Source: Actinomycetota bacterium
Lineage (GTDB): Bacteria > Actinomycetota > Actinomycetes > Mycobacteriales > Mycobacteriaceae
Length of the DNA: 60,745 nucleotides
Assembly (NCBI GenBank): GCA_018268465.1
Contig: JAFDWN010000002.1
Location: 510,100 to 570,844 of the forward strand
Reading direction: 5' to 3'
The translations under genes were made by a program, and so were the position numbers. The notes under the pieces are model-generated. The model had not been told where the DNA came from and searched no databases. It worked only from the letters and a program-made list of their open reading frames with translations. Numbering within the stretch: position 1 is the first letter of the stretch; every line of letters starts with the position of its first letter. Shown piece by piece: positions 1 to 60,745 of this stretch.

Positions 1-24
1 GGGCACCTTTGCGTCTGCTCGCGC
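1..24. repeat. One arm of a dispersed hairpin element downstream of sucD
   Basis: The sequence carries GCACNTTTGCGTCTGCTCGC, nearly the same as the right arm of the large inverted repeat at 9314-9373. It lies just beyond the sucD stop codon at 41, so it is probably half of a terminator hairpin whose other arm is outside the window. Confidence 0.5.
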
Positions 25-40
25 GGGACGAGGGGGAGGG

Positions 41-943
41 TTAGAGGCTTTGCAGGATTTCCCGGGCCAACGCGGCCGCCTCCGACGGGGTCTTGCCGAC
101 CTTCACACCCGCCGCTTCGAGGGCTTCCTTCTTGGCCGCGGCCGTGCCCGACGAACCCGACACGATCGCACCGGCGTGGCCCATCGTCTTGCCCTCGGGC
201 GCGGTGAAGCCCGCGACGTAACCGACGACCGGCTTGGTGACGTTGGCCTTGATGTAGTCGGCCGCGCGTTCCTCGGCGTCGCCGCCGATCTCACCGATCA
301 TCACGATCACCTTGGTGTCGGGATCCTTCTCGAACGCCTCGATGGCGTCGATGTGCGTGGTGCCGATGACCGGGTCACCACCGATACCGATCGCGGTCGA
401 GAAGCCGAAATCGCGCAGTTCGTACATCATCTGGTAGGTCAGCGTCCCGGACTTGGACACCAGGCCGACGGGCCCCTTGCCGGTGATGTTGGCCGGCGTG
501 ATCCCCGCCAGCGCCTCTCCGGGCGTGATGATGCCGGGACAGTTGGGCCCGATGATGCGGGTCTTGAGCCCCTTCTCGACGTTGTACGCCCACGCGTAGG
601 CCGTGTCCTGCACCGGGATGCCCTCGGTGATGACCACCAGCAACGGGATCTCGGCGTCGACCGCCTCGATGATGGCGTCCTTGGCGAACTTGGGCGGCAC
701 GAACGCGATGGACACGTCGGCGCCGGTCTCCTTCATCGCCTCGGCGACGCTGCCGAACACCGGCAGCTCGATGTCGTTGCCATCGCGGTCCTTGTGGGAC
801 ACGGTGGTGCCGGCCTTGCGGGAGTTGACGCCGCCGACGATCTGAGTGCCGGCCTTGAGCATCGAGGCGGTGTGCTTGGTGGCCTCGCCGCCGGTGATGC
901 CCTGGACGATGACCTTTGAGTCTTTGGTCAGGAAGATTGCCAT
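41..943 (-). CDS. sucD: Succinyl-CoA synthetase (ADP-forming), alpha subunit
   Basis: Succinyl-CoA ligase alpha subunit, 300 aa, the usual length. With SucC it interconverts succinyl-CoA and succinate plus CoA with nucleotide phosphorylation in the TCA cycle (cytoplasm). Visible are the N-terminal CoA-binding Rossmann region (GITGGEA near residue 16), the [10 protein letters not shown] block, and the phospho-acceptor histidine in GHAGAI near residue 256. It follows sucC on the same strand after a 20-bp gap, the standard sucCD operon. Recognition is very secure. Confidence 0.98.
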
Positions 944-963
944 GTCAGTGGTCCTCTCGGGTC

Positions 964-2127
964 TCAGGCGTTGGCCAGCTCGGCGGCTTTGTCGGCACCG
1001 GCGTCCATCGTGTCCGCCTGGATGACCAGCGGATGATTGGCCTCGGCGAGAATGCGGCGACCCTCCTCGACGTTGTTGCCGTCGAGACGCACCACGAGCG
1101 GCTTGTTCGCGTCGTCGCCCAGGATCTGCAGCGCCTGCACGATGCCGTTGGCGACCGCGTCGCAGGCCGTGATGCCGCCGAACACGTTGACGAACACGCT
1201 CTTGACCTGGCTGTCGCCCAGGATCACATCCAGCCCGGCGGCCATCACCTCGGCCGAGGCGCCGCCGCCGATGTCCAGGAAGTTCGCCGGCTTGACGCCA
1301 CCGTGGTTCTCACCGGCATAGGCGACCACATCGAGCGTCGACATGACCAGGCCGGCGCCGTTGCCGATGATGCCGACCTGCCCGTCGAGCTTGACGTAGT
1401 TCAGGTCGTGCTGCTTGGCCTTGAGCTCCAGCGGATCGGTGGCGTCACGATCCTCGAACTCCGCATGACCGGGGTGGCGGAAATCCGCGTTGGCATCCAG
1501 GGTGATCTTGCCGTCGAGCGCCAGGATCTGGTCGTCAGGCGTGCGCACCAGCGGATTGACCTCGACCAGCGTCGCGTCCTCGCCGACGAACACCTCCCAC
1601 AGCTTCGCGATCGTGACGGCCGCCGCGTCGAGCACCTCGGCCGGCAGATGACCCTGTTCGGCGATGGAGCGGGCAAACGCCACATCCACACCCTTGACGG
1701 CGTCCACCGGCACCTTGGCCAGACGCTCGGGCTTGGTCGCGGCGACCTCTTCGATCTCCATCCCGCCCTCGACCGAGCACATCGCCAGGTAGGTCCGGTT
1801 GGCGCGGTCGAGCAGGAACGAGATGTAGTACTCCTCGGCGATGTCACTGGCCTCGGCGACCAGCAGCTTCTTCACGATGTGGCCCTTGATGTCCAGGCCG
1901 AGGATGTTCTGTGCGTGGGTGAACGCGTCGTCGGGGGTGGCCGCGTACTTCACACCGCCGGCCTTACCCCGGCCGCCGGTCTTCACCTGGGCCTTGACCA
2001 TCACGGGGCCGCCGATCTCCTCGGCGATCGCCTTGGCATCGGCGGCCGAATCGGTGACGCGGCCCGGCGAGGTCGGGACGTTGTGCTTGGCGAACAGCTC
2101 CTTCGCCTGATATTCGAAGAGGTCCAT
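964..2127 (-). CDS. sucC: Succinyl-CoA synthetase, beta subunit
   Basis: Beta subunit of succinyl-CoA ligase, 387 aa. It begins [15 protein letters not shown], typical of SucC, followed by an ATP-grasp fold ([14 protein letters not shown] near residue 45) and a C-terminal ligase domain with the NVFGGI segment near residue 315. The subunit binds nucleotide and succinate and carries the swinging loop used by the SucD phosphohistidine. It is the first gene of the sucCD operon and is transcribed away from the M23 peptidase gene, sharing a 260-bp divergent promoter region that contains a CRP-like palindrome. Confidence 0.98.
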
Positions 2128-2263
2128 GAGCGCTGAAAATCCCTGTCTGTCTGCGTTGACTATGAAGGTTTGGGCCTGACGGGCTCGGGGGAACCATATC
2201 CAGACGCGTCGTTATCTGTTGCATCGCCTGCCTGCCATGTGGTAGATCTCACCGCCGCACATC

Positions 2264-2279
2264 CGTGATACACGTCACA
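2264..2279. promoter_or_regulatory. CRP-like palindrome in the sucC / M23 peptidase divergent promoter
   Basis: CGTGATACACGTCACA matches the cAMP-receptor-protein consensus TGTGA-N6-TCACA at nine of ten positions. It lies 137 bp upstream of sucC and 109 bp upstream of the peptidase start, so it could control either. The rest of 2128-2387 shows no gene. Confidence 0.5.
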
Positions 2280-2387
2280 ATCTGCGGCGGAATACTCGCT
2301 CGGGTTGCCACCAACATTGGGATTTCGTTAACGTGCCTGAGGTCCAGATAGATAACAAGATGGTCACGGCACAAAGGACTTCTCAGG

Positions 2388-3494
2388 TTGGCGCAGCATC
2401 GTTCGTCCAGGAATCCCACAGGGACGTCGACGAACCCTCGCGACATCCGGATCCGGCCGACAGCTGCTGAGATCACGGACATCATCCCGTTCAACGAGTT
2501 CGGCGACCTCGGTGACCTGGAGTTTCGCGAGAGTTCGGCATTCGATCGGGAATCGCAGGTCATCACCGCTCCCGAACTCGACGATCTGCACCACACCGAC
2601 GACCTGACCCCGCTGCGGCTGGTCGTGCCGTCCGAATTCCAGCCCGAGGCCGCCGACGAACGCCGCACCCCCTCGGCGCGCGCGTCGCGCAAGGCACGGG
2701 AGGCCACCCACGCCTACCGCGACAGCAACACCGACTTCAGCGACGGCGCGGCGGTCACCGACATCATCAACATCGCCGGCACGCGCGGCGCCCACCGCAA
2801 GGAGACCGTCGGGGCGGTCAAGAGCCGCCTGATGATCGCCGCGATGGCGGCGGGGGCAACCGCCGCGGGCGCCTACTCGATCTCCACCGCCACCCCAAGG
2901 ACCGAGACCGCCGACACCGTACTGGCCGCCGGCCAAGCCGCGATCGACGGCGGCGCGATCACCGGTTCGGTCGACGGCATGCAGATCGTCACCGTGGCCT
3001 CCAACGCCCAGTCGGCCATCCACGCCGAGGAGATCACCAAGGCCGCCGCCTTCGCCCAGGAGCGCGCCGAACGGGAAGCCCGGCTGGCCAAGCCCCAGTA
3101 CGCCATGCCCACCCGCGGCGTGTGGACGTCCGGGTTCGGGTACCGGTGGGGCACCCTGCACGGCGGCATCGATATCGCCAACTCGATCGGCACCCCGATC
3201 GTGGCGGCCGCCGACGGCGTGGTCATCGACGCCGGACCCACGGCGGGCTACGGCGCGTGGGTGAAACTGCGCCACGCCGACGGCACCGTGACGCTGTACG
3301 GGCACATCAACACCTGGCTGGTCAGCGTCGGACAGCGGGTCATGGCCGGCGATCAGATCGCCACCATGGGCAACCGCGGTAACTCGACCGGCCCCCACCT
3401 GCACTTCGAGGTGCTTATCAACGGCACCAACCGGATCGATCCGGTCGGCTGGCTGGCCAAGGCCGGGCTTTCGCCCGGCAGCTATGTTGGGTGA
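2388..3494 (+). CDS. Membrane-anchored M23 metallopeptidase
   Basis: A 368-aa peptidoglycan endopeptidase-type protein. Residues 1-140 are acidic and probably disordered, a hydrophobic segment follows (IAAMAAGATAAGAYSI near 150), then a short helical linker and a C-terminal M23/LytM domain from about 240. The zinc ligands are visible: the H and D of LHGGIDIA and the HLH of GPHLHFEV. I chose the TTG start because AAGGA stands 9 nt before it and the only nearby upstream ATG (2360) is in another frame that stops quickly. It is divergent from sucC and directly abuts the next gene. M. tuberculosis has an equivalent protein at the same locus (Rv0950c, from memory). Its substrate is inferred from the family. 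Confidence 0.9.
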   Translation: MAQHRSSRNPTGTSTNPRDIRIRPTAAEITDIIPFNEFGDLGDLEFRESSAFDRESQVITAPELDDLHHTDDLTPLRLVVPSEFQPEAADERRTPSARASRKAREATHAYRDSNTDFSDGAAVTDIINIAGTRGAHRKETVGAVKSRLMIAAMAAGATAAGAYSISTATPRTETADTVLAAGQAAIDGGAITGSVDGMQIVTVASNAQSAIHAEEITKAAAFAQERAEREARLAKPQYAMPTRGVWTSGFGYRWGTLHGGIDIANSIGTPIVAAADGVVIDAGPTAGYGAWVKLRHADGTVTLYGHINTWLVSVGQRVMAGDQIATMGNRGNSTGPHLHFEVLINGTNRIDPVGWLAKAGLSPGSYVG

Positions 3495-4217
3495 GTGAGC
3501 GGCGCTCCTCTTCCCGATCCCACGCCGTCCGAGCGGCAGCGCATCCTGCGCCGGGAACCGGCCGCGCCCGCCGTCCCGCACCGAGACGACGAACCCAAGA
3601 CGAGCATCATCCGCCGCCACCCGACGGGTCCCCTGCCGCCCGCCCGTGAGGAACCACCCACCGGCCTCATCGCGCGTCCCGCCGACAACGACCCCCACAC
3701 CAGCCTCATCGCCCGCGGCGGCGCTCAGGAACCGCCCACCGGCCTGATCGGCCGCCCCGCCGACACCGCCGACACCGCCGACGACGAAGCCCCCACGGGC
3801 TACATCCCGCGCGCCAAACCGGTCACGATCCCGCGCACACCCGCCGGGGCCGATCCCGGCACGGCGATCGCGGCCGCGGTGGTCACGATCCTCAGCGGCT
3901 GGGCCACCGCCGTCATCGCCACCGACCTCATCACCGGCTGGTGGCACACCGACCGGCTGTTCTGCGTGGCCGTCGGCTTCCTGACCGCGATCTCGGCCGC
4001 GGCCAGCATCGGCGGGCTCATCATGCTGTTGCTGCGTCGACGCATGGGCCGGTTGCTGATCGTCGTCGGGTCGGTGATCGGCCTGCTCATCTTCGCCAGT
4101 CTCTTCGTCGCCGGGGCCCGACTGCCCGCGGCGGTCTACGCCATCCCGGCGCTGCCGCTGGCCGGCATCGTGCTGACCCTCCTCCCGTCCACGGCACGGT
4201 GGAGCAGGCGGGGCTGA
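3495..4217 (+). CDS. Membrane protein with a repeated acidic-x-x-Thr-x-x-Ile motif array
   Basis: A 240-aa protein whose GTG start follows the M23 stop codon with no gap, so translation is probably coupled. The cytoplasmic-looking N-terminal ~115 residues are Pro-rich and carry five copies of [D/E]-P-x-T-[S/G]-(hydrophobic)-I-x-R, at T36, T56, T69, T82 and T101. A degraded sixth is at T44. Each copy has an acidic residue at -3 and Ile at +3 (A replaces P at -2 in the last). Four transmembrane segments follow, at about 118-142, 150-177, 183-205 and 208-232. I do not recognise a named family. The motif resembles mycobacterial Ser/Thr-kinase sites and FHA ligands (inference). Confidence 0.85.
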   Translation: MSGAPLPDPTPSERQRILRREPAAPAVPHRDDEPKTSIIRRHPTGPLPPAREEPPTGLIARPADNDPHTSLIARGGAQEPPTGLIGRPADTADTADDEAPTGYIPRAKPVTIPRTPAGADPGTAIAAAVVTILSGWATAVIATDLITGWWHTDRLFCVAVGFLTAISAAASIGGLIMLLLRRRMGRLLIVVGSVIGLLIFASLFVAGARLPAAVYAIPALPLAGIVLTLLPSTARWSRRG

Positions 4218-4227
4218 GCCTCGCCTC

Positions 4228-6546
4228 CTAGAGCTTGTGGACGGGGGCGTGGTTATGCATGAGTTTGACCCGCCCCGCACTGCCGAAGTCGATGAGTGAC
4301 ATCGCCGATTCTCCGGCACCGGAGACCTCTTCGACGCGGCCCAGTCCGTACTTGTCGTGGCTGACCCTGTCGCCGGGGGCGAGCACCACGAGCGGCCTCT
4401 TGCCGACCGCGGACCGCCCTGGCGACGGGCGCGGCGTGCCGAACCGGCCCGCCCCGCTCACCGGTGCCGACAACGACGGCGCGGGCTCGACACGGCGCCA
4501 GTCGATGAGTTCCTGGGGGATCTCCCGCAGGAAACGTGATTCGGGGTTGAGCATCGGCTGGCCCCACGACGACCGCACCCGCGCCCGGCTCACGTAGAGC
4601 CGCTGACGGGCACGGGTGATGCCGACATAGGCGAGACGCCGTTCCTCGGACAGTTCCGCCGGATCTCCCAAAGCCCGCATGTGGGGGAACATCCCGTCCT
4701 CCCAGCCGGTCACGAACACCACCGGGAACTCCAGTCCTTTGGCGGTGTGCAGCGTCATCATGGTGACCACACCAGCACCGTGTTCGGGCAATTCGTCGGT
4801 GTCGGCGACCAGCGAGACCCGTTCCAGGAACGCCGCCAGCACGCCGGTGTCGGGGACGTCCTCGTCCTGCCCGTCCTCACCGTCTTCCCCGAGTGCGTCG
4901 GCGTTGGCCAGGTCGGTGCTGAATTCATGTGCGACACTGACCAACTCGTTGAGGTTGTCCAGCCGTGCCAGGTCCTGGGGATCGCTGGACGCCTCCAGTT
5001 CGGTCCGGTAGCCGGTCCGGTCGAGCACCGCTTCGACGAGCGTCCCGAGTTCGTCGGCGAGGCGCCCGCGCAGTTCGTCGAGCATCTCGACGAAGGCGGC
5101 GATGGCCTTCTCCGAGCGGGTGTTCAGCATCGGGACCTTGCCCTCGGCAGCGGCCTGCAAGGCGTCGTTGAAACTCGATCCGGTGTTCTCGGCGTACACC
5201 GCCACACACGCCTCGGCCCGGTCGCCGATGCCGCGCCGCGGGGTGTTGAGTATCCGGCGCATACTCACCGAATCGCCGGGATTGTCCAGCACCCGCAGAT
5301 AGGCGACGATGTCGCGGATCTCCCTGCGTTCGTAGAAGCGAACGCCGCCGACGACTTTGTAGGGGATTCCGGCCCGGATGAACACCTCTTCGAGCGCGCG
5401 CGACGAGTTGTTGGTGCGGTAGAAGACGGCGACGTCGCTGTACTTGATGACGCCCCGATCGGCGAGCGCGTCGATCTCCTCGGCGACGAAACGGGCCTCG
5501 TCGTGTTCGTTGTCGGCGACGTACCCGACGATCAGCTCGCCTTCGCCCGCGTCGGTCCACAACCGCTTCTCCCTGCGGCCCGCGTTGCGCGCGATGACGG
5601 AGTTGGCCGCCGACAGGATGTTCTGCGTGGAACGATAGTTCTGTTCCAGCAGAATCGTTGTGGCGCTGGGAAAGTCGCGTTCGAAATCTTCGATGTTGCG
5701 GATCGTCGCGCCCCGAAAGGCGTAGATCGACTGGTCGGCGTCGCCGACTACGCACAACTCGGCCGGCGCCACCCCGTCGACCGTCTCGGTCCCGACGAGT
5801 TCGCGGACCAGCACGTACTGGGCGTGGTTGGTGTCCTGGTACTCGTCGACCAGGATGTGCCGGAACCGCCGCCGGTAATACTGCGCGATCTGTGGAAAGG
5901 CTTGCAGCACAGCGACTGTCTCACCGATGAGGTCGTCGAAGTCCAGCGCGTTGGCCGCCCGCAGCCTGCGCTGGTACTCGCCGTAGACGTCGGCGATGAC
6001 CCGCGCCAGGTCGTCCTCGGCCTCGGAGGCCTCCGCGGCCGCCTGTCCGGGCCCGATCAACTCGTTCTTGAGGTTGGAGATCCCGTTGGCCAGCAGGCGC
6101 GGCGAATGGCGCTTGGTGTCCAGACCCATGTCCTTGCCGATCATCAGCAGCAACCGCCGCGAGTCGTCGGCGTCGTAAATGGAGAAGTTGGAGTTCAGCC
6201 CCGGCAGCAACGACGCCTGGTTGCGCAGGATCCGCACACAGGTCGAGTGGAACGTCGACACCCACATGTTCCTGGCCCGCGGCCCGACGAGCGCCGCCAC
6301 CCGTTCACGCATCTCCGCGGCGGCCTTGTTGGTGAAGGTGATCGCCAGCACCTGCCCAACCCCGACGTCCCGCGCGGCGAGCAGGTAGGCGATGCGACGG
6401 GTGAGCACCGCCGTCTTACCCGAGCCCGCGCCCGCCACGATGAGCAGCGGCGTGCCCTCGTGCAGCACCGCCTGCTGCTGTTGCGGATTGAGGCCGTCCA
6501 GCAGCTGTGCGGTTTCGGCGTGGGAATCGGTCGTGTGCACACTCAT
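4228..6546 (-). CDS. uvrD1: ATP-dependent DNA helicase UvrD1 (PcrA/UvrD family)
   Basis: A superfamily-1A 3'-5' helicase of 772 aa, full length for mycobacterial UvrD1. Walker A AGAGSGKT is at residues ~39-46; motif Ia/Q-region residues, motif II DEYQDT and motif III GDADQSIYAFRGA follow. Motif IV is FYRTN and motifs V-VI are TLHTAKGLEFP and VGITRARQRLYV. The C-terminal ~60 residues form the Tudor-like tail typical of PcrA/UvrD. The family acts in nucleotide-excision repair and, in mycobacteria, associates with Ku in end joining. It is convergent with the membrane-protein gene and divergent from the chorismate-mutase leader. Confidence 0.96.
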   Translation of the reverse strand: MSVHTTDSHAETAQLLDGLNPQQQQAVLHEGTPLLIVAGAGSGKTAVLTRRIAYLLAARDVGVGQVLAITFTNKAAAEMRERVAALVGPRARNMWVSTFHSTCVRILRNQASLLPGLNSNFSIYDADDSRRLLLMIGKDMGLDTKRHSPRLLANGISNLKNELIGPGQAAAEASEAEDDLARVIADVYGEYQRRLRAANALDFDDLIGETVAVLQAFPQIAQYYRRRFRHILVDEYQDTNHAQYVLVRELVGTETVDGVAPAELCVVGDADQSIYAFRGATIRNIEDFERDFPSATTILLEQNYRSTQNILSAANSVIARNAGRREKRLWTDAGEGELIVGYVADNEHDEARFVAEEIDALADRGVIKYSDVAVFYRTNNSSRALEEVFIRAGIPYKVVGGVRFYERREIRDIVAYLRVLDNPGDSVSMRRILNTPRRGIGDRAEACVAVYAENTGSSFNDALQAAAEGKVPMLNTRSEKAIAAFVEMLDELRGRLADELGTLVEAVLDRTGYRTELEASSDPQDLARLDNLNELVSVAHEFSTDLANADALGEDGEDGQDEDVPDTGVLAAFLERVSLVADTDELPEHGAGVVTMMTLHTAKGLEFPVVFVTGWEDGMFPHMRALGDPAELSEERRLAYVGITRARQRLYVSRARVRSSWGQPMLNPESRFLREIPQELIDWRRVEPAPSLSAPVSGAGRFGTPRPSPGRSAVGKRPLVVLAPGDRVSHDKYGLGRVEEVSGAGESAMSLIDFGSAGRVKLMHNHAPVHKL

Positions 6547-6604
6547 TTCTGCCCCAACTTACCGCCGGTGCACGACAGCCCCGCAGTCAGCCGCGCGGCG
6601 ACCT

Positions 6605-6634
6605 TTGCGCTGGCACCGCCCTTAGTGGCACACT
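6605..6634 (+). promoter_or_regulatory. Predicted promoter of the chorismate-mutase leader
   Basis: A -35 box TTGCGC (6605-6610) and a -10 box CACACT (6629-6634) are 18 nt apart. Seven nucleotides later comes GTG at 6642, so the leader peptide would be translated from a leaderless mRNA. Confidence 0.5.
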
Positions 6635-6641
6635 AGCCAGC

Positions 6642-6701
6642 GTGCTCAACAAGCAGGGACGATTTTTCTACGGGTACCGGCCAGCGGTGCCCGTGGTCTA
6701 G
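6642..6701 (+). CDS. Putative 19-aa leader peptide with Phe-Phe-Tyr-Gly-Tyr
   Basis: A GTG-initiated mini-ORF of 19 codons. Codons 8-12 are UUU UUC UAC GGG UAC (RFFYGY), four aromatic codons in five, and the stop is UAG. It starts 7 nt after a -10 box and ends 10 nt before a very stable hairpin (6712-6744). That hairpin is followed by the chorismate mutase gene, whose product leads to Phe and Tyr. This is the layout of a ribosome-mediated attenuator. There is no direct proof of translation; the assignment rests on composition and position. Confidence 0.55.
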   Translation: MLNKQGRFFYGYRPAVPVV

Positions 6702-6711
6702 CTGCTTCCCA

Positions 6712-6744
6712 GAGCCCCGCGGTCCGCTTCCGGATCCGGGGCTC
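6712..6744 (+). terminator. Attenuator-like hairpin before chorismate mutase
   Basis: GAGCCCCG (6712-6719) pairs perfectly with CGGGGCTC (6737-6744). Inside it GGTCCG pairs with CGGATC (one G-U) around the tetraloop CTTC, giving a 14-bp stem with a single bulged C. The following GTCTGTTGTGTG is U-enriched but not a true U-tract. It lies between the Phe/Tyr-rich leader and the chorismate mutase start. Confidence 0.6.
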
Positions 6745-6770
6745 GTCTGTTGTGTGAGGCCCGAAACCGG

Positions 6771-7085
6771 ATGAGACCAGAACCCCCACACAGCGAGATG
6801 GAGAACGACGACATGAGCACGGAAACCGTCGAGACCGATCAGACCCTCGACATCGACGCGCTGCGGCTGGAGATCGACCAGCTCGACGCCACCATCCTGG
6901 CCGCGGTCAAACGGCGCACCGAGGTGTCCAAGCTGATCGGCAAGGCGCGGATGGCATCCGGCGGCACCCGGCTGGTGCACAGCCGGGAGATGAAGGTCAT
7001 CGAGCGCTACAGCGAGGTCGGGCCCGAGGGCAAGGATCTGGCGATGCTGCTGCTGCGCCTCGGCCGCGGACGACTCGGGCACTGA
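6771..7085 (+). CDS. Cytoplasmic chorismate mutase (AroQ-delta)
   Basis: A 104-aa all-helical chorismate mutase that converts chorismate to prephenate, the branch point to Phe and Tyr. It is nearly collinear with the M. tuberculosis enzyme (Rv0948c), including the core KRRTEVSKLIGKARMASGG, the SREMKVIERY helix and the C-terminal GRGRLGH. In that species the C-terminal tail docks onto DAHP synthase and activates the mutase, so complex formation is expected here too. I take ATG 6771 (MRPEPPH) because that N-terminus matches the homologue. An upstream leader and hairpin suggest attenuation by Phe/Tyr supply. Confidence 0.93.
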   Translation: MRPEPPHSEMENDDMSTETVETDQTLDIDALRLEIDQLDATILAAVKRRTEVSKLIGKARMASGGTRLVHSREMKVIERYSEVGPEGKDLAMLLLRLGRGRLGH

Positions 7086-7178
7086 ATCCGGCGCGGGCCT
7101 GCTCGACGAAGATCGGAACGGCCCCGCCACCCTCACCCCTGACCCGGATCCTCGGGGTCGCCGCGGTCGCGGTGGCGG

Positions 7179-9299
7179 TCAGCGTGGCCGAGTGGACGCT
7201 GGGGCGCAGCACCCCGCGGCAGCAGGCGGCGTAACGATCGACGCGCGCAGCGAGTCGATGAGCCACGGCGTCAGCCACTCGACCGCCTCGGGAGTTGGGT
7301 GCACACCGTCGCTGCGCATCCTGATGCCGTCCACGCGGTTGGTGTAATACCCGCCGGGCGCGAGCTTCTTGTTCAGGTCGAGCACCGTGACGTTCGGATA
7401 GTTGTCGGCGACCTGACGCAGCAGCGTGTTCCACCGATTCGCCCGCGCCGGCTGATCCTCGGGATACAGGCTTCCGTCGGGGCGTTCGCCGCGGCGGTTG
7501 TAGGGCGCGGTCGTCACGACGATGTGGGCGCCCGTCGAGCCAAGGATGTCCAGCGCGCGCTGCAGCTCCCCGCTCAGGTAGGCGTCGTAGGCGGAGTCGC
7601 CGACGTGGGTCCAGTTGCCCTCGTTCACCCGGTCGACGGTCTCCCAGCGGCCGACGACCAGCAGCACGACATCGGGCCGGTCGTAGCGGATCCGCTGCGA
7701 CCACCGGGCCGGCCAATCCTCACATTCCGGTTTCTGCGGCAGGGTCTCCCCCGCGGCGCGGTACGGGCCGCCGCGGGCGATACCGCAACCGATCGTCGTG
7801 TAGTTGGCGAACTGCAGGTCCGGCGTGGCGGGCAGATATCGCATCAGCGTCCAGGCGACCGAATCCCCGAACACCGCCACCGCGCGGGTCCCGGGTGGTC
7901 GCGCCGTCCCCGGTGCCGCGACCGGTACCTCCGGCAGTGTCTGCGCTGCCGATGCCATTTCGGACACCCCGCTGCCCGGCACCGAGTCGCCCGGTTTGAT
8001 CCCGACCGGCACCACCATCGCGGTCGCCACCGCCGCGGTGGCAACCGTCGCGGCGGCCAGCCGCAGCATCGGCACCGACGACGGCCGCCACCGGCGGACC
8101 GGCTGTTCGATGATCCACCACGACGCCGCCGCCACCGCGACCGTAACCGCGCAGCGCACCGCGAACAGCGACCAGCCCGACCAGCCGGTGCGTTCGCCGT
8201 TGAGGACCAGGAACACCGGCCAGTGCCAGAGGTAGACGCCGTAGGAGATCGTTCCGAGCCAGACCAGCGGTCGCGCCGCCAGGAGCCGGGCGACGGGTCC
8301 GCCGCGGTCCAGCGCGACGGACGCGACGACCATGACCGCCGCACCCGCGGTCAGGGGCAGCAGACCGAGCCGGAAGTCGCGCACGGCGCCCGACGCGCGG
8401 TGGGCAATCAGCGCGAGCAGCACCAGCCCGAGTACCGAGACCGTCCAGGCCGCCCAACGGCGCCAGCGGGAACGAATCAAGGTGCCGCACAACGTCAACG
8501 ACGACCAGTCCCGGACCAGCAGGGCGGCCGCGGCCGCTCCGATGAGCAACGCCTGCGCCCGGGTGTCGGTGCCGTAGTACACGCGGTTGAGCGTGTCGTC
8601 GGACACCATGAGGACCGAGGCGGCCGCCGACGCGGCGACGCCGACGACCGCAAGTACCACCACGGCGATCCGAACGGTGCGCAGCGCCGGTGCCGCGCGT
8701 AGCGCGAGGACAGCGGCGACGGCCACCAGCAGCAGCGGCCAGGCGAGGTAGAACTGCTCCTCCACCCCCAGCGACCACGTGTGCTGCAGCGGCGACGGCG
8801 CGGCCCCCTGGCTGAAGTAGTCGGACTGCTGCGCCACAAACGCCCAGTTGGCCATCCACAGGAAGGCTGCCACGGCGTCGTCGCGCAACGAGGCGATCGC
8901 CTCCGGCGCGAACAGCTCGCGGAGGGCGAGTACCGCGGCGATCATCACCAGCAGCGCGGGCAGCAGCCGGCGTGCCCGCCGGATCCAGAACTCCTTGAGG
9001 TCGATCCGGCCGGTACGGCCCAGTTCGTCGAGCAGCAGCGAGGTGATCAGGAATCCGCTGAGCACGAAAAACACGTCGACGCCGATGAATCCGCCGGAGA
9101 CACCGGGGACGCCGCCGTGGTTGGCGAGCACCAGCAGCACCGCGACCGCGCGGACGCCGTCGAGCGCAGCGATACCTTGCCGGGGGCCGTGGCCGCGGCG
9201 CGCGTGTTGCGGCTCAGGCGCGACCCACCGGCGTCGACCGGCTACGCGGACCGGCGCCGCTGTCACGTCCATGCCCTCCCACGTCGGGGTTTCGAGCAC
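7179..9299 (-). CDS. OafA/YrhL-type integral membrane acyltransferase with SGNH domain
   Basis: A 706-aa two-domain protein. Residues ~45-400 are an acyltransferase-3 membrane domain of about ten helices. It has the conserved His in LANHGG and the GVDVFFVLSGFLIT signature near residue 75. Residues ~470-700 form an extracytoplasmic SGNH hydrolase-like domain with the nucleophile block FGDSVAW and the D-x-x-H block DGVHP near the C-terminus. Such proteins O-acylate cell-envelope glycans or glycolipids; the substrate cannot be read from sequence. ATG at the MDVTAAP segment (residue 10) is an alternative start. It is convergent with the chorismate mutase gene. Confidence 0.88.
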   Translation of the reverse strand: MLETPTWEGMDVTAAPVRVAGRRRWVAPEPQHARRGHGPRQGIAALDGVRAVAVLLVLANHGGVPGVSGGFIGVDVFFVLSGFLITSLLLDELGRTGRIDLKEFWIRRARRLLPALLVMIAAVLALRELFAPEAIASLRDDAVAAFLWMANWAFVAQQSDYFSQGAAPSPLQHTWSLGVEEQFYLAWPLLLVAVAAVLALRAAPALRTVRIAVVVLAVVGVAASAAASVLMVSDDTLNRVYYGTDTRAQALLIGAAAAALLVRDWSSLTLCGTLIRSRWRRWAAWTVSVLGLVLLALIAHRASGAVRDFRLGLLPLTAGAAVMVVASVALDRGGPVARLLAARPLVWLGTISYGVYLWHWPVFLVLNGERTGWSGWSLFAVRCAVTVAVAAASWWIIEQPVRRWRPSSVPMLRLAAATVATAAVATAMVVPVGIKPGDSVPGSGVSEMASAAQTLPEVPVAAPGTARPPGTRAVAVFGDSVAWTLMRYLPATPDLQFANYTTIGCGIARGGPYRAAGETLPQKPECEDWPARWSQRIRYDRPDVVLLVVGRWETVDRVNEGNWTHVGDSAYDAYLSGELQRALDILGSTGAHIVVTTAPYNRRGERPDGSLYPEDQPARANRWNTLLRQVADNYPNVTVLDLNKKLAPGGYYTNRVDGIRMRSDGVHPTPEAVEWLTPWLIDSLRASIVTPPAAAGCCAPASTRPR

Positions 9300-9313
9300 T
9301 GAAGTCTATGTGG

Positions 9314-9373
9314 GCGAGCAGACGCAAAAGTGTCCCAACACGCGCATTTTGGGGCACTTTCGCGTCTGCTCGC
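9314..9373. terminator. Large inverted repeat between the aldehyde dehydrogenase and acyltransferase genes
   Basis: Two 25-nt arms (9314-9338 and 9349-9373) pair with only two mismatches around a 10-nt loop; the shared core is GCGTCTGCTCGC and its complement. It lies just downstream of the aldehyde dehydrogenase stop codon, as expected of a terminator. The same arm recurs at 1-24 downstream of sucD, so it is a dispersed element. Confidence 0.7.
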
Positions 9374-9383
9374 GGAAGGGGAG

Positions 9384-10832
9384 TTACTTGGTCAGGGCGA
9401 TGTACTTGGTGTCGAGGTATTCCTCGATGCCCTCGATGCCGCCCTCGCGCCCGAATCCGGACTCCTTGACCCCGCCGAACGGCGCCGCGGGATCGGAGAT
9501 GACGCCGCGGTTCACGCCGACCATTCCCGATTCGATCGCTTCGGCGACGCGCATCGCCCGGTCCAGCGATTCGGTGAAGATGTAGGCGGCCAAACCGTAT
9601 TCGGTGTCGTTGGCCGCGGCGACGCCCTCATCCTCGGTGTCGAAGCCGGTGATCGGCGCGACGGGCCCGAACACCTCCTCCTTGAGGATGCGCGCATCGG
9701 CGGGGACGTCGGTGAGCACCGTGGCGGGGTAGAAGTTGCCGGGGCCGCCGGGTGCGACACCGCCGACGGCGACGGTGGCGCCGCGGGACACCGCGTCGGA
9801 CACCAAATCGGCGACGGTCGCGACCTGTTTGGTGTTGATCAGCGGGCCGAGTGTGGAGGATTCGTCGAGACCGTTGCCCAGCGTGAATTCGCTCATCCGC
9901 TTGACCAGTTTCTCGGTGAACTCCTCGCGCACCGCGTTGGCGACGTGGAAGCGGTTGGCGGCCGTACAGGCCTCACCGCCGTTGCGCATCTTGGCCAGCA
10001 CCGCACCCTCGACGGCCGCGTCGACGTCGGCGTCGTCGAACACGATGAACGGGGCGTTGCCGCCCAACTCCATCGAGGTGCGCAGCAGCTTGTCCGAGGA
10101 CTGTTTCACCAGCGCCTTGCCCACACCCGTCGAACCGGTGAAGGTGAGCTTGCGCAAGCGCCCGTCGTCGATCAGCGCGGTGGTGACGTCGCGCGGTTTG
10201 GTGGTCGGCAGGACCGACAGCACCCCCTTGGGCAGCCCGGCGTCGTCCATCAGTTTGGCCAACAGCAGCATGGTCAGCGGGGTTTCCTGGGCCGGTTTGA
10301 CGATCATCGTGCAGCCGGCGGCGACGGCGGGGCCGATCTTGCGGGTGCCCATCGCCAGCGGGAAGTTCCACGGTGTGATGGCGTAACACGGGCCGACCGC
10401 CTGTTTGGTGACGATGATCCGGCCGGTGCCCGCCGGGCTGGGGGTATAGCGCCCGCCGATGCGGACCGCCTCTTCGGCATACCAGCGGAAGAACTCGGCG
10501 CCGTACTTCACCTCGCCTCTGCTCTCGGCGAGCACCTTCCCCATCTCCAGCGTCATCAGGGTGGCGACATCCTCGGCGTGGGCGGAGATCGTCTCGAACA
10601 CCGACCGCAGGATCTCCCCGCGTTCCCGGGGCGGGGTGGCCGCCCAGTCGGCCTGCACGGACTCGGCGACATCCAGCGCGGTGATCGCGTCGTCCGCGGT
10701 GGCCTCACTGACGGAGATGAGCACCTCGTCGGTCGCCGGGTTGAGCACATCGAAGGTCGACGACCCCGCGCGCTCCTCACCTCCGATCCACAGCCCGGTG
10801 GGGACGGATGACAGCAGCTTGGCGGTGTCCAT
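9384..10832 (-). CDS. gabD: NAD(P)-dependent succinate-semialdehyde dehydrogenase family protein
   Basis: An aldehyde dehydrogenase of 482 aa, most like GabD-type succinate-semialdehyde dehydrogenases. Catalytic residues are visible: Glu255 in MELGGNAP and Cys289 in GEACTAANR, with the nucleotide-binding FTGSTGVGK at ~231 and the oxyanion Asn in TPWNFP (~153). It would oxidise succinic semialdehyde to succinate, feeding the TCA cycle (4-aminobutyrate degradation or the 2-oxoglutarate bypass). It is transcribed alone, divergent from pgi with a 49-bp gap. The substrate is inferred from overall family resemblance; related aldehydes are possible. Confidence 0.88.
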   Translation of the reverse strand: MDTAKLLSSVPTGLWIGGEERAGSSTFDVLNPATDEVLISVSEATADDAITALDVAESVQADWAATPPRERGEILRSVFETISAHAEDVATLMTLEMGKVLAESRGEVKYGAEFFRWYAEEAVRIGGRYTPSPAGTGRIIVTKQAVGPCYAITPWNFPLAMGTRKIGPAVAAGCTMIVKPAQETPLTMLLLAKLMDDAGLPKGVLSVLPTTKPRDVTTALIDDGRLRKLTFTGSTGVGKALVKQSSDKLLRTSMELGGNAPFIVFDDADVDAAVEGAVLAKMRNGGEACTAANRFHVANAVREEFTEKLVKRMSEFTLGNGLDESSTLGPLINTKQVATVADLVSDAVSRGATVAVGGVAPGGPGNFYPATVLTDVPADARILKEEVFGPVAPITGFDTEDEGVAAANDTEYGLAAYIFTESLDRAMRVAEAIESGMVGVNRGVISDPAAPFGGVKESGFGREGGIEGIEEYLDTKYIALTK

Positions 10833-10881
10833 ACATCCATCATTTACACCTTCGACAAGCGCGCCGCACTAGGGTCGAGGA

Positions 10882-12540
10882 ATGACAGGCGCACCGTCTC
10901 AGATCTCAGACTCCCCCGCGTGGAACGCATTGGTAAGGCATCACGATGAGGTCGGCGAGAAACACCTGCGGGACTTCTTCGCCGAGGACCCCGACCGGGG
11001 TACCGACCTCACGCTGACCGTCGGCGATCTCTACATCGACTACAGCAAACACCGGGTGACCAGGGAGACGGTAGAGCTGCTCGTCGACCTGGCCAAGGCG
11101 GCGGGTCTGGAAGCGCACCGAGACGCGATGTACTCCGGCGTACACATCAACACCTCCGAGGACCGGGCGGTACTGCACACCGCGCTGCGGCTGCCGCGGG
11201 GCGCCGACCTCGTCGTGGACGGCCAGGATGTCGTTGCCGACGTGCACAGCGTGCTCGACGCGATGGGCGACTTCACCGACCGGCTGCGCAGCGGGGCGTG
11301 GACGGGCGCGACGGGTGAGCGGATCACCACCGTGGTGAACATCGGTATCGGCGGATCCGATCTGGGGCCCGTCATGGTGTACGACGCGCTGCGCCACTAC
11401 GCCGACGCCGGGATCTCCGCGCGCTTCGTCTCCAACGTCGACCCGGCCGACCTCGTCGCCAAACTCGACGGACTCGATCCGGCCACAACGCTTTTCATCG
11501 TCGCCTCGAAGACATTCTCCACCCTCGAGACGTTGACCAACGCCACCGCCGCGCGGCGCTGGCTCACCGATGCGCTCGGAAATGCCGCGGTGTCAAAGCA
11601 TTTCGTCGCCGTGTCCACCAACAAGAAGCTGGTCGACGCGTTCGGCATCAACACCGACAACATGTTCGGGTTCTGGGACTGGGTGGGTGGCCGCTACTCG
11701 GTGGACTCGGCAATCGGGCTGTCGGTGATGGCGGTCATCGGCCGCGAGCGCTTCGCGGAGTTCCTTGCCGGGTTCCACCTCGTCGACGAACATTTCCGCA
11801 CGGCGCCCCTGGAATCCAACGCACCGGCGCTGCTCGGTCTGATCGGATTGTGGTATTCGAGTTTCTTCAACGCCCAATCCCGCGCGGTGCTGCCCTACTC
11901 CAACGATCTCGCGCGGTTCGCGGCGTACCTGCAGCAGCTCACGATGGAGTCCAACGGCAAGTCGGTGCGCGCCGACGGCAGCCCTGTCAGCACCGACACC
12001 GGCGAAATCTATTGGGGTGAGCCGGGAACGAACGGTCAGCACGCGTTCTACCAGTTGCTGCACCAGGGCACGCGGCTGGTCCCCGCCGATTTCATCGGCT
12101 TCAGCCAGCCCACCGACGACCTGCCGACCGCCGACGGCACGGGAAGTATGCACGACCTGCTGATGAGCAACTTCTTCGCCCAGACCCAGGTGCTCGCCTT
12201 CGGCAAGACCGCCAAGGAGATCGCGGCGGAGGGCACCCCGGCGGATGTGGTGCCGCACAAGGTGATGCCGGGCAACAGGCCCACGACGTCGATTCTGGGG
12301 ACCAAACTCACCCCGTCGGTGGTCGGGCAGTTGATCGCGCTCTACGAGCACCAGGTGTTCACCGAGGGCGTCATCTGGGGTATCGACTCGTTCGACCAGT
12401 GGGGTGTCGAACTCGGCAAGACACAGGCAAAGGCGTTGCTGCCGGTGATCACCGCCGAGGCGGCACCGGCGCGGCAGTCCGACAGCTCCACCGACGCGCT
12501 GGTGCGCCGTTACCGCGTGGAGCGCGGCCGCCCCGCCTAG
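10882..12540 (+). CDS. pgi: Glucose-6-phosphate isomerase
   Basis: Phosphoglucose isomerase, 552 aa, interconverting glucose-6-phosphate and fructose-6-phosphate in the cytoplasm. Both family signatures are present: [16 protein letters not shown] near residue 263 and the C-terminal block [19 protein letters not shown] near 488. The catalytic base Glu is in the [10 protein letters not shown] neighbourhood. The ATG at 10882 follows a weak Shine-Dalgarno (AGGGTCGAGG). It sits in the conserved core block with uvrD1 and chorismate mutase. A strong inverted repeat at 12556-12604 terminates it. Confidence 0.97.
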
Positions 12541-12555
12541 GACCTCGTCCCGAGC

Positions 12556-12604
12556 GATTTCGGCGCGCTGATGTCCGCGTGGAGTCGGTCAGCGCGCCGA
12601 AATC
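12556..12604. terminator. Perfect 16-bp inverted repeat after pgi
   Basis: GATTTCGGCGCGCTGA (12556-12571) is repeated as its exact complement at 12589-12604 around a 17-nt loop. It lies between the convergent pgi and repeat-protein genes and probably terminates both. Confidence 0.75.
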
Positions 12605-12612
12605 ACACGATC

Positions 12613-12930
12613 TCAGGGGGCGGGGATGGTCGCGCAGCCGACGTTGGGGATGCACCCCGACGCCCCACCCGGACCGGCCGACCCACCCGGGCCGTAGGGG
12701 ATACTGCCGGACGCCCCACCGGGACCGGCGGTGCCGCCGGGTCCGTAGGGGATGCTGCCGGACGCACCACCGGGACCGGCCGTGCCGAGGTCGGCACACG
12801 GCGTGCCGTCGGCGTTGACGCACGGCGGTGGTGGCGGCGGTTCGCTCATCGCGGCGGGTGCGAAGGCGACCGCGGCAGCAGCGGCGCCGGCGAACAGTGC
12901 GGGAGCCATCATCGAGAGTTTCACCTTCAT
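12613..12930 (-). CDS. Small secreted protein with Gly/Pro-rich 17-residue tandem repeats
   Basis: A 105-aa protein with an N-terminal signal peptide (MKVKLSMMAPALFAG..., likely cleavage after the AMS segment near residue 29) and a PPPPPPCVNADGTPC segment. It then has nearly three tandem copies of a 17-residue unit beginning AGPGGASGSIPYGPGG. Cysteines flank the repeat region (two before, two after). I know of no function; the composition suggests a secreted, flexible envelope or extracellular protein. It is convergent with pgi and divergent from the secreted chorismate mutase gene. Confidence 0.8.
   Translation of the reverse strand: MKVKLSMMAPALFAGAAAAAVAFAPAAMSEPPPPPPCVNADGTPCADLGTAGPGGASGSIPYGPGGTAGPGGASGSIPYGPGGSAGPGGASGCIPNVGCATIPAP
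12645..12790. repeat. 51-bp tandem repeats inside the secreted Gly/Pro protein gene
   Basis: Nearly three direct copies of a 51-bp unit containing CCACCGGGACCGG and CCGTAGGGGATRCTGCC. Each encodes one 17-residue protein repeat, and the copies differ mainly at third codon positions. The unit length is a multiple of three, so copy-number change would keep the frame. Confidence 0.8.
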
Positions 12931-13104
12931 GACACATGGCTACCACCAACATGCGGCCGATAAACCACGAAGTGCTGACACCGTGCCGACCGTTGGGCGA
13001 CCAACCCGACGACATCCGGCCGCGACCGCTCGTATCAGGGCTTTGGCCCGCATCCACGCTCGCGTCGACCATGGCCGTCGCGCGCGGTCGAGCATCATGG
13101 GTAC

Positions 13105-13659
13105 ATGGCTGCCCGGTTGATCGCGCTGCTCGGAATGCTCATCACGGCGATCGGGGCCCCGGTTGCCCGCGCCGAACCACCGGATCCGCTGTATGCGCTG
13201 GTCGACTCCGCCACGCAGCGCCTGCTGACTGCCGATTCCGTCGCGGCATCGAAGTGGATCACCGGCGGCCCGATCACCGACGTGCCGCGGGCCAGGCAGG
13301 TGCTGGACGCCGTGGGTGCCGATGCGACCGCACACGGGGTCGATCCGGGATATGTTCGCGCAATCTTCGGTGACCAGATCGACGCCACCGAAGGAGTCGA
13401 GTACACCCTCTTCGGGCAGTGGAAGTTCGGCACTGCCGCGGCGCCGACCACCGCCCCGGATCTGTCGCAGTCCCGCGCCGCCATCGACGGGTACACCAAG
13501 GCGATGGTCGACGAGGTCGCCCGGCAATGGGACCTGCTGCACGGACCGGGGTGCGCGGGGGAACTGGACGACGCGCGGTCCGCGGTCGTCGCGGCCCGCC
13601 GGCTCGACGAGCTCTATCAGCAGGCGCTGCAGTCAGCCACCCGCTCATACTGCCCGTGA
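13105..13659 (+). CDS. Secreted chorismate mutase (AroQ-gamma, *MtCM type)
   Basis: A 184-aa exported chorismate mutase. A signal peptide (MAARLIALLGMLITAIG, cleavage near ARA-E at residue 23) precedes an all-helical domain. Family-defining stretches are AASKWITGGPITD (substrate-binding K/R helix), the DPGYVRAIFGDQIDATEGVEY helix region and the QWKF segment. Two C-terminal-half cysteines (GPGCAG and SYCP) match the disulfide of the M. tuberculosis secreted enzyme. It would convert chorismate to prephenate outside the cytoplasm, a function whose purpose is unclear. Only 6 kb separates it from the cytoplasmic enzyme. Confidence 0.9.
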   Translation: MAARLIALLGMLITAIGAPVARAEPPDPLYALVDSATQRLLTADSVAASKWITGGPITDVPRARQVLDAVGADATAHGVDPGYVRAIFGDQIDATEGVEYTLFGQWKFGTAAAPTTAPDLSQSRAAIDGYTKAMVDEVARQWDLLHGPGCAGELDDARSAVVAARRLDELYQQALQSATRSYCP

Positions 13660-13676
13660 CCGGAGTCGGCCGACAC

Positions 13677-13738
13677 CGCCGAATGTGAACTGGCTGCTCC
13701 GATTTCGCTGTTTTCTCGCAGTAGTTTCACGTTCGGCG
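13677..13738. terminator. Imperfect inverted repeat between convergent genes
   Basis: CGCCGAATGTGAACT (13677-13691) pairs, with small interruptions, with AGTTTCACGTTCGGCG (13723-13738). It lies between the convergent secreted chorismate mutase and glycosylase genes and is a plausible bidirectional terminator. Confidence 0.55.
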
Positions 13739-13758
13739 CGCCGGGCATGGGGCCTGGA

Positions 13759-14622
13759 TCACTTGAGCAGTTTGGACATTCGCCGGTCGGCGAGAACCTT
13801 GCCGCCGGTCTGGCAGGTCGGGCAATACTGAAACGACTTGTCGGCGAAGGACACCTCGCGCACCGTGTCCCCGCACACCGGGCAGGGCAGGCCGGTGCGG
13901 GCATGGACCCGCAGGCCGGATCGCTTCTCCCCTTTGAGCGTTGCCGCCTGCTGACCGACCGAGCGGCTGACCGCGTCGGTGAGCACCGAGATCATCGCGT
14001 CGTGCAGCGCGGAGAGCTGCGCGTCGGTGAGCTTGCCCGCGGTGGCGAACGGCGACAATTGCGCGACGTGGAGGATCTCGTCGCTGTAGGCGTTACCGAT
14101 GCCGGCGATCACCTTCTGATCGGTGATGACGGTCTTGATCCGGCCGCTGTTACCGGCCAGCACCGAGGCCAGCCCGTCGCGGTCGAGGTCCAGGGCGTCG
14201 GGGCCCAGCGCCGCGATACCCGGTACCGCGGCGGGGTCGGCGACCAGCCACACGGCCAGCCGTTTCTGCGTGCCGGCCTCGGTGAGGTCGAACCCCGGTG
14301 CACTTCCCGGCGTGCCGAGGTGAACGCGCAGCGCGATCGGCCCCTTACCCGGCTTCAGCGGAGCGGCCGCCAGCTTGTCCGACCAGCGCAGCCATCCCGC
14401 ACGGGACAGATGCGTGATCAGCGACAGCTCCCCGACATCCAGGCCCAGATACTTGCCCCAGCGCCGGGCACCGGTGACCGCCTGCCCGTACAGCGCCGTC
14501 ACCGGCGGGTCGAATGTCTTCAGGACGGAGAACGCCGATACGTCGACGCGGCCGACCGTCAGTCCGACGGCGTGCTGACGCAGGTAGTCGGCGAGCGCTT
14601 CCACCTCGGGCAGTTCCGGCAT
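13759..14622 (-). CDS. Fpg/Nei-family DNA glycosylase
   Basis: A 287-aa formamidopyrimidine-DNA glycosylase family protein for base-excision repair of oxidised bases. The catalytic N-terminal Pro2-Glu3 is present (MPELPEVEAL). An H2TH-like helical region has GIGNAYSDEILH (~173-184). A C-terminal zinc finger has C-x2-C ... C-x2-C (CPVC and YCPTC, about 245-270). Fpg/Nei subtype and lesion preference cannot be decided by eye. M. tuberculosis has an Fpg-like gene at the matching place near pgi (from memory, Rv0944). Confidence 0.9.
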   Translation of the reverse strand: MPELPEVEALADYLRQHAVGLTVGRVDVSAFSVLKTFDPPVTALYGQAVTGARRWGKYLGLDVGELSLITHLSRAGWLRWSDKLAAAPLKPGKGPIALRVHLGTPGSAPGFDLTEAGTQKRLAVWLVADPAAVPGIAALGPDALDLDRDGLASVLAGNSGRIKTVITDQKVIAGIGNAYSDEILHVAQLSPFATAGKLTDAQLSALHDAMISVLTDAVSRSVGQQAATLKGEKRSGLRVHARTGLPCPVCGDTVREVSFADKSFQYCPTCQTGGKVLADRRMSKLLK

Positions 14623-14658
14623 GACTCCAGTGTGCCGGTCGGCCGCCCGGCCGTGCGG

Positions 14659-15873
14659 TCAATCGCGGGGCAGCGCCACCAGTGCGATCGCCGCCGCGGC
14701 GGTGGCCAGGACGAGGATCGTCGTCGACACACCGATCCATCCGAATGCGTCGAAGGCCAGCCCGCCGAACCAGCCGACCACGCTGGAGCCCCCGTAGTAG
14801 AAGAGGTTGTACAGCGACGACGCCTGAGCCTTACCCGCCGGGGCCATCCGGCCGGTCCAGCCGGAGGCGATCGCGTGGGCGCCGAAAAAGCCCGCCGTCG
14901 CGATCACCAGGCCGGCGAGGACCGCGACGACGTTGTGGCTCAGGGTGATAGCCACTCCGATGATCATCACCGCCGTCGATGCCAGCAGCACCCGTTTGCG
15001 GCCCAGCCGGGTGGCCTCCGCACCCGCCCGGGCGGACGCCCACGTTCCCGCCAGGTACGCCATGAACACCAGGCTCACCAGCGCCTGCGGCAGGGAAAAC
15101 GGCGGGGCGGCCAGCCGGAATCCCAAGAAGTTGTACAGCGCGACGAATCCGCCCATGAGCAGGAAGCCCTGGGCGAACAGCGCCATCTGCCGGGGTGAAC
15201 GCAGGTTGGCGGCCAGGCGGTGGCGCAGTCCGGGTGCCCCCCGGCGGCCCGCGGGGGTGAATCCGCGGGGCTGCGGCGCGAGCCTGACGAACCCGAGCGC
15301 GGCGAGGGCGCACAGCGCGGCGACGGTGAAGACCCCGACGCGCCACCCCGCGAGCTCGGCGACGGGGCCCGCGACGATGCGCCCCAGCAGCCCCCCGATG
15401 GTGGTGCCGCCGACGAAGGTGCCGGCGGCGCGGGCGGCGTGGCCGGGATCGATCTCCTCGATGAGGTAGGCGACGGCGATCGCGGGCACCCCGCCGACCA
15501 GCAGCCCTTCGAGCAGGCGGCCCGCGAGCAGCAGCTGGAAGGTGGGGGCGAACGGTGTGATCAACCCGATCGCGGTGGCGCCGACGACCGAGATCGACAT
15601 CGCCCTGACCCGGCCGATCCGGTCGGCGAGCACCGACCACGGAATCACGCCGAGTGCGAGTCCGATTGTCGCGGCGGACACGGTCAGCGCCGCGTCGGCG
15701 GCACCGACACCGAGGTCGGCGGCGATCTGGGGCAGCACCGCCTGGGCCGAGTACAGCTGTGCGAACGTGGCGATGCCGGCGCAGAACAGCGCGGCGAGCA
15801 GCCGCCGGTAGTCCGAGGAACCCCGCGGGTGGCCGACCCAAGCGCTGGTCGCCGATGGGGAGTCGATGGTCAT
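14659..15873 (-). CDS. MFS transporter (YnfM-like drug/metabolite exporter)
   Basis: A 404-aa, 12-helix major-facilitator protein. Motif A-type loops are visible (VLADRIGRVRAM near residue 80) and the second half starts near residue 200. Start choice: GTG 15882 is possible, but ATG 15873 follows a good promoter. That promoter is TTGGAC (15905-15910) and, 18 nt on, TAGCGT (15881-15886), both on the minus strand and 7 nt before the ATG, so I predict a leaderless mRNA. It lies directly downstream of a co-directional LysR gene, which may regulate it. Substrate unknown. Confidence 0.85.
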   Translation of the reverse strand: MTIDSPSATSAWVGHPRGSSDYRRLLAALFCAGIATFAQLYSAQAVLPQIAADLGVGAADAALTVSAATIGLALGVIPWSVLADRIGRVRAMSISVVGATAIGLITPFAPTFQLLLAGRLLEGLLVGGVPAIAVAYLIEEIDPGHAARAAGTFVGGTTIGGLLGRIVAGPVAELAGWRVGVFTVAALCALAALGFVRLAPQPRGFTPAGRRGAPGLRHRLAANLRSPRQMALFAQGFLLMGGFVALYNFLGFRLAAPPFSLPQALVSLVFMAYLAGTWASARAGAEATRLGRKRVLLASTAVMIIGVAITLSHNVVAVLAGLVIATAGFFGAHAIASGWTGRMAPAGKAQASSLYNLFYYGGSSVVGWFGGLAFDAFGWIGVSTTILVLATAAAAIALVALPRD

Positions 15874-15880
15874 CGCTGTC

Positions 15881-15910
15881 ACGCTAGAGCTGCGTCTTCA
15901 ATGTGTCCAA
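15881..15910 (-). promoter_or_regulatory. Predicted leaderless promoter of the MFS gene
   Basis: On the minus strand TTGGAC and TAGCGT are separated by 18 nt and followed 7 nt later by ATG 15873. This fits mycobacterial SigA promoters with the start codon at +1. Confidence 0.5.
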
Positions 15911-15975
15911 TACATGACTTTTGGCAAATTCATTCACATTCGTAATGGATCTGAAGGAGAAGAACGCCCCTGGTG

Positions 15976-16842
15976 TCACCGTAGGAAGTCGAGGAAGCGT
16001 TCGGCAGCCGGCGGCAGCGCACGGCCGAGCGCCCACGCCGCGCCGATGTCACGGTTGGCCTGAGGGTGGGCCAGCGGGATGTACACCGCGGTCGGCTCTC
16101 CGCGCCCGGGCCGCGGCACCGGGACGACCGCCACACCGAAACCCGCGGCGACCAGACCCTCGAGGGTGGGGATCTCGGCGGCCTCGAACCCGATCCGGGG
16201 ATCGATGCCTTCCTGCGCACAGAGCTCGTCGGTGAGCTGACGCAACCCGAATCCCTCGCCGAGGGCGATGAACGGTTCCTCGGCGACCTGCGCCAGGCGC
16301 AGCCGGGCGCTACCCGCCAGGCGGTGGCCCCGCGGCACCACCAGGCACAGTTGTTCGGCGTAGAGCGGGTGCCATCCGAAATCGTCGGCGCGGGGTTGCG
16401 GCGAGGTGATCGCGAGGTCGGCCAGGCCGTCGAGCACCCGGCGGGTGATGTCGTGGGCGGGCCCCTGATAGAGCGAGAAGTCCACCTGCGCCGCCTCGAA
16501 CCGGAATCTGCGCAGGACGTCGGGCACGTACCAGCTGGCCAACGAATGCAGGAAGGCCAGCCGCACGGTGCCGCTGTCGGGGTCGCGCAGCGCCGCGATT
16601 CGCTCGCTGGCCGAACGCATTTCGGCCAGGCAGCGCCGGGCGTGTTCGAGCAGTACTTCGCCACAGGGGTTCAGGCGCAGCCGACGGTGCACACGGTCGA
16701 ACAGCGGCGCACCGACGTCGCTCTCCAGCCGGGCCAGCGCCCGCGACAGTGTGGGCTGGGTGATGCGCAGTTCGGCCGCAGCCTCGGTGACGTGCTCGGT
16801 CTCGGCGAGCACGACGAACCAGTGGAGTTCCTCGAGGTGCAC
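15976..16842 (-). CDS. LysR-family transcriptional regulator
   Basis: A 288-aa LysR-type regulator. The winged-helix domain occupies residues 1-62 (MHLEELHWFVVLAETEH, then ITQPTLSRALARLE as the recognition helix). A two-lobed periplasmic-binding-protein-like effector domain follows (~90-285). It lies 103 bp upstream of the MFS exporter on the same strand; the pair resembles effector-induced efflux modules. No ligand can be inferred. Confidence 0.88.
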   Translation of the reverse strand: MHLEELHWFVVLAETEHVTEAAAELRITQPTLSRALARLESDVGAPLFDRVHRRLRLNPCGEVLLEHARRCLAEMRSASERIAALRDPDSGTVRLAFLHSLASWYVPDVLRRFRFEAAQVDFSLYQGPAHDITRRVLDGLADLAITSPQPRADDFGWHPLYAEQLCLVVPRGHRLAGSARLRLAQVAEEPFIALGEGFGLRQLTDELCAQEGIDPRIGFEAAEIPTLEGLVAAGFGVAVVPVPRPGRGEPTAVYIPLAHPQANRDIGAAWALGRALPPAAERFLDFLR

Positions 16843-16898
16843 GACCGGCGACGATACTCGCGACGTATCGATTCCGGGCTGCCCCTACGCCCAGCGCA

Positions 16899-17291
16899 TC
16901 ACACCCGCGTGGGCGTCCGGATCAGCAACGACAGCCCCCAACTGACGATCGACAGCACAATCGCCGCCCAGATCGCCGTCCACCAGAACTCGTCGATCGC
17001 CAGCCCCCAGTGCGTGGTGTTCTGCGTGATCCACGCGGTGATCCACAGCATCCATGCGTTGATCACGACGTGGATCAACCCCAGGGTCAGGATGTAGAGC
17101 GGGATCGACAGGATCTGCACGATCGGCTTGATCACGGCGTTGACCAAACCGAAGAGAATGCCGACCACGAAGATGATGCCGATCCGCTGCAGCGTGGTGT
17201 CACCGCCGACGAAGCTGAGTCCGGGTACGACGAGGGTGACCACCCACAGGGCGAAGCCCGTGATCCCCGCGCGCAGAAGGAAGCTGCCCAT
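16899..17291 (-). CDS. Small integral membrane protein, YvlD / phage-holin-4 family
   Basis: A ~130-aa protein with four transmembrane helices and the family hallmark GLVNAVIKPIVQILSIPLYILT: an N-x-x-x-[KR]-P loop between helices two and three. These are small chromosomal membrane proteins, called holin-like by homology only; a role in lysis is not implied. I take the start at MGSFLLRAG; an upstream in-frame ATG (17309, MAGSERMGS) is also possible. It lies downstream of the FMN dehydrogenase gene on the same strand, 57 bp after its stop. Confidence 0.8.
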   Translation of the reverse strand: MGSFLLRAGITGFALWVVTLVVPGLSFVGGDTTLQRIGIIFVVGILFGLVNAVIKPIVQILSIPLYILTLGLIHVVINAWMLWITAWITQNTTHWGLAIDEFWWTAIWAAIVLSIVSWGLSLLIRTPTRV

Positions 17292-17348
17292 GCGCTCCGA
17301 TCCTGCCATGGGCAGGTAACGCGTAGGTGTCCGTCGCCCAAGTCGTGA

Positions 17349-18638
17349 TCAGCGCAGAACCACCCGGACACGTTCACTTTCGATGCGGGCGGAACTGTCG
17401 AGGCCGAGCAACTGCAGACCGCGCTGGTACTCGTCGCGCAGGATCTGCACCGCACGTTCGACGCCCCGCTCCCCGCCGGCCATCAGCCCGTACAGGTAGG
17501 CGCGCCCCACCATCACCGCGTCGGCCCCCAGCGCCCGCGCGGCGAGGATGTCCTGCCCGTGGGTGACTCCGCCGTCGATGAGCACCACCGCGTCGGCGCC
17601 GACGGCGGCCCGGACGCCGGCTAGCGCATCGAGGGTGGCCGGTGTGCGATCGAGCTGTCGCCCACCGTGATTCGACACCACCACACCGTCGGCGCCGTAC
17701 GACATCACCTTCGCGGCGTCGGCCGGGTTGAGGATGCCCTTCACCAGCAGCCGGTGCGGCCACCGCTGACGGAGCCATTCGAGGTGGCCATAGTTCAGGC
17801 CCGGCTCGAACATGGTTCCGGGTACGTCCACGGCGTCCAGCGCGGCTCCGGCCAGCCCGCTCAGCGATGCGAACCCGATGGGCGGTGTCGTCAGCTTGTT
17901 GATCCACCAGTTGGGGTGACGGGACATGTCCAGGAACGTCTTCGCGGTCAGTGCGGGCGGGATGGTCAGGCCGTTACGGATGTCCTTGAGGTGATGGCCC
18001 GCCACTGCGGTGTCCACCGTGAGCATCACCGTCGAGCAGCCGGCCGCCAGGGCGCGGTCCACGAGTTCCTCGTTGATCGCCATGTTGTTGGTCAGGTACA
18101 GCTGGAACCAGTTGTCCCCGTTGGGTGCCGCGGTGCGGATGTCCTCCACCGTCGAGGTGCCCACGGTCGAGAGGGTGTAGGGGATGCCGTTGCGTGCCGC
18201 CACCCGCGCGACCGCGGCCTCGCCGTGGTGGTGCATCATCCGGGTGTAGCCGGTCGGGGCGAAGACGAGCGGGAATGCGATGCGTTTCCCGAAGACCTCC
18301 GCCGAAAGATCGGGATTTGCAACGGAGTTGAGGACCTCCGGGACAAAGGTGGCGCCCCGGAAGGCCTCCCGGTTCCGGCGCACCGTCACCTCGGCGTCCG
18401 AGCCGCCGTCGACATAATCGAAGACGGCGCGCGGGGTGGTGCGGACGGCGATGCGGCGCAGTTCGTCGATGCTCAGCGCGGCGGCGAGTCTGCGTTCGAC
18501 GGGATCGAGCGTGACGGAGCGGAATTGCACCAGTTCCCGCAGTTCCGACGGGCGGGGCAGTCGGCGCCGGGTCCGCGTGGGGGCCGTTTCCGGCCCACCG
18601 ATGCGCCCATTGGTGTCGGCGTGCAGCGTCACGGTCAT
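17349..18638 (-). CDS. FMN-dependent alpha-hydroxy-acid dehydrogenase/oxidase
   Basis: A 429-aa member of the lactate/mandelate/glycolate FMN enzyme family, which oxidises an L-2-hydroxy acid to the 2-oxo acid. Visible residues: Lys300 (LLVKGI), the active-site His324 and Arg327 in VSNHGGRQLD, and FMN-binding APTGYTRMMH near residue 127 and DGGVTHGQD near 357. The N-terminal extension of ~45 residues is longer than in glycolate oxidase. LldD, mandelate dehydrogenase and pre-mycofactocin synthase (MftD) are relatives, but no mycofactocin genes are nearby. Its promoter carries IclR-type operator A immediately downstream of the predicted transcription start, so I place it in that regulon. Confidence 0.9.
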   Translation of the reverse strand: MTVTLHADTNGRIGGPETAPTRTRRRLPRPSELRELVQFRSVTLDPVERRLAAALSIDELRRIAVRTTPRAVFDYVDGGSDAEVTVRRNREAFRGATFVPEVLNSVANPDLSAEVFGKRIAFPLVFAPTGYTRMMHHHGEAAVARVAARNGIPYTLSTVGTSTVEDIRTAAPNGDNWFQLYLTNNMAINEELVDRALAAGCSTVMLTVDTAVAGHHLKDIRNGLTIPPALTAKTFLDMSRHPNWWINKLTTPPIGFASLSGLAGAALDAVDVPGTMFEPGLNYGHLEWLRQRWPHRLLVKGILNPADAAKVMSYGADGVVVSNHGGRQLDRTPATLDALAGVRAAVGADAVVLIDGGVTHGQDILAARALGADAVMVGRAYLYGLMAGGERGVERAVQILRDEYQRGLQLLGLDSSARIESERVRVVLR

Positions 18639-18652
18639 CAGATGGCCTCTCG

Positions 18653-18677
18653 TGTCTTATATTTCAGACTCTGTCTG
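18653..18677 (-). promoter_or_regulatory. IclR-type operator A (FMN dehydrogenase gene)
   Basis: Read in the gene direction: half-sites CAGAC, GTCTGA and TAAGACA, spaced by 3 and 4 nt, ending 14 nt before the start codon. The same 25-nt architecture occurs at 18784, 33952, 34058 and 36053. Confidence 0.65.
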
Positions 18678-18688
18678 TAGTAACGAGC

Positions 18689-18717
18689 AGCGTACGACGG
18701 CGGGGCAGGGCGGTCAA
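18689..18717 (-). promoter_or_regulatory. Promoter of the FMN dehydrogenase gene
   Basis: On the minus strand TTGACC (18712-18717) and TACGCT (18689-18694) are 17 nt apart, a near-consensus SigA promoter. The start would be near 18682, placing operator A at about +5. Confidence 0.6.
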
Positions 18718-18742
18718 GGCGGGCGCAGTGATGTGTTCGGCA

Positions 18743-18772
18743 TTGACTCACGTCACAAGCGTCGGGCAGAAT
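18743..18772 (+). promoter_or_regulatory. Promoter of the SDR / transporter / thioesterase operon
   Basis: TTGACT (18743-18748) and CAGAAT (18767-18772) are 18 nt apart. The predicted start near 18780 puts operator B at about +5, matching the layout of operators A, C and D. Confidence 0.5.
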
Positions 18773-18783
18773 GATCGACACAA

Positions 18784-18808
18784 CAGACAGCGTTCGATAT
18801 TTCGTACA
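18784..18808 (+). promoter_or_regulatory. IclR-type operator B (SDR operon)
   Basis: Half-sites CAGAC, GTTCGA and TCGTACA with spacings 3 and 4, in the gene direction. The motif ends 14 nt before ATG 18823, exactly as operator A does before its gene. Confidence 0.65.
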
Positions 18809-18822
18809 GGAGATGGACCACC

Positions 18823-19596
18823 ATGGACCTCGGGCTCACCGACCGCACCGCACTCGTATGCGCATCGACGTCTGGACTCGGCCTCGCGACCGCACAGGCC
18901 CTGGCCGCCGAGGGCGTGACGGTCGTGGTCACCAGCCGCGACACCGCCCGCGCCGAAGAGACCGCCGCCGCCCTGCCTGGCGCCGTCGGCATCGGCTGCG
19001 ACCTGGTCGGCGAGGGCGGCGCACTGCGCCTCTACGCCGCCGCGACCGCGCGCGTCGGCGAGATCGACATCCTCGTGCTGAACGGGCCCGGACCCGCGCC
19101 GGGCCGCGCAGCCGACGTCGAACCCGCCGACGTCGAGGCGGCGGTCGCCACCCTGGTCGCACCGCAGGTCACCCTCGTGCGTTCGGTCCTGCCGGCGATG
19201 ACGACCAGCCGTTGGGGACGCATCCTGAGCATCAGTTCGACCAGCGTCGTGGCACCGCTGGCCAACCTGGCCCTGTCCAACCTGGGGCGCGCCGCCCTGG
19301 CGGGGTACCTCAAGACGCTGGCCGCCGAGGTCGCGCCGCTGGGTATCACGGTGAATTCGCTGCTGCCCGGCCGCATCGCCACCCCCCGCGCCCGCCAGAT
19401 CGACGACGCCGTCGCGCAGCGCAGCGGGATGTCGCTCACCGAGGTCGAAAATGCCAGCGCCGCACTGATCCCCGTCGGACGCTACGGCGACCCCGCGGAG
19501 TTCGGCGCCGTGGCGGCATTCCTGTGCAGTGCCCCCGCTTCGTACCTGACCGGTACCGCACTGCGCTGTGACGGCGGGATGGTGCCGACGCTGTGA
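18823..19596 (+). CDS. SDR-family protein lacking the usual Tyr-x-x-x-Lys
   Basis: A 257-aa short-chain dehydrogenase/reductase fold. The N-terminal NAD(P) loop ASTSGLG (~14-20) and the LNGPGP stretch in place of NNAG (~86) are present, as is the catalytic-Ser region SISSTSV (~138). Where Y-x-x-x-K should follow, the sequence reads LALSNLGRAAL, so the Tyr and Lys are replaced. A known subgroup of FabG-like SDRs shares this LSN...R pattern; its reaction is uncertain. First gene of an operon with the transporter and thioesterase, behind operator B. Confidence 0.88.
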   Translation: MDLGLTDRTALVCASTSGLGLATAQALAAEGVTVVVTSRDTARAEETAAALPGAVGIGCDLVGEGGALRLYAAATARVGEIDILVLNGPGPAPGRAADVEPADVEAAVATLVAPQVTLVRSVLPAMTTSRWGRILSISSTSVVAPLANLALSNLGRAALAGYLKTLAAEVAPLGITVNSLLPGRIATPRARQIDDAVAQRSGMSLTEVENASAALIPVGRYGDPAEFGAVAAFLCSAPASYLTGTALRCDGGMVPTL

Positions 19597-19646
19597 CCAC
19601 CACGCCCGACCGATACCAACCACTCACCACCGAAGGGAACACCAGC

Positions 19647-20999
19647 ATGGACGGCAAGCAACCACCCCACCCGAGCCCGGACACCACCCGCGTCGGTGTC
19701 GCCGGGCTGATCGGCAGCACGATCGAGTGGTATGACTTCTACATCTACGGGATGGCGGCGGCACTCGTCTTCGGCCACCTGTTCTTTCCGTCCTTCTCGC
19801 CGGTCGCCGGCACGCTGGCCGCCTTCGGCACGTTCGCGGTCGGGTTCGTCGCACGTCCGCTGGGCGGGATCATCTTCGGCCATTTCGGCGACCGCGTCGG
19901 ACGCAAACGCGCGTTGATGCTGACGCTGTTCCTCATGGGCGCGGCCACCGTCGTCATCGGGCTCCTGCCCGGGTACGACTCGATCGGGGTCTGGGCTCCG
20001 GTGGCGCTGGTGGCGCTGCGATTCCTGCAGGGATTCGCCGTCGGGGGCGAATGGGGCGGCGCGGTGACGATGGTCGTCGAATCGTCGCCACCGCATCGCC
20101 GGGGGTTCTTCGGCAGCCTCCCGCAGATGGGTGTCCCCCTGGGACTGGTGTTGTCGACGTCGATATTCGCCGCGCTGGCGCTGCTGCCCGAGGAAGACTT
20201 CCAAGCCTGGGGGTGGCGGATTCCGTTCCTGCTCAGCGCATTCCTGATCGTCGTCGGCCTGTTCATCCGGGCGCGGATCAACGAGACACCCGCGTTCACT
20301 GCGCTCAAGGAGCACGGTGCCGAACACCGGCTGCCTGCGAAGGCGGCAATCCAGAACCACTGGCGCGCAATCGCACTGACGGTGGGGCTGTATGTGTCGG
20401 CGGGCGTGCCGTTCTACATCGTCACGGTGTTCGTGCTGGCATACGGTTCCAATGAGCTCGGCCTGCCGAAGAGTGTGTTGCTGACGGGCATGCTGGCCGC
20501 GGCGATCCTCGAAGCGTTCGCGGTGCCGTACTTCGGTGCCCTCTCGGACCGGCTGGGCCGACGTCCGGTGTTCATCGCCGCAGCGGCTTTCGCTCTGGTG
20601 CTGTCCTTCCCGTTCTTCATGATGCTGGCCAGCGGATCGACAGGACTGGTATGGCTCGCGATCATCCTGGCTCTGGCCGTCGCCCACGCCGGCATGTACG
20701 GGCCGACGGCAGCGCTGTACGCCGAGCTCTTCACCCCCGACGTGCGCTACACGGGCACGTCCATCGGCTACCAGCTCGGTGGTGTGGTGGCCGGCTTCGT
20801 GCCCCTGACCGCGGGTGCCCTGGTCAGCTCGGCCGGCGGGGCGAGCTGGCCGATCGCCACCATCTGGGCGGTCGCGGCGGCGATCGGTCTGGTGTCCGCG
20901 CTCATCGTCAGGGAAACCCGCGGCACCGACCTGACGGCGGGCATCGGTGCGGAGGGCACGACCGCGCAGGCACGCGACGACGACAAGGCCCCGGCGTGA
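19647..20999 (+). CDS. MHS-family MFS symporter (metabolite:H+)
   Basis: About 450 aa, 12 transmembrane helices. It has the metabolite:H+ symporter hallmarks: GSTIEWYDFYIYG in helix 1, FGHFGDRVGRKR in the 2-3 loop, GGEWGGAV in helix 5 and ALSDRLGRRP in the 8-9 loop. Relatives import carboxylates such as 2-oxoglutarate, shikimate, benzoates or proline betaine. I prefer ATG 19647, which follows GAAGGGA. An in-frame GTG at 19593 overlapping the SDR stop is the alternative. It is the likely importer for whatever the IclR regulon catabolises. Confidence 0.88.
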   Translation: MDGKQPPHPSPDTTRVGVAGLIGSTIEWYDFYIYGMAAALVFGHLFFPSFSPVAGTLAAFGTFAVGFVARPLGGIIFGHFGDRVGRKRALMLTLFLMGAATVVIGLLPGYDSIGVWAPVALVALRFLQGFAVGGEWGGAVTMVVESSPPHRRGFFGSLPQMGVPLGLVLSTSIFAALALLPEEDFQAWGWRIPFLLSAFLIVVGLFIRARINETPAFTALKEHGAEHRLPAKAAIQNHWRAIALTVGLYVSAGVPFYIVTVFVLAYGSNELGLPKSVLLTGMLAAAILEAFAVPYFGALSDRLGRRPVFIAAAAFALVLSFPFFMMLASGSTGLVWLAIILALAVAHAGMYGPTAALYAELFTPDVRYTGTSIGYQLGGVVAGFVPLTAGALVSSAGGASWPIATIWAVAAAIGLVSALIVRETRGTDLTAGIGAEGTTAQARDDDKAPA

Positions 21000-22057
21000 G
21001 TTCTGCCGGCACACCGGCGGCGGGGGTTCCCGCGGCGACGTCGACCGGACTCGGCGCCGCCGCGGGCCCCGGCCCGCGGCGCGACCACGTCATCCACCGG
21101 TTTCTGGTGCGCGCCGCGGACGCCGGGTATGTCGGTCATGTCGACGGGGGCAGGCTCCTGGAGTGGATCGACAAGGCGGGCTACGATGCCGCCGCACGCT
21201 GGAGCGGACGTTACTGTGTGACCGCCTACGTCGGGAATCTGCACCTGGATCGGCCCATCTCGGTCGGCGAACTCGTCGAGCTGCATGCCCAGATCGTGCA
21301 TACCGGCACGTCGAGTATGCACATCCTGGCCACCGTCTATTCGTCGGATCCCGCGCGCGGCAATGTGATCCAGAGCGCGCAGTGCCTCACGGTGTTCGTC
21401 GCCGTCGACGGTGACAGCAGGCCTGTCCGGGTCCCCGGGTTCGTTCCCGACTCCATCCTCGAGCTCCAGCGCAACCGTCAGGCGCGCACGCGCATCGAAC
21501 TGCGCAGGCGTATCGAGTCGGAGATCGCCGCCACCAGCTACACCACGGCAGGGACCGCGCCCGATGCGACGCTGCGATTCCTGGCGGCCCCGACCGATAT
21601 CAACTGGGGCGGCAAGGTACACGGCGGCCGCATCATGCGCTGGATCGACGAGGCCGGCTACGTGTGCGGATCACGCTGGAGCGCAGGGCCGGTCATCGCG
21701 TCGTACTTCGGCGGGATCCGGTTCTACGCGCCCATCCACATCGGTCAGGTCGTCGAGGTGAACGCCCGCCTGCTCTACACGGGTCCGTTCAGCCTGCATT
21801 TCGGAGTCCACGTGACGGCGATGGACACCGACGCCGGCGCCCACACACTGGCCGCGCACGCCGTGGCGGTGTTCGTGGGATTCGGTTCGGAAGGCAAACG
21901 CGCCGTGCCCGCATGGCATCCCGCGTCCACCGAGGATGTGGCCCTGTGCGACCACGCGGAGCGACTGATCGCGCTGCGGGCGGGAGCCGAGCCGTTCACG
22001 TCGGGGAGCCGGCCGCCGTCCGACGGTCCGCCGCAGCATGTGCGAACCGCCACCTGA
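20996..22057 (+). CDS. Double-hotdog acyl-CoA thioesterase
   Basis: A 353-aa protein made of two homologous hotdog domains (about 30-165 and 185-325). Each contains the HGGR...WIDeAGY helix: GHVDGGRLLEWIDKAGY near residue 45 and GKVHGGRIMRWIDEAGY near 208. This is the BACH/ACOT7 layout, which hydrolyses acyl-CoA to the free acid and CoA. The GTG start overlaps the transporter stop by GTGA, so translation is coupled. A residual open frame upstream is a shadow of the transporter. Its presence in the operon suggests that a CoA thioester is formed or detoxified in the pathway. Confidence 0.88.
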   Translation: MSSAGTPAAGVPAATSTGLGAAAGPGPRRDHVIHRFLVRAADAGYVGHVDGGRLLEWIDKAGYDAAARWSGRYCVTAYVGNLHLDRPISVGELVELHAQIVHTGTSSMHILATVYSSDPARGNVIQSAQCLTVFVAVDGDSRPVRVPGFVPDSILELQRNRQARTRIELRRRIESEIAATSYTTAGTAPDATLRFLAAPTDINWGGKVHGGRIMRWIDEAGYVCGSRWSAGPVIASYFGGIRFYAPIHIGQVVEVNARLLYTGPFSLHFGVHVTAMDTDAGAHTLAAHAVAVFVGFGSEGKRAVPAWHPASTEDVALCDHAERLIALRAGAEPFTSGSRPPSDGPPQHVRTAT

Positions 22058-22160
22058 CGGGCGTCGCTGCGGATTCGGGTCACATGGTTCACGGCCATGC
22101 GTTCGCGCGCGGGCCGCGTTCCATCGCGGCGTACGCCTCGGCCCAGGCGACGCCGGTGTC

Positions 22161-23228
22161 TCACTCGAAGACGATCACGGCCCGCCCCACGATGTCGCCG
22201 TGTGCCAGCTTGTGCAGATTGTCGTTGATGTCGTCGAGGCGCACCGGGGTGACCGAGTGTTTGATCAGCCCGTCGCCGGCCAGGGTGAGCACCTCGGTCA
22301 GATCGTTGTAGTTCCCCCAGAACGACCCGAAATACGTTCTCTCGCCGTTCACGAACGGCAGCAGCGGCAGTTCCACCCGCTGGCCCATCAGGCCGACCGA
22401 TCCCAGCGCGCCCTCGGGCGCGAGGATTGCAGCGCCGAGCGCCAGTGATTCCGGGGAGCCGGCGCAGTCCAGTATGGCGTCCACCTCCCCTCTCCCGGTG
22501 AGGTTTTCGAGTTCGTCCCGCACTTCCTCGGGCGTTCTGTCCCGGGTGTTGACGGTGTGATGGGCACCATGTTCCTTCGCGACAGCCAGCTTCTCGTCAC
22601 TGCGTGCGAATCCGACCACCGTCGCGCCGCCGCCCAGCAGCCGCGCGTACTGGACCGCATAGGAGCCCAAACCACCGATCCCGTTGACGACCACGGTCCG
22701 GCCCGAACCCAGTTTGCCGGCCTCCCGCAACTTCTTCATGCCGCGATACGGGGTCAGTCCCGCATCGGTGAGCGGAGCCAGGGTCTCGGGCGTCCGACCG
22801 GGGTCGCCCACGCGAATGAGGTGCCGGAACGGGACGGGCATGTACTCGGCGAAACCGCCTGGCGGGCCGAACCCGACCATCTGCCCGCGACGGCAGAGTT
22901 GCTCGTTGCCCTCATGGCACTGCCGGCAGGATCCGTCGCCCCAGTTCGGGTTGACCACCACCAGATCGCCCTCGGACAGGCGTGCCGAGGACGGGACGTC
23001 TTCACCCAGTTCGGCGACCCTGCCCGCGACCTCATGGCCGGGCGTCATCGGGAACGACAGCGCAGCGCCCTGGGCGAAGTACCCCTCGATGAGCTGGAAG
23101 TCACTGCGGCACATGCCCGCCGCCGCCACCTTGACGAGAACTTCGTCCGGACCGATTCTCGGCACCGGGATCTCCTCGATCCGCAGCGGCTCATGGTATC
23201 CGTGCAGCCGCGCAGCTTTCATCGTCAT
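22161..23228 (-). CDS. Zinc-dependent alcohol dehydrogenase (MDR family)
   Basis: A 355-aa medium-chain dehydrogenase. Catalytic-zinc ligands are in GMCRSDF (Cys ~38) and GHEVAG (His ~62). The structural-zinc loop reads GSCRQCHEGNEQLC, with only three of the usual four cysteines. The Rossmann motif GIGGLG is near residue 180. ATG 23228 follows a strong GGGAGGAG; longer upstream frames lack this. A copy of the nested-block motif (23338-23362) lies ~110 bp upstream in the same direction. It oxidises an unknown alcohol or reduces an aldehyde. Confidence 0.88.
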   Translation of the reverse strand: MTMKAARLHGYHEPLRIEEIPVPRIGPDEVLVKVAAAGMCRSDFQLIEGYFAQGAALSFPMTPGHEVAGRVAELGEDVPSSARLSEGDLVVVNPNWGDGSCRQCHEGNEQLCRRGQMVGFGPPGGFAEYMPVPFRHLIRVGDPGRTPETLAPLTDAGLTPYRGMKKLREAGKLGSGRTVVVNGIGGLGSYAVQYARLLGGGATVVGFARSDEKLAVAKEHGAHHTVNTRDRTPEEVRDELENLTGRGEVDAILDCAGSPESLALGAAILAPEGALGSVGLMGQRVELPLLPFVNGERTYFGSFWGNYNDLTEVLTLAGDGLIKHSVTPVRLDDINDNLHKLAHGDIVGRAVIVFE

Positions 23229-23337
23229 GGTGCTCCTCCCACGAGGTGGCCGCGACGGGATGGTCCTTCGCCATCGGTCGGTGGGCCGAGTCGGCACGCT
23301 GGTGTGCTCGATCATCCGGTCACCGACACGTGCGGCA

Positions 23338-23362
23338 CCATCGCACGACGAGTGATCATTAA
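23338..23362 (-). promoter_or_regulatory. Nested-block motif, copy 1 (upstream of ADH)
   Basis: On the minus strand it contains GATCACTCGTCGTGCGATG, sharing ATCAC-N-CG-N-CGTG-N-GATG with copies 2 and 4 and matching copy 3 slightly less well. It lies about 110 bp upstream of ADH ATG 23228, in the gene direction. Confidence 0.55.
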
Positions 23363-23497
23363 GCGGATGCGCCGAATCCCCGCCCCGCACAACGACCGGC
23401 CGGCCGGGGAACGCTCCTCCGGGGACACTGTCACCACGACCGGGCGCCGTGTGCCCATTCTCGGCGCGTGGTTGAGCCCCACGCTGACCACGGTCGC

Positions 23498-23522
23498 CTA
23501 AAGTTCACTCGCCGTGTGATGT
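23498..23522 (+). promoter_or_regulatory. Nested-block motif, copy 2 (upstream of GNAT)
   Basis: Contains TCACTCGCCGTGTGATGT, with the inverted repeat TCAC-N7-GTGA, preceded by CTAAAG. It lies about 270 bp upstream of ATG 23790, in the gene direction. Confidence 0.5.
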
Positions 23523-23789
23523 CGCACGTTCGCCACCTTGTGTCACCCTGGGTCGCAGTCCCGATTCACCACCGTCGAGTCCGAATTTCGGATGCACGCG
23601 ATCAGCGTCGGCGAATGCGCCACCGCGGAGGCGGCGCCGGCTTGCCCGCATCGCCCGCGGTCGCAATCCCGCTGCGAGAGAGCGCACATCCGGTCTCGTT
23701 CCCGCGCTGTCGCACGAAACACGGGGGGCGTCCTCGGTCCGGATCGGTCCGGCCGACCCAGGGCGACAGGACACGACGAGAGGATAGCC

Positions 23790-24632
23790 ATGGGGGACGT
23801 TCACATCGGCACGTTGGCCGAGGCCGCCGAAGCGGAGTTCATGTACACCTACGAGTCGAAGGCGTCGCCGTTGACCAGGGCTACCCTGGGTATCGGGACA
23901 CTGCGCATCGGCGGCGGTGTGGCGCTGTCAATGCGCCACGACGTCACGGGCTATTGGAGCAAAGCACTCGGTTTCGGACTCACCGAACCGATCAGCAGCG
24001 ACCTGATCGATCAGGTGATTCGCTTCTACGTCGCCGAGGGCAGCTCGGGCGCGGTCATCCAGATCGCCCCGAATGCCCGGCCCGCAGACTGGGCGGAGAT
24101 CCTCGCGCGTCATGACCTGCGCCCGGAATCCCCTTGGATCAAACTCGCCTGCAAGGTCGATGACGTCGTTGCGGACCGCGGCACGGGTCTGCGTATCGGG
24201 CCGGTCGGCGCGAACGATCGCCGACGATGGGCGTCGACGACACTGCGGGCCTTCGGCATGCCCGAGTACGGTCTGGTCGACATGATGGCGGAGAGCCTGG
24301 CGCACCCCAACTTTCGTCCGTTCGCCGCGTGGGACGGCGACGAGATGGTCGCGACGGCAAACCTGTTCATCCATGGAAGACTCGGGTCGCTCAGTTCCAC
24401 CGCCACTGTGCCGAGTCACTGCAACCGGGGGGCACAATCTGCGCTGATCACCGCGCGCGCCCGAGAGGCGGCGAACGCGGGATGCGTCTGGCTGTGCGCC
24501 GAAACGGGTGCGCCCGAGGACGGTGGCACAACGTCGTTCGGCAACCTGCAACGCAGCGGCCTGCGGATCCTCTACGAACGGCAGAACTGGGTGTGGTCCC
24601 CTCCTGCGGACTCCGGTCGACCGTCGCCCTAA
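23790..24632 (+). CDS. GNAT-family acetyltransferase-like protein
   Basis: A 280-aa protein with a C-terminal GNAT fold (about 140-270). The acetyl-CoA-binding stretch is degenerate: HCNRGAQSALITARAREAANAGC corresponds to the R/Q-x-x-G-x-G/A loop and following helix, then LCAETGAPEDGGTTSFGNLQRSGL. The N-terminal half has no motif I recognise; a double-GNAT arrangement is possible. ATG 23790 follows GAGAGGA; the frame is open further upstream but without a ribosome-binding site. Substrate unknown. Confidence 0.75.
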   Translation: MGDVHIGTLAEAAEAEFMYTYESKASPLTRATLGIGTLRIGGGVALSMRHDVTGYWSKALGFGLTEPISSDLIDQVIRFYVAEGSSGAVIQIAPNARPADWAEILARHDLRPESPWIKLACKVDDVVADRGTGLRIGPVGANDRRRWASTTLRAFGMPEYGLVDMMAESLAHPNFRPFAAWDGDEMVATANLFIHGRLGSLSSTATVPSHCNRGAQSALITARAREAANAGCVWLCAETGAPEDGGTTSFGNLQRSGLRILYERQNWVWSPPADSGRPSP

Positions 24633-24653
24633 AGATCACACCTCGAGTGATGT
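24629..24653 (+). promoter_or_regulatory. Nested-block motif, copy 3 (upstream of lipoprotein)
   Basis: CTAAAG followed by ATCACACCTCGAGTGATGT; the inverted repeat is ATCAC-N7-GTGAT. It lies about 150 bp upstream of ATG 24805, just after the GNAT stop codon. Confidence 0.5.
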
Positions 24654-24804
24654 TGGTTGTCTGCGGTGCATGTGACTCTGATCCAGCAGGCAGATCCGAC
24701 AGGCTCGCTGTCCGGCCAGGCGCGTTACGCGGCAGGCACGAGGGAGATCTGTGACGCCCGCCGCGAGACCGTGCACACCCACCGGGATGAAGGAAGGCAC
24801 CATC

Positions 24805-25101
24805 ATGAATTCGGAACCTGAACGGCGGGTATCGGCGTACATCGTCGTGTTCGCCGGATTGACCGTCGCTCTCGCGGCGTGCTCGGGCGGCGGCACCGAG
24901 TCGCCGACCACACCGGCGACGTCGACCACGTCCACCACGACACCGTCGACACCGTCGAGCACTCCACCGTCACCGCTGACTCCCACCGAGAAGAGCATCA
25001 ACCCGACCGGCGGCAATCTGTTCACCCCGGATGTGAAAGCGCCCGGCCCGCAAGCGCCGGCGCCGGGGAACCTTCCCGGAAACCACCCCGACCGCGGCTA
25101 G
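24805..25101 (+). CDS. Small Thr/Pro-rich lipoprotein
   Basis: A 98-aa secreted lipoprotein. A signal peptide ends in the lipobox LAAC (Cys ~26), so the mature protein would be lipidated at that Cys. The mature part is a low-complexity Ser/Thr/Pro linker (TTPATSTTSTTTPSTPSS) and a short Pro/Gly-rich tail. ATG 24805 is chosen because GAAGGAAGG lies 7 nt upstream; in-frame alternatives at 24787 and 24751 lengthen the N-terminus. Function unknown. It shares an upstream motif with the neighbouring genes. Confidence 0.78.
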   Translation: MNSEPERRVSAYIVVFAGLTVALAACSGGGTESPTTPATSTTSTTTPSTPSSTPPSPLTPTEKSINPTGGNLFTPDVKAPGPQAPAPGNLPGNHPDRG

Positions 25102-25159
25102 GTGCAGCGACTCGTCGGGCCGGAGCCTGAGCATCACCCGGCCGACGCGATCGCACCGA

Positions 25160-25184
25160 CAGAAGATCACCCGCCGTGCGATGG
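25160..25184 (+). promoter_or_regulatory. Nested-block motif, copy 4 (upstream of AKR operon)
   Basis: Contains AAGATCACCCGCCGTGCGATG, matching copy 2 at 18 of 22 core positions. It lies about 110 bp upstream of ATG 25296, in the gene direction. Confidence 0.55.
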
Positions 25185-25295
25185 AGGCGCTCGACGTCCG
25201 ATGCGAATATCGATCCAGAGGGACATCCGGACTCAGCCACCGTGGTGGCTCCATAGGTTTTGTCCCGGAATCAGTTCCGTCACCGAGGAGTGAGC

Positions 25296-26309
25296 ATGGG
25301 TCTGCACGACTATCTGCGGGACGGGCCGCTCGGCTTCGGGACCGCCCCGCTGGGCAACATGTTCCGCAACATCCCCGACGACGAGGCCGCTGCGACGGTC
25401 GAGGCCGCATGGGACGCGGGCACCCGGTACTTCGACACCGCCCCCTTCTACGGCGCCGGGCTGGCGGAGATCCGCCTCGGCAGACAATTGTGCAAGCACA
25501 ACCACGACGACTACCTCCTGAGCACGAAGGTCGGACGGATCATCCTGGACGAACTGGAGACGGGTACACCGGATCAAGGCGAAAAGGGTGGCCTGTTCGA
25601 ACACGGACGCCGCAACAAGTGGGTGTACGACTACTCGGAAAAGGGCACGCACCAGTCGATCGAGGACAGCCTGTCCCGCATGGGTGTCGATCGTATCGAC
25701 ATCGTGTGGATTCACGACATCGCCGAGGATTTTCACGGCGACGCCTGGCTGGCGCAGTTCGAGGCCGCCCGCACCGGCGCCTTCCGCGCGCTGACGAAGC
25801 TGCGCGACGAAGGTGTGATCAAGGCATGGGGTCTCGGCGTCAACCGGACCGAGCCCGTCGAACTGATGCTCAGCCTGTCCGAAGCGAAGCCCGACGCCAG
25901 CCTGCTGGCCGGACGCTACACCCTGCTCGACCACGAGCACGCACTGCAACGGCTCATGCCCGCCGCCCAGACGCAGGGTGTCGACATCGTCGTCGGCGGC
26001 CCCTACAGCTCGGGGATACTCGCCGGCGGTGCGAACTTCGAATATCAGAAGGCGCCCGCGGACATCGTCGCCAAGGTGGACAAGATCAAGGCCGCCTGCG
26101 CGAAGTTCGACGTTCCGATCAAGGCGGCAGCCCTGCAATTCTCCCTTGCCCACCCCGCCGTGGCCGCGGTCATCCCCGGCGCCAGCCGGCCGGGGCGCAT
26201 TGCCGAGGACCACGCGGCGCTGGCCGCGGAGGTCCCCGACGACTTCTGGCACGAGCTTCGCGCGCAGAACCTCGTTTCACCATCGGCACCCCTGCCCGTC
26301 GACGCCTAG
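25296..26309 (+). CDS. Aldo-keto reductase (D-threo-aldose 1-dehydrogenase-like)
   Basis: A 337-aa TIM-barrel oxidoreductase. The catalytic tetrad is visible: Asp and Tyr in YFDTAPFYGAGLAE (~45-58), Lys in LLSTKVGR (~82) and His in IVWIHDI (~142). Overall it resembles the aldose/fucose 1-dehydrogenase group, which oxidises a sugar hemiacetal to a lactone with NAD(P), but the substrate is uncertain. ATG 25296 follows GAGGAGTGAGC. It leads an operon with the SRPBCC protein (11-bp gap) and the deleted AKR remnant. Confidence 0.87.
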   Translation: MGLHDYLRDGPLGFGTAPLGNMFRNIPDDEAAATVEAAWDAGTRYFDTAPFYGAGLAEIRLGRQLCKHNHDDYLLSTKVGRIILDELETGTPDQGEKGGLFEHGRRNKWVYDYSEKGTHQSIEDSLSRMGVDRIDIVWIHDIAEDFHGDAWLAQFEAARTGAFRALTKLRDEGVIKAWGLGVNRTEPVELMLSLSEAKPDASLLAGRYTLLDHEHALQRLMPAAQTQGVDIVVGGPYSSGILAGGANFEYQKAPADIVAKVDKIKAACAKFDVPIKAAALQFSLAHPAVAAVIPGASRPGRIAEDHAALAAEVPDDFWHELRAQNLVSPSAPLPVDA

Positions 26310-26320
26310 CGAGGAAGACC

Positions 26321-26767
26321 ATGACGACGATCGGATCGGCCGCTGCCGCCATCGAATTGCCGTTCGACGCCGCCACCGTGTGGCGGCTCGTGGGGGGTTT
26401 CGGCGCACTTCCGGATTGGCTGCCCTACATCACGACGAGTGAACTCGGCGAAGGCGGCCGCACGCGGCGCCTGACAAACCCCGACGGCGAGGTCATCGTC
26501 GAACGGCTCCTCATCTTCGACGAGGACGGTCGCAGCTACAGTTACGCGATCCTGCAGGCGCCCTTTCCCGTCACCGACTACGTATCCACCTTGCGTGTAT
26601 CGGCGAAATCGAACGATGCCGGCTCGCGGGTGATCTGGAGCGGATACTTCACACCTCGCGGGGTGAGCGCGGCCGACGCCACGCAGCTGTTCCAGGGTAT
26701 CTACGATGCCGGCCTGGCAGCACTGGCCGCGCACTACCAGTCTCAGAACTCCGCGGCGCCGGCGTGA
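26321..26767 (+). CDS. SRPBCC / START-like ligand-binding protein
   Basis: A 148-aa protein of the polyketide-cyclase/START superfamily. It begins with a strand and the PFDAATVWRLVGGFGALPDWLPYI helix segment, followed by the antiparallel sheet (GEGGRTRRLTNPDGEVIVERL) and a long C-terminal helix (GIYDAGLAALAAHY). Members bind small hydrophobic ligands in a cavity, and some act as cyclases or dehydratases; no catalytic residues can be named. ATG 26321 follows GAGGAAG. Second gene of the AKR operon. Confidence 0.83.
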   Translation: MTTIGSAAAAIELPFDAATVWRLVGGFGALPDWLPYITTSELGEGGRTRRLTNPDGEVIVERLLIFDEDGRSYSYAILQAPFPVTDYVSTLRVSAKSNDAGSRVIWSGYFTPRGVSAADATQLFQGIYDAGLAALAAHYQSQNSAAPA

Positions 26768-26804
26768 TTCGGCTGCGGCAGAACGGCTACCGGGGAGCGC
26801 CGCT

Positions 26805-27248
26805 ATGGCGACCTACCGACCCGACCCGCACCGATACGACGGTGACCACTTCAGGCGCTGCGGGTCCAGCGGATTACAGTTGCCGCTGATCTCGCTGGGC
26901 ACCTGGCAGAACTTCGGCGGTGTCAACGTCTTCGAGGACGGACGCGCGGTCATCAGACGCGCGTTCGACCGCGGCGTCACCCACATCGACTGCGCGAACA
27001 TGTACGGCCCGCCCAACGGCAGCGCGGAACACAATATCGGCCGGATCCTCGCCGAGGACTTCCGCACCCACCGTGACGAATTGCTCATCTCGTCCAAGGC
27101 GGGGTTCGGCGCGCGCACGGTCGAACAACTCGATGACTCCCTGGGTGCGCTGGACAACCTGGATTTCAGCGCCGAGGAACTCGCCGAGATCGACGACCTC
27201 GCGCAGGACGGCGGAATCGACCTCTGGCGTGCGACGTCGGCTCTCTGA
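26805..27248 (+). pseudogene. Aldo-keto reductase remnant with a large internal deletion
   Basis: A 147-aa open frame that joins the N-terminal ~100 residues of a YghZ/GAP-reductase-type AKR to the last ~45 residues of the same family. The N-terminal part has the catalytic Asp/Tyr segment HIDCANMYGPPNGSAE and ends at LLISSKAG with the Lys. The C-terminal part is VEQLDDSLGALDNLDFSAEELAEID to the LWRATS end. About 200 residues of the barrel, including the catalytic His, are missing between them (junction near 27108-27118). The frame is intact, so it was an in-frame deletion. It is unlikely to be an active enzyme. Confidence 0.75.
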
Positions 27249-27310
27249 GCCGGACTCCCGGTCAAGCGGCGCCAAGCGTGTATCTCTCCTCGTCCGCCGC
27301 CCTGCCGGGA

Positions 27311-30175
27311 TCACGAACACCGGCTGGCGGGACCGCTGACGTCGTCACCGCGCGCCAACCGCGTCAATTGATCGCGCGACCGGATCCCCATCTTTGCGTA
27401 GACATTTCGCAGATGCGTATTGACGGTGTGGTGCGAAACGCTGAGTTGTCCGGCAACCTGACGATTGGTCGCGCCCTCTGCGACCAATTCGGCCACCCGC
27501 CATTCCGAGCGCGTGAGGCTCTCCCAGCCGGTGCGCACGCGCTGGCGACCGACGCGGCGGTCCACGCCGAGCGCGTGCAATGCCCGCCCCACGCGTCGGG
27601 CGTCGGCGGTGCTCTCGCATTCGGCGTACACGTCGAACGCGGCGCCGAGCCGGCTGACAGCACGCTCGTGGTGACCGGCCCTGGCCAGCGCGTGGCCGCA
27701 ATCCTCCACCGCCGCCGCGTAGAGCAGCGGCCGCTCGCCCTCCACGAGGGTCTCGCCGGCCGCTTCCAGACTGTCGGCGTCGTCGCGGAGCAACCCGCGG
27801 GCGTGGCGCGCCACCGCGGTGAACACCGGAACCCCGTTGGGTTCCCGTTCGAGCCGGTCGGCCGCGGCCATCACCCGCTCCCGCAGTCCGAGATCGCCTG
27901 ACTCGCCTGCGATCCGCGCCGCAAGCACCACGTGGTCGAGGGTTACGGCGAACAACGGGGTTCCGAGCAGGTCGATGTCCTCGCCGAGGAGATGGCCGGC
28001 GGCGTCGGCATCACCGTGCTGCCACGCGATGAGCGCCTGCGCGGTCGCCGCGGCTCTTCGGCGGGCAGGGCCCTGGCCCATCAGATGGCGGGCCGCGATT
28101 CCGGCCGCTCGCTGCGTGGTGCGGCTGTCGGTGTGCGCAGACAGTTCCGTCAGCACCAGCAGATGGATCAGGCCTGGGGTGTGGTCGTCGATGTAGTCGA
28201 TGCCGCCGGGTACGGATTCGACGATGCTGCGCGCTTCGGTCAGTCGGCCCGCCGCGACGGCACGAAGCGCATTCAACTCGGTGAAGTGGGTCAGCCAGAG
28301 GCTGTCGCCGGCCCTGCGCGCGGCGTCGAGCCGCCGGTTGATCACCTCGGCGGCCTCGGTGAGCCGCCCGAGCGTCAAGGCGAGGTTCGCCCGGTGGAAG
28401 GCCGCGAGGTCACCGACGACGTCGACCGATCCCGGCCGCACCCGGCCCCGCACTTCGGCCAGCCGCTCCAGGCCCTTGCGGCCCGATCCCTCAGCGCACT
28501 CCACGTTGGCCAGCGCGAGCCCGGCGACGATGGACACGCTCGTGTCCCGGCTGAACGCGGCGGCGGCGATCGCGTCCGCCGCCGCGGGGCGAGCGGCCTC
28601 GGTCTGACCGTCCAGCATCAGGTTGTACGCCAGCCAGCCGAGGTGTTGCGCGCGGGTGCGCGGCGAAATGTGGGACATTCGCAGCGATCGCCGGTTCTGC
28701 TCGATGCGTTCACCCGCGCCCCGTTCCGACAGGATCGACATGCTCAGCCGGATCTGCGCCTCGTCCTCGGGCGCAATATCGCCGGACAGCGCGGCGGCGA
28801 GCAGGCGCTGCGCCTCGTCGTATCGCTGCGCCCGGTTGAGGAAGCGGACGGTCTCCGCCACCACCACGTTGCGTTGCGGGTCGTCGATCCGCACCAGTTC
28901 CAGGGCCCGACCGCTCAGGGTGGCCGCAGCCGACGGATCGGAGCAGGCCAGCGACCCGGCGGCACGGCGCAACGTGACCACGGCGTCGTGGTCACCGATA
29001 TCGGCGCTGCGCGCAATCTGGATGGCCACCTGTGCGGGCGCGGCACCCGCTTCGAGCAGCATCGTGGCGGACTCGCGCTCGAGGACGCGGCGCAGGGTGG
29101 ACGGGATCGACTGCCGCGCCGCGTGACGCAGCAGGTCGTGCCGGAACCTCAGCCGATCAACGTCCTCGGTCAGCAGGTCCGCGCGCACCGCTTCGCCGAT
29201 GACCTCGATCAACCCTGCGGCGTCCCGCTTGACCATCCGGGCGAGCAGGACTGCCGAGAAGGTCTCGGGCAGCACCGACGCCACCTGGACCACCTGACGC
29301 GCCGCCGCCGACAACCGGTCGAGCCGGTGGTCCATCGTGTCCGCGAGGCGACCCGGTATCTGCCTGCCGTTGACGGACACCCGCCCGCGTTCGACGAGCA
29401 GCCGGCCCTCTTCGCTGAGACCTTTGAGCAGTTCCAGCAGCAGGAACGGATTGCCCTCGGCCATATTCGTCAGTTCCATCAGGGTGTCGTCGACGTCGGC
29501 GCGCAGCACGTCCTTGGCGATGTCGGCTGCCGCACGAACACTGACGGCACCGAGGCGAATCCGGTGCGTGCGCAGACCGCATCCGCGCGCCATCGCCCCG
29601 ACGAGTTCCCGAACGGCCGGGGAGCCGGCGCCGGATCGCAGCGCGAGCACCCATGCGACGGGTTCGTCGGCGAGGCCGGCCATCAGTTCCCGCAACACCA
29701 TCAGGCTTCCGGTGTCGGCCCAGTGTGCGTCGTCGATCAGGACCACCAGCGGCGTCTCACGTGCGGCGGCGGCGATGGCGGACTGCAGGTCGTAGGCCAC
29801 CCAGTAGCGCAGGTCGGCGCTGGCGCCCAGCGTCCTGAAGACGTCGGGGTCGCCGATCGGCGGCGCGGTGCCGAGAAACGCCGCGAACAGCGGGGCGAAC
29901 GGCACCATCTGCTGGTCCTCGAACGCCTTGCCCAGCAGCGGGCGGACCCCCGGCGCCAACGCCCGGGCCCGCACCTCCGAGAGCAGGCGTGACTTCCCGA
30001 TTCCCGGGGGCCCTTCGAGCAGCAGCAGCGAACCGGAATCGCTTCTCAACCTGGCGATGACGTCGCCGATGACCGCCAGCTCGTCGGATCGACCGCGGAT
30101 GGGAAGCTCATGGTGTGTCGCGGCGTGCAGCGCCCGTCCGGCCACCGCGTTGCCGTCGACGCCTCTGGTGGGCAT
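27311..30175 (-). CDS. Large ATP-binding LuxR-family (LAL/MalT-type) regulator
   Basis: A 954-aa regulator. An N-terminal AAA/STAND ATPase (~25-330) has Walker A LLLEGPPGIGKSRLL near residue 53 and Walker B LVVLIDDAHWAD near 140. A long alpha-helical TPR-like middle follows (~400-860). The C-terminal LuxR helix-turn-helix (~885-945) reads LTRSEWRVAELVAEGATNRQ then VSHHTVNTHLRNVYAKMGI. Such proteins activate genes when bound to an inducer and ATP. It is convergent with the AKR operon. Its position makes it the prime candidate to bind the four nested-block motifs (inference). Confidence 0.9.
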   Translation of the reverse strand: MPTRGVDGNAVAGRALHAATHHELPIRGRSDELAVIGDVIARLRSDSGSLLLLEGPPGIGKSRLLSEVRARALAPGVRPLLGKAFEDQQMVPFAPLFAAFLGTAPPIGDPDVFRTLGASADLRYWVAYDLQSAIAAAARETPLVVLIDDAHWADTGSLMVLRELMAGLADEPVAWVLALRSGAGSPAVRELVGAMARGCGLRTHRIRLGAVSVRAAADIAKDVLRADVDDTLMELTNMAEGNPFLLLELLKGLSEEGRLLVERGRVSVNGRQIPGRLADTMDHRLDRLSAAARQVVQVASVLPETFSAVLLARMVKRDAAGLIEVIGEAVRADLLTEDVDRLRFRHDLLRHAARQSIPSTLRRVLERESATMLLEAGAAPAQVAIQIARSADIGDHDAVVTLRRAAGSLACSDPSAAATLSGRALELVRIDDPQRNVVVAETVRFLNRAQRYDEAQRLLAAALSGDIAPEDEAQIRLSMSILSERGAGERIEQNRRSLRMSHISPRTRAQHLGWLAYNLMLDGQTEAARPAAADAIAAAAFSRDTSVSIVAGLALANVECAEGSGRKGLERLAEVRGRVRPGSVDVVGDLAAFHRANLALTLGRLTEAAEVINRRLDAARRAGDSLWLTHFTELNALRAVAAGRLTEARSIVESVPGGIDYIDDHTPGLIHLLVLTELSAHTDSRTTQRAAGIAARHLMGQGPARRRAAATAQALIAWQHGDADAAGHLLGEDIDLLGTPLFAVTLDHVVLAARIAGESGDLGLRERVMAAADRLEREPNGVPVFTAVARHARGLLRDDADSLEAAGETLVEGERPLLYAAAVEDCGHALARAGHHERAVSRLGAAFDVYAECESTADARRVGRALHALGVDRRVGRQRVRTGWESLTRSEWRVAELVAEGATNRQVAGQLSVSHHTVNTHLRNVYAKMGIRSRDQLTRLARGDDVSGPASRCS

Positions 30176-30342
30176 GCGGTCACCTCCGCGTCCGCGCCGG
30201 CCTGGCGAACGTATGAGACCTCACGCCGGCGACGTTATCGGGAGAGTCTTCATGACCACTGGACGGCGAGTGGATTGCGTGCTTGTCGGGCCCGCGAGCC
30301 ACTCAGCCAGGCGTGGCGAGTAAGCGATCGGAGCGCAACGCC

Positions 30343-32463
30343 TCACCGATGTTGCCGCGGTGCCACTGCATGCGCGGTGCCGGCCGGATCGGCGAGCGGG
30401 CCCGCCGACCATCGGTGGTAGGCGAGCCGCTCCACGTCGGATTCGTCGCCCGAGGAGATGGCCTCAAGCGCTCGCGCGATACGCAGATGCAGGTGGTTCA
30501 CCTGCCGGGACGGGGTGATCTCGGTGACCGATTCGCGAACCACATCGTGGGTGAAGCGGCACGAGAACGGACTGCGGGGACTGCGCTCGAGCAGACCGAG
30601 GGCTTCCAGTGGCTCGAGTCGGTCGAAGCAGGTTTCGAGATCGAGGCCGACGGCTCTGGCCAGAAGGTCCAGACCGATCTCCCGGCCGATGAGCGATGCC
30701 GTGTAGAGGACGTCTCTGCAGTTGTCGTCGAGGTGTGCCACCCGGTCCTTGATGACGTCGCGAACGGTGGCGGGCACGCCCGCGCGGATGACGGACTCCG
30801 CGGTCAGAGCGCCAACGTCGGCGAGGAATCTCGACAGCTCGCGCACGAAGAACGGGTTTCCCCCGGTGCGGGCATGGATCCCGATCGTGGCGCCCGGATC
30901 GGGATCGGGCCCGGTCTCGCGACGGACGAGTTCGGCCACCTCGGCCAGATCGAGCGGTTCGAGCCGGATGCGGCGGTGACCGGGCAGTCGACTCGCGAGG
31001 GCGAGCACGTGTGCGAGGTCGGTGCCGGGGGTGGGCACGCGGTCCCGCAGCGCCCCGATGACGACGGTGCCGGCCGGGAGACGGGCCGTGAAGTGACTGA
31101 ACAATCGCAGCGACGCGACATCGGCCCAGTGCAGATCGTCGACCACCACGACGATGGGGCGCTGCGCGGATGCCTCACCCACAAATGCCACGACGCGTTC
31201 GAACAAGCGGAACTGGGTACCGCTGTCCGCAAGCACCGACCCGGCGAGAATGCCGTCCCGCGGCTCGACGAGACGTCCAAGGTCACTGTCGAGCCACCGT
31301 TCCCGCGCCGCGGCCGGCAGGCTGGCCAGCACCGAGCCGACCACCTGGACCCACGGCCACATCGACGGCGTGCCCTCACCTTCGAGACTGCTCGCCCACA
31401 CCACGAGCGCATCCCGCCGATCGACGCCGGCGGTGATCGCGCGAAGCAGATGCGTCTTGCCCACCCCCGGCTCGCCCTCGACGAGGACCAACCCCGTGCG
31501 GCCGGCGAAACCCGCATGAATGACCTGTTGCAGCACCGCCACCTCCTCGGCCCGTCCGACGAGGCCGGGCACGCCGGGGCCGGCCGAACTCGCGGCGGCT
31601 CGCGACGCCGTCTGCGGTTGCCCGGTGTCCGCCCGTCGCGTCAGCGGGAACGTGCGACTCAACACCCGTTGATGGGCGTCCACGAGGATCCGGTCCGGGT
31701 CGAGGCCGAGCTCCTCCACCAGCCTGGTGCGCACGGCCTGGAACGCCGACAGGGCCTCGACTTGCCGTCCGGCGGCACCCAGGACCGTGATGAGCGCCGC
31801 GTGCACCGGCTCGTGCAACGGCGCCATCACGGCGGCCAGTTGCACCGGCACCAGCACCCGCTCCGGTTGGCCCAGCGACACTGCGAGTTCGACTGCCGCC
31901 AAGCACGTTTCGAAGTACTCGTCGTTGAGTGACGCGAAAATGGCGGCGGCCGCAGGCTCCGGCATCAGCCCATCGCCGGCCGGGCCAGTCCAGAGCCCCA
32001 GCGCCTCGACGTAATGGTCGAGCGCCGCTTCGTCGCGACGCTCGGACACGGCGGCTGCTGCGGCTGTCACCAACTCCCGGAAGTCGACCAGGTCCAACTC
32101 CTTCGGGCCGGCCGTCAACAGGTAGTGGCTGCCGCGCCGTACCAGATAGGAGCCGGGTTCTCGCGCCGGGAGCGACGGTTCGAGCAGCCGCCGCAAAGTG
32201 CCGACGTACTTGTGGATGACATTGTGGGCGCTGGCGGGAGCGCCCTCGCCCCAGATCAGATCGACCAGTTCGGCGATGCCGGTGGGCCGGCCCTCCCGCG
32301 CCAACAGCAGCGCGAACAGGTAGGCCTGCTGCCGAGGACCAGCGGCCACCTCGACGTTGTCGCGCCACACCCGCACCGGGCCCAGAACCTGCACGCGTAC
32401 GTTGCCGCCCGACGCCGACCGGCCGGGGCGGAAAGCGTCGAGCGGGCCGGTCTGGGCGGTCAC
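30343..32463 (-). CDS. SARP (BTAD)-type regulator with AAA ATPase domain
   Basis: A ~706-aa regulator. The OmpR-like winged helix plus bacterial transcriptional-activation domain of SARPs occupies about residues 20-270 (QVLGPVRVWRDN ... LLARE...HNVIHKYVGTLRRLLEP). An ATPase domain starts near residue 300 with Walker A LVEGEPGVGKTHLL and Walker B VVVDDLHWAD. AfsR-like relatives usually continue with a long TPR region, which is absent; the protein stops soon after the ATPase. I prefer GTG 32463, 7 bp after the aldehyde dehydrogenase stop, over a start at 32571 that overlaps it. Probably co-transcribed with that gene. Confidence 0.82.
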   Translation of the reverse strand: MTAQTGPLDAFRPGRSASGGNVRVQVLGPVRVWRDNVEVAAGPRQQAYLFALLLAREGRPTGIAELVDLIWGEGAPASAHNVIHKYVGTLRRLLEPSLPAREPGSYLVRRGSHYLLTAGPKELDLVDFRELVTAAAAAVSERRDEAALDHYVEALGLWTGPAGDGLMPEPAAAAIFASLNDEYFETCLAAVELAVSLGQPERVLVPVQLAAVMAPLHEPVHAALITVLGAAGRQVEALSAFQAVRTRLVEELGLDPDRILVDAHQRVLSRTFPLTRRADTGQPQTASRAAASSAGPGVPGLVGRAEEVAVLQQVIHAGFAGRTGLVLVEGEPGVGKTHLLRAITAGVDRRDALVVWASSLEGEGTPSMWPWVQVVGSVLASLPAAARERWLDSDLGRLVEPRDGILAGSVLADSGTQFRLFERVVAFVGEASAQRPIVVVVDDLHWADVASLRLFSHFTARLPAGTVVIGALRDRVPTPGTDLAHVLALASRLPGHRRIRLEPLDLAEVAELVRRETGPDPDPGATIGIHARTGGNPFFVRELSRFLADVGALTAESVIRAGVPATVRDVIKDRVAHLDDNCRDVLYTASLIGREIGLDLLARAVGLDLETCFDRLEPLEALGLLERSPRSPFSCRFTHDVVRESVTEITPSRQVNHLHLRIARALEAISSGDESDVERLAYHRWSAGPLADPAGTAHAVAPRQHR

Positions 32464-32470
32464 GGCCCGC

Positions 32471-33943
32471 TCACACCGGCCCGTGCCCGTCGACGCGCCG
32501 CGGGATCCCCAGCGGATTGGCGTCCTGCAAGGCGGCGGGCAGCAGATGATCCGGTAGGCCCTGATAGGCAACCGGCCGCAGGAAGCGGTTGATGGCAGCG
32601 GAACCCACCGACGTGGAACCCGGCGCCGTGGTCGCGGGATAGGGGCCCCCGTGCTGTTGGGCGTCGGAGACGGTGACGCCCGTCGGCCACTGGTTCCACA
32701 GCACGCGGCCGGCCTTGCCCGCCAGGCGGCGGATCAGTTCGGGCGCGATCACGTCGGTGTCGTTGCCGTGCACAGTGGCGGTCAGCTGTCCGCCGATGAC
32801 GTCGGCGACGTCGAGGAGTTGGCGTTCGTCGTCGTATTCGACCACCAGCGCCGTGGGGCCGAAGACCTCGGCCACCAGATGCTCGGGGTCGGCCAGCAGC
32901 TCGGCGATCGTGGTGCGCAGCAGCGTCGGGGCGGGCGGATCGGTGCGAGCGCCGTCACCGAGCACCAGCGGCGTCACCGCAGCGTGGGCCGCCAAATCGT
33001 CGAGGGCGTCGACATATCCGGTCTGGATGCGGTCGTTGAGCAAGCGGGCGGGGGCGGGCAGGGCGGTGCCGGCCAGACTGTCGGCGATGCCGGACTCGGC
33101 CGGCACCAGCAGGATTCCGGGTTTGGTGCAGAACTGGCCCGCGCCCAGCGTGAAGGAGCCGACGAACTCGGCCGCGATGCTGCCGGGTCGTTGCGCCGCC
33201 GCTGATGCGGTCACGAATGTCGGGTTGACGCTGCCCAATTCGCCGAAGAACGGGATCGGATCGGGCCGGCCGTTGGCGATGTCGAACAGCGCGCGTCCGC
33301 CGGGGATCGACCCGGTGAAGGATGCGGCCTTGATCCGCGGGTCGGCCAGGGCCACCCGGCCGGCGTCGGTGCCGGTGATCACCGCGACGATGCCGTCGAT
33401 CCCGACGCTTCTGCGGATCTCGTTGGCCACCAGCTCCCCGGTCAGTTCGGACAGCCGGGGATGCCCGGAGTGGGCCTTGACGATTACCGGACAGCCCGCC
33501 GCCAGCGCGGACGCGGTGTCGCCGCCGGCCACACTGAACGCGAAGGGAAAGTTGCTGGCGGCGAACACCAGCACCGGCCCGACGGGTTCGTGCACCCGCC
33601 TGATGTCGGGTCGTGGACCCATGCCCCACGAGGGGTCGGCATGATCGACGCGCGCGTCGAGGTAGCGGCCTTCGGCGATGGTGTCGGCGAAGAATCGCAG
33701 CTGAAATGTCGTCCGCACCAACTCACTTCGGAGCCGCTGCGCGGTCAGGTGGGTCTCTTCGGCGGCGGTGGACACCAGCCGGTCGGCGTCGTCGTCGAGC
33801 CGGTCGGCCACGGACCTGAGAACCCTGGCTCTGATGGTCGGCGCCGTCCGCATCCAGGTTCGCGCGGCACTGTCCGCCGCGGCCAGGACCGCTTCGAGCC
33901 GGGCTGACGACGTGGCGGAGGGCGGCGGCGTGGTGATCGTCAT
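32471..33943 (-). CDS. Aldehyde dehydrogenase (alpha-ketoglutarate-semialdehyde dehydrogenase family)
   Basis: A 490-aa NAD(P) aldehyde dehydrogenase of the branch that includes 2,5-dioxovalerate and fatty-aldehyde dehydrogenases. Its signature is FAASNFPFAFSVAGGDTASA then VIVKAHSGHP (~135-175). The catalytic Glu is in FFGELGSVNP (~240) and the Cys in GAGQFCTKPG (~277). ATG 33943 is set by GAAGGAG 6-8 nt upstream; the longer open frame to 34159 has no support. The promoter carries operator C. It probably oxidises a semialdehyde intermediate of the IclR-controlled pathway. Confidence 0.9.
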   Translation of the reverse strand: MTITTPPPSATSSARLEAVLAAADSAARTWMRTAPTIRARVLRSVADRLDDDADRLVSTAAEETHLTAQRLRSELVRTTFQLRFFADTIAEGRYLDARVDHADPSWGMGPRPDIRRVHEPVGPVLVFAASNFPFAFSVAGGDTASALAAGCPVIVKAHSGHPRLSELTGELVANEIRRSVGIDGIVAVITGTDAGRVALADPRIKAASFTGSIPGGRALFDIANGRPDPIPFFGELGSVNPTFVTASAAAQRPGSIAAEFVGSFTLGAGQFCTKPGILLVPAESGIADSLAGTALPAPARLLNDRIQTGYVDALDDLAAHAAVTPLVLGDGARTDPPAPTLLRTTIAELLADPEHLVAEVFGPTALVVEYDDERQLLDVADVIGGQLTATVHGNDTDVIAPELIRRLAGKAGRVLWNQWPTGVTVSDAQQHGGPYPATTAPGSTSVGSAAINRFLRPVAYQGLPDHLLPAALQDANPLGIPRRVDGHGPV

Positions 33944-33951
33944 CCTCACTC

Positions 33952-33976
33952 CTTCTGATATTTCGGACTCTGCATT
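33952..33976 (-). promoter_or_regulatory. IclR-type operator C (aldehyde dehydrogenase gene)
   Basis: In the gene direction: a weak first half-site AATGC, then GTCCGA and TCAGAAG with spacings 3 and 4. It ends 8 nt before ATG 33943. The right part overlaps the ribosome-binding site. Confidence 0.55.
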
Positions 33977-33988
33977 AGATATAGGACA

Positions 33989-34017
33989 ATCGTGACACGA
34001 CCGCCCCGCTCGGTCAA
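33989..34017 (-). promoter_or_regulatory. Promoter of the aldehyde dehydrogenase gene
   Basis: On the minus strand TTGACC (34012-34017) and CACGAT (33989-33994) are 17 nt apart. It is back to back with the ADH promoter; the two -35 boxes are only 3 bp apart. Confidence 0.5.
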
Positions 34018-34020
34018 CCC

Positions 34021-34049
34021 TTGACGCCTCCGGGTTCGTCGTCGATACT
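34021..34049 (+). promoter_or_regulatory. Promoter of the zinc ADH gene
   Basis: TTGACG (34021-34026) and GATACT (34044-34049) are 17 nt apart. The predicted start near 34056 puts operator D at about +2. Confidence 0.55.
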
Positions 34050-34057
34050 CGATATGC

Positions 34058-34082
34058 CAGACGTTGTCTGATATTTTGCACA
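34058..34082 (+). promoter_or_regulatory. IclR-type operator D (zinc ADH gene)
   Basis: Half-sites CAGAC, GTCTGA and TTGCACA with spacings 3 and 4, in the gene direction. It ends 24 nt before ATG 34107. Confidence 0.65.
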
Positions 34083-34106
34083 GTCCCCGAACCTCCGAGG
34101 AGCACC

Positions 34107-35288
34107 ATGAAGGCCGCCGTATTGCACAGGGCCCGTACCCCATTGACGATCGAGGACATCGACCTGTCTCCGCTGCACCCCGGCGACGTGCTGGTGCGGG
34201 TGCAAGCCGCGGGCGTCTGCCACAGCGACCTCCACTACATCAACGGCGACCTCACCGCCAAGCTGCCCGCCGTCCTCGGACACGAGGGCGCCGGGATCGT
34301 CGAGGCGGTGGGCCCCGGCGTGACCCGCGTGCAACCCGGGGACACGGTGGTCACGATGTGGCGGCCGCGCTGCGGCGAATGCGAGTACTGCCTCACCGGC
34401 CGTCCCGCCTTGTGCCAATTGGGTCGGGTCCACGCCGCGACAGGCGGCCTCATCGACGGAACATCGCGATTGAGCCTGCACGGCAATCCCGTTCATCACC
34501 TGATGGGCGTGTCCTGCTTCGCCGAACAATGCGTGGTCTCCGAACGTTCGGTGATCCCGATCGATCCCGGCGTCGCGCCGGAGATCAGCGCCATCGCCGG
34601 CTGCGCGGTCGTCACCGGCGTGGGCGCGGCGCTCAACCACATGAGCGGGGCCACCGGCGAGCCCGTCGTGGTGATCGGTGCGGGCGGTGTCGGACTGAGT
34701 GCCATCATGGGGCTCGCGCTGCTCGGCGCACACCCGATCATCGCGGTCGACACCGTCGACGCCAGGCTGGAACTGGCCATGAGCGTCGGCGCGACGCACG
34801 GCGTCAACCCGACCGTCGTCACCGATACCGAAGCCGAGATCGTCCGAGCGTGCGGGCGGGCCCCGCGGTGGGCGCTGGACGCGGTGGGCGCCGCCGCGAC
34901 CCTGCGCCAGGCGGTCGACGTCGTGGCCACGGGCGGCACCGTGGTCGCAGTGGGTCTCGGCCGGGTCGGCGCCACCGTGGAAGTGCCGATCAATCCCCTG
35001 GTCCAGCAGGAGAAGACGCTGATCGGAAGCCTCTACGGGTCAGCCAACACCCCGCTGCAGATCCCCGCCATCCTGCGCCTGTACCAGGCGGGGAAGCTGC
35101 CGCTGGCGCGGCTGCTGGGCCGGACCTACGAGCTCGGCGAGATCAACGACGCCTACCACGCGATGGCCAACGGTGCCGTCGGCCGCGCCGTGATCAGAAT
35201 GCCCGAACCCGCTCACGATCACGCCCTGGGCAGCGCACCGAGGTTCTCCGACATATCCCTGGCCCCGTCGAGCACGAGCTCGACGTAA
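34107..35288 (+). CDS. Zinc-dependent alcohol dehydrogenase (class III-like MDR)
   Basis: A 393-aa zinc alcohol dehydrogenase. Catalytic zinc ligands are Cys in AGVCHSD (~38), His in GHEGAG (~60) and Cys in AGCAVVTGVG (~168). The structural zinc loop CGECEYCLTGRPALC is complete with four cysteines, and the Rossmann motif GAGGVG is at ~191. It would oxidise an alcohol to the aldehyde used by the divergent aldehyde dehydrogenase (inference from shared regulation). The last ~23 codons overlap the end of the convergent IclR gene by 70 bp. ATG follows GAGGAG. Confidence 0.92.
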   Translation: MKAAVLHRARTPLTIEDIDLSPLHPGDVLVRVQAAGVCHSDLHYINGDLTAKLPAVLGHEGAGIVEAVGPGVTRVQPGDTVVTMWRPRCGECEYCLTGRPALCQLGRVHAATGGLIDGTSRLSLHGNPVHHLMGVSCFAEQCVVSERSVIPIDPGVAPEISAIAGCAVVTGVGAALNHMSGATGEPVVVIGAGGVGLSAIMGLALLGAHPIIAVDTVDARLELAMSVGATHGVNPTVVTDTEAEIVRACGRAPRWALDAVGAAATLRQAVDVVATGGTVVAVGLGRVGATVEVPINPLVQQEKTLIGSLYGSANTPLQIPAILRLYQAGKLPLARLLGRTYELGEINDAYHAMANGAVGRAVIRMPEPAHDHALGSAPRFSDISLAPSSTSST

Positions 35289-35995
35289 CGCGCCTTGGCC
35301 GCCTTGTTCCACCGCAGGATGGGTACCGAGATGCTCATCGCGGCCACCGTCGCACCCGTCCGGTCGCGCACCGGCGCCGCCACGCAGGCGATGTCGGCGT
35401 TGGACTCGCGGTTCTCCTCCGCCCATCCGCGTTTGCGGACGCCCGCGAGTTCGGAGAACAGCCGCTCCCGATTGTCGATGCTGTTCTCGGTCATCGGGCG
35501 CAGGTCCGCGTCGGCCGGGAAGAGCGCGTCGACCTGGTCATCCGGCAGCGCCGCCAGCATGGCCTTACCTCCTGCGGTGCAGTACGCGGGTAGGCGGCTG
35601 CCCACATGAGACACCAGCCGGATCGTGTGGGTGCTGTCGATACGCACCACGTAGATGACGTGTGCACCCTCGCGGATGACGATCTGAACGGTCTCACCGC
35701 ATTTCGCCGCCACCCGGGTGGCGCTCTCCCGGCCGATCGACACCAGGTCCAGTCCGCGCTCGTAGGCCGCGCCAAGGCGAAAAGCGTTGGTCGCCAGGAC
35801 GTAGCGGCTCGGTGGCTCCGAAACCGCCTGCAGATAACCGCGATCGACGAGCGTGGCGACGAGTTCGTGGGCGGTGGCGCGGGGCAGACCCAGCCGCTCG
35901 GTGATCTCGGGCACGCGCAAACCGTCGTTGGGTTCGAGGAACAATTCCAGGATGTCCAGACCCCGCCGCAGGGCGGGGGCGGTGAGCCGGCTCAT
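35219..35995 (-). CDS. IclR-family transcriptional regulator
   Basis: A 258-aa IclR regulator. The N-terminal winged helix (~1-70) has GLRVPEITERLGLPRATAHELV as helix-turn-helix, and the C-terminal effector-binding domain (~80-255) includes LPAYCTAGGKAMLAALP and CVAAPVRDRTGATVAAMSISVP. I chose ATG 35995 (MSRLTAP), where the family homology begins. It is divergent from the hydratase gene, with operator E between the two. I propose it controls operators A-E. IclR relatives such as PcaU use three half-sites, as seen here. Confidence 0.92.
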   Translation of the reverse strand: MSRLTAPALRRGLDILELFLEPNDGLRVPEITERLGLPRATAHELVATLVDRGYLQAVSEPPSRYVLATNAFRLGAAYERGLDLVSIGRESATRVAAKCGETVQIVIREGAHVIYVVRIDSTHTIRLVSHVGSRLPAYCTAGGKAMLAALPDDQVDALFPADADLRPMTENSIDNRERLFSELAGVRKRGWAEENRESNADIACVAAPVRDRTGATVAAMSISVPILRWNKAAKARYVELVLDGARDMSENLGALPRA

Positions 35996-36052
35996 GGCGG
36001 TCCGTTCGTGGTGTGGGTGTCGATGGTCGATCGACCGATGCACCGATCATAC

Positions 36053-36077
36053 CGGACACTGTCTGATACGTCGGACA
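36053..36077 (+). promoter_or_regulatory. IclR-type operator E (IclR / hydratase divergent promoter)
   Basis: Half-sites CGGAC, GTCTGA and TCGGACA with spacings 3 and 4. The right two form the 18-bp near-palindrome TGTCTGATACGTCGGACA (36060-36077). On the minus strand TATGAT (36046-36051) is a good -10 for iclR, so the site would cover the iclR promoter and allow autoregulation. Confidence 0.7.
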
Positions 36078-36132
36078 CCTTTCAGCCCGACCGGTGGGTC
36101 GCCGCACCCGCCCAGAACGAGAGGTCAGGACG

Positions 36133-36906
36133 ATGACCAACGGCCACACAGACCGGGCCCGCGACGCCAGACGGCTGGAGGATGCCCAACACTGCGGGGA
36201 GCTCGTCACCCCGACCGCCGAGGACCTGGTGATGGACACCGCCGCCGGCTACGCCGTGCAGCGCCACCGCCGGTCATTGCGGTCGGAATCCGGTGACACG
36301 CAGATCGGCTTCAAGATCGGGCTCACCTCGGCTGCCGCGCAGACATCCTTCGCGACCGACGAACCGGTCAGCGGATTCCTCAGCGCGGCGACGATGTCCG
36401 TCGACGGCGACGTCGCGCTCACCCGGCTGGCGGCGCCGATGCTCGAGGTCGAGCTCGCTTTCGTACTGGGAGCCGACCTCGACGCCGATGTCACGGCGCG
36501 CGGGGTCCTGGAAGCAACCGCCGCGGTGGCTCCGGCGTTCGAGATCGTCAACAGCCGCTGGGACGGCGGCGCACGGAACGTCGCGATGCTGGTGGCCGAC
36601 AACTCCTACGCCGCGGGCGCGGTCCTGGGACCACGGACTGCACCGTGCGTGACCGACCTGCGGGAACTCGCCGTCACGGCCTTTGTCGGCGAGAATCGGC
36701 TGGACGGGCACGCGGCCAACGTCATGGGCGATCCGGCACGGGCGGTGGCCTGGCTGGCCGCGCACCTTGCGATGCGGGGCGAGCGCCTCCGATCCGGCGA
36801 CATCGTCCTCAGCGGCACCCTCACCACACCGACCGCGGTGCGCAGCGGCGACGTCGCGGTGGCCGACTTCGGCACCCTCGGCCGGGTCCGGGCCGACTTC
36901 CGCTGA
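36133..36906 (+). CDS. 2-keto-4-pentenoate hydratase / oxalocrotonate decarboxylase family protein
   Basis: A 257-aa member of the FAH-related hydratase/decarboxylase family. Visible blocks are GFKIGLTS (~61), the metal-ligand Glu region EVELAFVLG (~108), AFEIVNSRW (~136), VADNSYAAG (~153) and GDIVLSGTLTTPT near 233. Relatives hydrate 2-hydroxy-dienoates to 4-hydroxy-2-oxo acids or decarboxylate oxalocrotonate in meta-cleavage pathways. No matching ring-cleavage dioxygenase or aldolase is nearby, so the substrate is open. ATG 36133 follows GAGAGGTCAGGA. It is under operator E. Confidence 0.87.
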   Translation: MTNGHTDRARDARRLEDAQHCGELVTPTAEDLVMDTAAGYAVQRHRRSLRSESGDTQIGFKIGLTSAAAQTSFATDEPVSGFLSAATMSVDGDVALTRLAAPMLEVELAFVLGADLDADVTARGVLEATAAVAPAFEIVNSRWDGGARNVAMLVADNSYAAGAVLGPRTAPCVTDLRELAVTAFVGENRLDGHAANVMGDPARAVAWLAAHLAMRGERLRSGDIVLSGTLTTPTAVRSGDVAVADFGTLGRVRADFR

Positions 36907-37007
36907 GCGAGGTGCGGCGGACACTGGGAGGTATGCGGTACCGCGGGTATTGACTGGTACGCATGGTCTGGTTACTTTCGGACATACCGCCCGGGAGGAC
37001 GTCAACG

Positions 37008-37931
37008 ATGACTGCTTCGACGAGCAGACCTTCGAGCACACCGCCGGTATCGCCGCGCGAGGAATTCTCGCAACGACTGCTCAAGGGCTCGGTCAAGAAG
37101 TCCTATGCACCCGTCGTCGACATCGACTGGGACGCGCCGCTGGACCCCGACAGGTACTTCCTGCCGCCGAAGACCGTGTCGCTCTACGGCACTCCCCTGT
37201 GGGAATCCATGACCCGCGCCCAGCGCATCGAGCTGTCTCGGCACGAATTCGCCAACACCGTCTCCGCCGGAATCTGGTTCGAGAACATGCTCAACCAGGC
37301 GCTGCTGCGCACCATGATCCATCAGGACCCGACGGCACGCTCCACCCACTACGCGCTCACCGAACTCGGCGACGAGACCCGCCACATGATCATGTTCGGA
37401 AAGGCAATCGAGCGGGTCGGCGCCAAACCGGTGCGGCCGCGCCGCTACCAGCGCATGTTCATCAACGCGCTGGCGCTGACGTTCCCGGGCCCGCTGTTGT
37501 GGGTGGCGGCACTCATCGGCGAGGAGATCTTCGACTCGCTGCAACGCCAGATGATGGACGATCCCGAACTGCAGCCGATCGTGCAGCGGGTCATGCGCGT
37601 CCATGTCACCGAGGAAGCCCGCCACATCCAGTTCGCCAGGGACGGCCTGCGCCAGCAGGTCACCACGATGGGGCCGTTCACCAGGATGTGGGTGGCCAAC
37701 ATCAATGGGTTGGGCGGACTGTTCTTCCGCCACCTGTTCACCAATCGCGTGCCGTATCTGCGGACCGGCCTGGACGGCGACGAGGCCCGCCGCGTCGCGC
37801 GGGCCAGCGCGCACCGCCGGGAGATGCAGGTGCTCGGGTTCGCGTCGCTGGGCGCCTTCCTGCAGGAGGTCGGCCTCATGGGTCCGGTCTCGCGGCGGAT
37901 GTGGAGACGCACCGGATTCCTGCCGCGGTGA
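37008..37931 (+). CDS. AurF-like diiron oxygenase
   Basis: A 307-aa helical diiron protein like the p-aminobenzoate N-oxygenase AurF family. The iron-binding carboxylate/histidine pattern is visible: Glu in GIWFENML (~90), E-x-x-H in LGDETRHMIMF (~124), Glu in LIGEEIFD (~172), and E-x-x-H in VTEEARHIQFARD (~206). Family members oxidise amines or C-H bonds using O2; the substrate here is unknown. ATG 37008 follows GGGAGGAC. The next gene overlaps its stop codon, so the two are translationally coupled. Confidence 0.87.
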   Translation: MTASTSRPSSTPPVSPREEFSQRLLKGSVKKSYAPVVDIDWDAPLDPDRYFLPPKTVSLYGTPLWESMTRAQRIELSRHEFANTVSAGIWFENMLNQALLRTMIHQDPTARSTHYALTELGDETRHMIMFGKAIERVGAKPVRPRRYQRMFINALALTFPGPLLWVAALIGEEIFDSLQRQMMDDPELQPIVQRVMRVHVTEEARHIQFARDGLRQQVTTMGPFTRMWVANINGLGGLFFRHLFTNRVPYLRTGLDGDEARRVARASAHRREMQVLGFASLGAFLQEVGLMGPVSRRMWRRTGFLPR

Positions 37932-38725
37932 CGGCGGTTACCGCACCAATGGATGAGAGTCCCGACGTCCCGGACATTCTCCTCATCGCGGCGCCGCGGC
38001 TCGCCGCCGCCTTACGCACCGTAGGCCGCAGCGACCCGGCACTGCTCGACAACCCGCCCACCCGTTGGTCGTTCGACGAGACCGTGCACATCTGGGAGGT
38101 GCACGACGAGAACTCCGCGCCACGCCGGGCGCGCATCGTCGTCTCGGCGGGGCCCCGCCCCCCGGGCGACGACGGGCTGCCGCCGTACCTCGGGGTCGCG
38201 TTCCACGGACTGCCCAACTTCTTCCTGATCGCCGGCGACGACCCCGGCCCGCGGCTGCGTTACCTGCTGGACTGCCTTGCGGTGATGAAACGCACCGCAA
38301 GCAGCCGCATCGAAGTGCGGCACAGCACCCAGCGGCTCTTCGGCGAGCGTGCGCGGGCCGGCCGCGCGATCCCCTGGCGGCGGGTGGGCATGCGGATCGA
38401 ATCGGCCTTCGACCTGAGCTCGGCCCCCACGGGTGACGAGGGCGTGTACGACGGTCCCGCACTGGTGGACGGCACACAGGCGGTGCGCGTGCGCCTGACC
38501 GGACACCTCGATCCGCTCGACGGCCGATACCACTGGCAGGGCACGATTTTCGGCACGCTGGCCGACGTCCGGCCGAACCCGCGGGAGGTTCGCCTGACCA
38601 TCGGCGATCGCACCTCCGTCGGGCGGCTGACCGAACGCACACCGTGGGGCGGGTACTCGGTGGCCGGTACCGGGCCGCCGCCGTTCCCCCTCGACCCCGT
38701 CGACGTGACCGTCCCCGTGCTGTAA
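37928..38725 (+). CDS. DUF4873-type protein coupled to the diiron oxygenase
   Basis: A 265-aa protein. The C-terminal ~100 residues (YDGPALVDGTQAVRVRLTGH ... YHWQGTIFG ... DRTSVGRLTE) match the DUF4873 domain that I know from actinobacterial proteins, often fused to flavin monooxygenases. The N-terminal ~150 residues (PDVPDILLIAAPRLAAALRT...) are of unknown fold. The GTG start overlaps the diiron gene's stop codon, implying a stoichiometric partnership. Possible roles are an accessory or substrate-handling subunit (inference). Confidence 0.75.
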   Translation: MTAVTAPMDESPDVPDILLIAAPRLAAALRTVGRSDPALLDNPPTRWSFDETVHIWEVHDENSAPRRARIVVSAGPRPPGDDGLPPYLGVAFHGLPNFFLIAGDDPGPRLRYLLDCLAVMKRTASSRIEVRHSTQRLFGERARAGRAIPWRRVGMRIESAFDLSSAPTGDEGVYDGPALVDGTQAVRVRLTGHLDPLDGRYHWQGTIFGTLADVRPNPREVRLTIGDRTSVGRLTERTPWGGYSVAGTGPPPFPLDPVDVTVPVL

Positions 38726-38811
38726 CGCAGTCACCGCCACCCCACACCAACCTTCGGAACCACACAGGTCGCCGCCGTGGCGGCCAGGTCGCAGAAGGAG
38801 GCTGGTCCAGC

Positions 38812-39525
38812 ATGAAGAAGCGCACCGTCCTGGTGATGGGAGCCGGCGCGGTCCTCGCGGTCGGCATGGTCACCGCATGCTCGAGCGGTACCGCGTCACA
38901 GTCACAGTCGCCGGCGCCGTCCCCGGTGCAGGTCTCGATCACCACCACCGCTGCGGCGATGCCCGCGTCGGCCACGTTCATCGCCGACATGACGGAGAAG
39001 GACGACGAGCCAATGACCATGGCGATCACCGTCGAGGGCGAGAAAGTGATCGCCTATGCCACCAACGGCATGAACGACGAAGCCTATTTCTTCGGCACCC
39101 AGCAGAACGGCCACATGGACCTGATGTCGATGTACGGCGACACCCTCACGGCCACCTTCGACGGGTCCACGATCGACGGCGATCTCGCGATGAACGAATC
39201 CGGCTCCACGCCGGTCCAATTCGCGGCCGCGCGGGTCGAGGCACCGGCCGGGCTGTACACCGCCAAACACGGCGACGCGCGCGCCAGCTGGGTCGTGCGG
39301 ACCAACCGCAGCATCACCGGCGTCATGAACAACAGCGCGCCCGGTGATCACAAGGTCACCGACGCGATCAAGGCGCAAGACAAGGAGTTCATGAACCAGG
39401 TACGCCAGATGCGGCTGAACCAGCAGCTGCACCAGGCTCCGGCGATGCAGTACGGGACGTGGTCGATGGATGTGGACGGCTCGACGGTGACCGCGACACG
39501 GGTCACCGGCGACATGTCATTCTGA
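38812..39525 (+). CDS. Predicted lipoprotein of unknown function
   Basis: A 237-aa secreted lipoprotein. A signal peptide ends in the lipobox VTAC (Cys ~23), followed by a Ser/Gln/Pro linker. A globular part begins at ~45 with SATFIADMTEKDDEPMTMAI and then alternating strands (VEGEKVIAYATNG, TATFDGSTIDGDL), suggesting a beta-rich domain. ATG 38812 is preceded by AGAAGGAGG. It follows the diiron operon by 86 bp and ends 9 bp inside the convergent MFS gene. Function unknown. Confidence 0.8.
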   Translation: MKKRTVLVMGAGAVLAVGMVTACSSGTASQSQSPAPSPVQVSITTTAAAMPASATFIADMTEKDDEPMTMAITVEGEKVIAYATNGMNDEAYFFGTQQNGHMDLMSMYGDTLTATFDGSTIDGDLAMNESGSTPVQFAAARVEAPAGLYTAKHGDARASWVVRTNRSITGVMNNSAPGDHKVTDAIKAQDKEFMNQVRQMRLNQQLHQAPAMQYGTWSMDVDGSTVTATRVTGDMSF

Positions 39526-40689
39526 GCCCGCAAGGCGTCGGCGGAGGGTCACCGCCAGAAAACCCAGTGCGAACACTCCGCCGACGCCACCGGAGATCAG
39601 CAGCGGCAGCCGGCCGTCGGCGCCCCAGAGCAGCCCGGCCCACAGTCCGGCCGCCAGCACCGCGAACCCGGTGAGACCCTGGAACACCCCCTGAGCGGTG
39701 CCCTGCCGGTCCGCGCCGACGAGGGTCGAGATCCACGCCTTACCGACTCCGTCGGTGCAGCCGGTGAACAGCCCGTACACCCCGATCAGGACCCAGGCCG
39801 CGACCGGATCGGTCGTCAGCCCCAGCCCGGCATAGCCGACCGCGAAGAACACCAGTCCGATCCCGAAGACCGCCGGGCGCCCGATCCGGTCGGCCACCAG
39901 ACCCGCGGGGTAACTGGACAGCGCATACACGGCGTTGTAGCCCACGTAGGCGAGGATCACCTCGACCACCGAGAAGCCGATCTCGTTGAGCCGCAACAAC
40001 AGCAGCGCGTCGGGGAAGTTCAGCACCCCGAACGCCACGAGTAACCCGACCACCCGCCAGTAGTGACCGGGCAGTTGCCCGGCCCCGGCGAACGGCCCGG
40101 GCCGCCGCGCCCGTGCGACGGTGCGACGGCTTTCGCGGACCAGGAACACCAGCGCGACACTGAGCACCGCAGGTATGACGGCCACCCACAGCAGCGGCGC
40201 GATCCGGTGGTCGAGCAATTCGTAACCGGCGAGCCCCAGCAGCGGGCCGACCACCGCACCGAGGGTGTCCATCGCCCGGTGGAATCCGAAGACCCGCCCG
40301 CGCGCCGCGGGGTCGATCCCGTCGACCAGCAGCGCGTCGCGGGGCGCACCGCGCACGCCCTTGCCGAGCCGGTCGACCACCCGGCCGGCCAGCACAGCCG
40401 GCCAGCCGGTGGCCGCGGCCACCATCACCTTGCCCAACGCCGCCATCCCGTACCCCGTCGCGATCAGCGGCCGCCGCGCGAACCGGTCGCCGAGCGGTCC
40501 GGCAGCGAGCTTGGTCAGGGAGGCCGCGCCTTCGGCGGCCCCCTCGACGACGCCCACCACCGCGGCCGGCGCACCCAGCACCGTCGTCAGATAGATCGGG
40601 AGCAGCGGATACAGCAGCTCGCTGGCGGTGTCCTGCAGAAACGACACCGCGGACAGCACCCGCACGTTGCGGGTCAGCCAGTCACGCAC
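39517..40689 (-). CDS. MFS transporter beside a KstR-type operator
   Basis: A 390-aa, 12-helix major-facilitator protein. Loop motifs GPLGDRFARRP (~64-75), RLGKGVRGAPRDAL (~108, the conserved loop 4-5 motif) and VADRIGRP (~265) are present. The RGAPRDAL motif is typical of a group of uncharacterised actinobacterial exporters. The GTG start lies 37 bp from the KstR palindrome at 40727-40740, which separates it from the divergent LLM oxidoreductase gene. Control by KstR is therefore possible. Confidence 0.85.
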   Translation of the reverse strand: MRDWLTRNVRVLSAVSFLQDTASELLYPLLPIYLTTVLGAPAAVVGVVEGAAEGAASLTKLAAGPLGDRFARRPLIATGYGMAALGKVMVAAATGWPAVLAGRVVDRLGKGVRGAPRDALLVDGIDPAARGRVFGFHRAMDTLGAVVGPLLGLAGYELLDHRIAPLLWVAVIPAVLSVALVFLVRESRRTVARARRPGPFAGAGQLPGHYWRVVGLLVAFGVLNFPDALLLLRLNEIGFSVVEVILAYVGYNAVYALSSYPAGLVADRIGRPAVFGIGLVFFAVGYAGLGLTTDPVAAWVLIGVYGLFTGCTDGVGKAWISTLVGADRQGTAQGVFQGLTGFAVLAAGLWAGLLWGADGRLPLLISGGVGGVFALGFLAVTLRRRLAGSE

Positions 40690-40726
40690 ATCCGCAATGA
40701 TGCAGCGCCGCCGCCACCCAGCGACC

Positions 40727-40740
40727 TAGAACACGTTCTA
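40727..40740. promoter_or_regulatory. KstR-type operator
   Basis: TAGAACACGTTCTA fits the 14-nt KstR consensus TNNAACNNGTTNNA completely and extends one more base pair each side. It overlaps a predicted -10 box TAGTAT (40739-40744) for the LLM gene and lies 36-37 bp from both divergent start codons. Confidence 0.75.
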
Positions 40741-40775
40741 GTATTGGCATCGGGGCCCGACCGTGAGGAGACGAT

Positions 40776-41642
40776 GTGCGGTTCACCTACGCCGAGTCGA
40801 TGACCGACCCGACGTTCCACCTACCGCTGGCAAGGGCCGCGGAGGCGGCCGGCTACCACGCGATGAGCATCGCCGACAGCGTCGCCTATCCCTTCGAATC
40901 CGACGCCAAGTACCCCTACACCGCCGACGGCAACCGCGAATTCCTGGAGGACAAGGCATTCGTCGAAGCCTTCGTCCTGGCCAGCGCCCTGTGCGCCGTC
41001 ACGACCACGCTGCGGTTCAACTTCTTCGTCCTCAAACTCCCCATCCGCCCGCCGGCGCTGGTGGCCAAGCAGGCCGGCTCGCTGGCCGCGCTGTTCGGCA
41101 ACCGTCTCGGGCTGGGCGTGGGCACCAGCCCGTGGCCCGAGGATTACGAGCTCATGGGTGTCCCGTTCGCCGCACGCGGCCGACGGATGGACGAATGCAT
41201 CGCGATCATCGCCGGGCTGACCAGCGGCGAGTTTTTCGAGTACCACGGTGAGTTCTACGACATCCCCAAAACCAAGATGACCCCCGCACCCACCCGGCCG
41301 ATTCCGATCCTGATCGGCGGCCACGCCGAGGCCGCGTTGCGACGCGCCGCACGGTACGACGGCTGGATGCACGGCGGCGGCGACCCCGAGGAACTCGACC
41401 GCATGATCGCGCGCCTGGCAGTGTTGCGCGCCGAGGAGGGACGGGACGGGCCGTTCGAGATCCACGTCATCTCGGCGGACGCCTTCACCGTCGACGGCGT
41501 GAAGCGGCTCGAGGACAAGGGTGTCACCGACGTCATCGTCGGCTTCCGGATCCCCTACATCAAGGGTCCCGACACCGAGCCGCTGGACAGGAAGATCCGC
41601 CATCTGGAGCGGTTCGCCGAGAAGGTCATCGCCCGGGTGTGA
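40776..41642 (+). CDS. LLM-class F420-dependent oxidoreductase, KstR-regulon type
   Basis: A 288-aa luciferase-like TIM-barrel protein. The N-terminal strand MRFTYAESM, the RFNFFVLKLPIRPPALVAKQA segment (~84) and GVGTSPWPEDYELMGVPF (~112) match actinobacterial F420-linked LLM enzymes. From memory it resembles M. tuberculosis proteins such as Rv3520c, which sits in the cholesterol regulon. GTG 40776 follows GAGGAG. The KstR-type operator upstream suggests a role in sterol or steroid catabolism. Reaction unknown. Confidence 0.87.
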   Translation: MRFTYAESMTDPTFHLPLARAAEAAGYHAMSIADSVAYPFESDAKYPYTADGNREFLEDKAFVEAFVLASALCAVTTTLRFNFFVLKLPIRPPALVAKQAGSLAALFGNRLGLGVGTSPWPEDYELMGVPFAARGRRMDECIAIIAGLTSGEFFEYHGEFYDIPKTKMTPAPTRPIPILIGGHAEAALRRAARYDGWMHGGGDPEELDRMIARLAVLRAEEGRDGPFEIHVISADAFTVDGVKRLEDKGVTDVIVGFRIPYIKGPDTEPLDRKIRHLERFAEKVIARV

Positions 41643-41694
41643 ACTCGCCCGCCGGCGATTACCCGGCCCCGGGCCCGGGTACCCAGCCGCCGGG

Positions 41695-42453
41695 ATGGTG
41701 CACACCGATTGGCCGCGCGTACTCTCCGTCACCGCCGAGGTGAGGGAGCACGCCGTCGTGTTGACCACCCACGGCGTCCTCGACGACTCGACATATCTCT
41801 GGTTGCGCGACAAGATCATTCACGCCGCGCTGGAGCATCCGCGGTCGGTCGTCGTCGATGTCACGGATCTGACCGTCCCCGGCGCGTCGGCGTGGCTGGT
41901 GTTCACCAGCGCCCGTTGGCACATCCGGAGCTGGCCGCACGTGCCGGTGTTCCTGGCATGCCGCCGCGCGGCGGTGCGGGAGATGATCGACCGGTCGCCG
42001 ATCACCGGCCGGATCCCCGTGTTCCCGACCACCGGGCAGGCGATCGAGGCCGCACCCGAGGCGGATCCGCGCCGCGCCCACCGGGCCAGGGCTCATCTGG
42101 CGGCGGCCATGAGCAGTTCGGCGCGGTGCCGCGAGTTGGTGGCCGTATGGCTCACGGCGTGGTCGCGCACCGACCTGATCCCGGTGACGAAGATCGTCGC
42201 CACGGCGTTCGTCGAAAACGTGCTGCAGCATACGGATTCACCACCGCGGCTGCGCCTGGAATGGGACGGCAACGCGGTGACGGTGGCGGTCGAGGATGCC
42301 AGCCGCTGCCGGGCCAGCATGCGGGAACGGCTACCGGACCGGGCATCGTCGGGTCTCGCCGTGGTGTCGGCATTGAGCCGTGCGTGGGGTAACACACCGA
42401 CGCCGACGGGTAAGGCGGTGTGGGCGGTCATCGGCCCGGAGAACCGTCTGTGA
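41695..42453 (+). CDS. STAS domain fused to a GHKL (anti-sigma-type) ATPase domain
   Basis: A 252-aa fusion. Residues ~5-110 form a STAS domain of anti-sigma-antagonist type (VREHAVVLTTHGVLDDSTYL ... VVVDVTDLTVPGASAWLVF). Residues ~135-250 form an RsbW-like histidine-kinase-type ATPase: N-box ATAFVENVLQHT near 175, then VAVEDASRCRA and SSGLAVVSALSRAWG. It therefore combines a potential antagonist with its kinase. The Ser/Thr normally phosphorylated on the STAS domain is not obvious (the PGASAW loop is the candidate). ATG 41695; no clear Shine-Dalgarno. Confidence 0.83.
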   Translation: MVHTDWPRVLSVTAEVREHAVVLTTHGVLDDSTYLWLRDKIIHAALEHPRSVVVDVTDLTVPGASAWLVFTSARWHIRSWPHVPVFLACRRAAVREMIDRSPITGRIPVFPTTGQAIEAAPEADPRRAHRARAHLAAAMSSSARCRELVAVWLTAWSRTDLIPVTKIVATAFVENVLQHTDSPPRLRLEWDGNAVTVAVEDASRCRASMRERLPDRASSGLAVVSALSRAWGNTPTPTGKAVWAVIGPENRL

Positions 42454-42471
42454 CGGCGCCCACCGCCGGCG

Positions 42472-43701
42472 TCACGCCCGGCGAAACCGCCTGGGCGCGT
42501 TGCCTTCGAGCGACGCGTCGATCGCCGCCGGACTGAGCACCTCATCGAGGACGAGGGTGGCACTGCCGATCACGCCCGAACGGTCGCCGTGTGTCGACGG
42601 AACGACCTGCAACGCCCGGGTGGCCAGGGCGGTGGCGTTGCCGTAGAGGGTTTCCCGCAGCCCCGCAACGAAGATGTCGTACGCGCCTGCCATATCGCCG
42701 GCGACCACCAGGACCGCGGGGTTGAGCAGGTTGACCGCCGCGGCCAGAACCTCGCCGATATGACGGCCGCTGTCACGCACCATCCGGCGCGCCTCGGGGT
42801 CGCCGCCGTTGGCCAGTTCCACGACGTCGCGCAGATGGCCGACGGTCCGGCCCTGCTCCTGCAGTGCGCGCACCAGCGCCCAGCCTCCGGCGATCGCCTC
42901 CAGGCAGCCGGCATCCCCGCACCGGCAGGGCACACCGGCGGCCGCCGGTGTCTTGTTGTGTCCGATCTCGCCCGCGGCCTGGACCGCGCCGCGGTGCAGG
43001 GTGCCGCCCGCGATGATGCCGGCACCCAGGCCGGTCGAGGCCTTGACCACCAGCAGGTCGTCGTACGCGTGCCACGCACCGCGCCGTTCGGCCAGGGCGA
43101 TCACATTCGCGTCGTTGTCGATGATCACGGGGGCGTCGGTCAGTTCGGTGAAGTACGGCCGCAGCGGCGCCCCGTCCCAGCCGCTCATGATCGGCGAGTC
43201 GACGGTCGCCCCGAGCAGCGGGTCGACGGTGCCGGGCAGGCTGACACCGACGCCGTAGACGTGCGCATTGCGATGCCCGGACTCGTCGAGCAGGACGTCG
43301 AAGCCCTTGGCGACGTCGGGCATCAGGTCGTCGGGCCCCAGGCCGATCTCCTGATCGATGTCGGTGCCCGCCAGGATGTCGCCGGCCAGGTTGCACACCG
43401 CCAGGCGGGTGCGGCTGCGCCCGATGGCCGCCGACAACACGACGCCGGCGTCGGCGTTGAACGTCAGGAACGACGCAGGACGGCCTCCGGTCGAGGGGGC
43501 CTGCTCGCGCTCGACGACCAGGTCGCGTTCGGCGAGTGCGCTGACGCGTGCGGTGACCGCGGTGCGGGACAGTCCGGTGAGCCGACCGATTTCGGTCCGG
43601 GTGACGTCACGGTGCTCGCGGATCAGCCCGTAGACCTGCCCCGCGGACATCGGCGCCGCGCTCGCCGTGCGAGCCGACAGCGAAGTCCGGGATAACACCA
43701 T
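42472..43701 (-). CDS. ROK-family transcriptional regulator (NagC/XylR type)
   Basis: A 409-aa ROK repressor. An N-terminal winged helix (~15-80, VTRTEIGRLTGLSRTAVTARVSAL) is joined to a sugar-kinase-like domain. That domain has the zinc motif CRCGDAGCLEA (~260) and the GEIGH motif just before it. I chose ATG 43701: the minus-strand promoter TTGAAA (43732-43737) and TACCAT (43709-43714) has 17-nt spacing and ends 7 nt before this codon, so the mRNA is leaderless. It is divergent from zwf-edd-eda and very probably its sugar-responsive regulator. Confidence 0.92.
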   Translation of the reverse strand: MVLSRTSLSARTASAAPMSAGQVYGLIREHRDVTRTEIGRLTGLSRTAVTARVSALAERDLVVEREQAPSTGGRPASFLTFNADAGVVLSAAIGRSRTRLAVCNLAGDILAGTDIDQEIGLGPDDLMPDVAKGFDVLLDESGHRNAHVYGVGVSLPGTVDPLLGATVDSPIMSGWDGAPLRPYFTELTDAPVIIDNDANVIALAERRGAWHAYDDLLVVKASTGLGAGIIAGGTLHRGAVQAAGEIGHNKTPAAAGVPCRCGDAGCLEAIAGGWALVRALQEQGRTVGHLRDVVELANGGDPEARRMVRDSGRHIGEVLAAAVNLLNPAVLVVAGDMAGAYDIFVAGLRETLYGNATALATRALQVVPSTHGDRSGVIGSATLVLDEVLSPAAIDASLEGNAPRRFRRA

Positions 43702-43708
43702 GTAAACG

Positions 43709-43737
43709 ATGGTAACTGCGTTACTTTTGTATTTCAA
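43709..43737 (-). promoter_or_regulatory. Leaderless promoter and palindrome of the ROK gene
   Basis: TTGAAA-N17-TACCAT on the minus strand, 7 nt before ATG 43701. The palindrome GTAAC-TGC-GTTAC (43712-43724) overlaps the -10 box and is a candidate ROK operator. Confidence 0.6.
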
Positions 43738-43749
43738 GTGCCAAAGAAG

Positions 43750-43780
43750 GTTTGTAAACACGCGAAAGTACGGCTACGGT
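43750..43780 (+). promoter_or_regulatory. Promoter of the zwf-edd-eda operon
   Basis: TTGTAA (43752-43757) and TACGGT (43775-43780) are 17 nt apart. The near-palindrome GTTTGTAAAC (43750-43759) covers the -35 box and may be a second repressor half of the ROK operator region. Confidence 0.5.
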
Positions 43781-43835
43781 TGGTTCTTGATCGATTGAGT
43801 TTCGTATCGATCCACCTACTACCGGGAGGACCCAG

Positions 43836-45311
43836 ATGCCGACCGCCCAAGCGGTTGACCGCTGCGACTTCGTGATCTTCGGAGGCACCGGCGACCTCGC
43901 CGTCCGCAAGCTGCTGCCCGCCCTCTACCTGCGCGACCGCGACGGCCAGCTGAATGCGGACACCCGAGTCATCGCCGTGGCCCGCGCCGGCCTCGACGAA
44001 GCCGGCTACCGCGACAAGGTCCACGCCGAACTCGGCCGCTTCGTCGCCGCCGAACTCCTCGACACCGACACCCTCGATCGTTTCCTGGGCCGGCTGCGGT
44101 TCGTCAGCATCGACCTCACCGAGGCCGGCGACTATGCGGCGGTGGGCGACGCACTCGCCGCGGGACCCGCCGAGATCCGGGTGTTCTACCTGGCCTGCGC
44201 ACCCGCCCTGTTCGGGCCCATCTGCGCCGCACTCGGCGCGGCGGGCCTCGTCACCGACGCCTCGCGCGTGGTGATGGAGAAGCCGATCGGCCACGACCTG
44301 GCGTCCGCGCGCGCCATCAACGACGCCGTCGGCGCCGTCTTCGAGGAACGTCAGATCTTCCGGATCGACCACTATCTCGGCAAGGAAAGCGTGCAGAACC
44401 TCCTGGTGACGCGGTTCTCGAACACCCTGTTCGAACCGCTGTGGAACTCCAGCTGGATCGACCACGTGCAGATCACCGCGGCGGAGTCGCTCGGCGTCGG
44501 CACCCGCGGCGGCTACTACGACAAATCCGGCGCGCTGCGCGACATGCTGCAGAACCATCTGCTGCAGGTGCTGTGCCTGGTCGCGATGGAGCCGCCCACC
44601 TACATCGACCGGGAAACCGTGCGCGACGAGAAGCTCAAGGTGCTCCAGGCACTGCGACCCCTGTCCGGCGAACTGATCAAGCGCAACACCGTCACCGGAC
44701 AGTACGGCCCCGGCCTGGCCGAGGGCGGCGTGGTCGCCGGCTACCGCGAGGACGCCGAGAACGACGCCAGCACCACCGAGACGTTCGTGGCGGTCAAAGC
44801 CGAAGTCAACAACTGGCGCTGGGCCGGCGTGCCCTTCTACCTGCGCACCGGCAAGCGGATGGCGCGACGCACCTCCGAGATCGTCGTCCAGTTCAAACCC
44901 GTTCCGCTGCCCATGTTCCCCGGCAGCGACGGCGGCGCCGAACCGAACCGGCTGATCATCTCCCTGCAGCCCAAGGAGGAGATGCGCCTGGAACTGACCG
45001 CCAAAGAGCCCGGCCCCGGGGGCATCCGGCTGCGCCCGGTCTCGCTGAAGCTGAACTACACCGAGGCGTTCCAGCGCCGCTCCCCCGATGCCTACGAGCG
45101 GCTGCTCACCGACGTCGTGCGCGGCGACCCGACGCTGTTCATGCGCCGCGACGAAGTCGAGGCGGCGTGGGCGTGGGCCGAGCCCATCCTGCACGAGTGG
45201 CACCGGACCGAGCGGGTGCCGCGGGTCTATCCCGCGGGCACCGACGGACCCATCGACGCGGCCACCCTCATCGAACGCGACGGCAGGCGCTGGCACGAAG
45301 GCGCCGCATGA
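43836..45311 (+). CDS. zwf: Glucose-6-phosphate 1-dehydrogenase
   Basis: A 491-aa NAD(P)-dependent glucose-6-phosphate dehydrogenase forming 6-phosphogluconolactone. The nucleotide loop [12 protein letters not shown] is at ~18-29, MEKPIGHDL at ~147, and the active-site signature RIDHYLGKE at ~174-182 with the catalytic His. It is the conventional enzyme, not the F420-dependent Fgd. It is the first gene of the zwf-edd-eda operon, reached through GGGAGGAC before ATG 43836, and overlaps edd by ATGA. It supplies NADPH and 6-phosphogluconate for the Entner-Doudoroff route. Confidence 0.97.
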
Positions 45312-47203
45312 ACCAGCCCACCCAACCCACCACCAACCTGGACGAGGACATGACCCCCACACCGACACCGATCCACCCGATCGTCGCCGAGGTGACCCAG
45401 CGGATCGTCACGCGCAGCGCCACCGAACGCGGCGCCTACCTGGAGCGGATCGCCGGCGCGGCCGAACGCGGCCCGGCGCGCGGCCGGCTGGCCTGCGCCA
45501 ACCTGGCGCACGGGTTCGCCGCGTCGGGCAAGCGCGACAAGGAAGCGCTGCGCCGCATGGTCAAACCCAACGTCGCGATCGTCTCCTCGTACAACGACAT
45601 GCTCTCGGCGCACAAGCCGTTCGAGGACTACCCCGCGCAGCTCAAGCAGGCCGTGCTGGAAGCCGGCGGCATCGCCCAGTTCGCCGGCGGCGTGCCCGCC
45701 ATGTGCGACGGCATCACTCAGGGCCGCGAAGGTATGCAACTGTCGCTGTTCAGCCGCGACGTGATCGCCATGTCCACCGCGATCGCGCTGTCCCACGACA
45801 TGTTCGACGCCACCCTGCTGTTGGGGGTGTGCGACAAGATCGTGCCGGGCATGCTGATCGGGGCGCTGGGATTCGGGCACCTGCCCGCGATCTTCGTGCC
45901 GGCCGGGCCGATGACCTCGGGCCTGCCCAACGGGGAGAAGGCGCGCATCCGCCAGCTCTACGCCGAAGGCAAGGTCGACCGCGAGGCCCTGCTGGACGCC
46001 GAAGCCGCCTCCTACCACGGCCGCGGCACCTGCACGTTCTACGGCACCGCGAACTCCAACCAGCTGCTCATGGAGGCGATGGGCCTGCACCTGCCCGGCT
46101 CCAGCCTGGTCAACCCCGACACCCCGCTGCGCGACGCACTCACCGTCGAAGCCGGCAAGCGGGTGACCGCCCTGACCGCGCTGGGTGACGAATACACCCC
46201 GGTCGGCGAGGTCGTCGACGAGAAGGCGATCGTGAACGGCTGTGTGGTGCTGCTGGCCACCGGGGGCTCGACCAACCACACCATGCACCTCGTCGCCATC
46301 GCCAGGGCCGCGGGCATCACGCTGACCTGGGACGACATCTCCGAGCTCTCCGCGGTCGTCCCCCTGCTGGCACGGGTCTATCCGAACGGCAAGGCCGACG
46401 TCAACCACTTCCACGCCGCGGGCGGCATGGCCTGCATCATCAACTCGCTGCTCGACGCCGGCCTGATGCACGAGGACGTCCGCACCGTCGCCGGTGACGG
46501 CCTGCGCCGCTACACCTCCGAGCCCAAGCTCGCCAGTGAGGGATTGGGCTGGGTCGACGGACCCCGCATGAGCCTGGACACCGACGTGCTGCGCACCGCC
46601 GACGATCCGTTCGCACCCGACGGCGGCCTCAAGCAGCTCACCGGCAACCTCGGCGCCAGTGTGATCAAAACCTCGGCCGTCGCCGACCAGCACCGCGTCG
46701 TCACCGCGCCGGCACTGGTGTTCGACAGCCAGGAAGAATTCCTGGACGCTTTCCAAACCGGTTCTCTGGAAAGAGATTTCGTGGCCGTCGTGCGCTACCA
46801 GGGGCCGCGCGGACTGGGTATGCCCGAATTGCACAAACTCACCCCCGCCCTCGGGGTGCTGCAGGACCGCGGCCACAAGGTGGCGATCGTCACCGACGGC
46901 CGCATGTCCGGGGCATCCGGAAAGGTGCCTGCGGCAATCCATCTCACCCCAGAGGCGGCCGTGGGTGGACCACTGACCCGGGTGGCCGACGGTGATGTCA
47001 TCACGCTCGACTCCAGCACGGGTACGCTGACCGTCGACGTTCCGGCCGACGAATTCAGCGCTCGAATCCCCACCGGCCGGGCGCTCTCGGCTGACGAATG
47101 GGTGGGTACCGGCCGGGAATTGTTCGCCAGCATGCGCTCCGCCGTCGGCCCCGCCGACGAAGGTGCGTCTGTATTCACATCGGTAACCAGGAGTGCCTCA
47201 TGA
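45308..47203 (+). CDS. edd: 6-phosphogluconate dehydratase
   Basis: A 631-aa IlvD/Edd-family Fe-S dehydratase converting 6-phosphogluconate to 2-keto-3-deoxy-6-phosphogluconate. Likely cluster cysteines are in [10 protein letters not shown] (~139) and [10 protein letters not shown] (~177), with [13 protein letters not shown] (~243), [11 protein letters not shown] (~317) and [11 protein letters not shown] (~530) as further family blocks. The length and the last block fit Edd rather than IlvD. ATG 45308 overlaps zwf by 4 bp (ATGA). Open frame upstream of this ATG is a shadow of zwf. Confidence 0.96.
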
Positions 47204-47847
47204 CATCGAATACCCCTTCCTCGCTGCTCGACGTCGTTCCGGTCATCCCCGTCGTCGTCGTGCACGACGCGTCCGACGCGGTCCCGATCGCCCAGGCACT
47301 CGTCGACGGCGGGCTCCCGGTGATCGAACTCACACTGCGCACTCCCGCCGCGCTGGAGTCCATCAAACGCATCGCCAACGAGGTTCCCGACATCCTCGTC
47401 GGCGCGGGCACCATCGTCGACACCTACCAGCCGCAGCAGGCGGCGGCGGCGGGCGCCCAGTTCCTGGTATCGCCCGGCAGCACGCCCAGCCTGCGAGCCT
47501 CCATGCGCGACAGCGGTTTACCGCACCTGCCCGGTGTGGCGACGGTGTCGGAGGTGCTCAAACTCCTGGAGCAGGGCTACACCGAGATGAAGTTCTTCCC
47601 CGCCGAACCCGCAGGCGGCGCGCCGTACCTCAAGGCCATCCACTCCCCCGTGCCCGCGGCGCGCTTCTGCCCGACCGGCGGTGTGACGCCCGCAAAACTG
47701 GCCGACTACCTGTCGACCCCGAATGTAGGGTGTGTGGGCGGCAGCTGGCTGACGCCGGCCGATGCGGTCGCGCGCCAGGACTGGGCCGCGATCTCCAGCC
47801 TGGCCACTGCAGCCCGGGATCTGGGCAACGCCGCCAAAGCCAAGTGA
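47200..47847 (+). CDS. eda: 2-dehydro-3-deoxy-phosphogluconate (KDPG) aldolase
   Basis: A 215-aa class I aldolase cleaving KDPG to pyruvate and glyceraldehyde-3-phosphate. The base Glu is in [12 protein letters not shown] (~43) and the Schiff-base Lys in [12 protein letters not shown] (~130), with GAGTIVD (~67) and FCPTGGV (~156) phosphate-binding loops. ATG 47200 overlaps edd by ATGA and follows CAGGAG. It completes a three-gene Entner-Doudoroff operon; M. tuberculosis lacks edd/eda (from memory). Confidence 0.96.
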
Positions 47848-47866
47848 CCCGAAAGTTCCGCCCTCT

Positions 47867-49081
47867 GTGACTACTTCCGTTGACCGCCAGCCGGTTCCGC
47901 TCTCCGTCGTCGCACCGCCGCCCGCGGTGCGCTGGCTGGCCGTATTCGCCCTGGCCTTGGGCGGGTTCGGGATCGGCACCACCGAGTTCGTCGCGATGGG
48001 CCTGCTGCCCGATATCGCGGCGAGCCTCGGTGTCACCGAACCCACTGCCGGACACGTCATCTCGGCTTACGCGCTGGGCGTGGTCGTCGGTGCGCCGGTC
48101 ATCGCCGCCGTGGCGGCGCGGGTCCCGCGACGGACGTTACTACTGGTGTTGATGGCGGTGTTCACGCTGGGCAACCTCGCCAGCGTGCTCGCCCCGTCCT
48201 ACGAAACGCTGATGGCCGCCCGCTTCGTCGCCGGGTTGCCCCACGGCGCGTTCTTCGGAGTGGCTGCGCTGGTCGCCGCTCACCTGATGGGCCCGGCCAA
48301 CCGCGCCAAGGCGGTCGCCCATGTGCTGTCGGGTTTGACGATCGCCACCGTCCTCGGTGTGCCGATCGCGTCGTGGCTCGGTCAGGCGCTGGGCTGGCGC
48401 AGCGCGTTCGGTCTCGTCGTCGTCATCGGTGTCATCACCGTGACCGCGCTGTGGTTCTGGCTGCCCGAGCGACTGCGCGCAATGCATGTGACCAGTCCGC
48501 TGACCGAGCTCGGCGCACTCAAGCGGGTGCAGGTCTGGTTGGCGCTGGGCGTCGGCATGATCGGCTTCGGCGGCATGTTCGCGGTCTACACCTACATCAG
48601 CACCACCATGACCGGTGTCGCCGGGCTGCCCCGCGGGCTGGTACCCGTCGCACTTATGGTGTTCGGTCTGGGCATGGTGGTCGGCAACCTGGTCGGCGGC
48701 CGGCTGGCCGACAAGTCGGTGATCCGGGCGCTGTATCTGTCGCTGGGCGCATTGGCCGTCGTGTTGGCGCTGTTCGTCGTCGCCGCACACAGCCCGTGGA
48801 CCGCGCTGCCCGCGCTGTTCGCGATCGGCGCCGCAGGGGCGGCGGTCGGTCCCGCGCTGCAGACCCGCCTGATGGACGTGGCCCGCGATGCCCAGACCCT
48901 CGCCGCGGCGCTCAACCACTCGGCGCTGAACATCGGCAACGCCACCGGCGCCTGGGTGGGCGGACTGGTGATCGCCGCGGGATTCGGCTACACCGCACCC
49001 GCGGCGGCCGGGGCGGCCCTGGCCGTCGCCGGGCTGCTGGTGCTGACCGTGTCGGTGGCGCTGCAGCGTTGGAAGGCATAG
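47867..49081 (+). CDS. AraJ/YdhP-type MFS exporter
   Basis: A 404-aa MFS protein of the arabinose-efflux-permease group, 12 helices. Helix 1 has GGFGIGTTEFVAMGLLPDIA, typical of AraJ/NepI relatives; VAARVPRRTLLL is the 2-3 loop, and GLPHGAFFGVAALVAA is helix 5. It begins with GTG 19 bp after eda, so it may be the last gene of the Entner-Doudoroff operon. Substrate (sugar, nucleoside or drug) unknown. Confidence 0.86.
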   Translation: MTTSVDRQPVPLSVVAPPPAVRWLAVFALALGGFGIGTTEFVAMGLLPDIAASLGVTEPTAGHVISAYALGVVVGAPVIAAVAARVPRRTLLLVLMAVFTLGNLASVLAPSYETLMAARFVAGLPHGAFFGVAALVAAHLMGPANRAKAVAHVLSGLTIATVLGVPIASWLGQALGWRSAFGLVVVIGVITVTALWFWLPERLRAMHVTSPLTELGALKRVQVWLALGVGMIGFGGMFAVYTYISTTMTGVAGLPRGLVPVALMVFGLGMVVGNLVGGRLADKSVIRALYLSLGALAVVLALFVVAAHSPWTALPALFAIGAAGAAVGPALQTRLMDVARDAQTLAAALNHSALNIGNATGAWVGGLVIAAGFGYTAPAAAGAALAVAGLLVLTVSVALQRWKA

Positions 49082-49100
49082 CGCCGCAGCGCGACCGGCA

Positions 49101-50303
49101 TCACCGGACCGGGTCGGGTTGCACGCCGGCGACGAGCCGGCGCAGTCCCAGCGATTCGAATCCGACCACGTAGAACAGTGTGACGAGCACCATCCAGTCC
49201 ATGAATCCCAGCGCGTTGCCGTGGATCCCGGGGGCAACGGCAGGTTCGTGCAGGAGGTCCCCGGCGGCGAACCGGTAATAGAACACGAACGTCGCCACCC
49301 CGAGCGCGAAAGTGATCGCGATCCGGACCGCATAGTTCGCCGCCGCGCCCATGCCGGTGGGACGGTTGCCGAACGCGTTCGCCCAGAAGATGATCCAGAA
49401 CGCCCAGCAGACCCCCAGCTGGGCGGGGAACTGGTTGATGCCACCGGCGAGCGCGTCCGCAGTCACCGGCCCGAGCAGGGTCGCGACGAATGGCACCGCC
49501 ACGACGTAGAAGACGGTGCCCACCACGATATTTCCCGCGACGGAGGCCAGCGCCACCCGGGCCGGACTGCCCGCCGACCGCCAGGGCCAGTTGTCCAGAG
49601 TCTGACCGGTCAGCAGCACCGCCACGATGACGCAGTAGAACCAGCCCAGCACGGTGTCCACCGTCATCAGCGGGCGCGAGTCCGCCACGGTGACCGCCGG
49701 CAGACCGAGGACGAAGTACAACAGCATGGTCGGTCCGGCGATGGCGGCGATCTCGGCCAGGCCGACGGCGGGCTGTTTCAGGCCGAGTTGCGGCCACGGC
49801 CAGTGCTGCCAGTTGAGGACGGCCATCACGAAGGTGCCGAAACCGAACAGCACGAACAACGCCCCGGTGAAGTATCCGAGTCCACCCGCGCGGTCCGCCG
49901 CGAAGTCGGGATCGATGCGGCCGAGTCCCTGCGCCAGAAGTGCGGTCACCGCGACCGCGAACGCAACGGTCGCGGCGACGATGGCCAGGCCGCGCCACGG
50001 CTGCGGGAACCGGTTGAACCCGGCGAACTCGGCGTTGAACCCGATGAAGACGACGAACAGGATCGCCCAGAACAGCGCGGCGTTGAACGGCAGCGGGTAG
50101 AAACTCCACGGACTCGTCACCGGATCGGCGAGCAGGTACCAACCGGCGAGCGACACGACGACCACCACCGCGAGATTGGCGAGGCCGAACGCGATCCAGC
50201 GTGGCGAACCCGCACCGGGCGGGCCGAGATCGTCGGGCTGAGCAGAGTGACCTTGTTGGCGAGGCGCCGACTCGGCGACCGGCGGTAGCTGCGTATTCGA
50301 CAC
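49101..50303 (-). CDS. Polytopic membrane protein of unknown function
   Basis: A 400-aa protein with about ten predicted transmembrane segments beginning near residue 36 (WIAFGLANLAVVVVVSLAGW), after a hydrophilic Pro/Gln-rich N-terminus. There are no transporter or enzyme motifs I recognise. Conserved-looking polar features inside or near membrane segments include FNAEFAGFNRFPQPW and WANAFGNRPTG. It is convergent with the AraJ-type exporter and divergent from the SDR gene, 157 bp away. Function unknown. Confidence 0.8.
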   Translation of the reverse strand: MSNTQLPPVAESAPRQQGHSAQPDDLGPPGAGSPRWIAFGLANLAVVVVVSLAGWYLLADPVTSPWSFYPLPFNAALFWAILFVVFIGFNAEFAGFNRFPQPWRGLAIVAATVAFAVAVTALLAQGLGRIDPDFAADRAGGLGYFTGALFVLFGFGTFVMAVLNWQHWPWPQLGLKQPAVGLAEIAAIAGPTMLLYFVLGLPAVTVADSRPLMTVDTVLGWFYCVIVAVLLTGQTLDNWPWRSAGSPARVALASVAGNIVVGTVFYVVAVPFVATLLGPVTADALAGGINQFPAQLGVCWAFWIIFWANAFGNRPTGMGAAANYAVRIAITFALGVATFVFYYRFAAGDLLHEPAVAPGIHGNALGFMDWMVLVTLFYVVGFESLGLRRLVAGVQPDPVR

Positions 50304-50460
50304 GGGTTGGGCTCCTCGACTCGATGGTGACCGTCGCGGGAACTATGAGCTGAATCACAACAGCCGAACCAGGGTTGCAGGGGGTTGCGCCGTGGCTTCC
50401 GTCCACCGGCACCCTCGCGGTCCGGTCCGGGACCCGCGGCGCGGGACCTAATCTGAGCGG

Positions 50461-51222
50461 GTGTCCGTACTCGACAGATTCCGGCTCGACAACAAGACCG
50501 TCATCGTCACCGGGGCCTCCTCGGGTCTGGGAGTGGCCTTCGCCCAAGCCTGCGCCGAAGCGGGTGCCGACGTGGTGCTCGCGGCGCGGCGCGCCGACAA
50601 ACTTGCCGACACCGCAGCCCTGGTGCGCGCGGCGGGCCGGCGCGCGCTCACCGTGGCCACCGATGTCACCGATCCCGCCCAGGCCCGCGCGCTTGCCGAA
50701 GCGGCGGTGGGTGAATTCGGCCGAGTGGATGTGCTGGTGAACAACGCCGGGGTGGGCACCGCGGTGCCGGCGCTGCGCGAGACGCCCGAGCAGTTCCGCT
50801 CGGTGATCGACATCAACCTCAACGGGTCGTACTGGGTTGCGCAGGAATGCGCGCGGGTCATGGAGCCGGGCAGCTGCATCGTCAACATCTCCAGCGTGCT
50901 CGGCCTGACCACGGCGGGGCTGCCGCAGGCGGCATACAGCGCGAGTAAGGCCGCCATCGTCGGCCTGACCCGCGACCTGGCCCAACAGTGGGGCTCCCGC
51001 AAGGGCATCCGCGTCAACGCGATCGCCCCCGGATTCTTCAAGTCGGAGATGACCGACACCTACAAGCCCGGCTACGTCGACAGCGTGCTGGCGCGGGTGG
51101 TCCTCGGGCGGATGGGCGATCCGATGGAGCTCGCCGCGACGCTGGTGTGGCTGGCGTCGGATGCGGGCGGGTATCTCACGGGTCAGACGATCGCCGTCGA
51201 CGGCGGGGTGACAATCACCTGA
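50461..51222 (+). CDS. Short-chain dehydrogenase/reductase (classical SDR)
   Basis: A 253-aa classical SDR with all active residues: TGASSGLG cofactor loop (~18-25), NNAGVG (~94), the catalytic Ser in NISSVLG (~141) and YSASK (~159). It is an NAD(P)-dependent oxidoreductase of unknown substrate. The GTG start is supported by a -10 box TAATCT (50449-50454) only 6 nt upstream, implying a leaderless mRNA. An SDR gene lies close to pgi in M. tuberculosis (from memory, Rv0945); here it may be the displaced equivalent. Confidence 0.9.
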   Translation: MSVLDRFRLDNKTVIVTGASSGLGVAFAQACAEAGADVVLAARRADKLADTAALVRAAGRRALTVATDVTDPAQARALAEAAVGEFGRVDVLVNNAGVGTAVPALRETPEQFRSVIDINLNGSYWVAQECARVMEPGSCIVNISSVLGLTTAGLPQAAYSASKAAIVGLTRDLAQQWGSRKGIRVNAIAPGFFKSEMTDTYKPGYVDSVLARVVLGRMGDPMELAATLVWLASDAGGYLTGQTIAVDGGVTIT

Positions 51223-51301
51223 TTTCCTTTTGCTAGGCGGCGGCTTTTCCGCGGCGCATATGCGTCTCCTATGAACACCTCGCAATTTCTCCGGGCCGAC
51301 C

Positions 51302-51314
51302 TAGATTGGAATGC
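51302..51314 (+). promoter_or_regulatory. -10 box of the small secreted protein gene
   Basis: TAGATT (51302-51307) stands exactly 7 nt before ATG 51315, predicting transcription and translation from the same base. Confidence 0.5.
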
Positions 51315-51653
51315 ATGAGGCCATTCCAGAAAAGTCGGGAAATGCGAGACCACCTGAGTAAGTTCACCATCGGCGCCGTATGCACCGGCGCATTGCTGCT
51401 GACCGGAACCGCGCTCGCCGGAACCGCCTCGGCGGCACCGACCGGACCGTCGACCGTGGATCAAACAGTACGGACACTGCAGGCCAGCGGCTACAACGTT
51501 ATCATGAACAGGACCGGCTCGGCGCCGCTGTCACAATGCACAGTCACGGCCGTGCGGCCCGGACAGACCCACTCCACCACCGACACCCGCGGCGGCAGTT
51601 CCATGGTGACCACCATCACCGCGCAAACGGTCTATGTCGATGTGGCGTGCTGA
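51315..51653 (+). CDS. Small secreted protein, two cysteines
   Basis: A 112-aa protein with an N-terminal signal peptide (FTIGAVCTGALLLTGTALAG, cleavage near TASA-A) and a mature part of about 70 residues. Its two cysteines (SQCTVTAV and the C-terminal VDVAC) could form a disulfide. ATG 51315 is set by the -10 box 7 nt upstream; ATG 51342 is an in-frame alternative. It resembles small exported mycobacterial proteins of unknown function. A strong terminator follows. Confidence 0.8.
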   Translation: MRPFQKSREMRDHLSKFTIGAVCTGALLLTGTALAGTASAAPTGPSTVDQTVRTLQASGYNVIMNRTGSAPLSQCTVTAVRPGQTHSTTDTRGGSSMVTTITAQTVYVDVAC

Positions 51654-51664
51654 ATTGAATTAGA

Positions 51665-51705
51665 GGAATCCGGGGCGCGGGAAACATCCCGCGCCCCGGA
51701 ATTCC
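51665..51705. terminator. Strong bidirectional hairpin terminator
   Basis: CCGGGGCGCGGGA (51670-51682) pairs perfectly with 51687-51699 around the loop AACA. GGAAT and ATTCC extend the stem past one bulged A. It lies between the convergent small secreted protein and histidine kinase genes. Confidence 0.85.
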
Positions 51706-51723
51706 GTCTCCGGCAAAGTTGCT

Positions 51724-53295
51724 TTAGCGAATTTCGCTGAGATTCATGCGGTCCGGAGCATCCGCGCGCACCAGCGGCAGCCGTACCCGGAATGTCGTGC
51801 GGCCCGCGCCGGACGACACCGCGATCGAACCGCGGTGCGCCTCGACGATCGACGCGGCGATGGCCAGGCCCAGCCCGAAGCTGCCCGCCGCCCGCGAGCG
51901 GGACTTGTCGGCGCGCACGAAACGCTCGAACAGGTGCGGCTGCAGGTCCTCCGGAATCCCCGGGCCGTCGTCGGTGACGGTCAGCTCGGCGACCGCCGCG
52001 CCATTGTCGGCGGCGCCGGCGCGAAGTGCCGTCGTGACGGTGGTGCCGTGCGGTGTGTGCACCCGGGCGTTCGACAGCAGGTTGGCCAGCAGCTGGTGCA
52101 GCCTGGCCCGATCCCCGCGCACCCACAGCGCGGCGGCCTCGGTCTCCCCCACATCGGCTACCCACCGATGCGACGGCGCCGACACCGCGGCGTCGTTGAC
52201 CGCATCGACGACGAGGTCCGCCAGTTCCACCTCGTCGGCGGTGAGATCCTGCCCCTCGTCGAGGCGGGCCAGCAGCAGCAGATCGGCGACCAGTGAATTC
52301 ATCCGCCGCGTTTCGGCTTCGATACGCGCAAGGGCGTATTCGGTGGTGTCGGGGAGTACCGCGCTGTCCTGGCGGGTCAGCTCGGCGTAGCCGTGGATGG
52401 CGGCCAGCGGCGTCCGCAGTTCGTGGCTGGCGTCGGTGATGAACTGGCGCATCCGCCGGTCCGACGCGGCCACCTCCGACAGGGCCTGCTCGACATGGTC
52501 CAGCAGCCGGTTGAGGGTGTCGCCGACGAGCCCGACCTCAGTTCCGGGACTGATGTCCGGCTCGGGCACGCGCGGGGTGATCGTGTGGTTGTCCCGGCTC
52601 AGCGGCAGCGCGGCCACCTCCGCCGCGGTGGCCGCGACACGGCGCAGCGGACGCAGTGCATACCGCACGATCATCACCGTGGCCAGGGCGGTGATGACCA
52701 GGGCGAGGGTGGTCATGCCGCCGATGATCGCGGTCTCCCTCGCCACCGCACGAGACGACGGATCCAGCGACACCGCGGTGATGAGGGTCTCGCCGTCGTC
52801 GCCCGGTCGCGAATCCACTCGGTACCAGCCCAGCCCGGGCAGATGCATCGAACTCGGCGAAGGGCCGGTCCACGAAGCACCCGCGATCTCGCGCCGAGCT
52901 TCTGGCGGGACAGGACCCGCCTCTCCCTCGCCGTACAACGCAGCGTCCAGCACCATGCCGTCGCGCACGAGCGCGATCACGTTTCCGGGCGACTGACCGA
53001 TGAGCAGAGACAGGGGTTTCATCGCCCCCGGCTCGGGTAGGTCACCCGACGGCGATACCGGCGTAGTGCGGAATTTGGTGACCGAACTGCTGAATGCTTC
53101 CGCCGACGACGCCAGCTGGGTGTCGATGAGGCCCCGGACCGAGGATCCCACGGTGAACACCGTCAGCGCGCCGACGATCACCTGGACGGCCATCACCACC
53201 GCGCAGACCGCGACCACCAGCTGGCGTGACAGTGTCCATTTTCGCCACCCGCGGATCTTCGGGGAGCCCGCTGCCGATGTGTCGCCGGAGGTCAT
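51724..53295 (-). CDS. Membrane sensor histidine kinase (TrcS/TcrY-like)
   Basis: A 523-aa sensor kinase. Transmembrane helix 1 is at ~25-48, an extracytoplasmic sensor region at ~50-190, and helix 2 at ~193-215. A HAMP linker follows, then the H-box ASHELRTPLAAIHGY (His ~292). The ATPase domain has the N-box LLANLLSNARVHT, G1 DDGPGIP and G2 GSFGLGLAIA. It overlaps the response-regulator gene by 4 bp and forms a two-component system with it. The signal is unknown; resemblance to mycobacterial TrcS/TcrY is by overall look. Confidence 0.93.
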   Translation of the reverse strand: MTSGDTSAAGSPKIRGWRKWTLSRQLVVAVCAVVMAVQVIVGALTVFTVGSSVRGLIDTQLASSAEAFSSSVTKFRTTPVSPSGDLPEPGAMKPLSLLIGQSPGNVIALVRDGMVLDAALYGEGEAGPVPPEARREIAGASWTGPSPSSMHLPGLGWYRVDSRPGDDGETLITAVSLDPSSRAVARETAIIGGMTTLALVITALATVMIVRYALRPLRRVAATAAEVAALPLSRDNHTITPRVPEPDISPGTEVGLVGDTLNRLLDHVEQALSEVAASDRRMRQFITDASHELRTPLAAIHGYAELTRQDSAVLPDTTEYALARIEAETRRMNSLVADLLLLARLDEGQDLTADEVELADLVVDAVNDAAVSAPSHRWVADVGETEAAALWVRGDRARLHQLLANLLSNARVHTPHGTTVTTALRAGAADNGAAVAELTVTDDGPGIPEDLQPHLFERFVRADKSRSRAAGSFGLGLAIAASIVEAHRGSIAVSSGAGRTTFRVRLPLVRADAPDRMNLSEIR

Positions 53296-54077
53296 TGGGC
53301 CTGGTCAGCAGGCCGCAGCAGGTATCCGACACCGCGCACGGTGTGGATCATCGGCGGCCGGGCGGCGTCGACTTTCTTGCGCAGGTACGACACGTACAGG
53401 TCGACGACGCTGGACTTGCCGCCGAAGTCGTACTGCCACACCTCCTGCAGGATCTCCTGACGGCTCACCGCCCGCCGCGGATTGCGCATCAGGAAGCGCA
53501 GCAGCTCGAACTCCGTGGAGGAGAGCGCGATACGGTCCCCTCCACGCGTGACCTCGCGGCTCGCGCTGTCCAATTCGAGGTCCCCCACCGACAATGTCTC
53601 GTCGGCGGCCGGCGCGAGATAGGCCGACCGCCGCAACAATCCGCGCAGGCGGGCGACCAGCTCCTCGAGGCTGAACGGTTTGGTCATGTAGTCATCGCCG
53701 CCAGCAGTCAGCCCGGTGACGCGGTCGCGGACCGAATCACGTGCCGTGAGGAACAGTGTGGGGGTGTAGCGACCGGATTCGCGCAGCCGCGCAAGGACAC
53801 CCAAACCGTCCATATCCGGCAACATGATGTCCAGAACCAGGATGTCCGGACCGATTTCGTGATACTTCGCGACGGCGTCGTGGGCGTCGTGTGCGACCGC
53901 GACGTCCCAGCCTTCGTACCGGAGCGCCATCTGGACCAGGTTGGTCAATGCGCGCTCGTCGTCGACGAGCAGCACCCGGATCGGGGATCCGTCGGCACGG
54001 AACATCCGGGGCAGCTGACCGAGCACGGGACGGCGCGGGGCGCTGCTGTCCTCGAGGATCGTTTCGGACGTCACCAC
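53292..54077 (-). CDS. OmpR-family response regulator (TrcR/TcrX-like)
   Basis: A 261-aa response regulator. The receiver domain (~33-150) has the acidic pair VDDE, the phospho-acceptor Asp in LVLDIMLPDMDG (~78) and the Lys in MTKPF (~128). The DNA-binding winged helix (~165-258) includes SSTEFELLRFLM and VVDLYVSYLRKKVD. The ~30-residue N-terminal extension precedes the usual receiver start. It is first in the operon with the kinase; a palindrome lies upstream at 54109-54121. Confidence 0.94.
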   Translation of the reverse strand: MVTSETILEDSSAPRRPVLGQLPRMFRADGSPIRVLLVDDERALTNLVQMALRYEGWDVAVAHDAHDAVAKYHEIGPDILVLDIMLPDMDGLGVLARLRESGRYTPTLFLTARDSVRDRVTGLTAGGDDYMTKPFSLEELVARLRGLLRRSAYLAPAADETLSVGDLELDSASREVTRGGDRIALSSTEFELLRFLMRNPRRAVSRQEILQEVWQYDFGGKSSVVDLYVSYLRKKVDAARPPMIHTVRGVGYLLRPADQAQ

Positions 54078-54108
54078 ACCATTGTCACGGGCTCACAGCC
54101 CACCGTCA

Positions 54109-54121
54109 CCTATCTCATAGG
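54109..54121. promoter_or_regulatory. Palindrome upstream of the response-regulator gene
   Basis: CCTAT-CTC-ATAGG, a perfect 5-bp inverted repeat 32 bp upstream of the response regulator and 39 bp upstream of the divergent methyltransferase gene. It is a candidate operator for autoregulation. Confidence 0.35.
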
Positions 54122-54159
54122 CAGTTCACAACTTCGGCGTGGGGGGCGCATGCTGAGAT

Positions 54160-54939
54160 ATGGCGATGCGAGAGCCCGCCTACGCCGATCGGCGCCGGGC
54201 CGGAGTGTTCGGCTCGGCCGCCGACGACTACGACCGGTTCCGGCCGCGTTATCCGGATCACCTCATCGCGGGCCTCGTGGTGCGCCCCGGCATGCGGGTA
54301 CTCGACGTCGGCGCCGGCACCGGGATCGCGTCGAGGCAATTGCGGGACGCGGGCGCCGACCTCCTCGCCGTGGAGCCCGACCCGCGGATGGCGCGGGTGG
54401 CGAAGGCCCACGACATCTTGGTCGAGGAGGCGACCTTCGAGGACTGGGATCCCGGCGGCCGAACGTTCGACCTCGTGGTGTTCGCACAGTCCTTCCACTG
54501 GGTCCGGCCCGAACCGGCACTGGACAAGGTCGCCTCGATCCTGCGCCCCGGCGGCCGCCTCGCCGTACTGGCCAACCGCATCGTGCCGCACTCGCCGACC
54601 CAGGACCACTTGGACAAGGCCTACGTGGGTTATCTCGACAAGTCCCAGCGACCCTCGATCGTCGGGTCCCACGGCGATGATCTGACTGCGATGATCCGGT
54701 CACGCGGATACAGCGTCGAGAAGCGCTACGTCATCGAACGCCTGCACTACCCGCGCCACGCCTGGGTGAACCTGGTGTGCACCTATTCCAACGTGCTCAC
54801 GCTCGAACCCGCCGCTCGCGCCGGGCTGCGTGCCGCCCTGCACCAGCGCATCAGCACAGAAGGAGTGGACGCGGAGAACCAAGCCGTCGCGGTGGTGGCG
54901 ACTCCGATCCCGAAGCCGGAGATCTCGAACGGGCGGTAG
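54160..54939 (+). CDS. SAM-dependent methyltransferase (type 11-like)
   Basis: A 259-aa class I methyltransferase. It opens with FGSAADDYDRFRPRYP, common in this group. The SAM-binding motif I VLDVGAGTGIASRQL is at ~46-60, the acidic end of strand 2 is AVEPD, and post-I FDLVVFAQSFHWV is at ~105. The substrate is unknown (small molecule likely). ATG 54160 is divergent from the two-component operon. Confidence 0.88.
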   Translation: MAMREPAYADRRRAGVFGSAADDYDRFRPRYPDHLIAGLVVRPGMRVLDVGAGTGIASRQLRDAGADLLAVEPDPRMARVAKAHDILVEEATFEDWDPGGRTFDLVVFAQSFHWVRPEPALDKVASILRPGGRLAVLANRIVPHSPTQDHLDKAYVGYLDKSQRPSIVGSHGDDLTAMIRSRGYSVEKRYVIERLHYPRHAWVNLVCTYSNVLTLEPAARAGLRAALHQRISTEGVDAENQAVAVVATPIPKPEISNGR

Positions 54940-55021
54940 CGAGGGCGTCGAGACGTCCACTACTCCCAGGCAACTGGCGGATGTGCAGTATTCGAAACCG
55001 ACGGTATTCCTCGGGCCGATT

Positions 55022-55453
55022 TCAACGCTGACCAACAGCCGGGTGCGGCCAATAGCCGATAACCCCGTCGAACTCGAGTTCCGTTTGAGCGAAGTCGTTT
55101 CCGACGGCGATCAGCGGCTCGTTGGCAAGTTTCGCGGCGGCGTAGGTCATCGTGTCGCCGAAGTTGAGAGCCGCGGGGTGACGACCCTTGCCGTACTGGA
55201 GGTAGGCACGGTGTGCCGCGAGGGCGTGGTCCGCAGTGAAATCCAAGACGGTCAAATTGATCTCGGCCTTCAGTCGATCGAAAGCCGTGCGGGCGACGGA
55301 ACCGTGGCGACTGCTGAGGACGATCAGGCACTCGACAACGCTGGGCGCAGCAATGGCAGGACCGCGATCGGCCGCAAGCGCGGCCAACACCTGTTCGACA
55401 TGCGGGTCCTCGCGCTGCAGCACGGCGATAATGGCACTGGGATCGACGATCAC
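55022..55453 (-). CDS. vapC: VapC-family PIN-domain toxin
   Basis: A 143-aa PIN-domain ribonuclease. The acidic active-site residues are visible: Asp4 in MIVDPSAI, Glu in VVECLI (~41), Asp in [10 protein letters not shown] (~100) and Asp in VGNDF (~119). Such toxins cleave RNA and block translation until neutralised by VapB. The GTG start lies 2 bp after the antitoxin stop, so the two genes form one operon. Specific RNA target unknown. Confidence 0.92.
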
Positions 55454-55455
55454 GC

Positions 55456-55719
55456 CTATACCCCGGTCTGGGGATCAAGCCCCAGCATCTGCTCACGCTC
55501 GGCCTTGGAAATGGGCGAACCATCCGCCAGGAGCGGCCAAATCTCGTTCGTCAGGACGTCCAGCAGATCATCCGCGCGACCGCCGCTACGAGCCTGGGTG
55601 ACCTCGATCTGAGCTCTGAGTGCATGCCGGATCGCATCGATGCGGCTGGACAGATGAAGTCGGTGCATCAACTCATCAGCCAGCTCGATGACCTCTTCAT
55701 CCTTCACATTGAAAGCCAT
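55456..55719 (-). CDS. vapB: VapB-family antitoxin
   Basis: An 87-aa antitoxin. The N-terminal [20 protein letters not shown] ... [14 protein letters not shown] forms the DNA-binding and dimerisation region, and the C-terminal part carries the toxin-wrapping segment. I chose ATG 55719 because a -10 box TACCAT lies 6 nt upstream on the minus strand and the protein family begins with MAFN-type residues. The VapBC complex would bind the palindromes at 55721-55754 and repress itself. Confidence 0.9.
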
Positions 55720-55720
55720 A

Positions 55721-55754
55721 GGTACATGGTACCACTGATGAGGTACCATGTACC
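55721..55754. promoter_or_regulatory. VapBC operator: nested palindromes over the promoter
   Basis: GGTACATGGTACC (55721-55733) and its perfect complement (55742-55754) are separated by 8 nt, and each arm is itself palindromic (GGTAC-N3-GTACC). The proximal arm contains the -10 box TACCAT (minus strand, 55726-55731) and ends 1 nt before the vapB start codon. Confidence 0.8.
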
Positions 55755-55869
55755 GATATCAATCATGCAGCAGGCTGCACCGTTGCAGTAGATGCAACAA
55801 CCATCGTCCAATGCCGCAAACAGCTCACGATTCGATTCAAATACGATGCACCAGAGCGTATTTCGACCC

Positions 55870-58161
55870 TCACTCTTCCCATTTCACCTCGTCAGGGCTC
55901 TTGTCCGGTCGCAGCCCCCGCCAGCTCGGCTGGCGCAGGCGGTTGTCGGTGGTTCGTTCGCTGTAGCGCACCTCGCCAACCAGCTCCGGGCGGACGTAGC
56001 TGACACCTTTGGCATCCTGCGTGGAAAGCCGTGTGTTGAATGGTGATTCGTCAGTCTGCAACGGTTCGAGGGTCTGCTTGAGCGCGGCCAGCTCCTTTTC
56101 GGTGAACCCCGTGCCCACCCTTCCGGCGAACTGCAGGCCACCCTCGGCGGGGACTCCGAGCAGCAGGGCCCCGATACCGCTGGTGCGGCCGCCGTTGCCG
56201 GCGCGCCAGCCGCCGATCACCACCTCCTGGGTGTTCCAGATCTTGTCCTTGATCCACGACGACGATCGCCGGCCGGGCTGGTAGGTGGAGTCCCGCTTCT
56301 TGGCGACGACACCCTCCCAGCGCATCGTCCGCGCGTATTCCAGCGCTTCGCTGCCATCGCCGCTGATCGGCTCGGGGACGATCAGGTCGCCGGCCCGCGC
56401 CAGCGTTTCCAGCACCCGGCGGCGGTCGGAGTACTTGGCCCGCAACAGCGGTCGTTCGTCGAGGTAGAGGATGTCGAACGCCCAGAATTCGATCCGTGTG
56501 GAGCGGGCACGGTTCTGCATCGCAGAGAAACTCGGCACACCGGATTCGTCGAGTGCGACGACCTCCCCGTCGAGAACGACGTGATGGTCGGCGAGGCCCG
56601 CGGCCAGCCCTGCCAGCTGCGGATACTCCCCGGTGACGTCGCGGCCGCTGCGCGACTGCAACCGCAGGTGGCCGTGGTCGGCGTCGACGAGCAGCCGGTA
56701 GCCGTCCCACTTTCCCTCGAATGCGTACTGGGCGGCGGTGAGGTGCTCCACCGATCCGTGCGTGGACAGCATCGGGGCGAGGTCCTGAAGTGTCGGACGG
56801 GTCTGTTCCTTCATGCGATGGGCCAGCCATTGGGTGCCGTTGGTCTGAATCATCGCATAGCGCCCGGAGATTCGGCTGCCGTGCAGGTTGACGATCACCT
56901 CGCCGCCCTTGTCGGGGGCGTCGTTGAACTTCTCGGTGTCGTAGGTGCCGGTGTCCCAGATGACGACCCTGCCTCCGCCGTACTCCCCCTTGGGAATCTC
57001 GCCGTGGAACGTCAGGTATTCCATCGGGTGATCCTCGGTATGGACGGCGAGGTGGTTGACCGCCGGGCTGTCCGGGAGATTCTTGGGCACGGCCCAACTC
57101 ACCAACACTCCGTTGCGTTCCAGCCGGAAGTCGTAGTGCAGCCTGCGGGCGTGGTGCTCCTGGATGACGAACCTGTCGTCGGCGCCGGTCGCGGGCGACC
57201 CCTGCGGTACGGGTTCGGGAGTCTTGGCGGCATCCCGCATGCTGCGGTAGGTGCTCAGCCGGTCGCTGCCCGACCCTCCGGTATCCAGGCCCTCGAGCAA
57301 GTCGCCGAGGCTCTCGACACGCGCGAGCACTTCGTCGAAATGCAGCTGCCGCAGGTCGGGATCGTCGAGTTCGTCCCAGGAGCGTGGCGCGGCAACGGTC
57401 GGATGTTCGCGGCCACGCAGCGAATACGGCGCGATCGTCGTCTTCGACGCGCTGTTCTGACTCCAGTCGACGAACACCTTGCCTGCGCGCAGGCTCTTCG
57501 TCATCGTCGCCGTGACGAGTTTCGGCATCGACGTTTCCAGTTGCTGGGCAACACGTTTGGCGAGGATTACCGCACCCTGCGAGCTGACGGGCGGTTCCAG
57601 TGCGGAGTACAGGTGCAGCCCCTTGCTGCCGCTGGTCACCGGGAAGGTGGTGAGGTCGATGTCGGCCATCAGATCCCTGATGACCCGCGCCACCTCGGCG
57701 AGATCCGCCATCGCCACCCCGTCCCCGGGGTCCAGATCGAACACCAAACGCGTTGCCGGGCCGGGCTTCTTATGCGTGTCCCCGACGAAGCGCCATTGTG
57801 GGACATGCACTTCGAGCGCGGCCTGCTGGGCGATCCAGGCCACGGCGAGTTCGGAGTCGATGATGGGGTAGGTGGTGGTGCCGGAGCGGTGTGTGATGGC
57901 TGCCCGGTCGAGCCAGGCGGGTGCGGAGCCGGCGAGCTGCTTTTCGAAGAAGGAGGCCTGCTCTACACCGTTGGGCCACCGCTTGCGGGTGGCCGGCCGG
58001 CCGGTCACGTGCGGGAGCATCACATTGGCCACGGCGGTGTAGTAGTCGAACACCTCGGCTTTGGTGGTCCCGGTCGCGGGATAGAGGACCTTGTCGGGGT
58101 TGGTCAGCGCGACCCGGGGCCCCGACGTCGCTCCGGGGGGCCACACCCGCGCCGATTCCAT
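55870..58161 (-). CDS. ligD: NHEJ DNA ligase D (polymerase-nuclease-ligase)
   Basis: A 763-aa multifunctional end-joining enzyme in mycobacterial order. The primase-polymerase domain is at ~1-290 (FDLDPGDG metal site near 135, TSGSKGLHLY near 168). A 3'-phosphoesterase domain lies at ~310-440 (FVIQEHHARRLHYDFRLE, with DHPMEY). The ligase domain is at ~455-760, with the adenylated Lys in FEGKWDGYRL (~484) and EGVVAKKRDSTY (~640). ATG 58161 gives the length expected from M. tuberculosis LigD (~759). A Ku gene is not next to it; HAD and aspA genes lie upstream. Confidence 0.96.
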   Translation of the reverse strand: MESARVWPPGATSGPRVALTNPDKVLYPATGTTKAEVFDYYTAVANVMLPHVTGRPATRKRWPNGVEQASFFEKQLAGSAPAWLDRAAITHRSGTTTYPIIDSELAVAWIAQQAALEVHVPQWRFVGDTHKKPGPATRLVFDLDPGDGVAMADLAEVARVIRDLMADIDLTTFPVTSGSKGLHLYSALEPPVSSQGAVILAKRVAQQLETSMPKLVTATMTKSLRAGKVFVDWSQNSASKTTIAPYSLRGREHPTVAAPRSWDELDDPDLRQLHFDEVLARVESLGDLLEGLDTGGSGSDRLSTYRSMRDAAKTPEPVPQGSPATGADDRFVIQEHHARRLHYDFRLERNGVLVSWAVPKNLPDSPAVNHLAVHTEDHPMEYLTFHGEIPKGEYGGGRVVIWDTGTYDTEKFNDAPDKGGEVIVNLHGSRISGRYAMIQTNGTQWLAHRMKEQTRPTLQDLAPMLSTHGSVEHLTAAQYAFEGKWDGYRLLVDADHGHLRLQSRSGRDVTGEYPQLAGLAAGLADHHVVLDGEVVALDESGVPSFSAMQNRARSTRIEFWAFDILYLDERPLLRAKYSDRRRVLETLARAGDLIVPEPISGDGSEALEYARTMRWEGVVAKKRDSTYQPGRRSSSWIKDKIWNTQEVVIGGWRAGNGGRTSGIGALLLGVPAEGGLQFAGRVGTGFTEKELAALKQTLEPLQTDESPFNTRLSTQDAKGVSYVRPELVGEVRYSERTTDNRLRQPSWRGLRPDKSPDEVKWEE

Positions 58162-58219
58162 AGCCGACGGTATACCCCACCGCGCCGGGCCGAACTCCAC
58201 GAACCAGAAGCCCGGGTCG

Positions 58220-59008
58220 TCAAGACGCCGCCTCAGCGACCGAGACTTCTGGTTCGGGGGTTGAGCGTTGCCGCTCGTCGGCGAAAACGTCCCGGAAACT
58301 GCCGACCACACGGTCAGCACCGCTCTCGACCAGAACGTCACACCCGACGCTGCGACCGACCCCGACAATCCAGAAGCCGCCTCCGCGGGCCGATGCGATC
58401 GCACGCGTCGCATCCGCCACGACGATCGTCCGGCCCGGATCCGCGTGCAGCTGACGCGCGGCGAACAGGTAAGGGGCGGGCGACGGGTCCCGCGGCAGAC
58501 TCAGCAACGCCGTCGCGACACCATCGACGAGAACATCCACGGCGTCCCGCAGTTCGATGGCACGCAGGACGATGTCGGCATTGGGCAGCGTCGAGACCAC
58601 CGCGGTGCGGATATCGTGGATGGTCAGCCATGTCAGGACGTGAGCCAGGTCGCTGTAGCGATGCAGTGCCTGCTCACGCACCAAGCGCAGAAACGTCTGG
58701 TTCTCCCGATTGGCCAGCCCGTGCACCGTCAGCAACCGTTCGTCGTCAGCCGGTGAGCCGATCGGGAGGTGGACCCGGCGCGCCTCGAGCACGGCGCGGA
58801 TCCCCTCCGTCCTGGGTTGGCCATCGATGCGGCGCAAGTAGCGCAGATAGTCGGCGATTTCGTACGGGGCCACCGCCCGCTCGTCGGGTGCAAGCACCCT
58901 GATCACCTCGTTGAACAGTTCTTCCCACGCCTGCTCGTGCACAGCGGCGGTTTCGGTGAGAACGTCATCGACGTCGAACAGCACGGCGTCGCATTCGGTT
59001 GCCCGCAT
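58220..59008 (-). CDS. HAD-superfamily protein, beta-phosphoglucomutase-like, degenerate
   Basis: A 262-aa HAD fold with a helical cap. Motif I is FDVDDVLTET (nucleophile and acid Asp present, ~12-15), and motif II Ser is in VVSTLPNAD (~137). Motif III, normally K-P-x-P, reads RDPSPAPYL, so the usual Lys is replaced. Motif IV is VVADATRAI, with one acidic residue instead of two. It is probably a weakened phosphatase/mutase or a binding protein. ATG 59008 (MRATECD) is chosen; a start at 59035 is possible. It lies 58 bp upstream of ligD. Confidence 0.8.
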   Translation of the reverse strand: MRATECDAVLFDVDDVLTETAAVHEQAWEELFNEVIRVLAPDERAVAPYEIADYLRYLRRIDGQPRTEGIRAVLEARRVHLPIGSPADDERLLTVHGLANRENQTFLRLVREQALHRYSDLAHVLTWLTIHDIRTAVVSTLPNADIVLRAIELRDAVDVLVDGVATALLSLPRDPSPAPYLFAARQLHADPGRTIVVADATRAIASARGGGFWIVGVGRSVGCDVLVESGADRVVGSFRDVFADERQRSTPEPEVSVAEAAS

Positions 59009-59101
59009 CACCACGGCCCATCGTTGGGCGGCCACCGCAGCGCCAGGTCACGACACCGGCGCCGCGGTGGCCAGGCGCAACGAACCGAACCTGGGGTCCG
59101 T

Positions 59102-60598
59102 TCACCGGTCGCGGCCATGCGGCTTTCCCGCCGGAGTCGCGGAGCCGACGTAATCCGTGCGATCGCTGGTCTCGATGTCCACCGGCGCCGGCGCGGTCGT
59201 GCCCGCGAGGTTCGCCAGCCGCTCCGGTGCCAACAACTCGTCGAGTTGCTCTGCCGACAGATACCCGCGGGCGAGCGTGATCATGGCGACCGACTGTCCG
59301 GTGTGCAGGGATTCCCGTGCGATCTCCGACGCGGCGGCGTAGCCGATGTGGGGGTTGAGCGCCGTCGCCAGACCGATGGAATTGTTCACCTGGTCGGCCA
59401 TCGCTTCGATGTTGGCGCCGATACCCGTCACGCAGCGAGTCGTCAACGTTCGAGTGGCGGCAGTCAGGCATGCGACGCTGTCGAGCACCGAATAGGCGAG
59501 CACCGGGAAAAATGCATTCAGCTGCAGTTGACCCGCCTCGGCCGCCATCGTGACGGTCAGATCCCTACCGATCACCGCATAGCAGACCTGCGTCATGACC
59601 TCGGGGATCACCGGGTTCACCTTCCCCGGCATGATGCTCGACCCTGCCTGCACAGCAGGCAGGTTGATTTCGTTCAGACCCGCGCGCGGTCCCGAGGAGA
59701 GCAATCTGAGGTCATTGCAGATCTTCGACAGCTTCACCGCAACACGTTTGAGCACACTCGAAAACTGCACGAACGCACCGGCGTCCGATGTCGCCTCCAC
59801 AAGATTCGCCGCTGTCACGAATGGCCGGCCGGTGACCGCATTCAGGTTGGCGCATACCGCCGCGACATACCCCGGTGGTGCATTGAGCCCGGTCCCGATC
59901 GCAGTACCGCCGAGGTTGATCTCGTGCAGCAGGGCGATCGCCTCGGACAAGCGCTGCCGATCCTCCCCGATCGTCACGGCAAAGCCCTCGAACTCCTGGC
60001 CAAGGGTCATTGGAACGGCATCCTGCAGCTGGGTACGCCCGACCTTCAACGCACGCGCGAACTGCACGGCCTTCGCCTGGAAGGCGTCGACCAATTCACC
60101 CAGCGCGTCGTCGAGCGCCTCGCAGCAATCGATGATCGCAATCCGCAATGCGGTCGGATACACGTCATTCGTTGACTGACCCATGTTTACGTGATCAGCG
60201 GGGTGGAGGTACTGGTACTGGCCCATGCCGTGGCCCATCAGCTGCAGCGCCCGATTGCAGATCACTTCGTTGGCGTTCATATTCGTCGACGTCCCCGCCC
60301 CGCCCTGGATGACGTCGACGACGAATTGGTCCACGAGACCGCCCGCACGGATCTCCTCACACGCCTGCACGATCGCACCGGCCTGTTTGGAACTGAGCAA
60401 TCCCAGTTCGGAGTTGGTCAGTGCCGCAGCCTGTTTCACCGCAGCCAGGGCAGCGGTGAACTCCGCGAACTTCCCGACCGGAATTCCGGTGATCGGGAAG
60501 TTCTCAACCGCCCGCGCGGTATGCACCCCCCAGTACGCGTCGGCGGGAATGTCCTTGTCGCCCAGCAGGTCATGTTCGATTCGAGAGTTCTCAGCCAC
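59102..60598 (-). CDS. aspA: Aspartate ammonia-lyase
   Basis: A 498-aa member of the fumarase/aspartase superfamily, deaminating L-aspartate to fumarate and ammonia. The N-terminal RIEHDLLGDKDIPADAYWG is typical of AspA. The substrate-binding blocks GAGTSTNMNANEV (~95) and HVNMGQSTNDVYPTA (~138) are followed by the signature GSSIMPGKVNPVIPE (~318-332). I place the start at GTG 60598, preceded 7 nt earlier by AAGGAG; the upstream in-frame ATG codons lack a ribosome-binding site. FumC is excluded by length and start. Confidence 0.93.
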   Translation of the reverse strand: MAENSRIEHDLLGDKDIPADAYWGVHTARAVENFPITGIPVGKFAEFTAALAAVKQAAALTNSELGLLSSKQAGAIVQACEEIRAGGLVDQFVVDVIQGGAGTSTNMNANEVICNRALQLMGHGMGQYQYLHPADHVNMGQSTNDVYPTALRIAIIDCCEALDDALGELVDAFQAKAVQFARALKVGRTQLQDAVPMTLGQEFEGFAVTIGEDRQRLSEAIALLHEINLGGTAIGTGLNAPPGYVAAVCANLNAVTGRPFVTAANLVEATSDAGAFVQFSSVLKRVAVKLSKICNDLRLLSSGPRAGLNEINLPAVQAGSSIMPGKVNPVIPEVMTQVCYAVIGRDLTVTMAAEAGQLQLNAFFPVLAYSVLDSVACLTAATRTLTTRCVTGIGANIEAMADQVNNSIGLATALNPHIGYAAASEIARESLHTGQSVAMITLARGYLSAEQLDELLAPERLANLAGTTAPAPVDIETSDRTDYVGSATPAGKPHGRDR

Positions 60599-60702
60599 GA
60601 TGTCTCCTTCCATTGGGGGCAATGCGCCGCGACCGGCTCGGCCGCCGCTCCGGCTGGTCCCCGGCGCACGGTGTCGCCGACGGGTCCGATCGGCGTCCGG
60701 TG

Positions 60703-60745
60703 TCAGCCGACCTTGGCGCCCGGGGCGCCTTCCTGTTCGATGGCT
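60703..60745 (-). CDS. C-terminal end of a truncated gene (window edge)
   Basis: On the minus strand the last 43 bases read as a codon series ending ...EQEGAPGAKVG followed by TGA at 60703-60705. Only the tail is in the window, so it cannot be identified. Its co-directional position 104 bp upstream of aspA would fit an operon partner such as an amino-acid permease, but this is speculation. Confidence 0.35.
   Translation of the reverse strand, partial: AIEQEGAPGAKVG

Follow-up and report, generated by a model that had tools for sequence, protein, structure and literature searches.

The window (the whole stretch of DNA analysed here, 60,745 nucleotides from a member of the Mycobacteriaceae) holds a rare mycobacterial accessory catabolic cluster for some small organic compound, most likely under the control of a single ordinary IclR-type repressor. 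The enzyme classes encoded (Table 1) allow us to guess at an alcohol/aldehyde/hydroxy-acid or a sugar-acid route. Among the genes is one for an IclR-family regulator, in which an N-terminal HTH_IclR domain (PF09339, 58.5 bits) and a C-terminal IclR_C domain (PF01614, 158.1 bits) are recognised, and which matches solved structures of the family. Its best NCBIfam match is BhcR (NF045644; 163.7 bits, cut-off 350), and against the PcaR/PcaU/PobR subfamily (TIGR02431) it reaches 159.7 bits, well under the cut-off of 284.75; by these cut-offs the protein falls outside both. The genome gives 24 IclR-family matches, this protein included, and given that number it is conceivable that a paralog cross-binds the operators described below.

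Table 1. Genes, operators and promoter-like elements of the cluster, with positions counted from the first nucleotide of the window.
Feature	Position	Strand	Remarks
LysR regulator	15976-16842		Neighbouring regulator
FMN-dependent 2-hydroxy-acid dehydrogenase/oxidase	17349..18638	-	Putative target
Operator, FMN hydroxy-acid dehydrogenase gene	18653..18689	-	25-mer 18653-18677; right box 18653-18670, left box 18672-18689; four half-sites; matrix ranks 1, 6
Promoter-like TTGACT-N18-CAGAAT, SDR operon	18743..18772	+	-10 and left box share one base (last of -10, first of box)
Operator, SDR/symporter/thioesterase operon	18772..18808	+	25-mer 18784-18808; left box 18772-18789, right box 18791-18808; four half-sites; matrix ranks 7 (left), 4 (right)
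Short-chain dehydrogenase (SDR)	18823..19596	+	Putative target; first gene of operon
Metabolite/H+ symporter	19593..20999	+	Start codon overlaps SDR stop
Thioesterase-like protein, two 4HBT stretches	20996..22057	+	Overlaps symporter stop
LuxR-type / BTAD-type AAA regulators	27311-30175 and 30343-32571		Neighbouring regulators
Aldehyde dehydrogenase (ALDH)	32471..33943	-	Putative target
Operator, aldehyde dehydrogenase gene	33952..33988	-	25-mer 33952-33976; right box 33952-33969, left box 33971-33988; weakest of five; adjoins start codon; matrix ranks 5, 8
Promoter-like TTGACG-N17-GATACT, zinc ADH gene	34021..34049	+	-10 overlaps first four bases of left box
Operator, zinc alcohol dehydrogenase gene	34046..34082	+	25-mer 34058-34082; left box 34046-34063 (weak, score 5.5), right box 34065-34082; matrix ranks 16 (left), 2 (right)
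Zinc alcohol dehydrogenase (ADH)	34107..35288	+	Putative target
IclR-family regulator, 258 aa	35219..35995	-	HTH_IclR and IclR_C domains
Operator, iclR/hydratase	36053..36077	+	25-mer, same span; right box 36060-36077, inner-left half-site 36053-36058, without outer-left; three half-sites; matrix rank 3
2-keto-4-pentenoate / 2-oxo-heptenedioate hydratase-like protein	36133..36906	+	Putative target

The initial annotation described five 25-nt sites, and all five 25-mers (CAGACAGAGTCTGAAATATAAGACA, CAGACAGCGTTCGATATTTCGTACA, AATGCAGAGTCCGAAATATCAGAAG, CAGACGTTGTCTGATATTTTGCACA and CGGACACTGTCTGATACGTCGGACA) lie at the positions and on the strands that it gave, with half-site spacings of 3 and 4 nt and each in the same orientation toward its named gene. 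The shared half-sites CRGAC, GTCTGA and TCGGACA hold as a consensus but not as exact identities, as site 33952-33976 has AATGC in place of CRGAC and TCAGAAG in place of TCGGACA. The description of a three-half-site operator has to be revised: in four of the five window sites a weaker outer-left half-site, overlooked earlier, lies 12 nt upstream of the 25-mer, and only the iclR/hydratase site has three. In these four sites the operator consists of two 18-bp palindromes with a single base between them and centres 19 bp apart. The box consensus is approximately TGTCTGA-N4-TCGGACA, and two such boxes with their 1-nt gap make up a 37-bp operator. A PcaU-type operator of three half-sites was rejected for the four, given their left boxes at the fixed 19-bp offset. 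At the iclR/hydratase site the right box precedes the iclR start by 65 bp, which places an operator-like site at the regulator's own promoter.

The five sites are far beyond chance. A cross-genome matrix was built from four boxes of a second genome (G041) and one of a third (G307), left boxes excluded; these were picked with a consensus written after the window sites had been seen, so that the matrix is not fully independent, and with it the five right boxes take the first five places in the window (25.5 to 17.8), with the left boxes below them (Table 1). The maximum among 40 first-order Markov controls was 16.1, and none of the 40 reached the lowest of the five right boxes. An offset of 19 bp is the best among offsets of 15-24 in all ten operators of the window and G041, and the left-box scores of the four two-box window sites are reached by only 0.010-0.026% of window positions. 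Searching the 6.88-Mb genome for 25-mers with at most three mismatches to CRGACANNGTCTGATATNTCGNACA returned five matches, namely four of the window sites and C66:96285, and a reversed-pattern control returned none; such a pattern search is weak, in that degenerate members can escape it, as 33952 did. The match at C66:96285 was judged a chance coding match, with a window-matrix score of only 2.4 and a position in what is, by eye, an apparent coding frame. The initial annotation had named as evidence against itself a motif found just as often outside the locus; for the 25-mer, no such distribution was seen in its own genome.

The lone 18-bp box is far less specific. Nine of its 13 own-genome places at up to two mismatches lie outside the window (reversed control, two), and a further nine genomes, of which seven lack this IclR, contain 9 to 35 places each. 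A partner box at +/-19 was sought at the nine outside places of the own genome, and none was found (scores -13.3 to -50.1). These nine sit in open frames of at least 349 aa, stop to stop, but frame length says little here because some true sites also lie in open frames (184 to 556 aa). For C70:251665, one of the nine, the box score is 17.7, close to that of the weakest window site, and this place may be a further regulon member.

The arrangement recurs in a second species. A matrix made from the window alone, run on the G041 stretch, returned as its eight best matches (28.7-14.2, the next being 7.65) the boxes of five operators at the same five promoters as in the window. A clear second box is present in three of these five; that of the aldehyde dehydrogenase operator is weak (score 3.3), and the iclR/hydratase operator has three half-sites. 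The two stretches are syntenic, with the FMN enzyme, SDR, symporter, ALDH, ADH and IclR at 70-79% identity. The hydratase beside IclR is only 46% identical, and the part of G041 that was searched yielded no match to the thioesterase-like protein. In the ALDH/ADH spacer the boxes are only moderately better conserved than their surroundings (38/72 box bases kept, 36/91 of the rest). Close comparison comprises this one ortholog pair and G307 (62% IclR identity). Across 396 genomes of the genus, this IclR (E<=1e-50) occurs in two, and only these two genomes carry more than one site, or any site at up to two mismatches. The motif thus tracks the iclR gene, as had been proposed for checking, in two of two genomes with the gene against none of 394 without it.

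Boxes upstream of iclR are present in G041 and G307 too. Upstream of iclR homologues of roughly 50% identity, a pair of boxes separated by 1 nt scores at least 21 of 28 in 17 of 30 loci, G041 included; at the same threshold a gap of 5 occurs in one locus and the remaining gaps from 0 to 8 in none, and in 13 loci, including G307, the pair stays below the threshold. Class-level relatives have homologues of about 45-53% identity, whose main family is probably Streptomyces, judging from one match. In most loci examined, two boxes one base apart, like those of the window, precede the homologue gene itself, but the neighbours differ, an SMP-30/gluconolactonase family gene following iclR in the one locus scanned. 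A genome-contig scan gave two loci, of which one was used and the other, at 30%, is from Agrobacterium, and plasmid records gave two matches, both near 51% identity. The effector was sought through homologue neighbourhoods (BhcR/KdgR-like matches, the gluconolactonase neighbour, glycolate/sugar-acid routes), which provided no firm answer.

The operators also keep a register with promoter-like elements. All eight structural-gene operators from the two species have a TTGAC 25-29 nt ahead of the left box, where about 0.3% would be expected per five-position stretch, and the best choice of -10 element for these TTGAC-N17/18 promoters ends at box position 0-4 in all eight. A promoter scanner called the SDR and ADH promoters, and none at the FMN, ALDH and iclR/hydratase positions. 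Given that the operators start at the 3' end of the -10 element in eight of eight structural-gene cases, repression is favoured. In nine of ten operators the right-box centre lies about -12 to -33 from the start codon; the commonest published centre of IclR-family sites is -22 (PMC8222616).

One survey (Suvorova and Gelfand 2021, PMC8222616) already describes tandem as well as three-box IclR sites, and the pattern here is solid and of known type. Tandem palindromic operators are given there with 18-22 nt between centres. Four of the five window operators, at 19 nt, fall in this range, as do three in G041 clearly and a fourth weakly, and 17 of the 30 homologue loci have the 1-nt gap. The window box fits the published subgroup NGTYCRAW4TYGRACN except for T in place of C in GTCTGA. 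Unlike the tandem sites in that text, the operators here have a one-base gap, so that the inner half-sites also make a group-2-like pair, and the box beside the -10 element is the weaker in most cases. The sites have the right form for the family's palindromic sites of group 1 or 2, for which binding of a dimer or tetramer would be predicted. Three-box sites are listed for 32 orthologous groups, PcaU, PobR and HmgR among them. The iclR/hydratase operator resembles these in having one palindrome and an external half-site of alternating direction, whereas the structural-gene operators carry a fourth half-site; the likeness to PcaU/PobR drawn in the initial annotation holds at this promoter, but not at the other four window sites, nor by the subfamily cut-off. 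A similar GTCTG-type actinobacterial IclR box is that of HutR from Corynebacterium resistens (GTCTGWWATWCCAGAC, which the survey's Table 1 lists for histidine utilisation), but the gene content differs from that of the window. A literature search showed nothing on this particular system among the matches listed; PMC13273656 concerns a different IclR repressor.

From the sites, their spacing and conservation, their co-occurrence with the gene and their promoter register, all observed directly, we infer binding by this IclR as a tetramer, repression and induction. It is very probable that the protein is a local repressor that acts on the catabolic cluster through the two-box operators and is released by an inducer. 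At the four structural-gene promoters it would bind the 37-bp operator, a dimer of dimers being the most likely form. Each operator would extend from the 3' end of the -10 element beyond the probable transcription start, and the bound repressor could either exclude RNA polymerase from the promoter or prevent promoter clearance. The three-half-site operator would control the divergent iclR and hydratase pair, and with it iclR itself. A pathway substrate or intermediate might then release the repressor, switching on uptake by the symporter and oxidation by the FMN hydroxy-acid dehydrogenase, SDR, aldehyde and alcohol dehydrogenases and hydratase. The earlier proposal of one IclR regulon with five operators and these targets, the thioesterase gene of the SDR operon included, finds support in the locus-specific motif, its co-occurrence with iclR and its recovery at the same promoters of G041.

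The same IclR might instead use these sites as an activator or dual regulator of the PcaU/PobR type, depending on the effector. PcaU, PobR and HmgR are reported to have three-box sites, activators and dual regulators are known within the family (PMC8222616), and the iclR/hydratase operator does have three half-sites; we nonetheless hold this to be unlikely, as the position of the -10 element at the eight structural-gene operators better suits repression and the protein scores far under the PcaR/PcaU/PobR cut-off. That another protein reads the operators, be it a LuxR-type, BTAD-type AAA or LysR neighbour or one of the IclR paralogs, is suggested by the proximity of those genes and the number of family matches in the genome. 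It appears highly improbable, since G041 has the five operators, yet its contig stretch 14741-38004 (E<=1e-10) contains no match to the LuxR and BTAD proteins and only a 30% match to LysR, on which grounds these neighbours were judged unlikely as the cognate regulator; moreover, the box also stands upstream of iclR homologues elsewhere, and the motif follows this iclR across the genus. The looseness of the single box would be the one argument for chance or compositional matches, to which we assign a next to negligible probability: no outside place in the own genome has a partner box, the 25-mer is specific to the locus, the matrices work across species, and the window-only matrix recovers the same promoters in G041.

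With repression by the local IclR as the preferred reading, the locus would offer a clean and testable regulon in a rare mycobacterial cluster, with one regulator, five similar operators and a matching five in a second genome, although the wider biological gain is modest. Two site descriptions from PMC8222616, tandem palindromes and three-box sites, are here joined under one regulator, and a proposed alternative dimerisation is therefore testable. The 37-bp operator may be viewed as three nested palindromes, namely two group-1 boxes and a group-2-like junction pair (CAGACA-n-TGTCTG), which could permit alternative dimer registers. Three-box operators, that of iclR and perhaps the PcaU type generally, would then be four-box operators minus the outer half, giving weaker or different repression of the regulator's own gene compared with the pathway genes. 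We put this forward as a tentative and somewhat doubtful idea. The same split is seen in both species, with four half-sites at the structural genes (the left box of the G041 ALDH operator being weak) and three at iclR.

The five 25-nt sites of the initial annotation are present at the coordinates and on the strands listed in the table. The genes that it named as targets (FMN-dependent 2-hydroxy-acid dehydrogenase, SDR/symporter/thioesterase-like genes, aldehyde dehydrogenase, zinc alcohol dehydrogenase and hydratase) were confirmed, as was the IclR regulator (domain and structure matches); the SDR, metabolite/H+ symporter and thioesterase-like genes form one row with overlapping ends. Common half-sites hold as the consensus CRGAC-N3-GTCTGA-N4-TCGGACA; the site at 33952 is weak, its ends reading AATGC and TCAGAAG.

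Operator sites and neighbouring features, in window coordinates unless a locus is named
Feature	Position	Strand	Remark
Site 1	18653-18677	-	
Site 2	18784-18808	+	
Site 3	33952-33976	-	
Site 4	34058-34082	+	
Site 5 (iclR/hydratase)	36053-36077	+	
IclR gene	35219-35995	-	
Alcohol dehydrogenase/iclR overlap	35219-35288		convergent; 3' ends overlap 70 bp
Stretch missing in G041	about 21000-32470		~11.5 kb, flanked by the symporter and aldehyde dehydrogenase genes
Aldo-keto reductase frame	26706-27248		Pfam model matched at positions 2-71 of 291 only (first quarter), then tail
AurF-type oxygenase-like protein	36978-37931		3' of hydratase
G307, two tandem box pairs	L048:12268-12403		upstream of enoyl-CoA hydratase frame
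G307, strong box	L048:5043-5060		just upstream of Nramp-like metal transporter frame
SMP-30/gluconolactonase-like gene	L050:10764-11600		directly 3' of iclR homologue

The initial description of a three-half-site operator has to be revised. In sites 1-4 the right box is preceded, at a distance of 19 bp, by a left box, which makes four half-sites, and three are kept at iclR only. These left boxes score 14.8, 12.5, 11.9 and 5.5 on a matrix from other genomes, values attained by 0.010-0.026% of window positions, and all other offsets from 15 to 24 give -7.3 or below. At the iclR operator the left-box position scores -3.6 and the inner half-site alone is kept; in G041, the second genus genome with the cluster, it scores -0.4 on the window matrix. 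Left boxes in G041 reach 14.2 (FMN enzyme), 18.8 (SDR) and 18.0 (alcohol dehydrogenase), but 3.3 at the aldehyde dehydrogenase gene. Its operator toward the SDR gene reads TGTTCGAAACAACAGACA-c-TGTCTGAAATATCGAACA, two 18-bp palindromes with one base between them. Among 30 homologue loci (G041 and the 29 of 36 other class genomes with a hit at E<=1e-58, seven having no locus), 17 have a pair of boxes, one base apart, that scores at least 21 of 28, although many of these genomes are closely related and represent fewer than 30 independent cases. A gap of 5 gives 1/30, the remaining gaps from 0 to 8 give 0/30, and shuffled controls 0/150 per gap; the threshold is missed by 13 loci, among them G307 (score 18), a genome with an IclR of 62% identity. 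A gene related to the SMP-30/gluconolactonase-like gene of L050 holds the same place in six of the 12 loci compared with L056, L050 counted, which hints that the effectors in this branch of homologues could be sugar acids or lactones.

Gene order in G041 is that of the window: FMN enzyme (77% identity), SDR (76%), symporter (79%), aldehyde dehydrogenase (70%), alcohol dehydrogenase (73-75%), IclR (79%) and hydratase (46%). When a matrix of the five window boxes was run on the 13-kb G041 stretch, the eight top matches were boxes of the five corresponding promoters, after which scores fall from 14.2 to 7.65. The best score of each of 60 Markov controls (20 kb each) averaged 11.6 and reached 17.4, and therefore the lowest-scoring of these eight boxes carries weight only by its fixed position beside a strong box. 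In the reverse direction, a matrix of four G041 boxes plus one from G307 places the window's five boxes at ranks 1-5, higher than any of 40 Markov controls; this is not fully independent, since those boxes were chosen with a symmetric consensus written after the window sites had been seen. Across aligned spacers of the two species, box bases agree at 55/72 versus 65/112 outside the boxes for FMN/SDR, 38/72 versus 36/91 for ALDH/ADH (both modest contrasts), and 18/24 versus 34/113 for iclR/hydratase. G307 also has boxes upstream of iclR as well as the tandem pairs listed in the table. The evidence for the predicted regulon comes entirely from comparing sequences, with most of its weight on one close ortholog pair. 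Near the strong G307 box are also CoA-transferase-like and enoyl-CoA-hydratase-like genes. The stretch missing in G041, where symporter and aldehyde dehydrogenase are 145 bp apart, holds a thioesterase, a second zinc ADH, an aldo-keto reductase frame that looks like a remnant, LuxR-type and BTAD-type AAA regulators, and others; none of the window's best 25 box matches (other-genome matrix) scores above 4.7 there.

Rather than being equally frequent away from the locus, the 25-mer is locus-specific. In the whole assembly (6.88 Mb, contamination estimate 5.86%; window at C22:510100-570844), which has 24 IclR-family matches including the window IclR, the pattern at <=3 mismatches occurs at five places, four of them window sites (reversed control 0). 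On the window matrix the outside match has a score of 2.4; judged by eye, it reads as coding sequence. The single 18-bp box TGTYYGANATNTCRRACA is much looser: at <=2 mismatches it occurs at 13 places, four in the window (reversed control 2), and at 9 to 35 places in each of nine other genomes, seven without this IclR. A partner box 19 bp away was found at 0/9 of the outside places, and thus specificity resides in the longer site.

The motif also tracks this iclR gene. IclR is found at E<=1e-50 in 2/396 genus genomes, the own genome counted (up to six candidates scored per genome), and the 25-mer pattern at <=3 mismatches in 11/396, with one match in the reversed control. The own genome has four matches and G041 two, overlapping each other; each of the remaining nine has a single match, at 3 mismatches, and eight of these matches share an identical sequence. 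More than one site, or any at <=2 mismatches, thus occurs in 2/2 genomes with the regulator versus 0/394 without. In a partly overlapping set of 100 relatives the pattern occurs in six, with more than one match or <=2 mismatches in these two genomes only and no such match in G084, whose IclR is 50% identical. The shared sequence, CAGACATTGCCTGCCATGTCGAACA, occurs once each in G725, G049, G633, G702, G676, G523, G743 and G778 and is perhaps a conserved coding stretch.

In all eight structural-gene operators (four per species) the left box is preceded by TTGAC at a distance of 25-29 nt, a register noticed by eye and then computed; about 0.3% of five-position stretches in the window would be expected to contain this pentamer. 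With a spacer of 17 or 18 nt, the best -10 choice has its end at box position 0-4 in all eight, with modest matches (8 to 10 of 12 bases, both hexamers summed). A consensus promoter scanner called only the SDR and ADH promoters, and none at iclR/hydratase. The operator would therefore cover the -10 edge and the probable transcription start, and mainly for this reason we infer that IclR acts by repression at these promoters.

Two palindrome types are described in a published comparison covering 1340 IclR-family factors, together with three-box sites for 32 orthologous groups, tandem sites at distances of 18-22 nt for 94 groups, and -22 as the most frequent site centre (PMC8222616). The predicted operator is of this published tandem kind, and the regulon would be a normal catabolic one, differing by more transcription units from the general case of 'own expression and one or two adjacent operons' (PMC8222616). 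A description of this regulon was not found in searches of open-licence papers; new, as predicted, are this particular regulon and the combination of operators with four and with three half-sites for a single regulator, a mixture that both species share.

With uptake, alcohol and aldehyde oxidation, hydroxy-acid oxidation and a hydratase, the gene set is a putative small-molecule catabolic pathway. Nearest structures are 3V4C and 1EYY for the aldehyde dehydrogenase, lactate oxidase, mandelate dehydrogenase and glycolate oxidase for the FMN enzyme, and HpaH/MhpD-type enzymes for the hydratase; none of ten proteins tested reached an NCBIfam cut-off (best 25 families for each). In G041 a PEP-utilising-enzyme gene adjoins the hydratase instead of the AurF-type gene, and the ADH/iclR 3' overlap is likewise 70 bp there and 64 bp in G307.
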